Below are positions 1 to 64,000 of a stretch of 64,000 nt of DNA, one piece after another; position 1 is the first letter of the stretch, and every line of letters begins with the position of its first letter. A program made the position numbers and the translations under genes. The stretch lies in assembly GCA_001600055.1 (NCBI GenBank), contig BCIV01000020.1, forward strand, positions 439,196 to 503,195. The letters are read 5' to 3'. The notes under the pieces were generated by a model. That model saw only the letters and a program-made list of their open reading frames with translations, was not told where the DNA came from and searched no databases. The stretch comes from Filobasidium wieringae (taxonomy: Eukaryota; Basidiomycota; Tremellomycetes; Filobasidiales; Filobasidiaceae).

Positions 1-1640
1 GGGATTGTTCCTGCTGAACAGGTAAGAAGCTATGCTCTGAGAATAAGCAACAACCTTTTTTTTCTGGCGTCTCGAAGGTTTCGTTAACATGTAAGGTTGA
101 TGTTGTAAGACGATGATCGAAATTCGGCCTTGGATTATTCCGGTTCGTGCGAGTATTTGCGGGTCGTAGAGTCGGTGCTTGCCTCACGTATCAATATTAT
201 CTTCAGGTTTATTGTCGTGAAGATCTCGAACTGTATTAAGGAAAAGCTACAACAAGGTCTAATCAGCTCAATGACCTGTCGACTTGAGTAGGCCATAAGC
301 TTACTGTATATAGACTTCGAACCCGAATATTCGTTTTGAGGGTCGTGTAATGTTTCGTCTTGGTGGCTATACAGCGAGCTGAGTAACAGGATGGAGATTA
401 GATCAGTCTATTATCACCAAACAAGCTCAGTAAAGGAAGATTCGATGCTTACTGGACCCTGGTCGATGATCTCGATTGGCTCAATGATTCGTTATAAAGC
501 TGACGGTATCTCCAATTTCGTCCGGAATAAGCTGAGTGAGTAGTGGTCTGATCAGCTTACTGTCTACGGAGGATCAAGGGAAAGATGATCTGACTTTGTC
601 TTAAACTCGAAACTGATGGGCCTGGATAGGCTTCGTTTCTAAAGTAAGTTGACAAACAATTCCGATCAGATTCAAGACGATCGATCTATGGTAGAAGAAG
701 TATCTAGCTTACCAAACCAATTTGAGCTGCTGGTCTATAGTGATTCTGATTCCGATTGATTGATAGGGTCTATCGAAGGCTAAAGGATGAAACTCGTCAG
801 CTTTGAAGCCAGCGAAGACCAATGAACGGATAATGAAGACGCACCTGATGACGATTTCCAAGTTTGTGATTCTGGCTGATTGTTATTATAGGGGTCGTTG
901 ATGGTCGTCTTGCTTTATCTTTTAGTCTCGAAGTCCTGATGCAGACCGATCACAATAAGGGCAAATGCAGGGTTTGTGAGAATTTGTGATTATCGTAAGA
1001 AAGTGTCGTTGGAGTTTCGTTTTGCAAAGTCTAATAAGATGGTCTTGGTTATCGTAATCGCTAGTCAAATCAAGTCGAACTGTTAGTTCTTAAGTGCGAT
1101 TGTGAAGACGGACGTTCCACTCACTGAGCCCGTTAGTATGCCATAATCTTGACGATTGATTGTCCAGTTGGAACTCTATGCAGGTGGTATTCCACGGTTC
1201 TGAAGCTTTCGGGAAAGGAGATTGGTGATGGTAGAGCTACCTGAACTACAAGTTAACAAATCTTACAGCTTCAGCGCTTTGGAGCAGAGAGCAAGGGGAA
1301 GAAGGGCTTACGTATAGATTGTAGCGGTTTACAACTGTACTGACTTGGATTGTCCGCTGAGCGTTGAAAGTATGCGACTGGAAAGAGCGAGTCGAAATGA
1401 TGGAAAGAGGTAATTTCGACTAAACGTTGTTTTGGTTTCGAGGTTGAATCATCTAATCTTGAAAACGCATGCCGGCCGGTAACTGTGTTCTATGCGTTCT
1501 CGAAGTCATGATCGATCGATCTGATCCTGCTAGTAGCCGTTACATCATCCTGGAACTGACCTACTTGTGATTCTTGTCCTGTCCTACAACCATATGCCCA
1601 ACAGCTCGACATACATCATCCACCTATACTCTCTTACACC
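1..1640. other. No recognisable gene; upstream region of the first hydrolase gene
   Basis: No reading frame of useful length, no tRNA-like fold and no clear repeat is visible on either strand over 1.6 kb. A good splice donor (caggtaag) lies at about 19-26, so the first bases could be the end of an exon of a gene that starts outside the window. The rest is most simply intergenic DNA, promoter and 5' leader of the gene starting at 1641. A non-coding transcript cannot be excluded from sequence alone. Confidence 0.5.
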
Positions 1641-3153
1641 ATGCATATGGACAATGCCAACGGCCTTTCCTCTAGACCGAATCGCACCGCTCCTTCATCC
1701 ACCTCAAAGCCGGACAATTCCTCCGGGTTAGGCTACTTCCTTCCTCCCACCGATGCCATCAGCAATCCTTCCGCTCCTAATGCCTGGCCATGGTACATCG
1801 ATCGCATCGTCGTGCTACTGATCTATGCGATTCTTGGCCTAGTGATATTTATACCCGTCACCATCTGGAGCAGTGTCACTTTTTACCTACGCGGACCCAC
1901 TCATCCTGACTGGGATTACAAGACTCAAGTGATATCCAATATAATGTACTACTTTATCGCCATGTTGTTTATGTTCAAACTTCCCGGTGTGGATTATGCG
2001 GAAGGCAAGATTAAATCCGCCCTCATTCGACCTGGTTTGGAAGTAGAGGGTATCACTATCCCCCCTTGTCAACCGGAGTTCATTACGGGTTGGGCGAAAC
2101 ACAAGGCCGTTCAACCTATCGATCGCCCGGGATTTATGATCTGGCCCAAAAAGGATGCGGATCCAGGATCAGGTAGGAAAACGGGACTGGAAATGGCCGG
2201 GGAGAACGAGAAGGTCATCTTATACTTTGTCGGAGGAGGATTCATCAGCGGTCACCCACTATTGAGTCATCTAGCATGGACCGTCTCCGACCTCCTGAAT
2301 ACTCGAGTATTCTGTAAGCCCGTTCGATTGATTCCCACTCTCACCCACTTGATCCAACTCACCCAAGTCCCCCTCACATGTAGGCGCAAATTACCGAAAA
2401 TCCCTCAACTCCTCATCAGCATTCCCTGGCTCTCTCCTTGATGCACTCTCAGCTTACCTCTACCTGGTCCAAAAGCTCCATTTCAAACCATCTAACATAG
2501 TCTTGATGGGCGATAGCGCGGGAGGAAACAGTTCGCTCGGTTTGGCAAGGTATCTGGGTGAATTGAAGAGGGAGAAGATTGGAGGGGAGGTGGGGATGGT
2601 TGGGGGAATGATCTTGTTCTCCGTGAGTATGATTCAATATTCTCATTGTGACGCATCTTGAATTCATCTGGTTGCGAATTGGTTAGCCTTGGTGTGATAT
2701 GACGGAGGCACCTGGGACGTCTATCGAGACGAACAAGAAATACGTAAGCTCCCGTTTCATTTTCACCCTCGCACCTTGGCTTACACAATTCCACCCGACT
2801 TTCTTCTGTAGGACTACGTTTCCTCCCTAGGAGGCAATGGTATCTCCGCCCACACGCGTCATTACCCCACCTCACTCCGTTCCCCCTATTTCTCTCCCGC
2901 CCTTCCAGCACCAGACGGTTCCCCCCGTTTCACCCACCTAGCTGAAGTTGGCGCAAAAGTTTACATCCAAACGGGAACTGCGGAGCTCTTGTTCGATCAG
3001 GACCATGCGCTTGCGAAGGGAATGAAGGAGGAAGGTGTCGATGTGATGATCAGGAGTGTACCGGGGGATATACACGTGGGGATCTTGTTTTCGTTGAAGA
3101 AACCACTAGATGCTACTAAGAAGGATTTGCCGGAGTTGTGGGCGAGGGTCTAA
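1641..3153 (+). CDS. Membrane-anchored alpha/beta hydrolase (HSL/acetylesterase-like)
   Basis: Probable carboxylic-ester hydrolase of the alpha/beta-hydrolase-3 (hormone-sensitive lipase-like) family; substrate unknown. Exons are 1641-2313, 2384-2622, 2687-2743 and 2812-3153, giving 436 residues. Splicing restores GDSAGGN, the nucleophile elbow, just after the second exon begins. The oxyanion motif, usually HGGGF, reads FVGGGF here, so the usual His is Val. The likely acid is the Asp in ELLFDQD and the base the His in GDIHVGIL near the C-terminus. Residues about 52-80 (WYIDRIVVLLIYAILGLVIF and following) form one hydrophobic segment, so the catalytic domain is probably tethered to an internal membrane. 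The uninterrupted frame runs on past the first intron into nonsense, which supports splicing. Family call is strong; substrate is not inferable. Confidence 0.86.
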
Positions 3154-3683
3154 GGGGAGGAGCATTGAGCAACATGTTTATGATGAAGAGATATGTGCTT
3201 TTGATGTATGCAAGAAATGATGATGTAGCTTTAACTGAATATCTTTTGGGCAACGTTACCAGAAGCTTTGGTCGCGTGGCAGTTTACGCGCAGTTGAATT
3301 TGGCTGGTTCGCGAGGGCTGTTTTGAGTGACTGTATATTGTGAGGAAGGGTGGCCGTGCTTGCTCAATGATTTGACCCCTTTGGACAAGTTGCCAGTCTA
3401 GGTTCAAAAGTTTGACTTCCTTATGGCCCTGGCATCGTGGAGGTCCTAGCCAAAGCTAGCTGATGCTTTGTACTGTCCGGAACGATTTACCATACTAGCA
3501 GTTGGGACCGTCCCTCATGTTAATATTGATATAAAGATACAAATATTGGCCTTGAATGACTATCTGTCCGAAGAGGTTGCCCTAGCTCAAACACTGCGCG
3601 ACTTTGTTGTCGAGTCGGAACAGGAATATAGTATATACATGAGTCTGGAAGCGCTTTCTAACCTTTGCCGTCTTATTGACGGT
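3154..3683. other. Tail-to-tail intergenic region
   Basis: About 530 bp between the convergent hydrolase and GATA-finger genes. Short frames exist but have no family resemblance and no sensible splice extension. Presumably holds the two 3' untranslated regions and terminators. Confidence 0.5.
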
Positions 3684-4858
3684 TTACGAGTGGTTTGATG
3701 CTCTGAATGACGCGTTATCTAGGTGCCTGATCATCGCAGTGGTGTCATCCAACATGTCCAAGATCCACCTTCGTCCTTCCACAAGCATCGCTCGACGGTC
3801 CCGAACAGCCAGTTCAGTCGGGGTCTCATCTTCTTCCCTTGGTCGCATAAATCTACGAGAGGGACTGAGAGGTGGTTTAGAGGCGGAGTAGTTATCCGCC
3901 ATCCGCTCGATCACGGACAAAGGTGGAAGAGCTGGTCGTTCCGATACGTAACCTTTGGCGATCTCTGCACGGTATCGGTTGTCAGAACCGTTCGTGTGAG
4001 CGGGGATCGTACTGGGTCGATAATTGCGTTGAAGGGTGTCTTGAACAGGTCGATCTTCTTGTCGATCAGGAGCAGGAAGAGATCTGAAGTAAGGATGAGA
4101 AGCCAAGTTGGCGCCTGATCGCGAGTTTCTGACGGCGCCTGAAGGAGAGGACGACCTGAGAGAAGGTAATTCTCGGCTTGCTAGAGCGCGAACGTCCGTT
4201 GTGTCGTTTTGTCCTTTGGTCGTGGTAGTCTGCGCAGCCTGTCGGAATGTAATTCATTATATGAGTCAATGACATGCCAGATATCCCGTCTAATATCGAA
4301 ACTCACCAATCGAGGATTCATCCGTCTCCTTAGCTGATCGCAGCATCTGCCGCAAAGCGGTCTTCCTGTCCGATCCCTCCTCCATTGTGCGTTCACTCCC
4401 GTCGCAGTGCAATAAGCACAACTTAGGGAAGCTGCCGTGGAAGCCTGAGCTTTGGTCGAGCCATGTATAAGGTCACTCATCTTCGGTACGATTACGCGAG
4501 TGATTTCAGGGGTAGGGTCGCGAGCAGGTTTAGGCGCAGGAAGGATCGATTCCATCTCCTTCAAATTTCGCGCGATAGATTTCTCCTTCTCTTCCCTCAC
4601 ATCTCTCTCCTTTGTGATTCTGAATTTCCCCAGATCTTTCGAGTTGGAAGACGACCACGAGTTTGTCTGTCGATGTGTGGGGATGGCGGGCATGGAGGCT
4701 CTACTGATCGTGCTCCTATTCATGCTCGTGTTGGTGTTTCGAATGGGAAAGGCGGAATCAGAGGGGGAAGATTCGTCAGAGACCAAATTGATTTCTTGGC
4801 CCTGACGAGTAGGGGGAAGGATAATAGGTGGAGGGCGGTCCCCGTTCTTTTCCGCGGT
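3684..4858 (-). CDS. GATA-type zinc-finger protein (5' end not located)
   Basis: Probable sequence-specific transcription regulator. Two exons are clear on the minus strand, 4858-4307 and 4238-3684, joined in phase across a 68-nt intron (gtgagt...ccgacag). Together they encode about 368 residues. The first ends with a single GATA-like finger: CAYC, then about 17 residues containing QWRRD and GRPLC, then CGRCC, followed by basic RRRM. The second exon has no recognised domain and ends in a helical stretch (RRWILDMLDDTTAMIRHL). The exon at 4858 begins directly after a good acceptor (ttacctgtgcag) and has no ATG there, so a short 5' exon must lie further up (about 4880-5200), which I could not fix. 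The finger is divergent: the usual TPxWR core reads NAQWR. DNA binding is inferred. Confidence 0.68.
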
Positions 4859-6641
4859 CTGCACAGGTAAATGGAAAGGAGCGCTTGAGGGGAAAGAAAA
4901 TTATTTCTCGAGATGGATCCCTTTACCTCTACGATCTCTGTTGAACTATTATCAAAGGGTTCTTTTTTCTTTCTCGCAGAAGAAACTTCAAAAGAACGGA
5001 CGCCTGTTTTTTCGTTTCGTTGGACAACGATCCCGTTCACTCATATATAATAATCCTTCTTTTCCCCTTTCACCTTCGCAAGAGCTGAGACATGTGTGCA
5101 TCCTTTCATTCCCTCTCCAGCGAGAACGCTCAAGGTTCCTTTGTCGAGCGCGGCTCACCCGTCTTTATCGCGACTGGATAAGGGGTATGTGCACAGCTAT
5201 GGTATACGGAATCAGGGGTGGGATTGGGAAATAGATCAGCTGCCATCATAAGGTTCTGGGAGTCGATAACCAGATCGCTCGTTCCGTTCAGCGTCATCAC
5301 CAACGATACTGACTCGCTCAGAATCGAAGCACGGGATCAAATTCGAAGGGCCCTGCTCGATAGCGAAGAATTCAGCGAGCTCTGGCTCTTCGTGTTCAGC
5401 TTGCGTTCTGAAATGAGAGAGTGTCATGGCGATCCTTTCATTACTTCTCGCATTCGAACTCCTGAACGGGCATAGGAGAGGCCTGATCGCTTCTAAAACG
5501 GCGATAGAGAGGATTGGGCAATGCCGGATTGCGGCAGAAGATAAATGAGTTCTGGACAATCGCACTGAGATCCTTCAAGGTACTGAGCACGATTTTTGAC
5601 CTTCTGATTGTACAATACGTCATCTCACTGAGGTTTCATCCCTTCATACGATCGTCGCATTGACTTGCAGCTGAAACGCCTGATAGGATCAAACGATGAT
5701 GATCAAACCCAATTAGAAATTAGAAATGACGTATCATTTTCTTCCATTTATGCGCCAAGGCCGAGCGTGGCTGTGAAGGATTCGGGCCGTGTTCTCGCTC
5801 ATTGCGCGCTAGTGAAATCGTCAAGGAAGGGAAAGATATTCGCCATTTCTCGCTCAGAGAACGCTCAATCTGACAAAGATAAGCTCATTGTTCGATCGAT
5901 CACTTGAGTCAGAGCTCGTAGTGTCTGAACAACAGGTATCCAGGAGCATCTAACGGGAACCAAACGTTTCTCCCTACGAATACCCACTTCGCGGACCCCC
6001 AGCTTGCAGCTCGTACCTCGCATATCCAGCCTCATCTCGCTTAGCCAAAACGTGGGGTAGATCGATAACGTCAACCACTCGCCAACCTGAAAAGCGCAGA
6101 CCCTCGTCTATTTGCTATTTGTTCGTGTCGAGTATTTGTTTATCGAATCGCAAATACAAACACCAGCAGGACTTTGTTGGAATCAGTAAGCCCAGCACCT
6201 CGCTTAACGTTCAGAGAGGAGCTTGAAGGCTAAGCCTTCCTCGATACACCTCTTTCCCAACTAGATAGTTTGGAAAACAACCATCCCCTCGTGCAGATCT
6301 TCAGTCAAACCGCTTCAACCCCGACAAGAACGATCAAGGAGTAAAGGAGCTTCAAGACAAAGGAATTACAATCGTTTCCTGACCCATCCATCCCATCCCC
6401 AACTCGTCTTTCACGTCTACTTGAATTCAGCGGAAGAAGCTGAGGAATCGGGTTTGAACAAGGGTATCAAGCTATAGTCGAGGACAGAGGCGATTCAAAT
6501 AGGATCGACAAGGCAGGAGAACAACGGAACGATCTACCGGTGTGCAAAAGATCTTTCTGGAATAGACTCCTTCACGACTCAATCATACGACCATCTCGCC
6601 TCGAAACTTTCAACACCACAACTTAACAAAACATCGAAACA
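4859..6641. other. Divergent intergenic region / long 5' leaders
   Basis: 1.8 kb between the divergent GATA-finger and Mid2-like genes. It must contain the missing first exon of the GATA gene and both promoters. No other coding frame is convincing; the 109-codon minus-strand frame at 5236-5565 has no domain and no good start context. Confidence 0.45.
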
Positions 6642-9600
6642 ATGTCTTCCAGCGGAACAGCAGTACCGGAGACGACGGCGAGTGAAGCACCGGCCACAAG
6701 TGCCCAGCCAGCAACGAGTCAGGAGCCTAGTAAGTGATTTCTTTTCTCCTGTCCTGATTCTATCTGTGCGGTATGAGAGGGAGAGCAAATCTGTGTTTCG
6801 TTCGGGAATGGTCTGGGTCTGGGTCTGGGTCTGGGTCTGGATCAAACATTGGTCATCTGGTTCTGGTCGGTCGATCAAGCTAGTGATTGGCTATCGCGTC
6901 TGGGTTACGTTCGCTATTCTCCTGCTCTGCGGACTTGCACACTGCTGGTCTATCTATCGTCTTCTTTCTTCACTTCCCGCCTGGACTATGGACTGAAGGA
7001 CCCATAGGACACTCTACCACACAACTACTCTGTTCAGCCTGATTGCGAATCGACCCAACCCATTCAGCTCGACTCAAGAAGAAGCGCACCAATCACGGCT
7101 GCGCGTCCCATCTTCCCTGTATTCCGCGCGTTCCTCCGGGCCCCGCTTCGCTGGGAACCGCATGGATCAAAACAAAAGGGCGAGGACGAGTCTTTCATCA
7201 TCAAAAGCTTCTCAAATCGATATCGTTCTCGTTTCAATTGCGATACATCCATCCCTCCCTTCTCCTCGTCCTCTTCGTCCTATCTTAATCTCCACGCTAT
7301 ACACACATTCGTTACTCTACATCTCCTTACGGGAATCATCACCCTATACAGCCTGGAAGAAACAGAGGCGGGATCTTTGGAAACCTCCTTTCAACTTTCT
7401 ATCACATCACAATCATCTCAATCATATTGGATTCAGTCAAGAACTATTAGACACAGTTCAAGTTATCAAGAGCACTCAATTCAATAAAGAAATAAAGAAT
7501 ATCCACCTGAAGACCAGTAGGACAAGATGTCGACAATTTGTTAGTGGAGTTTTACGATTCGCGGACGAGTTTGGTTCTACGGGAAAGGAGTGCTTGGCTG
7601 GACAACGAGACGGAGAAGGCTAGCAATCGCTCCCGCCTTGAGTATACGCAATAGTGCTGGTCTTAGCATGTCGAAGCTGGTCAGCTGAAGAGCGGACAAG
7701 ACTGTCTGCAAATTAGGCAGCAATCTTTGGGAGAATGGGGAAAGGGGGTTCTGACCACGGACCTCCTTTCTTTGTTCTCGATCTGCTAGATCGAACTAAG
7801 GATGATGCGAACAGGCAGGCAGACATGCATTAGCGGAAAGGAGATTCATGCGAGAATGATTTCGTCATCCACCCTGCCGTTCGGAAGCAGAAGCAGACTT
7901 AGACCAGTAGACCAGGACGAACACAATGACCAACTAGATCTAGAACCGAAAGAAGAAGCTAGATATGTGTGACCTGTACGAGATGATTGGGGTGAAAAGC
8001 CTCGATCGTTCTCGGGCGAAAACCAAGATGATCGAATGCGGATGAGAAACAGCACAGCCGAGAAATGAAATACTGATCACCATGTTGTTTCTCGATAGCT
8101 ACCGCTCCGAGTGCACCAGCCACTTCCGAAACTCAAGCTCCGGCCACTTCCCCCGCAACCTCTGCAGCTCCAGTGACCACTTCTGAAGCACCCGTCACGA
8201 CGACTTCCCAAGCGCCAGTGACGACCACGACTCAAGCTCAGGTGACCACTACTCAGGCTCAAGTGACTACACAGCCTCAGGTAACGACTCAACCTCAAGT
8301 CACTACAACTCAACAACAAGTCACGACCACTCAGCAACAAGTCACCACGGAGAGGGAACAGACGACTCAGCAGCAACAGACCCAGGCCCAGAGTACTGTG
8401 GTTGTTACGGTTCCTAACAGTCAGCCCGTGACGAGCCAGTGAGTGGGATCTCAACGCTATGAAGCGGTTTGAGAGGGAGATGATCTGAATCTTCTCCCCG
8501 GCTTCACAGACAGCAGCAAAGTCAACAACAGACTCAGGCGCAATCGACTCAGGTTGTCACGGTCGCCGATCCATCTTCGACCGTCGCGGGACAGAGCACT
8601 TCCTTTGTGACCGTATCTCAGAGCCAGACTTCCCAGGCTGCCAGTAGGACCAGGTGAGGTCATACCAGGCCTGTCAATGTGAACCGCGTGCTGATTATCC
8701 TTGAACGACCAGTACCCTGACCCTTCCTGCCGGCGTGACATCTGGAACTGTAACGACAGATGTCGGATCGGCCATCTTGATCACTACGACCAACGATCGT
8801 GGCCAACTCATCACCACCGCTCCAGCTACCATCACTTCGGCCATTGTCACTCAGGATTCCAACGGAGTCGTCTTCACCGTCACCCAGATCGTTAGGAACC
8901 CCAGCGGTAGTTTGAACGACGGAAGTGGGAACTCCTCGGGCGGAACGAGTTCGTTCTTTAACAACACAGGGGCGGTTGTGGGAGTGTTTGTGGTAGTGGG
9001 TATCGCGGGAGCTGCCATCTTGCTGGGATTCGGGTTCCTGTTCATGAGAAGGCGAAGGAGGCAGAAGTTGGACAGGTCAGTCTCGCGATTCATAAGTACT
9101 CGTTTGCGTTGGCTGATCGTGTTTGTTGGTTGCTATCGATAGGGATGTCGCGGCTGCCGCTGCCGCTGCCAATGCTGCTGCCATGCGTACTCCATTCGAG
9201 GACGACGAGGACGCTGCTGGAGGCAACACTTCGTTCAACTCGGCTAGTGGTCCAGCGATGACTCAGTACGGCGGATATTATGCGAGTGGAAGCGGACCTG
9301 GAGGTTACGATTATGAGCAACAGGGCGGGTACGATCCATACGCCGCTGCTGCTGGAGGTTCGGGAGCGGCTGCTTTGGGCGCTGTGGCGGGACATCACGA
9401 TGACCCTTACCAAGATCAGCCTAACCTCGCCTCCAACCAAAACCAGTACTACCTCGACCCCAACGAGTACGATTATGACAAGGCTTCGAGGAGCGAGCAG
9501 GGGTACACGTACGAGTCGGGACCCTACTCTGACGTACCACTTGCTGCTGGCGGGACAAACTACATGTTGAGCAGACAAGATAGCGAGGGAAGCGTAGGGG

Positions 9601-9729
9601 AACACGCCGATGAGCAGTACAACAATCGGAGAGGAGCTTTGAAGGTCAGTCCGGTCGTTCGTCGGAAGTTGAAGTCACACTAAACATATACCACGCTTCG
9701 TACAGGTCGCCAACCCGTCCGACGAATGA
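6642..9729 (+). CDS. Mid2/WSC-like single-pass surface protein, Thr/Gln-rich
   Basis: Predicted single-pass plasma-membrane protein that could act as a cell-wall sensor. Exons are 6642-6729, 8099-8438, 8510-8653, 8713-9075, 9143-9644 and 9706-9729, giving 486 residues. Layout: a Ser/Thr/Gln/Pro-rich ectodomain with repeated VTTTQ-type units (dense O-glycosylation sites); a globular patch with VTTDVGSAI and VFTVTQIV; one transmembrane helix at about 276-300 (GAVVGVFVVVGIAGAAILLG) followed by the stop-transfer RRRRRQK; then a Tyr/Gly-rich cytoplasmic tail ending VANPSDE. The last intron is inferred because the unspliced frame would end less naturally. No signal peptide is visible: the protein starts MSSSGTAVPETT. 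Either insertion relies on the single helix, or a signal exon was missed in the unusually long (1369 nt) first intron. Confidence 0.75.
6811..6840. repeat. GTCTGG hexamer microsatellite (5 units)
   Basis: Five perfect tandem copies of GTCTGG inside the first intron of the Mid2-like gene. Too short and internal to be telomeric. Confidence 0.9.
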
Positions 9730-10496
9730 CCTAGCTGAATAAAATTTCCTCTGATACCCCCCCAACTCTGTTCTATTTTATATGTCGACCCGTTGTGACT
9801 CGTTCCGGTCGATTCTGCTGATCATGCGATCATGGACCTCCCTGGCGTGCCTGTGCCTCACCCTCGTTCTCATCATTTTGTATCGAATTGACATTCCCGT
9901 GGTCTTCCTATGTGTTTCTCGCCTTATAAATCGGATGTGGTCTTCATGGTCATCGGTTTGCGGTGAAGTCTTGTCGCCTGTCTGTCTGGAGCAGGCATGT
10001 CTTTGTTTGGAATCGATCGATTTCATGCTGATTATCGGTCTGCGGTTAGTTGTATTTGACCTCCATAGTTTTGATCGACTTTGGAAGTATACATAAGCGT
10101 TGGGTCAAGCGAAGCTAAGGTATGATGAGTCAAGGTGTGGGAACTGATCCATAGTTTCATCGCAGGAGTCCTGCTTTGCTGCACGGATACGGGAGAGTGC
10201 TCAGACAGAAGATGCCCACGCCCAGCCCTGATACGGTTTACACACAGGCTCATGCAATGAAATTCACCAGACCCTGGCTCACACTGATGGCTATACTCAT
10301 CTCGGCCTTCCAATACCGCTTCGACCCTCTCCGAAACGTCCTTGCGCCTAGTGTCCTCAAACCCCTTGTTGGTAGCGAACCCATGTTGTCAAGGTTGTTG
10401 ACCTTGCGCCTGTCTTGCCAAGGCCAAGACAGCAGTCAAGATTGCATATCTCTAGTGGAAGCAGGCATACGAAGATTCGGTGTTGTCCATAAAAAG

Positions 10497-10517
10497 AAAA
10501 AAAAAAAAAAAAAAAAA
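10497..10517. repeat. A21 homopolymer
   Basis: Uninterrupted run of 21 A, preceded by AAAAAG. No reverse-transcriptase frame or target-site duplication was seen beside it, so it is described only as a homopolymer. Confidence 0.9.
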
Positions 10518-11338
10518 GATAACAGATACCAGGATGGGGACAGATAGCCTAGGGTGTGTTACACTTTGTTTGAGCTCTTTACGAGTATCACCGGTTGCTA
10601 CCGAGCCGCCTTGAAGCTCTTAGAAAGTAGATCTTCTTGCGGTAGAAATTCGAAATTCTTACTCGACCCTTTTGATTCACTTGTTCCACATTGCGCCGGA
10701 TTTCTCAACTGCGTTGGATCGTGATTGCCTATTCGAGTTCAGACCGATATGTTCCGTCTGACCACGATTATTGATCACGCTTGGTCGCGGTCGTTTGCTC
10801 CAGGACACGCACGTTTACTAGCTATACGGTGTTGTTTTTGAGACGTTGTCCTACCGGTTCTACCAATGTTTCAGACGACAGATCAGGTTTCGCCTCACGT
10901 CGATTCGAAACTCGTCCATCGAAACTCACGCGCGCGAAAGGACGTCCGAGCGTTCGAAGGAAGATGATGGATCGCCGATCGTTCATCTCACGACGGAACC
11001 AGATGGATCGTTCCATCTTGTCTCGCCCATCGTCGTCTCATGTCTCATTCGTTGATAGCTGGCGCCGTCTCGTGCGAGTCCGCACAGACCATACATCGAA
11101 ATAGACGTGACATGTCTCTCAACAGCATCAGACGACCGGGCGAGGTCGATGTCCGTGCCAACGAGCCATCACGATAAGGCCTGTGCGTTCCTTTGGTCGT
11201 TCGAAATGGACGAAAGCGTTATCGCAACGAGCTTGGACGATACTGCGAGGCGAATCCGGCAGGTTTTCATTCTGTGAGAGGTGCGATGGTTTTGAGAAAG
11301 TCGAGAAGAATCGACCGAGCTGGGCTGAGTTGACTGAG

Positions 11339-11346
11339 TATATAAG
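11339..11346 (+). promoter_or_regulatory. TATA box of carbonic anhydrase gene
   Basis: TATATAAG lies about 102 nt upstream of the ATG at 11448, a usual distance when the transcript start is 30-60 nt downstream. Confidence 0.6.
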
Positions 11347-11447
11347 CAGAAAGTGTCGACACATTCTGTCAAAGGTCAACTTCTTTATCAACTCACATCA
11401 ATCGCCTATCTCCTCGATAACCCACACTGCTCATTCAAGCTTACAAA

Positions 11448-12586
11448 ATGCCCGTCCCGACCCCTCAGACTCCTTCGTCCCCTATCAGCCCTATCACCCC
11501 TACAACCCCTCCCTCCCAATCGTTCCCCCTCCTCGAAGGGTACTTATCAACAAACCAATCCTGGTCGACCGAGACGACCGCCAAGGAACCCGATTTCTTC
11601 ACGGATCTCGCCAAGGGTCAGAAACCTGGGTTGCTTTGGTTTGGATGTACGTCGCGCTTCCGAGCTCTCATTCATCGTTTGAATTGATGATCATCACCAA
11701 CTGAACTGTTGTTCTGGATCTTGACGTTGCTCGGTTAGGTTCCGATTCCCGGACCCCGGAAACTCTTCCTCTAGGTTCTCCGCTTCCCGGATCCATCTTC
11801 GTCCACCGTAATATCGCCAATATCGTCCGTCGATCGGATGCGTCCAGCGGAGCCGTTTTGGAGTACGGTGTCAAGCACTTGGGTGTTGGACATGGTTAGT
11901 CCCGTTGCTAATTGAGACAGAATGCTTGCGAAATGGGAAGAGAGATCTGATATGGTTTATCATCCTCTTTATGTACGGGGGTAGTTGTCGTGGTAGGGCA
12001 TACGGCTTGTGGAGGATGTACGGCCGCTTTGAATTCTCCCGCTTCTCAAGTAAGTCCCGATCCACGCTTTCCCCCTTGATTACGGAGTATTTGTGACGCG
12101 GTTCCTAAGTAATTGACTTTTCGTTCGGACAGACCTCCAAGACCCCTACAACCCCGCTCCAGACTTTCCTCAACCCGCTTATCGAGCTGAGACACTCGTT
12201 ACCTAATTCAAACGAGTTGGATCTGGATGGGTTGATCAGGGCTAACGTCGAAAGGGGAGTCGAGGAGGTTAGCTCTTCCGCCGTAAGTTTCGAACGTGCT
12301 CGGATTGAGGGATATGGAGGTTGATTGGTTGGAGATCGTGCTGGGATGGTCAATGATAGGTCGTCCTCGAGAACTGGGCCGATGCGAAGAAGACGGGAAA
12401 AGAGGGGGTGTTTGTGCACGGGTCAGTCTTTCCCTTCGAACTTTGTCAACGCTAGTCATCTCTTCCCTCAAGCTGATCGCGGTTTGGATTTCGCGGGGTA
12501 GATGGATCATGAACCTCTCTACCGGTCTTATTGAAGATCTAGGAATCAGTCGTGGTTCCGGGACCGGGTTGGCGGTTGGGAAATAG
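11448..12586 (+). CDS. Beta-class carbonic anhydrase
   Basis: Hydrates CO2 to bicarbonate, supplying carboxylases when ambient CO2 is low. Six exons: 11448-11646, 11739-11894, 11985-12049, 12133-12282, 12360-12421 and 12502-12586, giving 238 residues. Splicing rebuilds the full beta-class signature. CSDSRTPE provides zinc ligand Cys67 and the Asp69/Arg71 pair, and [16 protein letters not shown] provides His124 and Cys127. The remainder matches the family ([39 protein letters not shown]). Length and ligand positions are almost those recalled for the Can2 enzyme of Cryptococcus (established knowledge, from memory). No transit peptide is apparent; the N-terminal 30 residues are Pro/Thr/Ser-rich. 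High confidence in both family and exon structure. Confidence 0.95.
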
Positions 12587-13235
12587 ATAGGGTGAAGAGG
12601 GGACGGAGGTGTGACTGGATAGGGTCGAGGTTGGATTGGGTGTACGTGAGGTTCTGCTCGTACGGGATAGGAAGGAGAGGTTATAGGTCGGATAGGATAT
12701 TGTTTTTGGTCATCGAGTTTGTCGGTATTTTCTCTTATGTGTGTTCTATTGGGCTTGTTATTTTTTATGTCTGTTATGCAATATACGATCTACGATGTTA
12801 CGCTATGAGACTGTACACTGCACATCATGTAGAGCTCAAGACCGCGCGGATCGCGCTCGACGGATACGCAGTACTAGTAGTACTCTTAAGTACGGAGGAG
12901 AATCATCGAGCGTCTAGACGTTTCAGACTGACACCCTCCCAGCGACAAGCGGAACCGGTCCAGTGACAGGTGAGCGAGTGAAACCTGAAGCGTATCAGCT
13001 GTTCAGTTGTCGCCCTCTTTCGACGAATACCTCGTCCCTAACTTCGGTCTCGGCGTTCAAGTACCCCACAACCGGGGTATTTTCGGGGTATTGTTCGGTG
13101 ACGTGTGTTTCCGAAGAAACGCCGCCCGTTGGACAGGTTGTCGTTGCGTTTGATCCTTCAACGTTTGGAGCGTTCTCTTTCCACTCGACATCCAACTTTT
13201 ACAGCTCAGAGTAACGATACAAACTACTGTCGAAC
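12587..13235. other. Intergenic region between carbonic anhydrase and mutarotase-like genes
   Basis: About 650 bp, AT-richer just after 12660. No coding signal that survives inspection; presumed terminator of the first gene and promoter of the second. Confidence 0.45.
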
Positions 13236-15039
13236 ATGTCTTCCAAAGTAGAGGTGAGCGCTGCGGTCGTTTTCCAGTCGATCGCACTTCGAACGGTTCA
13301 TTGACGACCGCGTCATCCTCGTTTCAGCTCGTCACTCTTGAATCCCCCAAGAACCAGCTTCAGGTTCAATTGATCGAGTATGTTTCCCCTTCCACTCGAC
13401 TGGACATGGAAGCTGATTGATGGGATGGTGAATTGTGCGACAGACAAGGATTACACGTGTATTCCATCTCGTTCGATGATAAAGACGGTAAGAAGCAGGA
13501 AATCATCATCGGGCCTGAAGATCCCAAGGACCAGATCAAAGATCGAAGGGTCAGTTGCGATGGATTCCTGGTTACTGCTACCTGATCTAATGGATCTCCT
13601 GTTACATACAGTTCCTTCACCCAATAATCGGTCGATACTGTAACCGACTTCCATCCAATTCCACCCCCTTGTCTCTTCCCAACGGCAAGACCTTCACCCC
13701 CGAAGAATTCGGTGGACCGGGGACTTCATTGCACGGCGGTCCTCCTTCTTCAGGATGGGATCAAAAACATTTCAAACCCCTCTCCTTCCAATCCGCCCAA
13801 CTATTCTCTTCCGAGGAGAAGACCAAGTTCTCCGCCCTGCAGGACAAGGGACAAGCGGGTGTGTGGAGCTATACGAGCCGGGATGGGGAAGGAGGGTATC
13901 CCGGTACCGTCCTGTGCGAGACGGCGATCTTCGTCTTGCCTTCCGAAGGAGAGAAAGAGGTGGGGAGCGTAGGGATCGTTTATCGTGCCGAGTTGGTCGA
14001 TGGCGAGTTGACCCCTCTTAATTTGACTCACGTAAGCTCGGGCCGTTCGGGTTTCGAGAGGAAAGAGAGCTGATGGGGGATGACTTGCGCTCGTTTGGTT
14101 CGGTCTCGTAGCACTGGGCATTCAATTTGGAAGCTAGTGATAAAGGACGTAACGGACCTGGTCCATTCACCGACGTCCTGAACCATACTCTCCACATCAA
14201 GGTCCGTCCTCCCTCCACTCTCCCCTTCCCCCCCCCCCCCGTAAACTAACGCACCCACCAAAACCCACAGTCTACCAAGAACCTAGATCTGAACCCCTCC
14301 GACTCCCTCCCTACTGGAAAACTCGTCCCCCCTCCTCCAGGGCGAGACTTCTCTAGCCCCAAGAAGATCGGGAAAGATTATCCTTCTGGCGGGTTAGACG
14401 ATTTCTGGGTCTTCCAGCGTGGACCGGGAGGGAGGGAGGTCTATGCTAAGGAAGAGAACGGGGATTTGTTTGAGGATATGAACAGGTCAGTCCCCCCGTT
14501 CGGGATTGGATGTGAGAGGTTTGACTTGGGGTGCTGAAGGTTTTGTATGTTTGGATTGGGAAAGGGATGACGAGGTCGTCGCTGTCTTGAGCTCGGATAC
14601 GAACGGCTTGAGTTTGGAATTCACTACCAACAGTAAGTCTTTCTTGCCTCTTCTCCTTTTCCCTCCCTTCACGGTCGATTTCTCATCATCCCCCCACCCC
14701 TTTCACAATAGGCCCCGGTGTTCAAGCTTGGAGCGGAACGGGAGGGTACGACGGGCAAGATTCTCGACGAAAGATTCACGGTGGGAAAGCTCAGGAAAAC
14801 GTCGGGGATGGGTACAACGTCCCCCCTGCGTTCGCTATGGAGTTCCATTCCGGTGAGTCTCCCTCCCGTCGTTTAGACTTGGGACGCCATTTGCGAACGG
14901 GACTGATTGGGACGTGCGGGTTGCGATAGTCTATGACGCTTGGAGGCATGAGGATCTTAAAGGGTTGGGATGGGATACTATCCTCAAGAAGGGAGAGGTC
15001 TATAACCATTGGGTCAAGATGACCATCAAATCCGAGTAG
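13236..15039 (+). CDS. Aldose 1-epimerase (galactose mutarotase)-like protein
   Basis: Probable interconverter of alpha and beta anomers of a free aldose, or a related sugar-binding enzyme of the galactose-mutarotase superfamily. Nine exons: 13236-13253, 13328-13377, 13444-13549, 13612-14031, 14112-14201, 14271-14485, 14565-14632, 14712-14852 and 14930-15039, giving 405 residues. Seen motifs: FLHPIIGRYCNRLP (GalM N-x3-GRxxNR-type active-site strand), LHGGP (substrate-side His), THHWAFNLEAS (catalytic-region HxYFNL equivalent), GVQAWSGTGGYDG, and near the end AMEFHSVYDAWRHEDL. Early Asn of the GRxNR motif is His here. It is longer than typical GalM (about 340), with insertions around residues 85-110 and 225-275. 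Family placement is firm; substrate is not. Confidence 0.85.
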
Positions 15040-15174
15040 GAACGGGGATGAGGGGATGTCTCGTCTCTAGATTGTTATACTTGAAAAGAAAGGATCGGAT
15101 CGAACGATGTACAACTTGAAAACGAATGAAAGATACAGATCTCATCGAAATGAATCACTCTCGATCAAAATCGA

Positions 15175-16530
15175 TCATATATCGCCCAGAACTTCAGGTA
15201 ATAACCATTCCTCACTCCATCCTTGATCCAAGACCCCTCCGAACTTGAACTTTCGACCCACCCGATCGGAAGATCGGAAAGCGAAAGCCGAACCTAGAAT
15301 ATCAATCTCGATCTTCGCTACCTCTTTCAACGTCTGTTCGAACGCTTCGTACTGTGACCGAGCTAAGGAAGGTTCAGGGTCGGGGGAGGAGAGGAACGAG
15401 AGGGGGTCGGATGGGTCGATAGGGGGAAGAGGCGGGATGGATGATACCTCTAAATCGGATTGAGGCGCATTGGGGAGTGAGGAGAAATGGTAGGCTGGAA
15501 AGGAGAGAAGAAAGAGACTGTTCGCTTTGGGTATCACTGTGGGGAACGATATCAGTCGGGGCAGGGTAGAAGTGGTCTCTCTTGAAAAACGTACCTCGAA
15601 TCAGGTTGTCCTTGCCGACTAGTTTAAAAGTCCCTGCAGTCTCTTGGATCACGATCCCTTCTATCCCCGTCAAGTTGTCATTTTTCGCTCGTTTGACTGG
15701 TATTCCCGGCCATCAGCGTTCTCCCTTGTCATCCTACTGCGTTCAACCCGACTGACCTCGAAGTTTAGCACCCGTTAAATCCGACTTGACGATTCTAGCA
15801 CTTAGTGTATCGCAATTCGAACCGTTTGGTAGTTTGATTTGAGGACTCGAGCCGGATGCCACTGGTACTATAGTAATAGGTCGATAGCTTGGTAATGATA
15901 ACAATTCCGAGAGGTAGGAGAGGTAGAGGTAGTGCAGCGGGATGAGAAGGTTGTACCTGAACATAGACATATTAGTCAACTTAGCTCAAGATATCTTTTA
16001 GAGTCAGAGAACTCACTGTATGCTAGAGCCTGCTTGAAGACCCCAGATCTTTCGGCTAGACTTTCTATCACTCAATCCGGTCCGTTTCCTCTTCTCTCCT
16101 ACTTCCTTCTCCTTCTCCCATCGTTCTAGTTCAGGTTTGCTGGCGAGAGCCCGCTTTCTATTTCCTTTCTGAATAGCTTCTCGTTTTCGTTTGCCTTCTT
16201 CGAGAGCGGGACCGGTCAAAGGTGGATCGGTAAGAATCAAGTTCTTATTTGCTAGACGAGAGGTGTGATGTTGACTTTTGATGTCTAGGAGGACGGGAGT
16301 AGCAGGGGTAGGCAGTTCTTCTGGGAAAGGATTCGCAGCAGAGAATTCCAAGATGGGTTTCTGTCGTACATAACAGATCAATTCAGATGCAACTTGCCTG
16401 ATCAGGGTCAAGAAGAGCTAACTTTAAACGAGTTTGGGACCGTTCGGTATGGGTCCAAGAACTGGTGAACGTTGACCTCCGCTTTCGGTTGTAACGGGTT
16501 GTGATACTTGGTCTTCTTGGCCGAGGACAT
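15175..16530 (-). CDS. POP4: Ribonuclease P/MRP protein subunit POP4 (Rpp29)
   Basis: Subunit shared by RNase P (tRNA 5' processing) and RNase MRP (rRNA processing) in the nucleus/nucleolus. Five exons on the minus strand: 16530-16423, 16360-16017, 15956-15757, 15696-15595 and 15536-15175, giving 371 residues. The C-terminal 180 residues have the Rpp29 Sm-like fold signature: ARIVKSDLTGAKLRV, then NLTGIEGIVIQETAGTFKLV, then NLIRVIPKANSLFLLSFP, and finally RSSDRVGRKFKFGGVLD. A fungal insertion rich in Pro/Asp (about residues 270-310) splits the last two strands. The N-terminal half is Lys/Arg-rich (KRKREAIQKGNRKRALASK), consistent with RNA binding. The gene is convergent with the mutarotase-like gene, 135 bp apart. 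Confidence 0.88.
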
Positions 16531-17037
16531 CTCGGTGTGTATGACGATTATTAGAAGGTCTCTCTCGTCTGTGCTGCTCAATCTGACGTCCCTTATGTGG
16601 AAGTTGGCAGTTGGCAGCATCATTGCTCAGATAACAGAAATCTCCTTCAACCCGAATTTAGCGCGCGTTTATGCGTTCTCGCAATTCTCGCTCGATCGCT
16701 CAGTGGCGCTGTTTCAAGACAGTATAAGGATCTACAGACAAAGTCCTGACGAGCGAACCTGGGCTCCCTCTTACTTTTCCCCGTAATTCTTCCTGTGTTA
16801 TACCAACCGTTTACATAACCGTTCTCCTGACCGTTCCCCTGAGCTGTGCCACAATCGACAAAGGGAGACCTTCGTGACAAATCTCCAAACACGCGCTCCT
16901 TAAGCTATATAAAGGGATACGGTTCATGACTGATCATTGATTGAAGAGCGGATAACATCATAACATTATCTATATCAGACGCACAGATACGCACGATACA
17001 TACAGACACACACAAGCACTCACGAACAGACACATAC
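16531..17037. promoter_or_regulatory. Bidirectional promoter POP4 / secreted protein, TATA box at 16906
   Basis: 507 bp separate the two divergent ATGs. A strong TATATAAAG at 16906-16914 points rightwards, about 130 nt before the secreted-protein ATG. No TATA element was seen on the POP4 side, as expected for a housekeeping gene. Confidence 0.6.
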
Positions 17038-17895
17038 ATGATGTACTTCACTTACAAATTATGGCTACCGGCTACTCTTGCTCTACTCTCGGGCATCAGC
17101 ACGTGTAAGGGTGACAACGGACGCTACCAGACCTTGGAGGAAGTCAGAGCGAAGGCGACCAAACCAGATCTCAAGAACCGAGTTTATGGAGACTCGATAG
17201 TATGGGACGCAGGGTCGAGTCAAGGGCTTCTGCCTCACGAGCAGGATATCTTCCCTGGAAAAGGTTGCGTAGTCGCCAGACTATACGATAACGTTCAGAG
17301 CCGGCAAGAGACGTTTGACAAAGACCCTGGGAACGAATTTGTCAAGGCAGCCAATTCCGCCTCGCCGTGGTGCGTGGATAGCGGTCCTCTGAGGAAGGAT
17401 ATGGATGAGAGTATCAATGAGATGGGCGTTAGCGACAAGCTACCGATCCGATTCGGAGATACAGGAAGGGACTCCGCCTTCCTTGTCCTAGGGTGAGTAA
17501 GAAGGGATGAGAACGATGCGAACGCTCGTTAACGTTTTTTTACTCAGCAATATCCAAGGCGACCGCAGCAACCAATGGGCAGTATCGACGGAGCCCAAAT
17601 TCTATTATTCTGATGCCACGCATAAATTCACTGCGGAGTAAGTAACGGGGGGTGGTTGTGTCAGTGCGAGCTAACCAGAGGGCCTCTATCAGAGCGGAGG
17701 AAGCTATCATCAAGTCTGTTACCGAATCCAACAGGCCCGATGAAGGGGATGGTATCAAAGTCCTTAACCCCTACGGTTAGTATCCTCAGTGTATCCCGAC
17801 TTTACCCTGTCTCTTACATTTCGTGGTCTTAATCAGTGCTCAACAACCGCTTTATGTACAACGAAACGAACGCAGACGAGTTCGTATTTAATTAG
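17038..17895 (+). CDS. Small secreted protein of unknown function
   Basis: Predicted secreted protein of 228 residues; family not recognised. Exons: 17038-17492, 17548-17637, 17693-17775 and 17837-17895. The start gives a textbook signal peptide: MMYFTYKL followed by a hydrophobic core (WLPATLALLSGIS), with likely cleavage after STCKG. The mature part is acidic and hydrophilic, with two Cys (GKGCVVARL and SPWCVDSG) that may pair. No glycosidase, protease or lectin motif was identified. One N-glycosylation-type site lies near the C-terminus (YNET). Two ATGs are adjacent; the first is used here. The strong TATA box suggests regulated expression, as in many small secreted fungal proteins (inference). 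Confidence 0.72.
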
Positions 17896-18290
17896 CCTAG
17901 AGCGTAATATAACTAGGCTACTATCTCGACCTGTGTCGTATCCTTTTCATCGTATTAGTTGATTGCCGCTTGGAATTGTGCTCTTTATCATGTATCTTCC
18001 TCATCATTTTCACATCCAAATCCATCCGTCCGAAGTCCAAATACATCGTTGCTCGAAGTTTTCCCTCCTCAATCAGATTATCTGATACAATATGCAAGTA
18101 GGTTGGCACATTTATCTTTCACCAAGATGTCCATCCCATGAGTACGCAGGTAAAGCGGCAGGTACGAGTATGCGTACTTGTAAGTGTATGCGGCGCGGGA
18201 GAGCGCGTTGGTTGCCACAGCCACGATGCTCGAAACGTAAAGGATAGGAACTATTCACATCGATGATAAAGCCCTTTCAACCTATAGAAG
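17896..18290. other. Intergenic region
   Basis: About 395 bp, AT-rich after the secreted-protein stop codon; no coding signal. Confidence 0.4.
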
Positions 18291-18881
18291 ATGCATCTGT
18301 ACCTCTCAGAGTACTCAAAACCGACATGTTGGGTCGATCAATCGAAATCAAGAATACACAACTTGACGGTCTTCCTTATCGCCCGCGCGTATCGACCAAA
18401 TTCCCCGCCAAGGATTCCATTCCATCACCCTTCGTCAACTGCCTCTACGATTTCCGATTTCCTCATACCATATTGTACTGCTGCTCCTTCTTCCGACCTT
18501 ACCGCTCGTCATATCGTCCTGAAAGAGGAAATGACTTCCGGTCTCGACGCGACCATAACCAAGCTCAAATCGACCAGAAAAAGTTTATCAAGTCGGCCCG
18601 ATATCGATGTCTGGCAGTTTATCACAGCTAGAAAAGCTTACGCAAAGAAAGCGAGGGGAGTTAGTACCTTTTCATAGCGAGCGTCACGTCCACTCGTTCA
18701 TGTTCACTAGCAGGGTTCTTTGTTATCGATCTACTACCATCCGACGGCCAGTCACTGGTCGAGAGATCCGGTCGTCACCATGAACCCACTGGGTAACCCT
18801 CACATTATCACAATCGAGCGAGAACGCGCTGGGAGCGTCAAAGCGAATCGGTTCGCGGTTATGACGAAGGAATGGGAATAG
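18291..18881 (+). CDS. Hypothetical protein, two exons
   Basis: Unknown product. A 123-codon exon (18291-18659) ends in ARKAYAKKARG at a GTTAGT donor. It joins in phase after a 54-nt intron to 18714-18881, which reads GSLLSIYYHPTASHWSRDPV, continues VTMNPLGNPHIITIERERAG and ends AVMTKEWE. The second exon is open for 55 codons, which argues for a real splice. Total would be 178 residues. The first half is less protein-like, so the start, or an additional intron before about 18500, is uncertain. No domain was recognised. Confidence 0.4.
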
Positions 18882-19073
18882 GCGCGTTCTTTGGTCGTGA
18901 TTGATGCTCAAACAGGGTATAGGTATTGGATTGACGGGAAAGCTCAGGAGGTATTGATGAAACCTCGGTAAAGAAACAGCAAGATGTCTTGAATGGAGAT
19001 GCCGGTTTCGGCTAAAATGCTACGATAGGTCTGTGTCGGGTCTGGTATCCGGAACCGCATGAGAAGTGGCGAC

Positions 19074-19386
19074 TCACGAGTACGAAACACCCTCATCGAA
19101 GGTTCCCATCTGATCAAAGCGCCAAAGCACCTGGTAGAGGACGCCGATGCCGACCAAAATGCTGCCGTCCTGCTCCAGCCACGTTGTACGAGTAGGCCTT
19201 TTGACAGTAGGAGTGGGCAAAGGAGGAATGCACACCGCTGATCAAGTGGGATCGAGTGTTTGTCGAGTTGGGAACTGGCTTTCTCATACCTGACCAACCA
19301 ATGAAAAGATCGTCCCCTCTTCTCCCAAGCGGATGAGGAATCAGAAGACGATCGAATGGGGGTTCGAAATCCGTAATGAAATCCAT
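19074..19386 (-). CDS. Possible small hypothetical protein
   Basis: Tentative 86-residue protein from two minus-strand exons, 19386-19290 and 19237-19074, joined in phase over a 52-nt GTATGA...TCAG intron. It starts MDFITDFEPPFDRLLIPHPL and ends with a mildly hydrophobic stretch (GSILVGIGVLYQVLWRF) and GTFDEGVSYS. Composition suggests a small membrane-associated protein, perhaps mitochondrial, but no family was recognised. An alternative splice at the last GTGAGT would replace the C-terminus. It lies 190 bp from the end of the preceding plus-strand gene, in convergent orientation. Confidence 0.32.
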
Positions 19387-20259
19387 TTCAGTATTATAGC
19401 GACAGAGGGATCCCACTCAAACATCTGGCTACCTACCAAGCTGATCAAGTATACATGGTACATAGGTATCGGGATGGTCGAACCTTCCTTTCTTTGTCAA
19501 CCGTTAAAGATATTGAAGAGGTCAAGAGGATCGTCTCCGAGTCTGACCTAACAACCATTGAACATTGAACATACAGCTATCAGGTGAAAAAGGCTGATAG
19601 AAACATGATGACCATCACTTCCTGTGATAAACTCCCCCTGGGACTGCCCCAGTCGATTCTTGCCCTGCCAATCCAACTGATTCCCGCCCTACCGATCCAG
19701 TCGATCAAACTTGCCGAGACATGTTGTGATACAGCCGTCAATGACACACGAAAAGCCAAAGGAGAACCGATCATCATATCGGTCTGCTGTCCGGTAAATG
19801 GACACCCCCATCTCGCGTTCAAACCCAGGTCGTCCTCTCCTCTATCCCCCTTCTCTCCCCCTTTTGTCTGTCCGAAACCCCATGTAGCTCGATTCACAGA
19901 GCCGATCGCGTGCAGGGTCGCGTTCGAGCGGGTGGCCGAAGGGGAATTTCAAGATCGATATGTACACTCACGCTGGGTGCGAAGTGAGGGAGAAGACGGG
20001 GGTTGAGTCCGACCCGTTCGTCCGTCCAGAGGGGAATGTGGGTTCATTAGGAGTCTGTCGAGTGGAGAGGGATGGGGATCAAAGTGAGGTCGTTCACCAT
20101 CAAGAACCCGATGCTCATTCCGTATACGTATAGAGAACGGAGGCATAGGGTTCAAGCCGACTTGTAAACGTATAACCCGAAATCCCATTTGATATCCGAC
20201 CCATTGTCCGACAAACCTGAATAGCGCTACAAACCCATCCATCCCGAGATCCACCTCAC
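19387..20259. other. Intergenic region, no confirmed gene
   Basis: About 870 bp. The longest frame (plus strand, 19584-20006) has repeated LALPIQLIPALPIQS-like wording from a short direct repeat and no domain; I do not call it a gene. Its right end is the 3' side of the acireductone dioxygenase gene. Confidence 0.4.
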
Positions 20260-21396
20260 TCACTGCCCGCCCTCGAGCCCCTCGACGTACCCCTTCCTGA
20301 ACGGGTTCTCATCCACCTCGGTGGTTCGGGAATAAGGCACCCATTTGGGCTCGTCCTTGAACAAGCGGAGGGCTTTGATACTGTCCTTCGTGTCCAGTGT
20401 GAAACGGTGGTAGATCCTGTGCGTGGGGAAGATCAGTGGGAGGGTTCAGGTGCGAGTGTAAAGAAGAGAAGAGAAGAGAGGGACGGACTTACCCGGCAGG
20501 GAGAACGACTAGGTCACCGGATTCCATGGCGATCCTTATCCAATGCGCGTCCGTTCGATCTGTCCAGTCGGCATGTATCAGCTCTTCCCATCTCCCTCTC
20601 CCTCTCTCCCTCTCTCTCCCCCCTCATGTCCCCAACCGCCCAACCCGGCAACGCACCTCGCACATCGAAAAACCCACTCCCCTCAAGGATAAACCTGATC
20701 TCCTCGTCCTCGTGCAGATGTTCCTCGAAAAAGGAGGCGATCTTGGATTCGTACGCTTCGCCTAGACCGGTACGGGAGACGAGGATTTGGTCCCGCTGCG
20801 TTTCGGTGGGGTGGGGGGTGGGTGGAAGAGGGAGTGTAGGAGAGGGAGAGGGAGAGGGAGTGTAGGAGAGGGAGAGGGAGAGGGAGAGGGAGTGGGAGAA
20901 AAGAGTTAATGCCCGATCGATAATGACCTGAGGAACGTCGGCTTACGTTCTTATAATCCCTCTCCCTAGCTACCTCATCTATCTCAAACCAAACGTCATC
21001 AGCATCAGCATCAGCATCAGCATTCCACATCCCACCTAACCCGGACCGACCCTCCCCCCCTTTTCAATCGCACCCCCCCCCAACAACCAGAACGACCACG
21101 AAAACAAACAAACAAACAAAAAGCGTACCGATCTTCCCCTCCCATCCCTGCTCCAGCGGGATCCTCCAGTACAACACGCCCAGGCTCTTCAACGTCGAGA
21201 GGGTCACGGGGGAACCGGAGTCGTGCGGGAGACGCTGGTCGCCGCTGAGTTTGGGAGGTCGTTCGTTCGGTTCGTTCCGTTTCGTTTGGTTTTTTTCGTT
21301 TGGTTTTAGGTGGTTGGGAATGGACGGGATGAGCTTCCTTCAGACTGTAAAAAGAGGACGGGCTCACGGGATATCGTCGTACAGATAAGCTCTCAT
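20260..21396 (-). CDS. ADI1: Acireductone dioxygenase (methionine salvage)
   Basis: Oxidises acireductone to the keto-acid precursor of methionine in the methylthioadenosine salvage pathway; Fe2+-dependent cupin. Minus-strand exons: 21396-21368, 21244-21129, 21035-20947, 20795-20657, 20559-20493 and 20416-20260, giving 198 residues, the family's normal size is about 180. Metal ligands are all present: His104, His106 and Glu110 in [20 protein letters not shown], and His150 in VLPAGIYHRFTL. The N-terminus [18 protein letters not shown] and the run PKWVPYSRT are family-typical. An unusual point is that the loop before [15 protein letters not shown] reads ADADADADD, encoded by a hexamer repeat. 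The intron after residue 78 holds a long purine repeat. Confidence 0.94.
20821..20895. repeat. Purine-rich GGGAGA repeat in an intron
   Basis: Imperfect tandem array of GGGAGA/GTGTAGGA units on the plus strand, wholly inside the third intron of the acireductone dioxygenase gene. Confidence 0.85.
20998..21024. repeat. Coding CATCAG hexamer repeat
   Basis: About four tandem copies of CATCAG; on the coding (minus) strand they encode the Ala-Asp repeat near residue 55 of acireductone dioxygenase. Length change by whole units keeps the frame. Confidence 0.85.
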
Positions 21397-22072
21397 CCTT
21401 GTCCGATTGGTCGTCAGTGTCGATCTCGAGTTGTCGAGAAATCGAGAATGGAAGAAATTGTTGAATTGGTGCAACGGTGCAAGTGACGAATTCCAGCTGA
21501 GCGATATGGCGTGATACGGTGTTCGGAACGCATACCAGAGACCGGGGGTTATGCGTTATTGGGGAACGTGGGTCGGGAAGACGTCCCGTTTTGCGAGCGT
21601 TGGAAATTGAATGATCCGAAAGACTGTCATGTCAAGTTGCGAATTGGTGAGAGATTGACCGGTCGATGAGTCTGATGGCGCGATAAGGAAAGGAATCGCT
21701 GGATGTGGATGTCGACTCGAGTCAGAGGGATCGTACGTTTGGCTGTGCGATATCGAATTCCTCGTCGCGTTGACCAAGTCGACACAGCCGATCGACGTAT
21801 TCGTCCCTCAAATCTCAGAACCGCTCGATCTTCAACCACGTGCATCAACGGGAATTATCCGATACGTATACAATTTCCCGTCATTTCCCGCGAAATCGCG
21901 TTTTTCATGTGATGTAGGCGGTTGTTTTGGGTGACGGATGTATTTATGGAACAAGTTCCGGACACAGCGAGAGCGAGAAACGAGGTGAACGGAATTGTTA
22001 TAAAACTGGTCGATGCTTCGAATTCGACATCGACGACGACTTCGACGACGACGACGACGAGACCAATCAACG
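21397..22072. promoter_or_regulatory. Bidirectional promoter acireductone dioxygenase / PL14-like gene
   Basis: 676 bp between divergent starts. TATAAAA at 21999-22005 serves the rightward gene, 68 nt before its ATG. A CGA-repeat (about 22028-22061) forms the rest of the short leader. An in-frame ATG at 22013 lies too close to the TATA box to be in the mRNA if initiation is normal. Confidence 0.55.
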
Positions 22073-23430
22073 ATGTTCCCCCTCCCTCTCCTCCTCCTCC
22101 TCATCCCACTCTCCCTCGCCCAGTCCTCCTCCTCCCTAGCCTCCTCCCTGGGGTTCACCTCGACCCCCTCCACCCTGCCTTTCCCCGCCGCATCCCTCGC
22201 CTCCAACTACACCGCCGCTAGTAACAACAATACCGCAAAGTACATCAAGCGGGAATGGGACCTCTATCGAGACCGGATACAGTTCGGGGCGGAGGGGTTG
22301 CAGTTCGTCGCAGATCCGGTGCAAGGGAATGGGCAGGATGGGGGTGCGGAGGGGTTGGTACTGAGCGTGGATTATCCGGCCGGGAGTTATAGTCATGCGA
22401 CAGGGGGGGTGCAATTCTACGTTCGTCCGCTCTTCCCCCTACATCCCATCCCATTATCCACAACTCTAACGCACCACGCACCACGCACCACGCACCACCT
22501 TCCTCTTCCCCTTCTCTCCCCACAGTCCCAACCCCTGAACACCACCCCCACCCCCAACCCACTCTCAGCCCTCCTCTCCTACTCCCTCTACATCCCCCCC
22601 TCCTTCAACTTTGTCCAGGGAGGGAAACTGCCCGGCCTGAGAGGAGGGGTGCAAGTCACCGGGTGTAGTGGCGGGAGCGAGACCGATGGGGTCGGGTGTT
22701 TTAGTACGAGGATCATGTGGAGGGCCGGGGGGGTGGGGGAGGGTGAGTCCGGCGTTTTTCCTTTTTTTTGGCATTACGTTTTGAATAGGAGGGGGCCTGA
22801 CACGCACACACACACAGTGTACGCCTATATTCCAGTGACGACGGACCTATGTACGACCCCCAATATAATCTGCAATTCAGACTACGGGACTTCGCTCGGA
22901 AGAGGATCGTTCACCTTTCAACGTGGAGCTTGGAACCGTATCGATTTGCTGGTCAGGATGAACGAGGTGGGCAAGGCCAATGGGGTCGTCCAGTGGGTAT
23001 CTCTCTCTCGTTTTCGTCATGTGCAGGTGCAGGGGAATCACAACTGACCCCACTGCCCACTGCCCACTGCCCACTGCCCACACCCCGCTCGAACAGGCTT
23101 TATCACAACTCGACCCTCGCCCTATCTTTCCAAACGCTCGTACTCCGTACCTCCCCCTCCCTCAGCTCCATAGGCGGAGTCTTCTTCAGTACCTTTTTCG
23201 GGGGAGATTCCGACTCCTACGCCACCCCCTCGGATCAGGCAATTTTGTTCAAGGGGTTGAGCTTGGTCGGGGCGGACGAGGGGGCGGAGGGGGAGGGGGG
23301 TGGGTATACTTTGAAAGGGAATGCGGGTCGGGTGAGCCCGGGGAGGGAAGGGTGGATGGGCCTGGGCCTGGGGATGGGCGTGGGCGTGGGCGTGGTTACG
23401 CTTATGATGGGGGTATGGGCTGCGGTTTGA
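22073..23430 (+). CDS. Polysaccharide lyase family 14-like, GPI-anchored
   Basis: Probable extracellular polysaccharide lyase, or a non-catalytic relative, of the PL14 (alginate/glucuronan lyase-like) family common in basidiomycetes. Exons: 22073-22420, 22526-22742, 22818-22992 and 23097-23430, giving 357 residues. A signal peptide (MFPLPLLLLLIPLSLAQ) is followed by a Ser-rich linker and the lyase fold: VLSVDYPAGSYSHATGGVQFY, then GGKLPGLRGGVQVTGCSGG, then CFSTRIMWR, CNSDYGTSLGRGSFTFQRG, and SIGGVFFSTFFGGDSDSYAT. The third donor (gtgggt) was chosen because it gives NGVVQLYHNSTLALSF in frame. The C-terminus is a GVG-rich hydrophobic tail, a likely GPI signal. Two introns hold simple repeats. 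Polymer cleaved is unknown. Confidence 0.85.
23048..23082. repeat. CACTGCC tandem heptamer in an intron
   Basis: Four to five copies of a CACTGCC unit inside the last intron of the PL14-like gene, just before its acceptor. Confidence 0.8.
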
Positions 23431-25688
23431 CAGGACGGAGAGGTCCGGGCTTTTTCTTGGACACTAGAGATCACAGGTTGTACGATCAGGCTAGATATGA
23501 GACCGATGGACGTGCATTGTACTGGGGTAATGGGATTGGGTGGGCTTTCGGTTCTTGACGAATGAGGAGAGTGGGTGAGGGGTGCGGGGTGCGGTTGATA
23601 CCCAGACAGACAGTCTCATACGTTGCCATTTCGTTTTGTCGGGATGTATACGGATCTTTAAGGAACTAGTTCAACTGGAACGTCGGGCCTGTTAAGTCTG
23701 ACTTTGACCTGTCGGCGGTGGATAGGGTAGGACTTTCAGTTTCAGGTCTTTGTGATTTTGTGATTTTGAGATTTTGTGATTTCGAGATGGAAGTGTACGA
23801 CCTGGAGCGACATGCAGGACAGTAAGAGCGAAACGGGTTTTAACGATATGGAAATTCTCGGATCGCCGTGTCACGCATTGCGAATGTCTTTAATCGCGGT
23901 GCACCGGATCCGGACTTCAGTTGATTTCTTGTTGTAGCTCTGTCGAAGGGGTGTGCATGCATGGGATGTCTCACGCTTACGCTCCTCCCGTCTGGTAATC
24001 AGCTCGTTCTCTCCTATCTGTTTGATCCTTGCCCTACTGTTTATCTCCCTGCCTGGCTTTCCTTCTCTTTGCCTCTTCCTGCTCCGCCCTTACCTTCTTC
24101 CCCTTCATCGCAGGTTGCATCGATCGAACGGGTCTCAGTCCAGGGAGGCTTAGCCGGAGGCGTAGTTTCAGAACGGGCCGGGCGAATGAAGGTCTTTTTG
24201 GACAACGTTGTGTTGTGGCTGATAAGATACCCGACCGGATGGATGAGGGGGATAGAAATCGCCGTGCCGGGAAAATAGGCAATCGCTTAGTGAACCCTCG
24301 TTAGATTTGCCTTAGGACGGTTCAGACGTCTGCGTTTCACGGTCGCGTAGATGGATATCCATTTAGTTCGATTGGCCAAACTCGCTGCGCTGCCCATGGA
24401 GCGAACAATCAGCCGCTCCGATACCTGAGGAGGATCTACTGTATGGTAGCCCTCGGAAACTCGCCGGTCTTTAGGTCTCACGTCCATCGCGAAACGATAG
24501 CGCGTGATGTGGTGGCGACATCGTTCAAGATTCGAGAAATCTGATGAGGGGCACAGCAACGTTGCTATTGAGATGCTGTCAAAGGGAGAATGACATTCGC
24601 AAGAATGAAAAAGACTTTGTCAAGAATCGGACAACAGGGAATCAGAAGCGCTGGGGGAGGACAAATCGATCTCGGCGCGAATTCGACTCCGCGTCGGATT
24701 CATTTAGATCAACTCATCCTGATTGTAAGCCGACTTGCGTCAGACACACAAGGCCATGGAAGAAATCGAGCACTCTATTGGTTATCGTATTGGAGTAGTG
24801 CAGAACACTGTGCGACGCATTGCTCGACAAGTATCACATCCCCAGGCACAGATCCGGTCTCAGCCTGCCTTTGATGTCTGGACTGGCGCGCGCTCATGCT
24901 TTGATTGAATAAGTGAGCGACTCTCCTGTGTGATGATGATTGTTGTTGTTGATGTTGTCATCTTGTTACCCCTATTCAGAGCCGTTTATGCTGTCGACAA
25001 TCACCCAGACTAGCGTCGTTGTCAGTACCTTCCTATACCTCTACTTACCTACCACCTTGTCGTCGGACCGCTCCCCGACAGCTTGACCCTTTCAACGCAG
25101 GTCGGGATTCTCTATCAACCGGTCGCACCTCACTCCTGAGATCAGAGGTTGACCGCTGACGACCCAATCTCTGAGGTTTCTGCTATGCCTCGGCAGCCTT
25201 TCTCATAAACGATATAGCTGCCGTGCGCTTATCTTAGACATGCGTTACATCATATCTGAAGACGATATCTCAAGTTGTGTTAGCCATGTTAGCTAGGTGA
25301 GAAAAGAACTCCTCCATCATTCCACTACTAAATTGTCGAGCCCAGACTTGGTACGCGGTGTGATCGGCTCGGTCATCCATCTTTCCTGGCCGCAATTCTC
25401 AATCGATGATGTCCACAAGGTATCCCTATCAATCGTCCCCAAGCTGAAACCACTTACCTAAGCGGAGCGAACTGACTTGCGGAGCTGCTCATAATCGAGT
25501 CTAAAAAATTGGTTGTGTCGGCTTTCAAGCAAGTGAACGAACGGATGAACGTCGAGGGACAGGACCCCATACCGATCAAAGCTAAACAGGCGCAACAGGG
25601 TACAATGAGTATCCTTTCTCAGCCAACTACAACGTATAATCGACAACATCTCCCTCCAGGCAGAACCACCCTTCACCTGTCATCCGGT
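23431..25688. other. Long intergenic region without a recognised gene
   Basis: 2.26 kb between convergent genes. A short GATTTTGTGATTTTGA direct repeat occurs near 23752-23785. Small frames at 24034-24282 and 24287-24559 (minus) and 24544-24874 (plus) show no domain, no coherent splicing and no start context. Nothing else is supported. Confidence 0.45.
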
Positions 25689-27644
25689 TCACCACCCATC
25701 CCTCCACTTTTCGAGCTCACCGGCCTGCCCGTCCTCCCCCTTCTCCTCCCCCTTGACCGCGTCGAACCGTCGTCTCAAGACCTCTAGCCGACTGCACCAC
25801 TCGTCCCTCCCCACATAAGCCCCACACATCCTCCGATCCCCCGAGAACCCGCTGCGTCCATGCATGACCCTCCAATTATCGATGACGACCATCATGCCCG
25901 GTTTCAACTGGACCCAATACTCGCTGTCCGCCGCCCGGACCGCTTCCTCCCATTTCCGAGCGGAATCGTACCACCCCTCGATCCGGTCGGAATCGAACGA
26001 CGTGTTCCCTCCACCGAGAATACCCCGGTCTTCGTTGTTCCATCTGACCTGGACGAGTTCCCCCGTGATCCGGTCGTGTGAAAGGACGGGGGTCGGATGG
26101 GGTCGGAAGATGGCCCCCGCGCTACCCGATGCGTGGGTCGGGATGGGGAGCGTGGAGAGGATCTTGTAAGCGGAGGGATGGAGTTGAGCGAGGATGGAGG
26201 CGGTATAGAACGAATCGACCAGGAGGGTCGCCCCGCCTTGTCCAGGAGGAGGATGACTTAGTAAGTGAAAGATCTGTAATCCAGCCGGGTCCGTCTTGAA
26301 CCCGCCATGTCGACAAGGGCATCACCGATTCACCAAATCATCAAATCAGTCCCCTCCCGCCCGTGGTCCACCCAACGAACGACACCTTCGGCTCGGCAAG
26401 ACTCACGAAATAAGTATTATCCGTATGAGCAGGTAAAGCCTCGTTGGTATAAGCCATATCCCCCATCTTCAGATCGGCCGTAAAGTCCCAGAACCCACCG
26501 TAGTGAGTCTGACGGATGGGGGAGATACGGTTGATCACTGATTCGGTATCGGTCGGGTTGACGGGGACGGAGGTTATGAAGCAGAATCCAAAGTCGTGCT
26601 GCGAGCGCGGCGTGGGTGGGCGTGGGTGGGCGTGAGTGCTGTGTGATGGGGATAGAAAGGTAAAGGGAGGGAGGGGGACTGACGACTTTTTCCAACAACC
26701 TTTTCATCCCCCTCTCCGCTGTCTCCTCATCCACACCCGATTTACCCTCTTTCCCTTCCGCGTCGACCATCAGACTGGAATAAGTCACGGTAGGTGGTGA
26801 TTTCGCTATGGAAGCGTTCCAGAGTATCCTCTCCGAATCCCGCGTCTTCACTCCCACGCCCGCTTCGGCTTCATGAGGAAACCCATCGGAGGAGGAACGT
26901 TGTGGGTGCGGGGAAGGTTCGAGGAATGGGTCGGGAGGGTTGTGGGCTCGTGAGAGAGCGGAGAAGGAGGAGAGGGATTGGAATTTAGGATCGTACGATG
27001 TTCGGTAGAGGATGGACCAGGGGTAGAACGAGGTATGGGGGGAAGAGGTCGACCACGTTATGGAGAGGCCTGATTGAGTGGGCTGGAGGGTGGTGGGTTT
27101 TATATCTTCTGGGATCTGGGTCGTCGGGAAGAGAGATCAAATTCAGCCCGAGTCCCAACAGTGCTAGAGAGGACAAGAACGGGGAGGATACTCGCATCCA
27201 ACAACCCCTTCATCCGTTGTTTCGTCACCGGATGGAAACATTTCGCACAACGACAATGATCGAATAACCATTTATCGTGGAACCTCGAGATCTCCCCGTC
27301 GTTCCATTCTATCACGGTCTTGTGGGCGTCCGGATCGTGGGAGGGTTTGGGGTAGGTCTGTAAGGCGGATGAGCTGGGTGCGGGATCGGTCGGGGTTTGG
27401 GTTGGAAGAGTGCCGGCAGAAGTTTCAGGACGACGAGGATGGGGTGTGGTGGAGATTGATCTAAGAGGAGTGTGGATCAGTACAACCTCTCATTGCGAGT
27501 GAGATGAACTTGCCTAGAGACGACGCAAGTTAGAGGACGAGCGATCGAGTTGCCCGAGAGTCGGGTTCTTGGGGCAACGATACTGGCCGAACGTGGGAAC
27601 CTAGAGGCTCTACGTAGAGCGGCAGTGATGTTGCGAGTGACCAT
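25689..27644 (-). CDS. Trimethyllysine dioxygenase (carnitine biosynthesis)
   Basis: Fe2+/2-oxoglutarate oxygenase that hydroxylates N-trimethyllysine, first step of carnitine synthesis; probably mitochondrial. Minus-strand exons: 27644-27514, 27460-27192, 27108-26684, 26598-26407 and 26294-25689, giving 540 residues. The N-terminus is Arg/Ser-rich without acids (transit peptide). The zinc-binding GBBH-like domain follows (EWNDGEISRFHDKWLFDHCR, CAKCFHPVTKQR). The oxygenase domain has the HxD pair in EALPAHTDNTYF, the LLVDSFYTA and VRWNNEDR segments, and the distal His in VIDNWRVMHGRSGF. The paralogous gamma-butyrobetaine hydroxylase is the main alternative; the GDMAYTNEALPAHTDNTYFT wording favours trimethyllysine dioxygenase. 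The first intron uses a GC donor (AG|gcaagt). Confidence 0.87.
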
Positions 27645-27893
27645 GTCGAGCTGAGGTGGGATCGAGGCGTTGTGAAGGAGGTTGAACCGTGTCCAGGGAG
27701 GTGGAGAGTGTCACCTGGGAAGGCTGAAGAGGTCAGGATGAGGTCGCTGGATTGCTGACGTCAGCGTGTTTGACACATCAGACGACCATCGACGACCATC
27801 GATCATGTTCACTTCGTCTCCTCTTTCAACACCCCAACACTGCTGGACACTGGAACCGTCACCACTGCTGCCACCACCACAACCACTCTCACC

Positions 27894-29941
27894 ATGGCTT
27901 CCGATAAAGCTCAACTGCTGGAAATGGGGTTCGAAGAGGCCAGGATCGAGTGTAACATCACAGTCCACATCTTCTACTACATCGTCACATAGCTGAAGCT
28001 CATTTCCATATAGGGGCTTTGAGGAGTACCAAAAACTCTGGTCTACAGGTACTTCATCTGCATATAGTCCCCAAAAACAAACATGTCGAGACTGACCAAC
28101 CGACCCACCCCACCCCACCCATCCTTCTTAGCCCGCACTGGATCATATAGTCTCCAACATGGACAACCCCATCCCTTCCGCCAGCGACCCTACCCCCACC
28201 ACCACCAGCACCACCAGCACCACTCCCGCCCAGGGTCAAAGCAACGACTCGAAAAACTTTGAGGATTACGATAACGATGAGGATTCCGCCGCTCTGGCGG
28301 CTCATATCACCAAGATGGGCGGGGATCCTAGCAAGGCTTCGGACGTGGAGGCGAAGAGTGTGAAATGTACCGATGTGGGTCGTCTTCCGTCTGCTCGCTT
28401 CTAGGGCACCTGGGGTGGGCTCGGAAATTGTACTGATTGATACGTCGTGGGTTTGGTGTGAACGACAGTGTGGGAAGATCTTCAAGAACACTTCGTTGGT
28501 CTCGTTTCACGCGGAGAAATCGGGCCATGAGAACTTCGAGGAGAGTACGGAAGAGGTGAGTCGGCTTTTCTCTTCACCTGCTCTCTTCTCTCCCTTCCTC
28601 TTTTCCTCTTCTCTCTTCCTCTTCTCTTCCCCTTCTCCTTTCCTCCTCTCTCTTTCCTATCCCATGATCCCCAACCCTAACCTCTCCTTCTCAACAGTAC
28701 ATCCCCCTAACGGAAGAACAACGTAAAGAGAAACTAGAAGATCTCCGCAAGAAACTGGTCCTCAAACGAGCCAGGCAGGCGGAAGAGGAACTCAAATCTA
28801 ATCGAGCTAACGAGGTGGGTCTTGCTCTTCTCTCTCTTCTTGCGTCTGTGGATCTTGGGAATACAAGCACGGGCGGTGGAACGGGGCGCTGAATGATTCT
28901 CATGATGATGATGATGCTTTTTTGCTTCACCTTTCCCGTTCACGTTGCAGATCTTGAGGAGAAAGGCGGGACAGGATGCCGGGAGGATCAAAGAGGATTT
29001 GAAGATGAAGGAGATGGCCAAGGAGGCTGCTCAGGCAAAGAAAGGTATCCCATCTTCATCCTCCATCTTGTATTCAACCACCCGAACGGAACATAAACTG
29101 AACGTCTTGTTTGCGAATCACAGATAAGGAACTGGAAGCCAAGGCGAAAGCCGCCGTACGACTTCAAATCGAGGTGATTCCCTCTTCCTCACCCCGCTCA
29201 TCCCGTCGGGGGTTCACTGAGCTGACGACGAACCGTTCTGACTCTTCTACCCATCTCTCCCCACGCACAGGCGGATAAGAAAGCGAGAGCGGAAAAGGCC
29301 GCTCGTGAAAAGGCTCTCAGGGCGGGTGGGAATCCGACACAAACCACTTCCTCTTCTTCTACTTCTTCTTCCGGTGGACCGGTTGCGGGCGCTGCGAGTG
29401 TCAATGCCGCTGCTTCGGCGGTGAAGGGGGATTACCCTGAGACGAGATTACAGGTGAGTTGGACCCGGTGTGGGTGTGGGTGGAGGAGTGGTTGTTGATA
29501 CGTAGACATGTGGTATTCAGATCAGGCTTTCCGTCGGTGGTCCTCCTCTGATCAAGACGTTACCTTCGGATAGCCGTACGTCGTTACCCATCATACGGCC
29601 CGGCTCCCGCTCGCTCATCGAAAGATCAACATTAGCTTTATCGGCCGTAGCGGAGTTCATCGCTTCAGAGAATCTAGCCTATGATGCCGATTCCGTAAAG
29701 ATGTCGATGACTTTTCCTAGGTACGTCCCGTTCCCGTTCCCATCGAGATCCCAGGTCGCGGCCGTTGATCACGATGAGATGAGAACAGGAAAACGTTTAC
29801 TCCTGCTGATATGAACAAGTCGTTGAGGGAGGTCGGGTTGACGCCTAGTGCCGTGAGTCGAACGTCTGAGGGGTTCTTTTGCTTTGACCAGTGTATACTG
29901 ATTCGTGTCGAGACGTGCAGGTGGTCATGGCTTCCCCATGA
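27894..29941 (+). CDS. UBA/C2H2/UBX-domain protein (UBXN1/SAKS1-like Cdc48 adaptor)
   Basis: Probable ubiquitin-binding cofactor of the Cdc48/p97 ATPase. Twelve exons (27894-27951, 28014-28048, 28132-28374, 28469-28555, 28698-28814, 28951-29044, 29124-29173, 29271-29453, 29521-29575, 29636-29720, 29789-29852, 29921-29941) give 363 residues. Domains in order: UBA at 1-35 (LLEMGFEEARIEWALRSTKN, SGLQPALDHI); an acidic linker; one C2H2 finger with Cys110, Cys113, His126 and His132 (KCTDCGKIF...FHAEKSGH); a long Lys/Arg/Glu coiled coil (about 143-240); a Ser-rich linker; and a C-terminal UBX domain from about 280 (ETRLQIRLSVGGPPLIKTLP, then FPRKTFTPADMNKSLREVGL). The first donor (gagt|gtaaca) was chosen because it restores the UBA tryptophan. 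Confidence 0.92.
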
Positions 29942-30030
29942 ATGAGCGATGTCTTAGATATCATATGGGAAATCAGATGGAGCACGTTCTCGTTGTTCGT
30001 ATCCGCATGAGAAGATGAAATACGATACCA

Positions 30031-30468
30031 TTGGCTTTTGAACTGCGTTCGAGCGGCGGTCTTCCGTCCACATCTTCTACAGCTACGTCTACCTTGAAAG
30101 ACATACATTATCCGACATACAGCTACGGGGTGGAAACGTCAGGTCCACACTCGGCGATGAAAACAGCAGAAGAGAGAGTGTCAGCGCAAAATCATCGACA
30201 AAGCCTTATCTCTTCAAGTTCAATTGTTAGACGTTTCAAGGCTGGGAAGGCGGTTGAGAAGCAGCAGAAGGCTGCCCGGAAGGGGTTGGAGAGGCTTGAA
30301 GAGGAGGCGAAACAAGTAACGTCTGCTGCTTGATATCATCCAGGAAAACTGATAAAGACTTGGAGAAACCCCTAAGCAAGACGGAGAAGACTATTTTGGA
30401 CTTTAACAAACAGGACTGGTGGGACATGGCGAACTCAAGCGGCAGTGACGAATCAGGTCAACAGGTAT
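30031..30468 (+). pseudogene. Possible frame-broken gene with charged, helical product
   Basis: Two overlapping frames look like parts of one protein. The first contains KTAEERVSAQNHRQ, IVRRFKAGKAVEKQQKAARK and GLERLEEEAKQ, then stops at about 30333. The second, shifted by one base, continues KTDKDLEKPLSKTEKTILDF and NKQDWWDMA up to a good donor (CAG|gtatgt) at about 30469. The only GT...AG interval between them is under 30 nt, too short for a normal intron. Either a frameshift has broken the gene, or the base sequence has a one-base error. No family recognised. Confidence 0.3.
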
Positions 30469-31167
30469 GTACCATGAACGCGACTCGAGATGCATTGGTG
30501 TATCTGTATCATATCACAGGAACGTTGAGCGCAAGACATTCGCCCCCGCCTAATTTTATCATGTCAGGTTTCCCGTCAATCTCCCTGATGATCTCATGTA
30601 CTTGTTGGTGCACCACATTCTATGGAGAGAAGGGAAAGTCAGCGAGATCAAAGACTTACGATCACTCGGGGGATTTTTCGGGCCACCCTTCAGCAACCAC
30701 CCTTCTTGGAGCTCCTCTGAACCTTTTCACTACTACACCAGAGAGGTAGAGAACCAAAGGTAATGGTACATACTAAGAGTACCATGAAGTTGGCAATGGT
30801 TGACCAGAAGTTGGCGATGAGTTTGAACATGTTGCTTTGTTGTTTTGTCTGTTTGTCGTGAAAGAGGTTGGTCTAGCGACTAGCAAAGTGTGGATAACTG
30901 GATGATTGGTAACTGGGTATTTGAGAGAACAGGAATGAACGAAGGAAGAAACAGAGAACGATGGGCAAAGTGTGCGGATGCAAGGTGATGCCAAGCGCGA
31001 ATGCTACCTCACCCCCAGTTGAATCGAGATCCAAGTCGCTCTCTGGCACATTCATTGACATTGACATTCAGATTCCTATTCCTCCACCCATCTCCAAAGC
31101 TATCAAAATACATTCATTCGCCTCCCCTCTCCTGCGTCATCGACCTTGCGACCCAAACCCCTCCCGC
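30469..31167. other. Intergenic region
   Basis: About 700 bp downstream of the dioxygenase gene; no supported coding region on either strand. Confidence 0.4.
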
Positions 31168-31315
31168 TTACAATTCAGTATGAGGATCGGCGGTGGGTTC
31201 CGGTACGGCAGAAGTGGCGGTGAGTTTCTCTTTGCCCTGTTCGACCGACCATTTGACCGCGCTGTGATCGGCTGTGGAGTTGATCACCTGGTTGGGGCGG
31301 GGATACGGGCGGATC

Positions 31316-31350
<35 letters not shown>

Positions 31351-32620
31351 GACCTTGTGAGGAGTTGGAGGAATAGGCCAGCGCCGAGACTTACGACAGT
31401 GATGAACCCTTGTAATCCTTGCGAAATGACGGAACCCATGTAATGCATGTCCCACATCGATTGGTACCCCCCGATCTGGCTGTCCTCGAAGATGTTCAAG
31501 GAGTCTTGCCAGTTCCTCGTTCGGCCTCTACCGGGCATGGTTCGGAGGTGGTTGTTGACCTGTCGCATGAGAAGCAGGGGAGGGGAAGGGTGCGGTTAGT
31601 TGTGGAAGGGAGTGGAGGGAGGGAGAGAAAGGGAGGAGACGCACGTAAGGGTACATCATATCGACCGCACTGTTGATATCGTCGGGAACGAAGAGTTGAC
31701 CGGTATGAGCCAACGTCTTCCCCGTATACGTGGCATTATCATAGACCTCGTATTCGGGATGAACTCGGATATGCCAATGCGTGGCTCGTCCGGTATAATA
31801 CCCCGGGAAGATGGATTGGAATTCCACAATCCCATTCTGATCCGAGATCTGAGCGCCTCGGAGCCAAGTCTCACCGTCGTTGGCGTTGGGGTAGGCGGAG
31901 AGGAGTCCTTTCCGATGACCGGTGGAGGCTGGGAGTTCGTCCGTTAGGTGAGCGTGGGGACGGGGGTGACCGGCGTAGTACCCTAGGGCGTCGCAGTGCC
32001 AGAGATCGAGGAGGACGTTGGAGATGGGTTCGCACGTGTTCACGTCGATCAGACCGATCTGCATGTTCATAGGGAGACCGTCCTTGAGTTCGGCCAGGTT
32101 GGAACGGATGGGGTGTTGTCCGTCCTGCGGGAAGGAAAGAGCAGGGGGTCAGAACGGGCGAAACGGTGTGCGCGAAGGAGATCCTGCTTACGTGGAAATA
32201 AGGTCCTTCTGTTACTTCCGGAGCGAGAACACAGGTATGGTTCCTGATCTCTGTAGGAGCGACATCATGACAAGCCAAGATCTTGTCCACCTCCTTGCCC
32301 GTCCCCTCAGCAACACCGGCAGCTTCACTGAGGAAGAGCTTCTGATCGCTATAACTCGCTCCACCCAGAGCCTTTTGGGCCCATTGTCGCTGACGTTCTT
32401 GGTTGTAAAGAGCGATCTGGGGGGCACAGAGGTATGAGGCTTGTTTGAGTTTGGCTAGGGAGGCCTTCTCTTCGGCTGATTTGGGGCCCTCGTGTGAGTG
32501 AGCTAGGGGGCGTGGAGAGACGGGGTCAGTTGGGGCGTGGGGGGGAGAGGTTGGGGAGCACTGCTCACCAGTGACAGCTGAAGCTGCTATGAGGAGAGCT
32601 ACAGATTGTTTGAGAAGCAT
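31168..32620 (-). CDS. Secreted intradiol ring-cleavage dioxygenase
   Basis: Fe3+-dependent dioxygenase that opens catechol-type rings between the two hydroxyls. Minus-strand exons: 32620-32569, 32502-32192, 32124-31645, 31559-31395 and 31287-31168, giving 375 residues. It starts with a signal peptide (MLLKQSVALLIAASAVTA, then HSHEGP). A helical segment follows, then the intradiol core: APEVTEGPYFH (first Tyr ligand), DGQHPIRSNL, VLLDLWHCDALGYY, and FPGYYTGRATHWHIRVHP with the second Tyr and both His ligands. This architecture is the fungal extracellular dioxygenase type rather than the bacterial or fungal intracellular protocatechuate 3,4-dioxygenase. The gene heads away from the CoA-transferase gene across a 314-bp shared promoter, so it belongs to the cluster, yet it should act outside the cell. 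Substrate (protocatechuate, catechol or hydroxyquinol) unknown. Confidence 0.9.
31318..31347. repeat. CT dinucleotide repeat in an intron
   Basis: About 14 CT units inside the last intron of the secreted dioxygenase gene. Confidence 0.9.
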
Positions 32621-32934
32621 GGTTGAGAGTGGTTTCCAGTCGATCTGAGCGATGTCGATTCAGCGAATTCAACGTGATTTTCTCTTTTGAACGATTCTTA
32701 TTTGTCGATTTCCGCGAGTTTGACAGTTCGGCAAGTTCGGCAAACGGATCCGCAACCGAGCCAAAGGGACGGAATGACCGTTGTTCCGGGTGATTTTGCT
32801 TCCGATGACGGGAGAGCATCCCGGCCGACAGATCCAGGTTTATATCATCGAAATACTCAATTCAACAGATTTCTCTTCCTTCTCAACTTCCTCTACTCCC
32901 TCTTCCTCTCCCTCTCTCACCCCAACACGCAACC
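32621..32934. promoter_or_regulatory. Bidirectional promoter, dioxygenase / CoA-transferase
   Basis: 314 bp between two divergent ATGs of the cluster. It contains a perfect CGGATCCG palindrome at 32745-32752, directly after a tandem GTTCGGCAA GTTCGGCAA, which are plausible Zn2Cys6-type half-sites (CGG triplets). A TTTATATC element lies near 32838. Confidence 0.5.
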
Positions 32935-35179
32935 ATGTCCCTCCTGGCACGAAGATCCATCCTCAACTCCTCTTCCCTAGCTATCCGTAGATACGCAGCA
33001 CTCGCGGGAACCCCACCTAAAAGTCACAAGATCTACGAATCGGCAGACGATGCGGTCAAAGACATTCAATCGGGAAGCACCTTGTTATCATCCGGTACGC
33101 CCGCTCCTTCTTTCCTTGCCTTTCATGTGATCTGGTCTGATTCGGATTGCGCTGTTCTGCGGCTGATAGGATTCGGGTTCTGCGGAACACCTAATACCCT
33201 CATCCAAGCGCTTTCTAGGAGACCGGAAGTGACGGGCCTGACGGGTGTTTCCAATAACGCAGGGAATGGGGATAAAGGTTTAGGTACGTTTCGGATCGAG
33301 CTCATCAGTGTGCTAGCCATTGAGATACGCGTGAGAGCTGACCGGGCGGTGCGATGGCGGTTCACGGAGAGTAGGGTTGTTATTACAGACAGGACAGATC
33401 GGGAAGATGATCGCTTCTTATATCGGCAAGCAAGTCTCCCGCTTCTTCCTCTTTCCCTCCTGATCTCCTCATCTAACCTCCATACCTCTCACCTCACCTT
33501 ACTTCCCCCCCTTTCACCCATCCAACCCACCCAGTAACAAAGAATTCGAAAAACAATACCTAACCGGCCGGATCTCCGTGGAACTCACCCCCCAGGGAAC
33601 CCTTGCCGAACGGATCAGAGCGGGGGGAGCGGGTATCCCCGGGTTTTATACGGCTACTGGAGTGGATACGCCCGTTCAGGATGGGAGCGTTGCGGAACGG
33701 AATGGGGAGGATGGGAAGGTTGGTCCCCCTTTTTTGTTCTTTTTTGTCACGTCCCCGAGGGATTGACGCATTGACTTCATCCGAATGCGCTACCAGGCCA
33801 TAGCGTACCCACCTGCAAGGGAAGTGATGGAATTCGATGGGAAGAAGTATCTCTTGGAAAGAGCTATCAAGGGGGATGTCGCTTTCGTCAGAGCGTGGAA
33901 GTGTGATCCGGCAGGGAACGTCGTCTTTCGATACGCCGCACAGAACTTCGGGGCCGCTATGGCTAGGAGCGCTAGGTGTACTATCATCGAGGTAAGGTTC
34001 GGCCTCTCTTTCACGATGTTTGAATGGTTCGTTGAGAGTCTAGATGCACCTGCTGACCGGATCCGTAACGGCGATTAGGCAGAAGAGATCGTTCCCCTCG
34101 GATCGATCGATCCCATGCAAGTCCATCTTCCGGGAGTCTACGTGGATAGGATCGTCCAGGCCACGACGGAGAAGGAGATCGAGATCGAGACGTTGATGCC
34201 GGAACCGGGGGACGATAGTAAAGCCAAAGCCGCTCTGGGCGCGGGAAGCGCGAGGGCCAAGAGGGAAGAGATCGTCAAGGTGAGTCCCCCTTCATCTGTT
34301 TGAACCATTTTCGATATTTCGATGACTGATTCGCTCATTTTCATTTGCGTCACAGAGAGCGGCCCTGGAATTGGAGGATGGATTCTATGTCAACCTGGGG
34401 ATCGGAATGCCAACGCTCATTCCAAGTTTCTTACCGGAAGGGAGGAAAGTATGGCTTCAGTCGGAGAATGGGATCTTGGGAATGGGACCGTTACCTACCA
34501 GGGAACAGATGGATGCGGATATCATCAATGCTGGAAAGGAGACGGGTGGGTTTCGATCTTTCTCGAGAAGAGGAATAATGGCTGATCGAGAGGGTTGACA
34601 GTCACGCTCGTACCCGGAGCTAGTACGTTTGATTCGGTAGAGTCGTTTGGAATGATCAGGGGTGGACATGTGGATGTTTCCGTCCTAGGTGTGAGTCTGG
34701 CGTTTCCCCTTACTTCTCGCTTGATCGATTTGCTCACCGGGATGTCCACGCCACCGCATAGGCGATGGAGGTCAGCGCGACGGGAGACCTGGCGAACTGG
34801 ATCATACCCGGTAAACTCGTCAAAGGGATGGGAGGCGCTATGGACCTCGTCTCCTCCCCCGACGAGACCAAGATCATCGTCGTCACCGATCATTGCGATA
34901 AGAAGGGGAATCCCAAGATCTTGGATCAGTGTAGCTTACCCTTGACCGGATCGAGGTGTGTCAGTATGATCATCACCGAGTTGGTAAGTCGTCGATCCTT
35001 CCCTCTCGCTCGGAGACTCGATCCGTGACCTGACCGACGCGCTTATTTGATAGGCGGTCTTTACGATCGACCGAAAAGCGGGCAAGATGACACTGGCCGA
35101 GTTGATGCCCGGTGCTACTTTGGAGGAGGTCAAGGCCAAGACGGGAGCAAAGTTCGAGGTCGCTGCTGGGATTCAGTAG
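32935..35179 (+). CDS. SCOT-type succinyl-CoA:3-oxoacid (3-oxoadipate) CoA-transferase
   Basis: Transfers CoA from succinyl-CoA to a 3-oxoacid; in this cluster the likely substrate is 3-oxoadipate. Ten exons (32935-33094, 33170-33283, 33393-33429, 33535-33718, 33797-33991, 34079-34279, 34356-34545, 34602-34690, 34762-34983, 35054-35179) give 505 residues with fused alpha and beta halves, as in eukaryotic SCOT. Seen motifs: [65 protein letters not shown], and in the beta half NLGIGMPTL and the catalytic Glu in [10 protein letters not shown]. An Arg/Ser-rich N-terminus ([20 protein letters not shown]) suggests mitochondria, where succinyl-CoA is made. Intron 3 has a GC donor (AA|gcaagt), needed to rebuild IGNNKEF. 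Confidence 0.93.
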
Positions 35180-36844
35180 ATGGGTTGGGAGGGATGTGGT
35201 TCTTACCGGTTGTACAAGTATCGAATTGATCATCGTGGCCTTGTCTGCAGTCCTCCTTTTGAATTGTGATCGCGTATTTCTTCGTACCCAATGATTGTTA
35301 CCCATCCACCCATTGGTCCTCGGGAACTCGTACGACTAGTCATTAGGCCCGTTTACATCAAAAAGTACTATGTCGGCAAAGCTTGCGGCTTGCCGTCTAC
35401 AGACCTTATGAAATGTGTTTCCTCTGCAGAGAGCGCAGCGTTCGAGGATGAGCACTATGCAGCATTTCCGTCCCGACCTGAGTCGCCTTGGAATTGCCTC
35501 GCGGTGGCGAGACGAGCGCGACAATAGGGGAAACTTGCTTTCCCTTACGTGAGCGTAATACGACGAAGCATCGAAAGTATCTCCCCAACGTATTCGAGAT
35601 TCAGCAGTCTCTTTCGGACTCAGGAGGTATATTCCATGGCCGATTTAGAAGCTTGATAGACATCCGTGGTCGACGGGGAAAGGTATGGCTTGCCCTCTCC
35701 GCGCCGGGCCATTCACAACCCTCGCCAAGGGAGAGCTCGCGGATTGGCTCCATGAATCACACTGTATCCGTTTGGTAAGATCTCCGAGATCCCGGGGGAA
35801 GCAGTTTAGTATGCTTTAACCGCCTTGAACAATAACTCGGTCGGCAACGATCTTTGCATATGACCTCGTTCTCTATCGCAGCATCGATACGTAGACCCCT
35901 GGGAGATGTTGGATGTTGAACCCGCAGCTTCGATGACCTTGTCCTTGACCATAACATCAACGACTACACCGTCACTGGACGCTTTACCCGCAGGCTCAAC
36001 CGGCGTCTCCTGAGTTTGCTTCCCTCATGTAATCTCGATTATCAATTCTGTAGGGTGTTGTGCTTGTACAACCAAGTCTCGAGTCTCAGTGATGAAAGAC
36101 TCAAGACAATCCGTCCGCTGTTTGCCAATGGCTGTGTAGGCTCTGGCTGCATTGTCAATAGTATCCAGGCCAATAATCACCTCATAGGCGTTGCTTTGAG
36201 AGTACACCTAATTGTATGATATGCAGCCCGTGGTCTTACGGATTCGATCTATACCGGTCATTGCAAGGTCTAAGTCGTTTCGCAACATGTTCAGAACCTG
36301 CCAGATCTCATCGAGATTGTTCTGGCAGGGTTCAGGATGTCTTGGGGGTTCTGCATGACTGTTTGGCTACTCGATGTTCGCTAGTTTCCTGGTTGTATAT
36401 CATAATCCAAGATTAAGTTGCTGATTGCTGAGGTATATATCGTACAAGCTACAAGCAAGATAAAGAGAACATTGTTGATCGTTAGTTGGTATTGATGTCG
36501 TGTGACATGTGACATGTATGCCATGTGGTGAGCGGGAAAAGCATTTTCAAATTTCAGACTCATGATCCGGTCGCTCCGTCTCCCTGAAAAGAAAGAAAGC
36601 AACGGGCTGGTCAATCTGGTAAAAGCCAGGAAACAACTGGAGTGCAGAGGTATACGCCGAAAATCACCTCATGATCTTATACGTTGATCCAATGACGATG
36701 AACCTTCCGCACAAATAACAGGACCAATTTATCTTCCATCGCTAAACCGTACATACGTGTGCGTGGATGTACAACACAACCCCATCCTGCAACCATCAAC
36801 ATCATCAACGACAACAACAAATCACTCCCGACTACTTCTCCGCA
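35180..36844. other. Long intergenic region inside the cluster
   Basis: 1.66 kb between convergent genes, much looser than the rest of the cluster. It holds one interrupted open frame (listed separately) and otherwise no supported gene. GC content and codon-like structure drop after about 35800. Confidence 0.45.
36025..36330 (-). pseudogene. Interrupted short open frame, possible gene remnant
   Basis: One minus-strand frame reads NNLDEIWQVLNMLRNDLDLA, then MTGIDRIRKTTG, a TAG, then VYSQSNAYEVIIGLDTIDNA, ARAYTAIGKQRT and ETRDLVVQAQHP before a stop. The composition is helical and protein-like on both sides of the single stop. No start codon, domain or workable intron was found, so a decayed fragment is the simplest reading. 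Confidence 0.25.
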
Positions 36845-37789
36845 CTACTTCTCCGCATGACGAAAAGCAGCGGTAGGCTCGTACTCTTTCCAAAGCTCGA
36901 AAGTCCTCGTCAATCTGTGAGATGTCAGAGGACCGAGGGAATCGTCGTACCACTTCATCAGGGATGTGTAGGATTCTTCCTCCAGGATCGAGGGGTTTGA
37001 GAATTCTATATGAGGTGAACGGGGGAGGAGGAGAGTTAGGGAAAAGAGTTTGGACGGGCTGAGAGGGATGAGGAGGTACGGACCGATTACTTGGATGATA
37101 GATCCTACGTCCGCCTTCTCGCTTCCTTCCGCCTTGACTTTCAACCCGGATCGGACCGTGTCGACGTTATCGTACCTACTAGATCGGAGGAAACCGGGAA
37201 GAGCCGCGAACCGGGATTCAGAGGAGGCTAAGAGGGCCGAGGTTTCTTCTGACAATTTCGTGGGAGTGAGGGTTTGGAAGATGACGATTTTGGGTGCAGG
37301 GGAGGTAGGGGTGAGCTTGGAGCTGGATGCGGTCTGTTTGTAAATCTATCGTGGAGCGGGAGGACGTTCAATGGATACAGTCTCCACATGAAGAACTACT
37401 GATGGACGTACTCGTCGATCAAGTACTCCTAATCGTCCGACCAAAGCGGCTTCCCGGGGTGAACGGTTGGCTCGTAATTTAGTATACTCTTCTTGACCGA
37501 AGATGGTGTTATCGCTGATCGCATACATCGCACCCCATTTCGGCTCGAGGTTGTCGAGCGCTTTGAACCGAGCTGCAGTGGTGAATGTGGGGAGGGAGGA
37601 GGTTCTGAGAGGAATGTGTTCGTTATCGTACCAGTCTGGGAAGGTACCATCGAAGATAGTTCAGTAATTACGATCTAGTAAGAGGTTGATTAAGTGGAGG
37701 TACTGACCGTGGAAATCGTGCTCTGTCACTTGCTCGCCCAACTCAGCGAATACGAGTAGGAGACCTGGTCCAGCTTCGAAGGTGGTCAT
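36845..37789 (-). CDS. EthD-like protein with two ferredoxin-fold repeats
   Basis: Function unknown. Minus-strand exons 37789-37708, 37635-37412, 37333-37084 and 37005-36845 give 238 residues. Two halves resemble each other in layout, as in proteins that form a dimeric alpha+beta barrel within one chain. The first is LLLVFAELG, then HDFHDWYDNEHIPLR and FTTAARFKAL; the second is PKIVIFQTLTP, then a helix, FLRSSRYDNVD, and a KWYDDSLGPLT motif. The DWYDxEHxPLR signature is typical of EthD-type proteins in fungal aromatic and polyketide catabolism (family knowledge). The gene is divergent from the carboxymuconolactone fusion gene across only 311 bp, which suggests a role in the same pathway, for example on a lactone or aldehyde intermediate (inference). 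Confidence 0.75.
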
Positions 37790-38100
37790 TGTGATGGTGG
37801 CGTGAGTGGTTCTGGATATGGATGTGGATGTGGATGTGTGTGAATCTGCTGAGGAGATCCAAGAGAATTCGAGAGAGTCTATCTTGTGAATATGAGGTTG
37901 GTTGCTTGGTCGCTGAGGTGGACGGACGTGCCCGGAGAAACCATAAACCCGGCTAAATCCGAACCGTCCGTACGCGACGCTGCTGCTGCTGGATGTTCAA
38001 TGTTCACTACTGTGACCTCGTTCATCTCAATTTCGAGCACATCGTCGTCCAATAAATCGTCGACACCCAACACATCAACACCCAAAAACAACCAACCGCG
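37790..38100. promoter_or_regulatory. Bidirectional promoter, EthD-like / CMD-hydrolase fusion
   Basis: 311 bp between divergent ATGs. A GGATGT tandem repeat lies at 37814-37838. ACGGACG (37922-37928) and CGTCCGT (37965-37971) form a spaced inverted pair, and CGG-N6-CCG occurs at 37923-37934. Confidence 0.5.
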
Positions 38101-39671
38101 ATGCCTCGTGTACCTTATAGATTCCCAGCACCAAAGACGGACGCAGTGGCAGATCGGATCCGTGAGCGTCGAGCTCCCAGGGATCTTACTTCGCTCGATG
38201 GGATGTTACTCAACGCTCCAAGCGTAGCGGACGGTTGGAACTCGTTCGTCGGTGGTCTGAGAACACGAACTAGTCTGACGGACGATGTGAGAGAGTTGAT
38301 GGTGGGTCCCTCGATTCACTACAGCTAGTAAAGAGCAAACGACTGATCCGATTTTCGAGATAGATCTTGAGGGTCGCTGCTTGTAATCGAGCAGCGTTCG
38401 AATGGATCCATCACGAACATATCGCCCGTAACGCCGGTGGGATGTCATACGAACAGTTATCCATCGTCGGATCGGTCCCCCCTGCCCATTTGGGGGAATA
38501 CAACTATACGGTACCCACCTCTTCGACCGGGCAAGAAGGGATCGGACACCGCTTGACGCCTTTACAATCCGCCGCTCTGGCGTTCGCGGACGCTTCGACG
38601 AGAAACGTGACGGTCCCTGCGACGGTGTTTGAGACTTTCGAATCCCGCCTGGCTGAGGAACTGGAGAAGAACCCCGTCAAGGATAAGACCACTGGGAAAG
38701 AGGTCACCCCTGAACAACAGATCGTGGAAGCCACGGCGGTCGTAGGGGGTTACAACCTCGTCAGTCGATTCCTCATCGCTTTGGACGTGGATGACAAGTC
38801 CACCTTGCCCGTCCCCTGCCCCGAGACCCACCGGGTTCCCATTCCCGGGACGAAGGGCGAGTTACATACCCTCCGTCTCCCCGCGCAGGGGGAGAAGACG
38901 GGGAAGACGATAGTCTTTGTGAATTCGCTATTGACCGATTATACCATGTGGCGATACGTCTGGGAAAAGTTCAACAAGGAGTACGACCTGATCTTTTACG
39001 ATCAACGTGGGCATGGGGCTTCTCACGTTCCCACACAGGAGGAAGGGGGGTGTACGATGGATTTACTCAGCGATGACCTGGCCCTGATCCTGGATCACTA
39101 TCACATCCAAAAGGCTCACGCAGTCATCGGGGTCTCTCAAGGCGGAGCGACCGTTTTGAACTTTGCCATCCGACACCCATCGAGGACCCTCAAGATCGTC
39201 GCCTGCGATACCCAGGCGAAGAGTCCCGAGGCGAACGTGAAAGCTTGGAACGATCGGATCGAGCTCGCCAAGAAGGAAGGGATGGGGAGTTTAGCGGACG
39301 CCACGATCCCTCGTTGGTTCTCTTCCGACTCCTCTTTCGATACGGGAAAGGATTTCGGTTGGTTGAGAGCGGGAGTGGAGGGGATGACGGTCAGAGGGTT
39401 CGAAGCGGGTGCCGCGGCTTTGCAGGGTTACGATCTTTTGAGCAAGGGGTTGGTACGGGTCCTTGCGGATAGGGGGAAGAGTGATGTTCTGTTACTCGCC
39501 GGAGAGATGGATGGCAAATTACCGGACGGTCTGAAAGCGCTCGCGCAGAGTGTCAACGAAGCCGGTGGGGAAGCTCAGGTCGAAATCATCCCCAAGGGCG
39601 GTCATTTGCCAATGGTCAACGAGGCGAAAAGGTGGATAAAGACCGTATTGGATTTCGTAGACGATTGCTAG
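38101..39671 (+). CDS. Carboxymuconolactone decarboxylase / enol-lactone hydrolase fusion
   Basis: Predicted bifunctional enzyme making 3-oxoadipate from the carboxymuconolactone, with loss of CO2 and lactone opening. Two exons (38101-38301 and 38364-39671) give 502 residues. Residues about 1-240 are an AhpD/CMD-type helical domain (ELMILRVAACNRAAFEWIHH EHIARNAGG, then LTPLQSAALAFAD). Residues about 250-502 are a PcaD-like alpha/beta hydrolase: TIVFVNSLLTDYTMWRYVWE, YDQRGHGAS, nucleophile Ser325 in GVSQGG, Asp in GEMDGKLP and His in KGGHLPMV. Bacterial PcaL fusions have the opposite order (hydrolase first). The family knowledge that ascomycete carboxymuconolactone hydrolase does both steps fits. 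High confidence in both domains; exact lactone isomer inferred. Confidence 0.92.
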
Positions 39672-39828
39672 CTTGTTACAAAAGGAAACGATAACTTTTC
39701 AACGTAGTGTCTAGATGAAGATGACTTGACGATAACTAAATCAGCGAGATGATATGATTAGACAGACCCAGATGTGTTCATGGTTGATTTGATGAGGTCC
39801 AACTGCTAACGACCGTTGCTGGAAGGAA

Positions 39829-42785
39829 CTACAAGTCTGGGCGCCCGTACAAGGCTTCATGACTTTCGTTCCCCAAGCCGCGGAAGTCCATGAGGCTGTG
39901 GTAGTGGTCGTAAAACTGGAAGTATCGCGCCATGTTCTCGGAAATCGATGGCTCAAGCTTTTCACTTAGCTTGAATACCTTCTTGTCGTGGCCAACGATA
40001 AGGACGTTCAATGGGGGCATGGGGTCACGTGGCAATCGGGTGCTTTGTCTTCTCTCTTCGGCCACCTCGACGCCAGGGGTTGCACCCTGCAGGGCGAACC
40101 ACATACGCAACGAGCACTTGCCCTGAGGGTTTTGCGATGTACAAGAAGTTTGCACTGTCTTACCGACGAAATCGCGGGCCCAGCCGGATTTCGGCGAATG
40201 ATGGCCTGATTTAGTCTGAAGCGCAATAAACGTTACCTTGCTGGGATCGAAAAGATCTTCCGGACGACCGGTGTATACAGGGAGAATCGCATCCCAACCT
40301 TGCTGACTATTCCCGCCTATAATAGCGGCGTGTCGGATCCAGGCTTCAACGATGTCAGAGTGGGAGAGAGGTTCGTCTTCCGAAAAGTTTTTAGTGTACG
40401 CAACAAAGTGGGTGAAATTGAGAAAACAGCCGTGACTCCAATCCAGTAGTCGCTCGGGTGGTTCCTGAAGGAGCTCTTTTACCCAAGCTGTAGCCGGAAC
40501 AGCATCAAATTCCGAAAGACCTTTTTTATAGTACGCCACATCTATCGACGCCGTGAGTAGCATTCGAATAAATTCTTCACCTGTCTCTCCAAGTAGGAGT
40601 TCATTAGCTCGGTTGCTGACCGTAATCGCATGGAAAGTATCGTTCCATGCATCTATAGGATCAACGGATCGGAATGCCTTCGCAGCTGCCAAGCTGCTGG
40701 AAGGTAATCAGCAGGTATCGACGTCAACATCTCGAGCCGAATGTCGCACTGACCTGAGCAGAGGCTCGGAAGGGCTACGAGTGACTACAAACGGGTCTGC
40801 TGAATCGGTAACCTCTACCAGTCTGCGCATGTGTCTTCCGACGAGAATTTCAGGAAGTGCGTGAGGTGATGAAGTATCTTGACAAGGACAGAAGATTGCT
40901 AATTTTAATGACCACAAAGAAATCAGTTGCAGGATCACTTACGAGTGTGACCAAGAATTTGCAGTGGAAGTCGATGACAAGCTAGACCGACCCTAATCGC
41001 GATCGCTGTGGGATCATTCTTGCTGTATCTCCAGAGACCTGGAACCCCGTCTGCGCTATGCTTGACACCGACTAACTTCTGAATCAATGGAAGGAGATTG
41101 ATCGACGTGGCATCGGCAGAAGCTCGGCCTGTATTTTCAAGACGTCTGAGTAGGGTCGAGTCATTGAGCAGTGGACGGCCCATTTTCCTGAGATAGGCTA
41201 ATAGTTCCCCATGAGTAACTTGCTTTTCACCCCGAACGATAGCAGCGAAGTCGTGGCGAGTCGAATTATCTTGATCAATCTCTACGTCTATAGGAAGACC
41301 TGAGAACGACCTCGGCATGCTCATCGACCTCAAGCGTAAAGAGGAGTCGTAAGCTTCCCTTCCAGCGAGCGAAGAAATACTCGTATTGGTATCAAGGAAG
41401 AGTAACCAGCAACGAGTACGGTCCATAGCTATATCAGCCCACGTAGTGCGCAGCAAATGCACGTGTTCGCCGATCTGACTGCATTCATCGATTGCGAGGT
41501 GGAAGAAGGAGTCCCCGCTGGGTGGCAGGATCGTCTCGAGCGTCTCAAAAGCTTTTACAGCGTGCGCAATGACAGCTGCGAAGCTCTTACTCTTGCATTC
41601 TTCGAACCGCTTGCTGGCAAGGCGATCGATTCTTTCAAGGAGCTTCATGCGCTCAGATCCGGTAGTGCGTCGCGTATGTTCGAAGCTCACGGTCCCGTTC
41701 TCGCCGATTGGATCCAGAAGCCGAGCTATATGTTCCACAAGGCTTTTCCACTCGCCGTCAGTCAGTGGTTTGTCGGCCGGTTGCGGGAACATATCGGCCC
41801 GCTGCTTTCGTACAAAGATTGTCATTGTCGAAGCAACAGCAATGAGCCAACAAGTCATGCGTCTAGCCGCAATCCCACGCTCTTCGTTCCCCTTCGGGGC
41901 AAGCCACTTCATGACCAGCTCATCCTGCGCAGGTAGAGACGTTGAGATATCCGGCGGCGCAACTCGTCTAACGCAAATAAATAGGCCCAATTCTTCTTTG
42001 CCTAACTCGAGCACGGCCCTGGTCTTCCCCGACCCAGAGGACTGGAGGATGGGAATGATTCTAGAGTAATTTTTTGCAGGGTCATACCCTTCCGCAACCC
42101 ACGCAATATGTTTTCGCAAGTTCCTGGCGCCGGCTCCGATGTATGGCCTGTGGAAGGAGTCTATGAGGGCTTCTTGATGAATGATGTCGGCCGGACCGGG
42201 GAACGATCTTTCTGTCGGACCCCGGTAGGTAGCAAGAAGATCGTTCATAATATCAGAGACCGATGACAACACGAGAGTGGACGATTCCAGAATGCCTTCG
42301 ACAAGCTTCTCAGTCGCTTCCCGTGAACCAGAAGCCGATTTGTAGTGCATGAATTCAGATAGCCAAAAAGGTGCCGAGGTGAAGTCTGGAGCAGCTTTGA
42401 CCACGTCTTTCGCATCTAGAGTGATGACAAGGTGTCGCAGGAAGACTTGTGCATCGAATATTTCGTCTAGTTTGATTTCGGTCCCAGTTGGACGTGTTTG
42501 AATGCTCCGCTCGAACTTTTCAAATAATTCCCGACACATTGCAAGATATTGAATAGTAACACTCGTGAGTACCGTTCCTTGATCAACCGGCAATTGATCG
42601 AGCCATAAGATGAAAGGATCTAGCTGTAGCTGCATACTTCGATTGTCCGATATCTCGATCCCAGATTGAGCGAGTTGTTCGGCCGGTTCGATGTCCCCCC
42701 TCATCTTCTTCCTCGCGGGGGATTTGCTGGTACTGTCCTGAGACGTGCCATGCTCGACTTCCTCGACGTGCATTTCTGCATCCAT
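39829..42785 (-). CDS. Crinkler-type P-loop NTPase with C-terminal nuclease-like domain
   Basis: Large protein of unknown role. Minus-strand exons 42785-40943, 40877-40754 and 40696-39829 give 944 residues. A P-loop stands at about 250 (PILQSSGSGKTRAVLELG) and a Walker-B-like FFHLAIDECSQ at about 430. The SSGSGKTR wording is typical of the Crinkler (CRN)-related NTPases found in many fungi and oomycetes (family knowledge). Near 815, VTFIALQTKSG has the hydrophobic-x-QxK form of a PD-(D/E)XK-type nuclease core, and LNVLIVGHDKKVF follows. No signal peptide or classic CRN N-terminal domain is seen. The start is the first in-frame ATG after a good acceptor; a 5' exon upstream is possible. Nothing ties it to aromatic catabolism. 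NTPase call good, nuclease call tentative. Confidence 0.7.
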
Positions 42786-43792
42786 GATCTGGTAGTCAAA
42801 ACTCAGAGTTGGGTTGTGCCGACTACCCCTATCTGCCGTGTCAAAAGGAATAGGGTTGTCCAAACGGTCAAGGCTGTAACACACGAGGGCGCGGCGATAA
42901 GATAGTTTCTGATATCACACCAGATGATCGTGATCAGGTTCCTTCGGATATCCCCACAAGGATGGGTCATCGGACTAACCGTTTGCTTTTGTCGATCGAG
43001 CCAAGGTTGGGTTTCGAAAGGTCCGGGGCGTGGCTTGCGATGGACTACAGCTATCAACACAGGGCATAATACGATGAGTTTCTGTTCAAAATTCAAAAGA
43101 AACTATAGGAAAGGATACTCACGACTGATACTTGCGTTTTTCAGCAACCGCAGTCGGAAATCAGTAATCAAATGATCCCTCTGTTGAAAATGACTGTTCA
43201 GCGTAGGCCCAAGAACGAAAGCGTAGATCATACTCACCGAAGTCCAGCAGCCGGTTCCTCTGGCAAGTGATCACGATTGGCAGCTTCGATCAGTTATGGC
43301 AGGATGATCAACTACCTTGAACGGACAAGATTGTCCAGAAAGGCTTGTTAGATTGAATGTGACTGATTGCGTCATCGGAGACTCACAGTTGATTCGGCGA
43401 AGAGCACGATAGGTGGTCTGATCAGACTGTCCAGTAGTCCCGCGTGGATGAGACGTGGCAAAGTTCTGGAAATAAGCAGGATGGGGGTGGTATAGTGATT
43501 AGACTGGTATTTGTAGTAGCCGGAAGGTGGGTGAATGCTTGGTTGATGGCGGACATAGGGACGATGGCCTGTCCACACCGAGCGTGAGTTTGGGAGACAC
43601 GTCACTATTGATGTCACCTTATCAATCTTCGGGGCCCCTGAACCGTTGGTTATCTGCTCACCGCTGATATTATTGGTCTTTCCAGTTCGACGGTTCATAG
43701 TCATAGTCAAGTCTCCATCGATCGCTTGTACAAGTGACTGCATCAATAGCGTCCAGCTACCAATTTAGAAGCATTCAACTCGTCCTCTGAGG
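42786..43792. other. Divergent intergenic region (NTPase gene / Zn2Cys6 gene)
   Basis: About 1 kb between divergent starts. It could hold an upstream exon of the NTPase gene (a minus-strand frame is open to about 43096). No other gene is supported; the 124-codon minus frame at 43372-43746 lacks domain content. Confidence 0.4.
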
Positions 43793-46700
43793 ATGCCGAC
43801 AGCGGCAGAGCGCGCAACAAAATCAAACAAGACTTCGATCGCTTGTGAAATCTGCAGAGTCAAGCGTCAAAAGGTTTGTCCGGACCCGGATCCTCGTTTC
43901 AAATCCGTCCTTCACTTACCGTAATTCGTCATAGTGTGATGGGAATCGTCCTCAGTGTACCTACTGTCACCAAAATAGACTGGAATGCGCTTATACGGAC
44001 AAGCAGAAGAGACGGGGACCCCCACCGGGGTACATGACCAGGTTGGCTGATAGGACTAGACTATTGGAATCGTTCATCGGCTATGTCATCGATTTGGTAC
44101 AACAACGAGCGATAGAGAGTCACCAACCACCGCTTCGGTTTCAGGAGGAAGTCGATCGATTCCTGTCTAAAATCGAGACCAATGAAAAGGGTGATGCCGA
44201 CTGGGAAGGCTGGAACGACTCTTTCCGGAAGGTGTGCGGGAAACTCTCTTCCTCTGCTGTGGAAAGTATCAGCATTCCTCCTTCTGAATCACATCAAAAT
44301 CAACCTAAGACTGGTGCGAAACGTGCAAGGAGGTCTTCTTCGGATGCGTCTCGTCTCAATCCGATGGATGGGGACGTCCTAACTTCCACGATGACGACCA
44401 TGGATTATTCGATATACTCTCCTTCCAATCATTTCCTGACAGGACAGTTCGGTTCTCAGCAAGACGCAAGGAACGCTTACGAGGCTTCCATAGTAGGGGA
44501 AGATATGTCTATGCATCCATTCCTCGAGAGTACGGATGATTTGGCCAATCGCATCCAGCTCGCTGCCAACGCTTCCTCCAGTGCTATTACCCCACTGTCT
44601 TTGCCTCGCTTGCAACAAACGAATCAGCAACAAAGTTCGATTAAAAACCTCGGATCTGGATTCGAGTCCATATCTGCCATAAGATCAATCATGTCGCGGG
44701 AAGAATCAGAGTTCCTGCGAAACCCATTCGACGACGATTCGGAATACATGGACATGGGACCATCGGGAATGACCAGGGGTGGTCCTAAAGGAGGAAAGGG
44801 AGTTACATTTGTAGATACTCCCTTGATGTCGATACGTGGTACCTCCGCAGAACTCGATCGAACGGAGCTTTCAAGAGAAAAGCAGAGAACGGGAGTGGAA
44901 GATTGTCCAGATGACATGCAGGATCACATTGAAGAGCCGGAATATAGTGCTACTGGCGAGGAAATGATTCATCAAGCGACTGAAGGACCTTCAACAGCAA
45001 TCGATAGACAGCCTTACGATCTGAACTATACGAGTGGGTTTTGGAGGACGGCGGATGCCGAAGATCCTACAAGAAGTCCTTTCTTTAAGGCATCTGGTTT
45101 GACTACCGCATCAACACCCAAGATCCAGCTTCCACCCAAAGACGTGCAGAATCATTGTATCGAGACTTATCTGAAATTCGTTCACCCGCAATTCCCGCTC
45201 CTGGACGAAGCGCAGCTACGATCGTATGCTTCTCAGAACGGCTCACAGGGATCGACACCGAAACCTTCTTTCGTACCAACTTCCAGGATCTTGATGCTTT
45301 CGCTGTGCGCATATAGCGCTTGTTTCTCCCCAACTCTAGGTGGAGCAGCTTCAAGCGTGACCGCATTGGGGCTGGACAATGCCAGTGCTGGAGGGATACT
45401 GGCTGATATCTGGTACGAAGAAGCTAGGAGCATGTTGATGAGTTCAACCTTGAGAAGGCGATGTGGGTTGGATACTATTCAGGCGGTCGTCCTGATGGCG
45501 ATGCGAGAGCATGGCAAGGCGCAAGATTTTCAGGCTTGGCTGTTGTTAGGTGAGTTGTCGAAGAAGATTCGCTGTACCATAGTCTAATCGGCCTGTGTTA
45601 TCATCAAGGTATCGCAATTAGATGTGGACAAGATATTAATATGCACGTTGCGTCCCGAATTGCCCCTCAGGACCACTCTTCCTCGGCCTCGCATATCGCT
45701 TTGAGGAAGGCGTTGGCATGGCGCTGCATCTGCAAACTCGATCTACTTCTCGCCATGCAACTCGGCCGACCGCCGGCGATAGAGTTTTCCGACAAAGAGG
45801 CACCTCTTGGCGAAGTATACGTCAAGGCGCTGGCAAATCACGTCGATCCTGCGGAAGAGGGATTTTTGGTCAACGGAAACGTTCTCGGCGTATTTGACGC
45901 CACACATGCGTTATCTCGAATCGTATACGATATCCAACGCCAGCTATATCTTGGAGGCAAACCAGAGATCAAAGACATGCTCGCGATACAAAAGGCTCTT
46001 GCTGATTGGGAGACAGCTTTGCCTGAAATGCATCGAGTTCGGTTGGGCCAGGGAAGTAATCCGAATGTGGTCTGTCTACATCTGCTTCATCAGACCGCCT
46101 CATTGCTCTTATATCGGCCATTGTGAGTATGGAGAAAGATTTTGTTAAACATGAGCTAAACGTCGTTCGTGTTTGATCGATAGTCAGGCTGACCAGGAGG
46201 TCGACACCGTCGCACCTGTCGTTTCGGCCATTTCCATGTGCAAGGTCCTGCTGGATACGCTTCAGCACTCGTTGCGGGATAATACCACCATCGCACAGTG
46301 TCATCCGCATGTCGTATATCTGATATACACCATGGCTATCGGCTTTCTCTACTTCCTTCGCCAGATCAAGAACCCACCCATGGCGTCCTTCTCAATATCG
46401 CTCACGGCCCAGGTTGCGCTTCTGAGTTGTTCAGAAGCCTTGGACAAGATGGCAGAAACCTGGCCGCTTGCCAAGAAGTACTGTCGTGCAGTCGAAAGCT
46501 TGATGGAAGCGGAGCAACTGGACGCTCTGCATTCTCGACCAAAGCGTGAAAATAACCTCTCAGGCACGGGACAACTGAGTGTGACTACCACAGGAAGACC
46601 GCAAGAAAATCCCCACACCGACCACTTCAACTTGGATCATCTACTGCCAAACGACCGTTACGACAATCAGAAAGTTCAGCCTTGGTCGCTATCGGCTTCG

Positions 46701-47111
46701 ATTATGCCCGAGGCACTTCCACCGTTACAGGACGATAATCTCTTCCCTACTATCGACGAGATGATCGGCACGACCGGTTGGGGATTACCATTCCCAGGAG
46801 ATTACTCTGACTTTAGCTTTGCCGAATTACAGTATGGTTATCCTAATGCCGGCACGAACAATGTCACCGATACTGAAGCATTGCTGGAAGGTCTCGCCAC
46901 GTCCAATTCGGCCCAACCCTTTTTAGTACAATCGGGCAGAGGTGCCGATGTACCGGTCAGGCCGCCCGACCGAATCGTCCATGAAGTTCGGCATCGTACA
47001 GGTGATTCTGGAATCACGACGGAAGGTCAAACATCGGTGTTCATGGGTTCGGGACCGGGACACGCTTTGGATCTACTCGCTCATCACGCTTTAGACGGAC
47101 ACAACTCTTGA
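43793..47111 (+). CDS. Zn2Cys6 transcription factor with fungal-specific TF domain
   Basis: Likely pathway-specific regulator of the surrounding catabolic genes. Exons 43793-43873, 43935-45549, 45609-46122 and 46184-47111 give 1045 residues. The binuclear cluster is split by the first intron and complete after splicing: Cys18, Cys21, Cys28, Cys35, Cys38 and Cys45, in the spacing C-x2-C-x6-C-x6-C-x2-C-x6-C. It is followed by the basic linker KQKRRGPPPGYMTRLADR and a coiled-coil-like stretch. A long low-complexity region comes next. The middle-homology region starts at about 410 (IETYLKFVHPQFPLLDEAQL) and continues with LALRKALAWRCICKLDLLLA and AMQLGRPPAI. The C-terminus is acidic/Gly-rich. It is not QutA/QA-1F: no dehydroquinate-synthase or EPSP-synthase-like part. 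Its stop is 40 bp from the thiolase stop. Confidence 0.9.
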
Positions 47112-47151
47112 TTTACATATCAACCTTGACCTGTTCGAAACAGCGATTTCT

Positions 47152-48896
47152 TCACGTTACAAAGATAGCGGCAGCACCCATTCTACCCACATAGTCGCGT
47201 CACGATCAGCAAACGATCATAACCCAGGGAGATACGATTCACACTCACCCTGCACCGACACACATGGATGTGCACAATACTTTACCCTCCCCACCACGTC
47301 TCTTCAATTCTGCTAAACCGGTCACGACCTGTCTCACTCCGGTACACCCTGGACGAAAACGCAAGATGGATTAGTATTCACGATACGATTGTATTGTTAA
47401 AGTTGTAATTCCACTCACCAAGAGGATGTCCCAATGCGCTACCGATTGTATGTCTTGAGCATGAGCGTCGAACGAGTCATCGTGATTTGGAAACGACTCA
47501 CATGGCTCCCCCGTTTACGTTGACCTTTTCGATATCTAAACCGAGCTTTTCTACGCAGTAGGCGTACATCGAACCGAAAGCTTCGTTGATCTGCGGTAGC
47601 GCGATGGTATGGCATGAGCAGATTCCAGATCGATTGAGGACGAGATCCTGCTCACCTCGTATAGATCCACCTCATCTTGTGAAATTCCAGCTCTCTCGAG
47701 GACTTTCCTGAAGACTCGGAACGAGATCAACCGATTGACCGAATGTCGGGAGGATGGTTTGTGACTCACGGAATAGCATAAACAGGTCCGACCCCCATGA
47801 TCCTAGGCTCGACCCCGACCACGCTAGTCGTCACGTGTTTAGCAAGAACCTCTAAACCGAGTTCTTCGGCTTTCCATCGAGGCATCATCAAGACCATCGC
47901 GGCACCATCCGTGACTTGAGAAGAGTTTGGACCGGTCGAGCGGGATTCACCGAATTTGGGGAAAGCCGGTTTGGCCGTGGATATCTTTTCCAACGTGAGA
48001 CCGTGACGGATCCCATCGTCCTGGTCCACCGAGATATCTTCCCGATCCGATTCGGGGTTCTTGGGGTCGGAGAGGACGCTGGTCTTGATGGGTAAGATCT
48101 GTCCGTCGAAATGACCAGCCTTTTGAGCGGCACTGGCTCGGTTGTGAGAGAGGAGACCGTATTCGTCCTGTTTCTCACGGGAGACCGAGTACTCCAGAGC
48201 GAGCATTTCGGAAGTCCAACCCATCGGTTTTGCGCAGTCTACAGCGGGTGGATCTGCTAGGACCGAGGCACTGCCGAATACTGGAGTTGGGCGGGCGCTG
48301 GGGATTCGAAATGTGAGTATCGGGCTCCCGACGACAAAGTGAACTACGATGACTACTCACTGACTACTCATACTCTCGTATCCAACGGCGAGACCCACTT
48401 CCAAGTCTTTCCTGGCGATGCTATCGCTGATATGCCTGATAGCCATCAGCCCACTCGAACAAAGCCTGTTGATCGATTGAGCAGGGGTGGACGCGGGAAA
48501 TCCTGCGGCAAGAGAAGCGGCACGGACTTCATAACATGGCGAAGGAGGATGACAGGTTCCGGCGATAATATCGCCTACGATCGGCTGAGGGACTTTGCTA
48601 TCGGCCATCCCGGCTTTGAGGAGTTCGTAAAGGAGGCTGTCGGACGAGGTGTCCCGGAATCCACCTTTTTTGGCTCGAGTGAGAGCAGTCCGTTTGGCGT
48701 ACTAGAAAGCGATCAAGAGGTCGGCTGTCATTGTGGCTGTCGTATGCGAATTGAATGTTGTGCTCACGGTGATGACCACATCGTCCGCGTTCTTCTTGGT
48801 GAGCTCTGCCAAACTGTTGCGTGAGATGGAGCTGGAGAACGCTCTTTTTGATGAGCGAGTGAGCTGGAACAGGGTATTTGCTTTGAGGAGTGCCAT
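47152..48896 (-). CDS. 3-oxoadipyl-CoA thiolase
   Basis: Cleaves 3-oxoadipyl-CoA to succinyl-CoA and acetyl-CoA, last step of the beta-ketoadipate pathway. Minus-strand exons (48896-48768, 48701-48361, 48297-47770, 47707-47656, 47590-47502, 47438-47419, 47348-47249, 47182-47152) give 429 residues. Thiolase landmarks are complete: nucleophile Cys in SINRLCSSGLMAI, YESMSSH, CAKPMGWTSEMLALEY, INEAFGSMYAYC, His in NGGAIALGHPLGCTG, and catalytic Cys in CTSMCVGAGMGAA. The last intron restores the conserved MGAA ending. A 40-residue Ser/Arg/Lys-rich N-terminus (LFQLTRSSKRAFSSSISR) suggests mitochondrial import, matching the CoA-transferase. An acetyl-CoA acyltransferase of fatty-acid oxidation is the alternative; the cluster argues against it. 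Confidence 0.92.
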
Positions 48897-49223
48897 GTCG
48901 AATTGGGGCGTGTGGAATTGTCCAGGTGCCAGGTGTTTGTGAACGGAGGAGAGCCTGATAGAATTCGTTCGCCTGGTCGACGTCGAGGACGATATTCTCG
49001 TGCAATCAAGCTCGGTTTCACGCATCCGATTTCCCGAGTGCGGAAGCGCATCGAACGAGGTGTGGATGAACGGTTCATCCATACCTCTTGGTCACGTGAT
49101 CGCTCTGCCGGTAGGTTACTTCCGGCGAGCTGAGGAAGCTACTAGACCAGTACTTTCTTCTGTGCGAGGCTCATCTCTTGCGCTCTGAACCGCACCAACA
49201 ACCTGAAACGCTGAGTCAGCAAC
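48897..49223. promoter_or_regulatory. Bidirectional promoter, thiolase / carboxymuconate cyclase
   Basis: 327 bp between divergent ATGs. A perfect inverted repeat GCCGG-N10-CCGGC lies at 49107-49126, equivalent to CGG-N10-CCG, the shape bound by Zn2Cys6 dimers. GGTCACGTGATC with a CACGTG core lies 10 bp to its left (49090-49101). Confidence 0.55.
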
Positions 49224-50779
49224 ATGTCAGACCCTCAATTCGTAACGTCGACCGGTTCTCCAGTCATAAACATCTTATGCGGTCAGTCAGTCTGTTCCCC
49301 GCGACTTAGGATTCTCATTCAACTGACCACCGCTCCATCCAGGCACATTCACCTCGATCTACCTCTACATTCTCTCGTTCCACACGTCCAGCCGGACATT
49401 GACCATTCAATCCCGTATACCCGCTCATGGACCTCACCAGTACCTGGCTCTCAGTCCGGGACGGAGCACGCTCTACGCGACCAGCTGGGCTTGGCCCCCT
49501 TCTCTTTATGCTTTTGAACTAGACCAGGAGATCAAGGACGAGCAAGGGACGGACGTTTTGGGTCTGGACTACCTGGGAAAGACACCCATCAGTATGTCAT
49601 CTCCCTTTGTCTGCTATCTTCCCCTCCCTTGACTCGTTGCGATCACACCGTACAGCCGCCATATCCTCTTATATCACGATTCACAACAAACATATCTACT
49701 CGATCGGAGGGCCGACCGGAGAAGTCCATACCGCTCCCAGCGAGTCTTCTACAACCGGATTCGGGGACAAGATTCAAGAAGTCCTATTTGTGGATGAGGA
49801 CGAGCTCGATGGTTGGGACAAGACCAACAAAGCTTTGGTCAGTCGTGCTAGGGGGGAAGCACGCACGCTAAGAGAGCAGCATTGATACAGTTAAAACTGC
49901 TTTCAGCGATATGGGGCACATGGGATCGAATTCGACAAGAACGGTCGAGCCTATGTTCCCGATTTGTAAGCATACTTGACTTCCCCCGTCTCTGAACCGC
50001 GTCTCTGACTGTTCGTCGGCGGCAACCTAAGAGGAACCAACTCTATCTGGGTCTACTCTAGTCTTCCTGACTCTACCCTGGAATTGATCGAGAAGCATTT
50101 ATCACCTAGGGAGGGAGATTCGCCTAGACATGCAGTCGTCTCGAAAGATGACAAGTGCTTGTATGCGGTCAGTGTCTAGCCTGGGCTCGGGGAGGTAGGT
50201 TGGGCCTGATCAGACGCCTGGCATGAACGTCATAGGTCACGGAACACACTCAATTCGTGGATGTTTATGATATAACTGAGCGAGGATTGGAGTACGTTCA
50301 TTCAGCTAGTCTAATCCCTGAAGGTAAGACCGTCTTCCCGTACAGTCGAGGGACACGTTTGCGATCTTGCTAACGCACATGTCACAATAGGCCATGATCC
50401 CCATGACTATCGGGGTGATACGATCCGGGTTTCCCCCTCAACTCCATTCGTCTTCGCAACCACCCGAGGGAAAACGTCCACCACTCCCGGTTACCTGTGT
50501 GCCTATGCTCTGGATCCCGACTCTTCCCACTTGAGATCCCCTGGTTCTCCTCCCGCGGCAGTATATCAGACTCCTACCAGTGGAGGGAAAGCGAACGCTA
50601 TCGAGGTGATCCAGGTGAACGGAAGAGGGACCGAGGGGGAAAAGGAATGGATCGTTTTGACCGACGATGAGGAGGGTTGGGTCGTTGTCATCTCTTGGGA
50701 TGGAATAAAATTGGAAGAGGTGACCAGGGTCAAGTTGTTGCCTGGCGATGGGGCTAGTCATGCCGTTTGGCTAGAGTAG
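49224..50779 (+). CDS. 3-carboxy-cis,cis-muconate cyclase (fungal CMLE, beta-propeller)
   Basis: Lactonises 3-carboxymuconate to carboxymuconolactone. Fungal enzymes are seven-bladed beta-propellers unrelated to the bacterial PcaB. Seven exons (49224-49281, 49343-49591, 49656-49837, 49907-49965, 50032-50167, 50236-50323, 50391-50779) give 386 residues, the family's usual size. Typical strands: GTFTSIYLY, AHGPHQYLALSPGRSTLYAT, SWAWPPSLYAF, YGAHGIEFDKNGRAYVPDL, GTNSIWVYS, SPRHAVVSKDDKCLYAVTEH, and HDPHDYRGDTIRVSPSTPFV. No signal or transit sequence. Head-to-head with the thiolase. Strong family match and pathway fit. Confidence 0.92.
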
Positions 50780-50827
50780 AGTAGGCTTTAGAGCGATGTG
50801 TCGTCTCGACGAGGTAGATAAGTGCGT

Positions 50828-51277
50828 TCAAAGATCCATCTTGTAAAGAACCCTGTTGGTCGTGGCGACCTTGTCATAGAGTCTCCTGGCCGTCTCGTTG
50901 TCAGGAGCAGTACTCCAATAGAGTCTCTGACAACCCTTCTTCTGACTCTCCGCTTTGACAGCCATGATCAAAGCTTTGCCGTACCCTGATCCCCGGCTTT
51001 CTGGATCCACGTAGAGATCGTTGAGATAACAATGAGGGAGACTGGTCCATGCGTTGGAATGGTAAAGGAAATGAGCTAGGCCGATAGGCCGCTCGGTTTC
51101 AGGATGGAGGAGAAGGATGCCATGTAGATCGCCCGAGGGAGACGTCAGGCGAGAGAAAGTATCGAGGTATTGCGATTCAGGGAGGGTGGTGCTGTAGAAA
51201 TCCAAGTACCTTCTCCACAACGTTGACCAGGAAATGTAATCGTCAGCGGTTATCTGTGCGATTCGATTGCTACTCAT
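50828..51277 (-). CDS. GNAT-family N-acetyltransferase
   Basis: Small acetyl-CoA-dependent acyltransferase, substrate unknown. Intronless, 149 residues. The acetyl-CoA-binding motif A is clear: CYLNDLYVDPESRGSGYGKA, with RGSGYG as the pyrophosphate loop, then a C-terminal YWSTAPDNETARRLYDKV that matches motif B of the amino-group acetyltransferases. It is convergent with the carboxymuconate cyclase gene (48 bp apart). A link to the pathway is not evident from sequence. Confidence 0.88.
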   Translation of the reverse strand: MSSNRIAQITADDYISWSTLWRRYLDFYSTTLPESQYLDTFSRLTSPSGDLHGILLLHPETERPIGLAHFLYHSNAWTSLPHCYLNDLYVDPESRGSGYGKALIMAVKAESQKKGCQRLYWSTAPDNETARRLYDKVATTNRVLYKMDL

Positions 51278-51578
51278 GGTTGCCGCTATTGAACTCGGTC
51301 GGCCAAGTCGCTTCACAGGTTGCGATGTTATGGAGAAATCGGATTGAGATGGATTTGCAGAAAACTACTGCCGCGCATGTCGGAGTGCGCTTGTTATTGG
51401 CCGGCCATACAGCGAATGACGATGCGGACAGATATGGTATATGGGTCATGAATCGACTTCAACTTCCATATCAAACTATACAAGCTATACAAACAGAGCC
51501 AACAACAGATGACTCTTTTCGTCTCGTCGATATATCGTTAGGTTCGTCGGACGTACGCGCGGGTATCAGGTAGTGCGT
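51278..51578. other. Promoter side of the GNAT gene
   Basis: 301 bp between the GNAT start and the stop of the next minus-strand gene. AT-rich near 51470-51500; no gene. Confidence 0.4.
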
Positions 51579-52769
51579 TTAGGTATCGGGATGGAAATCG
51601 CCGTCCTTACGTTTGCTAGCGCGGGTCTCTTGAGAGAGAGTCGTGACATTCGTGGCGGTGGAACTGTGTGGACTCCAGATGGTCGGTTGTGAGGGTCCCT
51701 TGCCGGGTGAGCCGTATAGTTCCGGATCGGAAAGCTCTTGATCGTAATGTAGACGGATGGCGTCCTCAGCCACCCTGATTAACTTTTTTCTACCAGCGCT
51801 TCGACGGATATCGACCCACTCGTCGAGGCGGATTCCAGAGTCGTAGCTTCCATGGCTTTCTTGATGATCTCTGTTATGAGGTCTGATCGTACCATGCAAT
51901 CCGTCTGAGTCATCCCCGGCAACGTAATGATACGGCCTGTAGAACGGCCCGATAAAGCTGATGAAAATCATGTTTCGGTGTCCGTTCTTCTTCATTTCAC
52001 TAGCCCTTTCTCTGATCTGTGTGTCAGCATTCACAGCGATTTGCTCGGTGACGCTAAAACGAAGGAAGCCATCTGGACCTTTCGCTTCGAGAGGTTCCTT
52101 CGCTTCGATGATCAAGATCACATTCTTTGTGATTGGAAACCCACGCTCGTGACGACCATACTCGATCGTGGCGTCAAGGAGTTTCTTTCCTGCCCAATCC
52201 ACCTCCCGTGAAAACTCAACCTTCATTTTACTGAAAATATTCGGATTAAGTTTCGTTACCAATTGACAGAGTATTCGTGCGGCGGAGTCGGCGACTCGTC
52301 CATGGGACAGCAACCGACCAGTCTCGGGAGGGATGCTGTCGTTTGACGGTTTCAACAACAACATCGCGGAGAAATCGAACATCTTGTCTGATGCCTCCAA
52401 GCGAGCCGAAGAGCTTGCCGAATCTCTAGACTGATCAGATCGCTCGGATTGAGCGTCCATATCGACTGATATACAGCTTGAAAGAGACGCCTCGGACCGA
52501 GGACTGGGAACGGACATTTCGGTGCGAAGTCCCGTTGTCTTTTCAACCCGTCCGGTTTGTGTTGCCAGCAATGGCTTGCGTAGCTTGGCTTTGGCTTTAT
52601 GTGGATTGCCAAGGTGCAGCCAGAGTGAAGCGGCTCGGTGTTGATTGATGCGGTTCGAGCACTCGTTCGGAGAGTCCGTTGCAGGAAGAGCCGATGATGG
52701 AACAGGCATCGTAGCCGATTCGAGGTCTCTCATACCGTCCTGCAAACACGGAGGTCGACCCGTGCTCAT
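51579..52769 (-). CDS. Orphan PD-(D/E)XK nuclease-like protein
   Basis: Unknown function. Single exon of 396 residues, notable among intron-rich neighbours. Residues about 1-150 are low-complexity Ser/Arg-rich. Residues about 155-290 look like a restriction-endonuclease-type core: an acidic residue in MKVEFSREVDWAGKKL, the Asp in LLDATIEYG, the ExK in VILIIEAKEP, a Gln helix further on (SVTEQIAVNADTQIRERASE), then a hydrophobic strand (HRNMIFISFIGPFYRPY). That order (E, D-x(n)-ExK, Q) is the family pattern. The C-terminal 100 residues are polar. No partner helicase or methylase is adjacent. Catalytic activity is inferred only. Confidence 0.55.
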   Translation of the reverse strand: MSTGRPPCLQDGMRDLESATMPVPSSALPATDSPNECSNRINQHRAASLWLHLGNPHKAKAKLRKPLLATQTGRVEKTTGLRTEMSVPSPRSEASLSSCISVDMDAQSERSDQSRDSASSSARLEASDKMFDFSAMLLLKPSNDSIPPETGRLLSHGRVADSAARILCQLVTKLNPNIFSKMKVEFSREVDWAGKKLLDATIEYGRHERGFPITKNVILIIEAKEPLEAKGPDGFLRFSVTEQIAVNADTQIRERASEMKKNGHRNMIFISFIGPFYRPYHYVAGDDSDGLHGTIRPHNRDHQESHGSYDSGIRLDEWVDIRRSAGRKKLIRVAEDAIRLHYDQELSDPELYGSPGKGPSQPTIWSPHSSTATNVTTLSQETRASKRKDGDFHPDT

Positions 52770-53340
52770 GGAGAACGGGAACAGGATTTAGGAACGAACC
52801 TCGGCCATTTTGTCTACATCGACAACTGGGAAAACAGACTAGATGCCTCGAGATCTGCGGGAAGAATTGATGGCGCAAAGGACAGGCTGGACGTGAAACT
52901 TATCGTGAATCATGAGGATGCCCTGACCATGATAGCCATGATACTAATAATTCTATAAGCCATGCAGCAACATGAATCTTCCAGATGGGAGTGCCTGGGG
53001 TCGAGACGGGTCGATGGCAGCTGATATGATGAGGTTGCGCTGGCCGCTATCAAGATCGAGTCGCCGTGCTGGATCTTTCGCTGCAAAAGCGTAAAGGCTG
53101 GACTGTATTTGTTCAACTTGATCAATCTCGCCTTGGTCGATTGATCGCTTTCCCACGCGTATGACGTGCGATTGCCGGCGATCAGGCAGCCGAGCTCATG
53201 CCTAGAGTCAAGGGATCAAATGGTCAAATGGGCATGTGGAGGCCAGAGTGGCAGAGTGTGGTATGGTATACAAATGATGATTCTATGATTCTACCTCGCT
53301 GATTCGTCGGTACCAAAGCCGTCTCATCCGTGATCGGCCC
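52770..53340. other. Intergenic region
   Basis: 571 bp upstream of the nuclease-like gene and downstream of the quinate dehydrogenase gene; short overlapping minus-strand frames without domain content. Confidence 0.4.
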
Positions 53341-54557
53341 CTATGTAAGCGCTCTGTCCACTTCCAACTCGGTAGGAGTGATATCCTTCATCCCCTCGAC
53401 CAACTCCCTGGCCTTCCTCTCCGTCTCTTCCCCCAAGAGAGACTTGTCACACGCCACTTGTAATCCCGCATCGCCCTTTAACCACATCCTCTGCTGAGCC
53501 AATCCTTGTTCTATCATCGCTTGGATCCCACCGATCGGTTGCCATCCCAAAGCCTCGGCGATCTTGAGCAACGGCGTGAGACGAGGTTTGTAGGCCATGT
53601 CTAGGAAAAGACGGGGTGTGGGGAGCGGGAGTGAGGAGGACGTCGTGGTGGACTGGCCCGGTCGGAAAGGGTAGTTGAGGATGTGCGTCGCGATCGTGTA
53701 GACCATTCGTTCTTCCAGACTTTTGGGGGTGATCGCTGTGGCATATTCGATCGTAATCAGTATCGTGGACGGGGATCTGATGACTGCAGGCAGCCTTCTC
53801 ACCTGGAATGGCTCCCACGATCATCGCCACGCCTGGTTTTCCACCCTCCTCGCTCAAGTACCTTTCGACATCATCGACGCTCTTCAGATGAATCAATTCG
53901 ACGCCCTTGCCATCCTTCTTCTTCCCCTCGAATTCCTCTATCGTGATCTTCACCTCCCCCTCATCCCTGTTGGCCAGGAAGATGGGGTTCATTCCTAGTG
54001 TGTACAGAGCGTGTACGGCAGAACGGGTGGTGGCACCTCCTCCGATGACCATTCCCGATACTTGGCCTGGAGAGTAAGTATGGGAGATGGATAGAGGTTT
54101 CGAGGGGTTCTGAGCTTGGAGTGCTGTTGAGAGGGAATTCCTTACGCCTGGTGATCGAGACGGGATTCGCATCAGCTGATTCGACAGTGCGCGAAAGGAC
54201 GACCCGAGACTGACCTAGGAAATCCGTGTTCGTGCCTACGAGTTTGATCGATCCGTCTTCCCTCTTGACTCGGACGACGGTGTTACAAGCACCGGTAGCG
54301 TAACTCTCAGGTGAGATCTCGTCCAAGTGCTTCATCACTTCCGCTTTCAGCGGCATGGTCACCGCCGCACCGCCAGAAGAATCGCTTCGTAATTCGTCCA
54401 ACACTGCCTGATCGATCTTAGTCGTGGACCATCGTTTGTATTCCTTGGGCGAGTCTATAGATTGGAAACACATGTTGTGTAGGGTCGGGGCTGCAGAGTG
54501 AGCGATGGGGAATCCGAATAGGTAGACATCTTTCTTGGTCGTGCTGGTAGTCGACAT
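53341..54557 (-). CDS. Quinate/shikimate 5-dehydrogenase (catabolic)
   Basis: NAD-linked oxidation of quinate to 3-dehydroquinate (and shikimate to 3-dehydroshikimate), the entry step of quinate use; equivalent to qa-3/qutB. Minus-strand exons 54557-54215, 54147-53803 and 53735-53341 give 360 residues. The substrate domain shows LFGFPIAHSAAPTLHN, catalytic Lys in GGAAVTMPLKAEV, ATGACNTVVRV and the Asp in GTNTDFLGVRNSL. The Rossmann loop reads VIGGGATTRSAVHAL. The long insertion around residues 235-290 and the C-terminal GGIQAMIEQGLAQQRMW fit fungal catabolic enzymes rather than biosynthetic AroE. Divergent from the quinate permease gene. The unspliced frame from exon 1 continues about 50 codons of nonsense, which supports the intron. 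Confidence 0.92.
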
Positions 54558-55125
54558 CGCGATCGTGTGTGGGTATTGTGAGGTGAATGAGGAGCTGCAA
54601 TAGAGACCTGATTGGACTTGAAGTTGCAACTTTTGTGCGTGCAGCGTTGCGAACAGGTGACGAACTTGGGTTTCTTGCGAACGAATCAATCGAGCGAGAT
54701 AACCAATCATCCGGGTCGCACTGTGGAACATCCTTTCCTCCAGCTGGAGTCCCCGCGGTAGGGAGTCATCCAGCATCCGCGAGCATTTACTTCCTTGTGA
54801 CGTTCCCGCCTGGTACCTCCACCTGACTGTTGTGGGGATTGACCTTTTCTCCACTCGATTAGAGATTCTCCACAATTCGAGATTCTGTTGGCTGAACCAA
54901 TAAACTCGCGGTAAAGATATATAAAATAGTGCAGCATTGACTCGATCACAACTTCAATTCTTCCACTCGCTCGCTCACACACTCGACCTCACAGCCAACC
55001 ACACAGAGCACTCGCCACCAACAACATCTCGAGGGGATCACAACCTGCCAACGACCTCGCTGTGACACCTCACTTCACCTCACCCACTACATCACCCGAA
55101 ACCCGAAACACACGCCTCATCTATC
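54558..55125. promoter_or_regulatory. Bidirectional promoter, quinate dehydrogenase / permease
   Basis: 568 bp between divergent ATGs. ATATATAAAA at 54917-54926 faces the permease. Several CCG/CGG triplets (CATCCGGG near 54709, CCCCGCGG near 54751, CATCCGCG near 54774) give possible Zn2Cys6 half-sites but no long palindrome. Confidence 0.5.
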
Positions 55126-56937
55126 ATGGTCAAACTCACCATCGTAGAGGACAGACCGACCCCCAAAGAGGTTTACAACTGGAAAGTATACACTTTCGCC
55201 TGTCTAGCATGTTGGGCTTCCGTCATGATCGGATATGATGTGAGTCCCGTCACGACCGACTCTCGCTCATTAAAAGACTCGAAAAACGAAACTGATCATC
55301 TCTCTTTGTTCCCCTCGCACAGTCCGCCTTTATCGGAACTTCCATCTCGCTCAAATCGTTCAGAGATGAATTCGGTCTCACCGGAAAGACGACCACCGAT
55401 CTTAATTATCTCTCTGCCAACATCGTATCGACCTACCAAGGAGGATGCTTCTTTGGAGCCCTTTTCGGTTACCCCATCGGTTACTGGCTCGGAAGGAAGT
55501 GGGGTCTCACTTTCTGCGCAGTCATCTTCTGTGTCGGTGCCGTCCTCCAGGTCGTCGCTAGCAGCAAGACCGGTCTTGGTATCATGTACGCCGGAAGGTT
55601 CATCGTCGGTTGGGGTGTCGGTGTCGCCAGTAACTTGACCGTGAGTCTTAAAGTAAAGACGTCACCTCGTATCAATCTGATCAAACCCACTCCACCTTCT
55701 AGCCCATCTACATCGCCGAGATCTCTCCCCCTGCCATCCGTGGTCGTCTCATCGGTCTCTACGAAGCCGGTTGGCAGATCGGTGCCGTCGTCGGTTTCTG
55801 GATCAACTACGGTATCTCCAAGCACATCCCTTACGGTAACAAACAATGGGTCATCCCCTTTGCCGTACAACTCATCCCCGGTGGTATGCTCGCCATCGCC
55901 GGCGCTGTCCTCACCGAATCCCCTCGATGGCTCGCTTCCAAGAACAGGAACGCTCAAGCATTGAAGAACTTGGCGTTTTTGAGGAACTTGCCCGAGGATC
56001 ACACTTATGTCCGAGAAGAGATGGCCGAGATCGAGATGGCTCACGAACGTGACCAAGCCGCGGGAGGTGCAGGATTCATGGGACCCCTTCGAACCTTGTT
56101 CCGATCAAACGCCTACCTGAAGAGATTGGCCATCGCCGTCTCCCTCTTCGCCATGCAGAACGGAACCGGTATCAACGCCATCAACTATTACTCGCCCACC
56201 GTATTCAAGTCCATCGGTGTCGCCGGAACCAACACTTCCTTGTTGACGACCGGTATCTTTGGTCTCATCAAGTTCTTGGGTGCCATCATCTGGTTGCTCT
56301 ACCTCGTCGATCGATTCGGACGAAAGGCCATCCTCATGATCGGTGCCGCCGGTGGAGCGTTCTCCATGTACTACATCGGAGCTTACATCGCCATCGCCAA
56401 GCCTCAGAACAATGCCCCAGGAACCCCACTCTCTTCCGGAGGTACCTCTGCCATCGCCTTCTTCTACATCTGGACCATCTTCTACTCGGCCAGTTTCAAC
56501 GGTACCCCCTGGGTTTACGGTGCGGAGATCATGCCCACTTTCGTCAGGGCCGCCACTCAGGCCGTCATCTCGGCTTCCAACTGGTTGTTCGCCTTCTTGA
56601 TCGCGAGGTTCACCCCTCAGATGTTCGCCAAGATGGGTTTCGGAGTCTACATGTTCTTTGCCAGTATGATGGTCGTCTCCATTCCCCTTGTTTACGTGAG
56701 TCGCCTCGTTTGCATCTCGTACGATCGTCGCGCTGATCATACCCTCTTCTTCAGCTCATCATCCCCGAGACTTCCGGTGTACCTCTGGAGAAGATGAACG
56801 ACCTGTTCGAGCTCCCCGCCCGAAAGGCCCACATCATCATCCGATCCCAACTCGAGCGAGCTCCTGCTACCCCCGAAGGCGGTTACTTGGAGACCGAGGA
56901 CGAGAAGGCGATCGACCAACGAGTGGAGTACGTCTGA
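55126..56937 (+). CDS. Quinate permease (MFS sugar-porter family)
   Basis: Plasma-membrane importer of quinate, equivalent to qa-y/qutD. Exons 55126-55239, 55323-55640, 55703-56695 and 56755-56937 give 535 residues with twelve predicted helices. Sugar-porter signatures: GYWLGRKWG, PIYIAEISPPAIRGRLIGLY, EAGWQIGAVVGFWINYG, LTESPRWL, MQNGTGINAINYYSPTVF, DRFGRKAILMIGA, and a PETSGVPLEKMNDLF end. GWQIGAVVGFWINYG and the GVPLEKMNDLF tail are close to known quinate permeases (family knowledge). Head-to-head with quinate dehydrogenase. Codons are strongly C-biased, more than in neighbours, suggesting high expression when induced. Confidence 0.92.
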
Positions 56938-58430
56938 GCGGATCACAACTATATTCACTGCAGAAAAAGGTTCTCAGACGAGGTGTAACATCTTTCTTTC
57001 TTGTTCTTGCTTTCTCATCCCTTCCCCCCGCGCGGCACATGGTTCGCTTGTATAGTTCGGATTTCGCATCGTATCGACAAGCGGTATAAACAGCAATCGA
57101 TGTATATGTACATGATCTTGCATAAACATACTTGAAATCGGCCCATGAACAGTGGGGCTCTTGAGGTTCCGGTTATCCCCGTACGAACATCGCGACTCCA
57201 TCGCTACCTCCTGTGGCGCCCGTCTAGTACACCGGGCCTTCTCTTGAAACGCTCTTCACGATGGTTAGAGGTCCACAAGGGCTGATTGCTCATCTTGCCT
57301 AGCTCTGTCCGACTGCTGGCAGGAAGCAAGACAAACAATGTTACTGATCATAGTTGTCACTCTTTGTCAACGCTGGGTATGGCCTTGATGAACGACATCC
57401 GTAGGACGCCATTTCGCCGTCGCCGTAGACTTCCTCGTTCATAAGACACGCTTGATTGATGGTGCGCCCAGAAGATCCGCTTTAGCCGCACCGTTTAAAA
57501 TCTGGAACGAGTCACACAGGTCAGCCCGTGCCTCAATGGGTAACAGCATCTGGCGTCAGGACGAGTCTCGAAAGTAGTGTCGTACGAGGACTGTAAAACT
57601 GATACTGATATGGCGTTGTTAGGAGTGAACGAAAGTTGCGAAACATGCACCACCCGTTGTCCCTCCGAAAGCTGAGAAAAGGTTACTCGACGATCGTTGG
57701 GAAATTACAGACTCAGTCCTCCATAAGCGCGATACAAAATCCATCGATTGAGGTTACGATGGCTAGCTTCACGCTTATGGTGAGATGCTTAGCCTCTAGA
57801 AGGGCTATGACGAGCCATTCAGAACCATAACAAAGGCTGCCCATCTCATCGCGAAAGCTGAAGGCTAAAGTTTGCTGCTGGTTTCCTTTTTATGCAACGG
57901 ACAATTTTAGTCCATCTTATGATGGAATACCACACTCGGTCAAATGACAGGTAGCGCTTCACCGGGATAAGCGGTCCCTTACCATTTTCCTTGCGATGTC
58001 GGAACGTTAAGCAGGTCCTGCTGTCAGTCACCGTAGTGTTTGCCACCAGGACCAGCTAACGCGTCCGGAGCGGATTTCTCACAAGCAGCAGAGTTTAAGC
58101 TGTTAGTTAACATTACAATCACATAGATCGGCATATCTCCGCCTCATCGATAAGCGAGCGTTCGCAGTCGATGGCGACTCCCCCTGATATAGGAACGCTA
58201 TTAAACGGAATTATCCAATGGCTGTGATACGGAGGTGAGACCCGACGCGCTACTCTGTGATCGTGAGCAACGTTTCGGATACAAATTTAGCTATATCGTC
58301 GACCAGCCTCATCACTCTGAAACATGTGTCGATACGAGAGAGATATGCATGCTAACAAGTCGTTACAAGTGATACAGCCAGTTCGGTACTATACAACCCT
58401 AGTTCAAGCTCGATTCCCATCCTTTCCGTC
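56938..58430. other. Intergenic region within the cluster
   Basis: 1.5 kb between convergent permease and dehydroshikimate dehydratase genes. No supported gene, tRNA or repeat. Small frames at 56974-57201, 57636-57830 and 57846-58046 look random. Confidence 0.45.
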
Positions 58431-59667
58431 TCAACGAGAAACGGCTTCGTGCAATTTCTTCAACCCGTCAATCCCCCTCTGTCCATGAGTCTGTACCGTA
58501 TCCTCCTTCATCGAGTCCAGACTCGCATTAAAAACTTCTAAGCTCCAAACCCCCTTGTATCCCATTCGCATCAACGTCTTTGTGAATTCCTGAACGGGGA
58601 GGTAGCCTTCGGATTCCATCGGGAAGAGTCGCATCTTCCTTGACCAGGCCATTCGGCTTGGGAATGACGAGTGGGGGAGAATGGGGGAGGAGGGAAGTGC
58701 GGCGTCGGCGATTTGGTACAGGAAGATCTTGTCTGCTGGAATCCGAACGGAAAGGGAATGAAGGTTATCGGTAAGAGTGGAGTCAGGTAGGGGTCGACGA
58801 CCGGAAGGTTCCGAGGGATCTGCCCATTGTTGGCCACTGAACGATGGTGAACTTGTCAGTGATCGGAGACAGGCAACGTAGAGCAACGGCACAAACGACG
58901 TACAGTTGATTGAAAGAGTCCAAGATGATACCGACGTTCGGTAGATCCACCCGCTCAACGATATCCCACACCTGGTCCCACCGATTGACAGCGGTTCCCC
59001 AGGCAAGTGCTTCGTGTCCGATCTTGACACCATATCGTTGTGCCAGGTTCCCCAGCTCGGTAAACGCTACGATCTGGTCTTCAGCGTATTCTTCTCTTGT
59101 CGTCGAGGACATGGGGTCGACCGGAAGGAAGTTGGAACAGACGAGAAGGAGATCGCACTTCATCTCGGGCATGATTCGGAGGTAGAATTCAGCCCGATCG
59201 AGAGCCACTCTTAAACGGGGATGAATCGATCCAGACTTTCGCATCATTCGACTAGCTCCCTTGAAGTTTTCGAATTCCCTGAAAGGCTGGAAACAGCTTA
59301 TGAAGAGTCCGTAGGTCTCGCAGTATCGACCGATAGCTCTTGCGCACATCGTCTCGACATCCTTGACATCGCTCACACTCGCCCAGTCCGCTTCGGTGAA
59401 CATCTCAGAGTGAGCGCCAACTCCGACTTCATGTACAAAGGCATCGAAATCGGGGATGAAGAGCTCGATCGAGTCGTATCCTAGTCGAGAGGCGGTTCTG
59501 ATCTTCTTTGGCAAGCTGTGATGGACGTTGGTGCCGAGTGATAATGTTGCGATGGAATAGGGAGGATGTTCGAGATCTCCCAGGACGCTTGTTGCGGGAG
59601 TGGATAGGGCATGGTGGTCGACAGGGGAAGTGGACATGGGTGTTGCGACAGAGGAAGTCGTGGACAT
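58431..59667 (-). CDS. 3-dehydroshikimate dehydratase
   Basis: Converts 3-dehydroshikimate to protocatechuate, linking quinate use to the beta-ketoadipate pathway; equivalent to qa-4/qutC. Minus-strand exons 59667-58904 and 58836-58431 give 389 residues. It is a metal-dependent TIM barrel of the xylose-isomerase-like superfamily: IATLSLGTNVHHSLPKKI, LGYDSIELFIPDFD, ISCFQPFREFENFKG, CDLLLVCSNFLPVD, VKIGHEALAWGTAVNRWDQV, VGIILDSFNQLGQQWADPSE, and finally GVWSLEVFNASL. The acidic residues in IELF, HEAL, LDSF and LEVF are the likely metal ligands. The first 40 residues are low-complexity and vary in the family. Head-to-head with dehydroquinase. Confidence 0.93.
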
Positions 59668-60057
59668 TGTGATAGCGAGCCTAGGGTATGAGAGGATGTG
59701 CGAGGATGAAGTGAGTGGCGTATGAGGTGTCGAGTGACATCGTGCGAGGTGAAAGAGAAGTCTCCGATTCTGAAGATTTCGAGTTGTAAGTAGGAACAAG
59801 CTCGAGCATGAGAAAGTGTTTACCCATTCAAGCGAAACCACAGATTCACACGGAGATACATTCCTCCGACTTTCGTAAGCCTAAACTCGGCGTGGGAAAA
59901 GGGTTTCTCCCCGGCTTACCCGGTGACAAGCGCGTCACCTGAAGATGCCTTGTCCTGTTTTATCTTCTGCCAAAGCTGTCGACTGTACGTAGATGTTGTG
60001 GGTGTGGAAGGCTATTACTGTGAAACGTATCCCGAACAAGACTACGTCAAGATCAAG
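59668..60057. promoter_or_regulatory. Bidirectional promoter, dehydroshikimate dehydratase / dehydroquinase
   Basis: 390 bp between divergent ATGs. Two inverted repeats stand out: CGGAG-N8-CTCCG at 59851-59868 (a CGG-N12-CCG arrangement) and a perfect GGTGAC-N6-GTCACC at 59922-59939. Either could be an operator for the cluster regulators. Confidence 0.55.
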
Positions 60058-60670
60058 ATGGCATCCACATCATCCTCACCCATCAAGATCCTCCTTCTTC
60101 ACGGTCCCAATCTCAACCTCCTCGGAACACGTGAGCCCGAGACGTACGGGTACGATACCTTGAACGATGTAGAGTCGAACGCCAAAAACATAGCCGAGAA
60201 AAACAACGGGACACTGGAAGCATTCCAAAGCAATCATGAAGGAGCGATTGTAGATCGGATACATCAAGCTCGAGGGGAAGGGGTGGATGGGATCCTGATC
60301 AATGCCGGTTAGCTCTCGATTCGTTAGCTAATGGTTGACCGAGAAGACTCATGTTTCGGCATTTCAATCTCTCACTATCGTAGGTGCCTACACTCACACC
60401 TCAGTAGCCATCAGAGATGCTCTGTTAGGAGTATCAATTCCCTTCATCGAGATTCACATAAGCAACGTGCACGCGAGAGAGTCTTTCCGACATCACTCTT
60501 ACCTCTCGGACAAAGCGGTCGCTGTCGTTTGTGGAATGGGTGTTGGCGGTTATGGTAAGCCGAAATCAGAAGCCCACTGATGACCTGGCTCCTGACTGAC
60601 ATGACTTGCGGCTATCTACGTAGAATATTGCGTTGCCCATATGTGCAAGACGTTCAAGAAGAAACAATGA
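60058..60670 (+). CDS. Type II 3-dehydroquinate dehydratase (catabolic)
   Basis: Dehydrates 3-dehydroquinate to 3-dehydroshikimate; equivalent to qa-2/qutE and distinct from the type I domain of biosynthetic AROM. Exons 60058-60307, 60384-60554 and 60624-60670 give 155 residues, normal for type II. All landmarks are present: [20 protein letters not shown] with the reactive Tyr loop, [36 protein letters not shown] (NPGAYTHTS with Pro replaced by Ala), [19 protein letters not shown], and GMGVGGY. The ATG at 60058 is chosen because upstream in-frame residues are not conserved in type and would precede the domain. Confidence 0.94.
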
Positions 60671-60992
60671 TCCATTCCGATCTCTGGCATAGGCTACAGC
60701 CATCCCAAGTAACGAACTGATTGTAATTGAACATATCTGTATACCTTCCTTCCTCTCTAGCCTCTAGGCCTCTAATGCATGGTTATTGTCCCGACCCGGT
60801 GGTTGTGTTTGAGACCGACTTAATAGCGTATATGCGTTTTTAGCTGCCGAAGATCGCCCAAGACGCCAAGACGTCAACGACGGTCTATCCACTTCGAGTT
60901 TGCCTTCTCCATCTCGTCCCTTCTTGCTTGCTCTACCTCTTTGACTGAAAGATCAATCCTAGTCACCATGACCACATTCGTATGACCTGAGA
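60671..60992. other. Short intergenic region
   Basis: 322 bp between two same-strand genes: terminator of dehydroquinase and promoter of the repressor. No regulatory palindrome noticed. Confidence 0.4.
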
Positions 60993-63506
60993 ATGCAAAA
61001 CTTCAACGCAAGGGCACCACCAAGTCGTGCCCCGACCCGGCCCGCTTCTCCGGTTAATCAGAGGTACGGTAGAGATGCTGCTGTTGTGCTCGTAGGGCAG
61101 AGGGGAGGTGGGTACGAGTTTGCCCGTGAGACTTCCCTACCATTGTTCTGATATGGGTCGTACTAGTGGGAAAATCTACGCTTGCTTTCATCGCGGCTCA
61201 AGCTTTAGGAAGTGAGATCATAGAAACAAGGCAGTTACCGGCAAGTCGCCGGAAAGAAGATCGCCTAGATCGAGATCAATCGGCGTCAGAGCTTCCCGAT
61301 AAAGATACTAGACCTAGCTTGGGATCGATTCTGTCCGACTATAGAAGGGGGAATATTCTGGTGATCGACTCGGACGAACTATACTCGCCGGATAGCAGGA
61401 TCGCTTTAGGCCATTTCGCCCAGACTATCGGACCGGTTATACATGTCACCAGAGAAAAGGACAAGGTTCTGGAATACTTAGGATCTCAGGAAGATGTTCA
61501 AAACGAGGATATCCAACGGATCAAGGATGAATGGGACGGCACGGAATCGATGTTGCTGGAGCTGTGCTCGTACTCTTTCGTCTCCCTCTTTTGCAGTTCG
61601 GATACCTCGTCTAATGGTCATGGGAAGCAAACAACCTCCACCAAAGACGATGTTCAATCATCAACAAAAGGAATCACACAAAAACGACTATTGGGGCCCC
61701 ACCTTAAACCTCTTGAACGAGATTTCATTCGATTACTACGCTTCATACATGGCGTCTATACCAACCACGTGCCAATCACCTCCAATCGATCCTACCTCCT
61801 TTCCCTCACTTATGGTCACGTCTCTCAACTCATTCCACACATCGAAGAGCTGGCCATCGGAATCGATTGCTGGGAACTTCGGGTCGACCTCCTAGCCCAC
61901 AACGACCCCATATCACTCGCTCAACAAATCTCGCTGTTGAGGCGGCATTCAGATCTGCCTATATATTTTACCATGCGAACACGCTCGCAAGCAGGGATGA
62001 TGCCAGAGTTCAAGGATGAACCAAGTCTGGCAGGATATCAGCGTGCCATCCTCTCTCTCGCGGTCAAGATGGGGTTGGAATACGTGGATATCAGCCTTAC
62101 CTCTCCGTACGACAATATCACCAACATCGTCCGGAACAAGGGCAACTCGCAGATCGTCATGTCATGGCATGATCTCGCCGGACGGGTCGGCTGGTCTGGA
62201 CCAGAACCACGGTCCATCATCGATTACGCCTGTAGAGAGGGAGCCGACGTCGTCATGATGATCGGGTTTGCAAGGGATTTCCAAGACAACCTGAGTTTAA
62301 GGGCATTTGTCGAGGAGGTGCAGTCGAGGAGAATACCAATCATCGCCTTGAACGCCGGGACACAGGTCAGTACGGCGCCGGCGTGCTAGAATCGACATCG
62401 GTACTGAAACCTTGACAACATCGTAGGGCAAAATGTCTCGAATACTCAACAACTTTCTGACTCCGGTCTCTCATCCCGCGATGGCAAAGGTTTCCTCACC
62501 AGGACAGGTCTCGTACTTGGAACTGCAACAGGTGAGTATGCACCCTCATGAGCGGCTTTCTACACGCTGACTCTTGGCCTACTAGGTCTTGTACTTGACG
62601 GGACTCTCGAAACCACTCGAATACCATATCTTTGGAGCCGACGTCAAGACGACAGCATCGTCGATCATGCATACCGTCGGATTCCGCGCTCTCGGTCTGC
62701 CACATCGGTACCACATCAGCGAAGCTCACGACATACGAGCGTATGAAACGATCCTCAACGATCCAGCTTTTGGAGGGGCCAGTATCGCTCGACCGTTCAA
62801 GGTCGAAATCAATCGATACTTGAGAAGATTATCGAAGCACGCCTATGCCATAGGTGCCATCAACACAATCACCAGTACACCAAGCGGTCCCGTAGGAGAC
62901 AACACCGACTGGAAAGGGATAAGAACATGCATCAACCGCGCACTCGCCCCTGAAAACGCATTGAACGCAAATACGACAGCACTAGTCATCGGCGCCGGTG
63001 GAGTCTCAAGAGCCGCCATCTACGCTCTCAATCATCTCGGAGTCAGCAAGATCGCACTCGTCAATCGATCCATACGAAACGCTCGCGAGCTGGCAAACGA
63101 CATTGTCGCCCTCGATCCACAAATGCAGGTCCAGGTCATCGACAGTATCGAGCCAAACGCCGTACAAACACTGGCGTTGCGTCCGCGTATCATCATCTAC
63201 GCCATCCCTCTTCCTGAAAAAGGCGACCCGGATCGGATACACCTCACACCACATCAAGGTTTACTCACACTACCCGGAGGCGGCGTCTTGCTCGACATGA
63301 CATTCCAAGGCGACACCAGCCGCTCGATCCTGCTGGAGCTCTCGACACGCCCACAAAATTCGTCTTGGGCGTTTGTGCCCGGTATCGAGGTCCTCTTGGA
63401 ACAAGGTTACGAGCAGTTCCGCCTGTGGACCGGAAAAAGACCCCCAAAAGTAATCATGCGCGAGGCCGTGTTGCGCCAGTTTTATAGTAGCAAGTTGTAC
63501 AAGTAG
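60993..63506 (+). CDS. Quinate-pathway repressor (QutR/QA-1S-like, AROM-derived)
   Basis: Likely repressor protein of quinate catabolism, homologous to the last three domains of pentafunctional AROM. Exons 60993-61107, 61167-62365, 62427-62531 and 62586-63506 give 779 residues. Domain 1 (about 30-190) is shikimate-kinase-like with an intact P-loop, [20 protein letters not shown]. Domain 2 (about 200-440) is type I dehydroquinase-like: SWHDL keeps its His, but the segment [15 protein letters not shown] has Met where catalytic homologues have the Schiff-base Lys. Domain 3 (about 470-779) is shikimate-dehydrogenase-like ([39 protein letters not shown]). No dehydroquinate synthase or EPSP synthase domain precedes it, so it is not AROM. 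In ascomycetes such proteins bind and silence QutA/QA-1F; here no such partner lies in the window. Confidence 0.9.
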
Positions 63507-64000
63507 TGGCCGGGCCAGTACCGTTTCGGCGTATCGTATCTCCAAACAACCTGCTTGACCACCCATGGGACACATACTACAAGCAATCTCGGTTCTGGCT
63601 CCTGTTGCGATCGTCTCGGGGTTTGGCATGTAGAGAGTGTCTAGTTACACGACACGTCGTGGCGCGCAAATTGGCGCATCGTTTTGCGGCCGGAACCACC
63701 ACCTCAGTATGCCACACGCACGTCCTCAGCTCGGCGGTAAGGGGTTCCAAGACCCGAGAATCAGGAGGGAAATATTGTTTCCCATAGAAATCACTAGGGA
63801 AACAATAGTACTGCTAACTATGTGAATAAACTACTGAAGTAACTGCTATGTAGCGAGGGTGAAAACCGCTATGCGTCACGTGACACTTCCCTTCTCGCTG
63901 TCGTGGGGCTAGGGGTAGAACATGGTGTAGTACAGTAGAGAGTGTCTAGTTACAAGGTGTATTCGATTCCTAGCCATTCAAACGAGTCGTGCACCTTGTA
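63507..64000. other. Intergenic region at the right edge
   Basis: About 490 bp with no supported gene. GTAGAGAGTGTCTAGTTACA occurs twice (around 63629 and 63935), a near-exact 20-nt direct repeat about 306 bp apart; the second copy runs to the window end region. Confidence 0.45.

Follow-up and report, generated by a model that had tools for sequence, protein, structure and literature searches.

A subtelomeric gene cluster in a Filobasidiales-like basidiomycete predicted to encode quinate catabolism through to succinyl-CoA and acetyl-CoA

We analyzed a 64,000-nucleotide stretch of DNA (hereafter "the window") and found that positions 31168–63506 probably hold (estimated probability about 0.72) a subtelomeric supercluster of catabolic genes, leading from quinate uptake to succinyl-CoA and acetyl-CoA. 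The host is a Filobasidiales-like basidiomycete, with Filobasidium/Naganishia as close kin. Such a single supercluster had been put forward in the sequence-only reading: gene content, intact reading frames, and catalytic motifs support it, while the arrangement as two adjacent blocks and a ring-cleavage enzyme with secretory features weigh against it. Substrates, step order, compartments, and regulation are what we infer from these genes.

Fifteen genes could be spliced from this region, with gene models free of in-frame stops, and every family listed in the sequence-only reading was recovered as an intact gene through Pfam, NCBIfam, and PDB matches on the spliced models. Added to that list are a gene at 36845–37789, paired divergently with the fusion gene, and three others (39829–43231, 50828–51277, and 51579–52769) without an evident pathway role. 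Twelve of the 15 genes form two neighboring, non-interleaved blocks, a protocatechuate/beta-ketoadipate block (31.2–50.8 kb) and a quinate block (53.3–63.5 kb), and no hidden genes were seen in the gaps at 35.2–36.8 and 56.9–58.4 kb. Five divergent pairs account for ten of the 12 block genes, with 311–568 bp between start codons; the shared promoters lie at 32621–32934 (dioxygenase/CoA-transferase, 314 bp), 37790–38100 (gene 36845–37789/fusion, 311 bp), 48897–49223 (thiolase/cyclase, 327 bp), 54558–55125 (quinate dehydrogenase/permease, 568 bp), and 59668–60057 (dehydroshikimate dehydratase/dehydroquinase, 390 bp). The contig terminates at base 64000 within a repeat (63905–64000, forward strand) that recurs at other contig ends: at least 42 other copies were found, 38 of them within 5 kb of a contig end, and all listed copies share the same orientation relative to the nearer end. 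The cluster is thus located at a chromosome end. We also considered a protocatechuate dioxygenase missing past the contig end, which is unlikely since the subtelomeric repeat closes the contig.

The quinate block starts with a quinate dehydrogenase (53341–54557, reverse strand; a single-domain shikimate/quinate dehydrogenase, Shikimate_dh_N 67.6 bits) that shares 77% identity at 98% coverage with a protein of Filobasidium floriforme; AROM and the repressor were the only other matches that the genome search returned. Its divergent partner is an MFS sugar-transporter-family permease (55126–56937, forward; Sugar_tr 407 bits), presumed from its position to transport quinate. These are followed by a predicted 3-dehydroshikimate dehydratase of the QA-4 kind (58431–59667, reverse; AP_endonuc_2 94 bits), assigned from size and context, and by a type II 3-dehydroquinase (60058–60670, forward; DHquinase_II 197 bits, E 2e-58), of which, as of the single-domain quinate dehydrogenase, genome searches turned up no second complete copy. 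The last gene encodes an AROM-derived three-domain repressor of the QutR/QA-1S kind (60993–63506, forward; DHquinase_I, Shikimate_dh_N, and SDH_C), sharing 29% identity with the AROM of the same genome across 774 columns and carrying a methionine in the column of the AROM GDIAKLVG lysine, which we take to be the dehydroquinase catalytic residue. The three quinate-catabolic enzymes and the permease are linked as in the ascomycete qa (Neurospora) and qut (Aspergillus) clusters, and as there, the locus also includes an AROM-derived repressor and a Zn2Cys6 protein, the latter lying in the other block. The general family and structure matches brought up no qa-x/qutG among the 15 genes, a difference from those clusters. 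The qa/qut clusters are presented as ending at protocatechuate (available part of PMC12610400), whereas here the genes from protocatechuate to acetyl-CoA adjoin the quinate genes.

At the outer end of the other block lies an intradiol ring-cleavage dioxygenase (31168–32620, reverse; refined gene model with exons at 31168–31287, 31395–31559, 31645–32124, 32192–32502, and 32569–32620). It is paired with a 3-oxoacid CoA-transferase, presumably beta-ketoadipate:succinyl-CoA CoA-transferase (32935–35179, forward; CoA_trans E 8e-111), which joins its alpha and beta parts into a single chain, has ten exons and one GC-AG intron, and scores above cut-off for the NCBIfam pcaI_scoA and pcaJ_scoB subfamilies. 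Carboxymuconolactone decarboxylase and enol-lactone hydrolase are fused in one protein (38101–39671, forward; Pfam CMD and Abhydrolase_1), with CMD first as in PcaCD; it matches NCBIfam PcaD and PcaCD, each below cut-off, and many named Basidiomycota hold full-length homologues. The block further includes a Zn2Cys6 transcription factor, a candidate activator (43793–47111, forward; Zn_clus 33.7 bits, Fungal_trans 66.9 bits), a thiolase, presumably acting on 3-oxoadipyl-CoA (47152–48896, reverse; Thiolase_N/C, eight exons, Cys/His/Cys motifs in place), and a Neurospora-type carboxymuconate cyclase (49224–50779, forward; Lactonase 53 bits), whose sole PDB match at E ≤ 0.001 was the carboxy-cis,cis-muconate cyclase 1jof (E 2e-12). 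Both the CoA-transferase and the thiolase have N-termini that look mitochondrial by eye. The same enzymatic steps, including a Neurospora-type cyclase and a decarboxylase/hydrolase, are encoded by prcA, cmcA, chdA, kstA, and kctA of A. niger; unlike there, where proximity is limited to prcA and chdA (locus numbers 01405, 02586, 01409, 01886, and 01526, in the available part of PMC10406623), all protocatechuate-branch genes here lie within 20 kb.

Taken together, these genes suggest a route in which quinate would enter via the permease and be converted in the cytosol to protocatechuate by quinate dehydrogenase, type II dehydroquinase, and dehydroshikimate dehydratase. The clustered dioxygenase would then open protocatechuate to 3-carboxy-cis,cis-muconate, the cyclase followed by the fusion would yield beta-ketoadipate, and the CoA-transferase and thiolase, probably in the mitochondrion, would release succinyl-CoA and acetyl-CoA. 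The Zn2Cys6 activator would probably control at least the quinate block, restrained by the AROM-derived pseudo-enzyme repressor, which may sense an intermediate. With a complete route from quinate to the TCA cycle in one locus, gene order, regulation, and transfer would become testable in one construct, and both this arrangement and the location of the dioxygenase matter for understanding fungal use of aromatics derived from lignin.

A serious alternative, which we place short of even odds, is that two independent clusters merely abut at this chromosome end, with the quinate block under the activator/repressor pair and the protocatechuate block under a separate regulator, for which the Zn2Cys6 factor inside it is a candidate. 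The blocks are indeed non-interleaved and separated by two unrelated genes, and no motif common to the five divergent promoters was found beyond chance among spaced dyads, 6- to 8-mers, and CGG-Nx-CCG. Exact GGRTAANNNNTTAYCC-type sites, which we take to be the qa-type activator site, were absent from seven promoters and from the whole window, another difference from the qa/qut clusters; a shared cis-element was rejected, all of these candidates being no better than chance. On the other hand, the only AROM-like repressor found sits at the far end of the cluster, and the cluster's sole activator lies in the protocatechuate rather than the quinate block; a regulatory module, if there is one, therefore spans both. 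In A. niger, deletion of qutX also raised expression of protocatechuate genes on fructose (available part of PMC12610400).

Linkage in other fungi, read from locus tags and the length of the longest contig of each protein cluster among protein matches, bears on the two-cluster alternative in both directions. Quinate dehydrogenase and the fusion share a 1,165,378-bp contig in F. floriforme (contig level only), occur together, at 92% and 94% identity, on a metagenome contig of 24,922 bp, and lie 6 genes apart in the distant Bondarzewia mesenterica (EW146_g2235 and g2241), which argues against chance abutment; yet they are unlinked in 17 of the 19 named taxa with both genes among the matches listed. 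The merger of quinate and protocatechuate genes is real but patchy. Linkage between the dioxygenase family and the fusion was seen in 13 of the 26 genomes found in both match lists, with tag distances of 1, 1, 2, 3, 3, 3, 3, 3, and 9 in the nine genomes with comparable tags. In Testicularia, this link is present and quinate dehydrogenase is not linked; F. floriforme, with its linked pair, had no dioxygenase among the 120 matches listed of 354.

An unexpected feature, and one that counts against the single supercluster, is the dioxygenase itself, which looks lumenal or secreted, whereas protocatechuate is expected in the cytosol. Its Pfam score is just below cut-off (26.4 vs 27.3 bits), and it matches the solved intradiol dioxygenase of the spider mite Tetranychus urticae (PDB 5vg2/6bdj, E 2.6e-25), its closest solved relative, with tyrosine and histidine ligand motifs aligned; the mite protein is an animal enzyme, and its C-terminal end falls outside the alignment. 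Y171, Y231, H237, and H239, presumably the Fe ligands, are invariant in 121/121 alignment rows. The N-terminus is a predicted signal peptide (MLLKQSVALLIAASAVTA/HSHEG) by a crude hydropathy and cleavage-site rule, which is also passed by 106 of 120 homologues (120 matches listed of 354; 3 without a start Met), compared to 2 of the 120 listed fusion homologues (6 without Met), 0 of the 120 listed quinate dehydrogenase homologues (7 without Met), and one unrelated window gene (39829–43231). Four N-glycosylation sequon columns are kept in 121/121, 120/121, 117/121, and 100/117 rows, the single exception in the second being the window dioxygenase, and four cysteine columns in 117/118, 119/121, 121/121, and 121/121. 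The protein ends in HTEL: a [KRH]xEL C-terminus is likewise found in 18 of 120 homologues listed (of 354), compared to 0/120 and 1/120 of the matches listed in control sets, while the strict PROSITE pattern of the ER retrieval signal fits 6 of the 120 listed homologues and not the window's HTEL.

Judged from sequence, the dioxygenase thus appears to be a signal-peptide protein bearing glycosylation sites rather than one of the cytosolic PrcA kind of A. niger, where the candidates are non-secreted intradiol enzymes (available part of PMC10406623), and ring opening may take place in the ER lumen or extracellularly. More specifically, and only tentatively, protocatechuate may be opened in the ER by a glycosylated, disulphide-bonded lumenal dioxygenase held via a K/H-x-E-L tail, in Filobasidiales-like fungi, in relatives of Sympodiomycopsis and Parajaminaea, and in those of Thecaphora, Pseudozyma, and Testicularia; tail-less copies (Bondarzewia and a 69-row group) would perform the same step extracellularly. 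Quinate carbon would then pass from cytosol to ER lumen, back to cytosol, and on to the mitochondrion, possibly with the benefit of keeping the reactive catechol and its ring opening out of the cytosol. Should the linked enzyme indeed be active in the secretory lumen or extracellularly, the usual picture of a cytosolic chain for fungal protocatechuate catabolism would not apply to part of Basidiomycota, and carboxymuconate or protocatechuate would have to be carried by transporters.

The same features would also suit a secreted or ER enzyme for other plant catechols, e.g., the caffeoyl moiety of chlorogenate, a compound that releases quinate as well, with protocatechuate cleaved by another enzyme; we consider this unlikely. 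Besides the signal peptide, glycosylation sites, conserved cysteines, and mite relatives, it could draw on Ceratocystidaceae, in which the signal-peptide intradiol dioxygenase CDO4 is flanked by dehydroquinase, dehydroshikimate dehydratase, quinate dehydrogenase, and permease genes; these are ascomycete loci, and downstream beta-ketoadipate genes are not named among the CDO4 flanks (available part of PMC8896014). A second intradiol enzyme does exist, on C12 of the genome. However, it resembles hydroxyquinol/catechol dioxygenases and lies next to a second cyclase and what looks by eye like a hydrolase, i.e., a catechol-type set. Exon-by-exon PF00775 and protein searches for a second cytosolic enzyme returned only this gene and a signal-peptide-type gene on C21, an absence that is weak evidence, since neither the window's own dioxygenase nor its CMD domain was picked up by such exon-by-exon searches. 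The dioxygenase also tracks the fusion across Basidiomycota, even without linked quinate dehydrogenase, as in Testicularia. Finally, FAMeDB names a basidiomycete protocatechuate dioxygenase with cluster evidence, citing Martins et al. 2019, and a muconate cyclase paralogue joined with an enol-lactonase, comparable to the C12 set; its available part mentions neither quinate genes nor dioxygenase localization (PMC13094099). The suggested novelty of the merged arrangement needs qualifying: the merger is real, and parts of it have precedents in the recurring dioxygenase–fusion pair and, as far as the available parts go, in PMC13094099 and PMC8896014.

Chance proximity of a general ketone-body or fatty-acid CoA-transferase and thiolase, which would leave the clustered pathway incomplete, is improbable: the genome holds four CoA-transferase and three Thiolase_N loci, clustered copies included, so these need not be pathway-specific, and the NCBIfam 3-oxoadipyl-CoA thiolase model is below cut-off and not the best match for the clustered thiolase, but both genes are paired divergently with pathway genes (dioxygenase and cyclase, respectively), and the three other CoA-transferase loci make a general enzyme available elsewhere.

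Among the remaining genes, 50828–51277 (reverse) encodes a GNAT acetyltransferase by Pfam family, and 51579–52769 (reverse) a protein without a Pfam family. Gene 39829–43231 (reverse) encodes a large protein without a Pfam match and with a P-loop-like motif by eye, and its main exon is single copy at the DNA level. Gene 36845–37789 (reverse) had no Pfam or PDB match at E ≤ 1 and no second copy in the genome at E ≤ 0.01; by eye, it comprises two ferredoxin-like (EthD/ABM-like) repeats, and one might speculate that it is an isomerase.

Across 31168–63506, dynamic programming combined with splicing by hand yielded 15 gene models, none with an internal stop, and searches against Pfam, NCBIfam and PDB sequences assigned 11 of these genes to the families named in the sequence-only reading. 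The protocatechuate/beta-ketoadipate block (31.2–50.8 kb) starts with the intradiol ring-cleavage dioxygenase (31168–32620, minus strand) and a CoA-transferase (plus), followed by gene 36845–37789 (minus), a carboxymuconolactone decarboxylase/enol-lactone hydrolase fusion (38101–39671, plus), an unrelated gene (minus), a Zn2Cys6 factor (43793–47111, plus), a thiolase (minus) and a cyclase (plus). Next come a GNAT gene and a further unrelated gene (both minus), and then, in the quinate block (53.3–63.5 kb), quinate dehydrogenase (minus), permease (plus), dehydroshikimate dehydratase (minus), type II dehydroquinase (plus) and an AROM-derived repressor (60993–63506, plus). Two long genes inside the cluster (39829–43231 and 51579–52769) lack any Pfam family, and the main exon of the former is single copy at the DNA level. 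The window (GC 51.4%; G000:C20:439196-503195) belongs to a genome of 19.76 Mb in 33 contigs. The best named homologues came from Filobasidium floriforme (60% for the fusion, 77% for quinate dehydrogenase) and Naganishia (58% and 56% for the fusion), which makes the host Filobasidiales-like.

We evaluated linkage of the two halves in other taxa from the contig sizes and locus tags of protein matches, using the best 120 of 297 matches for the fusion and the best 120 of 203 for quinate dehydrogenase. Among these, 3 of the 19 named taxa with both genes carried them on one contig: Filobasidium floriforme (both on a 1,165,378-bp contig, which is contig-level evidence), Bondarzewia mesenterica (fusion EW146_g2241, quinate dehydrogenase EW146_g2235, dioxygenase g2238) and Exobasidium rhododendri. 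In the latter the tags are 660 apart (CBS101457_003860, 004520) and the genes were thus taken as unlinked, leaving 2/19 linked and 17/19 unlinked. In addition, a fusion (P0001, 94%) and a quinate dehydrogenase (P0181, 92%) each lie on a 24,922-bp JGI contig, apparently the same one given the equal size. Linkage of the two genes, whose absence from every relative would have spoken against the merged cluster proposed from the sequence alone, is therefore seen in some relatives (F. floriforme, B. mesenterica and the source of the JGI contig), but the merger is patchy in distribution. Gymnopus androsaceus may be a further case of linkage, with quinate dehydrogenase P0141 and dioxygenase P0343 on contigs of equal size (683849), and two B. 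mesenterica quinate dehydrogenase homologues (P0143, P0147) are listed with an additional short-chain dehydrogenase domain (PF00106).

The components themselves are known: the portions of the literature consulted already describe quinate clusters (PMC12610400), the enzymes of the protocatechuate branch (PMC10406623), basidiomycete cluster evidence for this branch (PMC13094099) and a secreted dioxygenase beside quinate genes (PMC8896014). In the open-licence papers searched, neither the merged cluster as a whole nor endoplasmic reticulum (ER)-type signals on the dioxygenase turned up. The fusion architecture is widespread in Basidiomycota among the protein matches listed and has bacterial PcaCD counterparts in NCBIfam, and is thus not new.

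Five divergent gene pairs recur along the cluster, with start codons separated by 314 bp (dioxygenase/CoA-transferase), 311 bp (gene 36845–37789/fusion), 327 bp (thiolase/cyclase), 568 bp (quinate dehydrogenase/permease) and 390 bp (dehydroshikimate dehydratase/dehydroquinase II). Such regular pairing points to bidirectional promoters shared within each pair and speaks for gene 36845–37789 being part of the pathway. Neither Pfam nor PDB yielded a match to its protein at E ≤ 1, a genome search found no second copy, and by eye it comprises two ferredoxin-like, EthD/ABM-type repeats. The gene could encode an overlooked pathway enzyme, speculatively an isomerase comparable to methylmuconolactone methylisomerase.

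To place the dioxygenase, its best 120 of 354 matches were compared with the best 120 of 297 for the fusion; 26 genomes occurred in both lists, with Agaricus bisporus and Sporobolomyces johnsonii omitted because their two matches came from different strains. Among the matches listed, the two genes shared a contig or had adjacent tags in 13 of these 26 genomes (Acaromyces, Testicularia, Pseudozyma flocculosa, Thecaphora, Sporobolomyces koalae, Bondarzewia, Rhodosporidiobolus ruineniae, R. poonsookiae, R. lusitaniae, Rhodotorula sphaerocarpa, R. pacifica, Pseudohyphozyma and Phenoliferia psychrophenolica), and were unlinked in Sympodiomycopsis, Parajaminaea, Violaceomyces, Mycena crocata, pura, epipterygia, vitilis and alexandri, Roridomyces, Favolaschia, Rhodosporidiobolus odoratus, Guyanagaster and Leucocoprinus. 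The window dioxygenase is 47–52% identical to 14 linked proteins (those of the 13 genomes and one from a JGI contig), compared to about 29% for two pieces of the enzyme on contig C21 and no significant match to that on C12, which argues that it is very likely the basidiomycete pathway dioxygenase mentioned in the FAMeDB excerpt (PMC13094099).

Judged from sequence features, this dioxygenase family looks like a family of secretory glycoproteins. A crude signal-peptide rule, which one unrelated window gene also passes, was passed by 106/120 listed homologues (3 lack a start Met), versus 2/120 fusion and 0/120 quinate dehydrogenase homologues. Sequons for N-glycosylation occupy four alignment columns in 121/121, 120/121, 117/121 and 100/117 sequences (listed homologues plus the window protein, which lacks one of the four), at a density of 1.11 per 100 residues versus 0.28 and 0.27 in those two control sets. 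Four cysteines are almost invariant, and all four iron-ligand positions are fully conserved across the 121 rows. In an Agaricus bisporus secretome, an intradiol dioxygenase, which may or may not belong to this family, was detected, although its authors label it putatively intracellular (PMC10329178).

The window dioxygenase ends in HTEL, and a [KRH]xEL ending occurs in 18/120 listed homologues versus 0/120 and 1/120 in the two control sets; positions -4, -2 and -1 were the selection criterion and hence not independent evidence, and residues -5 to -8 vary freely. The strict PROSITE pattern fits only 6 of the 18 and not HTEL. Mammalian carboxylesterases ending in HTEL or HIEL are ER residents. 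On a FastTree tree the tail requires at least four changes, and is found in 4/4 rows of a Filobasidiales-like group, 8/8 neighboring rows including Sympodiomycopsis and Parajaminaea, 5/5 rows from a group containing Thecaphora, Pseudozyma and Testicularia, and two Sporobolomyces rows. Of the 120 homologues, 44, Bondarzewia included, end in FWKG or WWKG without it. Only 4 of the 13 fusion-linked dioxygenases carry the tail (Testicularia, Pseudozyma, Thecaphora and S. koalae; 9 do not), so that it is no constant of the pathway enzyme.

This poses a puzzle: protocatechuate would arise through three enzymes that show no evident targeting signal, yet the clustered dioxygenase would, in topological terms, sit on the non-cytosolic side. 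Protocatechuate might pass into the ER lumen and carboxymuconate come back out; otherwise the dioxygenase would act on extracellular catechols, with a different enzyme doing the intracellular step. In searches of limited sensitivity, which leave the absence of others unproven, a single intradiol gene lacking a signal peptide came up, the C12 gene, of the hydroxyquinol/catechol kind. Besides this hydroxyquinol/catechol-like dioxygenase, the catechol-type locus (C12:818000-822200; L014 4940-9174) has a second cyclase, paralogous to the muconate cyclase, and what by eye is an alpha/beta hydrolase; these last two were modeled as a single gene.

The repressor (755 residues) is homologous to the last three AROM domains. 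Aligned with the AROM encoded in this genome, it has a methionine at the position of the dehydroquinase lysine, which is what a sensor pseudo-enzyme should show. The Zn2Cys6 factor, a candidate activator, lies within the protocatechuate block, and no common motif was found in the five divergent promoters. In A. niger, the protocatechuate genes reportedly rose in the qutX deletion, yet are described as not controlled by qutR/qutX alone (PMC12610400). We infer that the two blocks may be under joint control.

Contig C20 stops at window base 64000, and its last 96 bases (63905–64000) recur elsewhere in the genome in at least 46 matching rows, of which 3 fell on a different stretch of the query and were excluded, leaving 43 including the window itself. 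Of the 42 other copies, 38 are no more than 5 kb from a contig end and 4 are 14–37 kb away, and all 42 have subtelomeric orientation (minus on a contig's left side, plus on its right side). The repeat, about 95 bp long, is thus present at contig ends genome-wide in fixed orientation to chromosome ends. Together, contig end and subtelomeric repeat place the cluster in the terminal 33 kb of a chromosome arm; inspection by eye of the final 600 bases revealed no telomere repeat. The C12 catechol-type locus is also near a contig end, about 18–22 kb away. Four CoA-transferase loci exist in this 20-Mb genome (C14, C16, C20 and C24); those on C14 and C16 lie within ~30 kb of contig starts, and the C16 copy adjoins, by eye, an apparent fungal transcription factor. 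Finally, a dehydroquinase II-like fragment (31.8 bits), decayed-looking by eye, lies right at the beginning of a different contig (C29:15-248, in L048).
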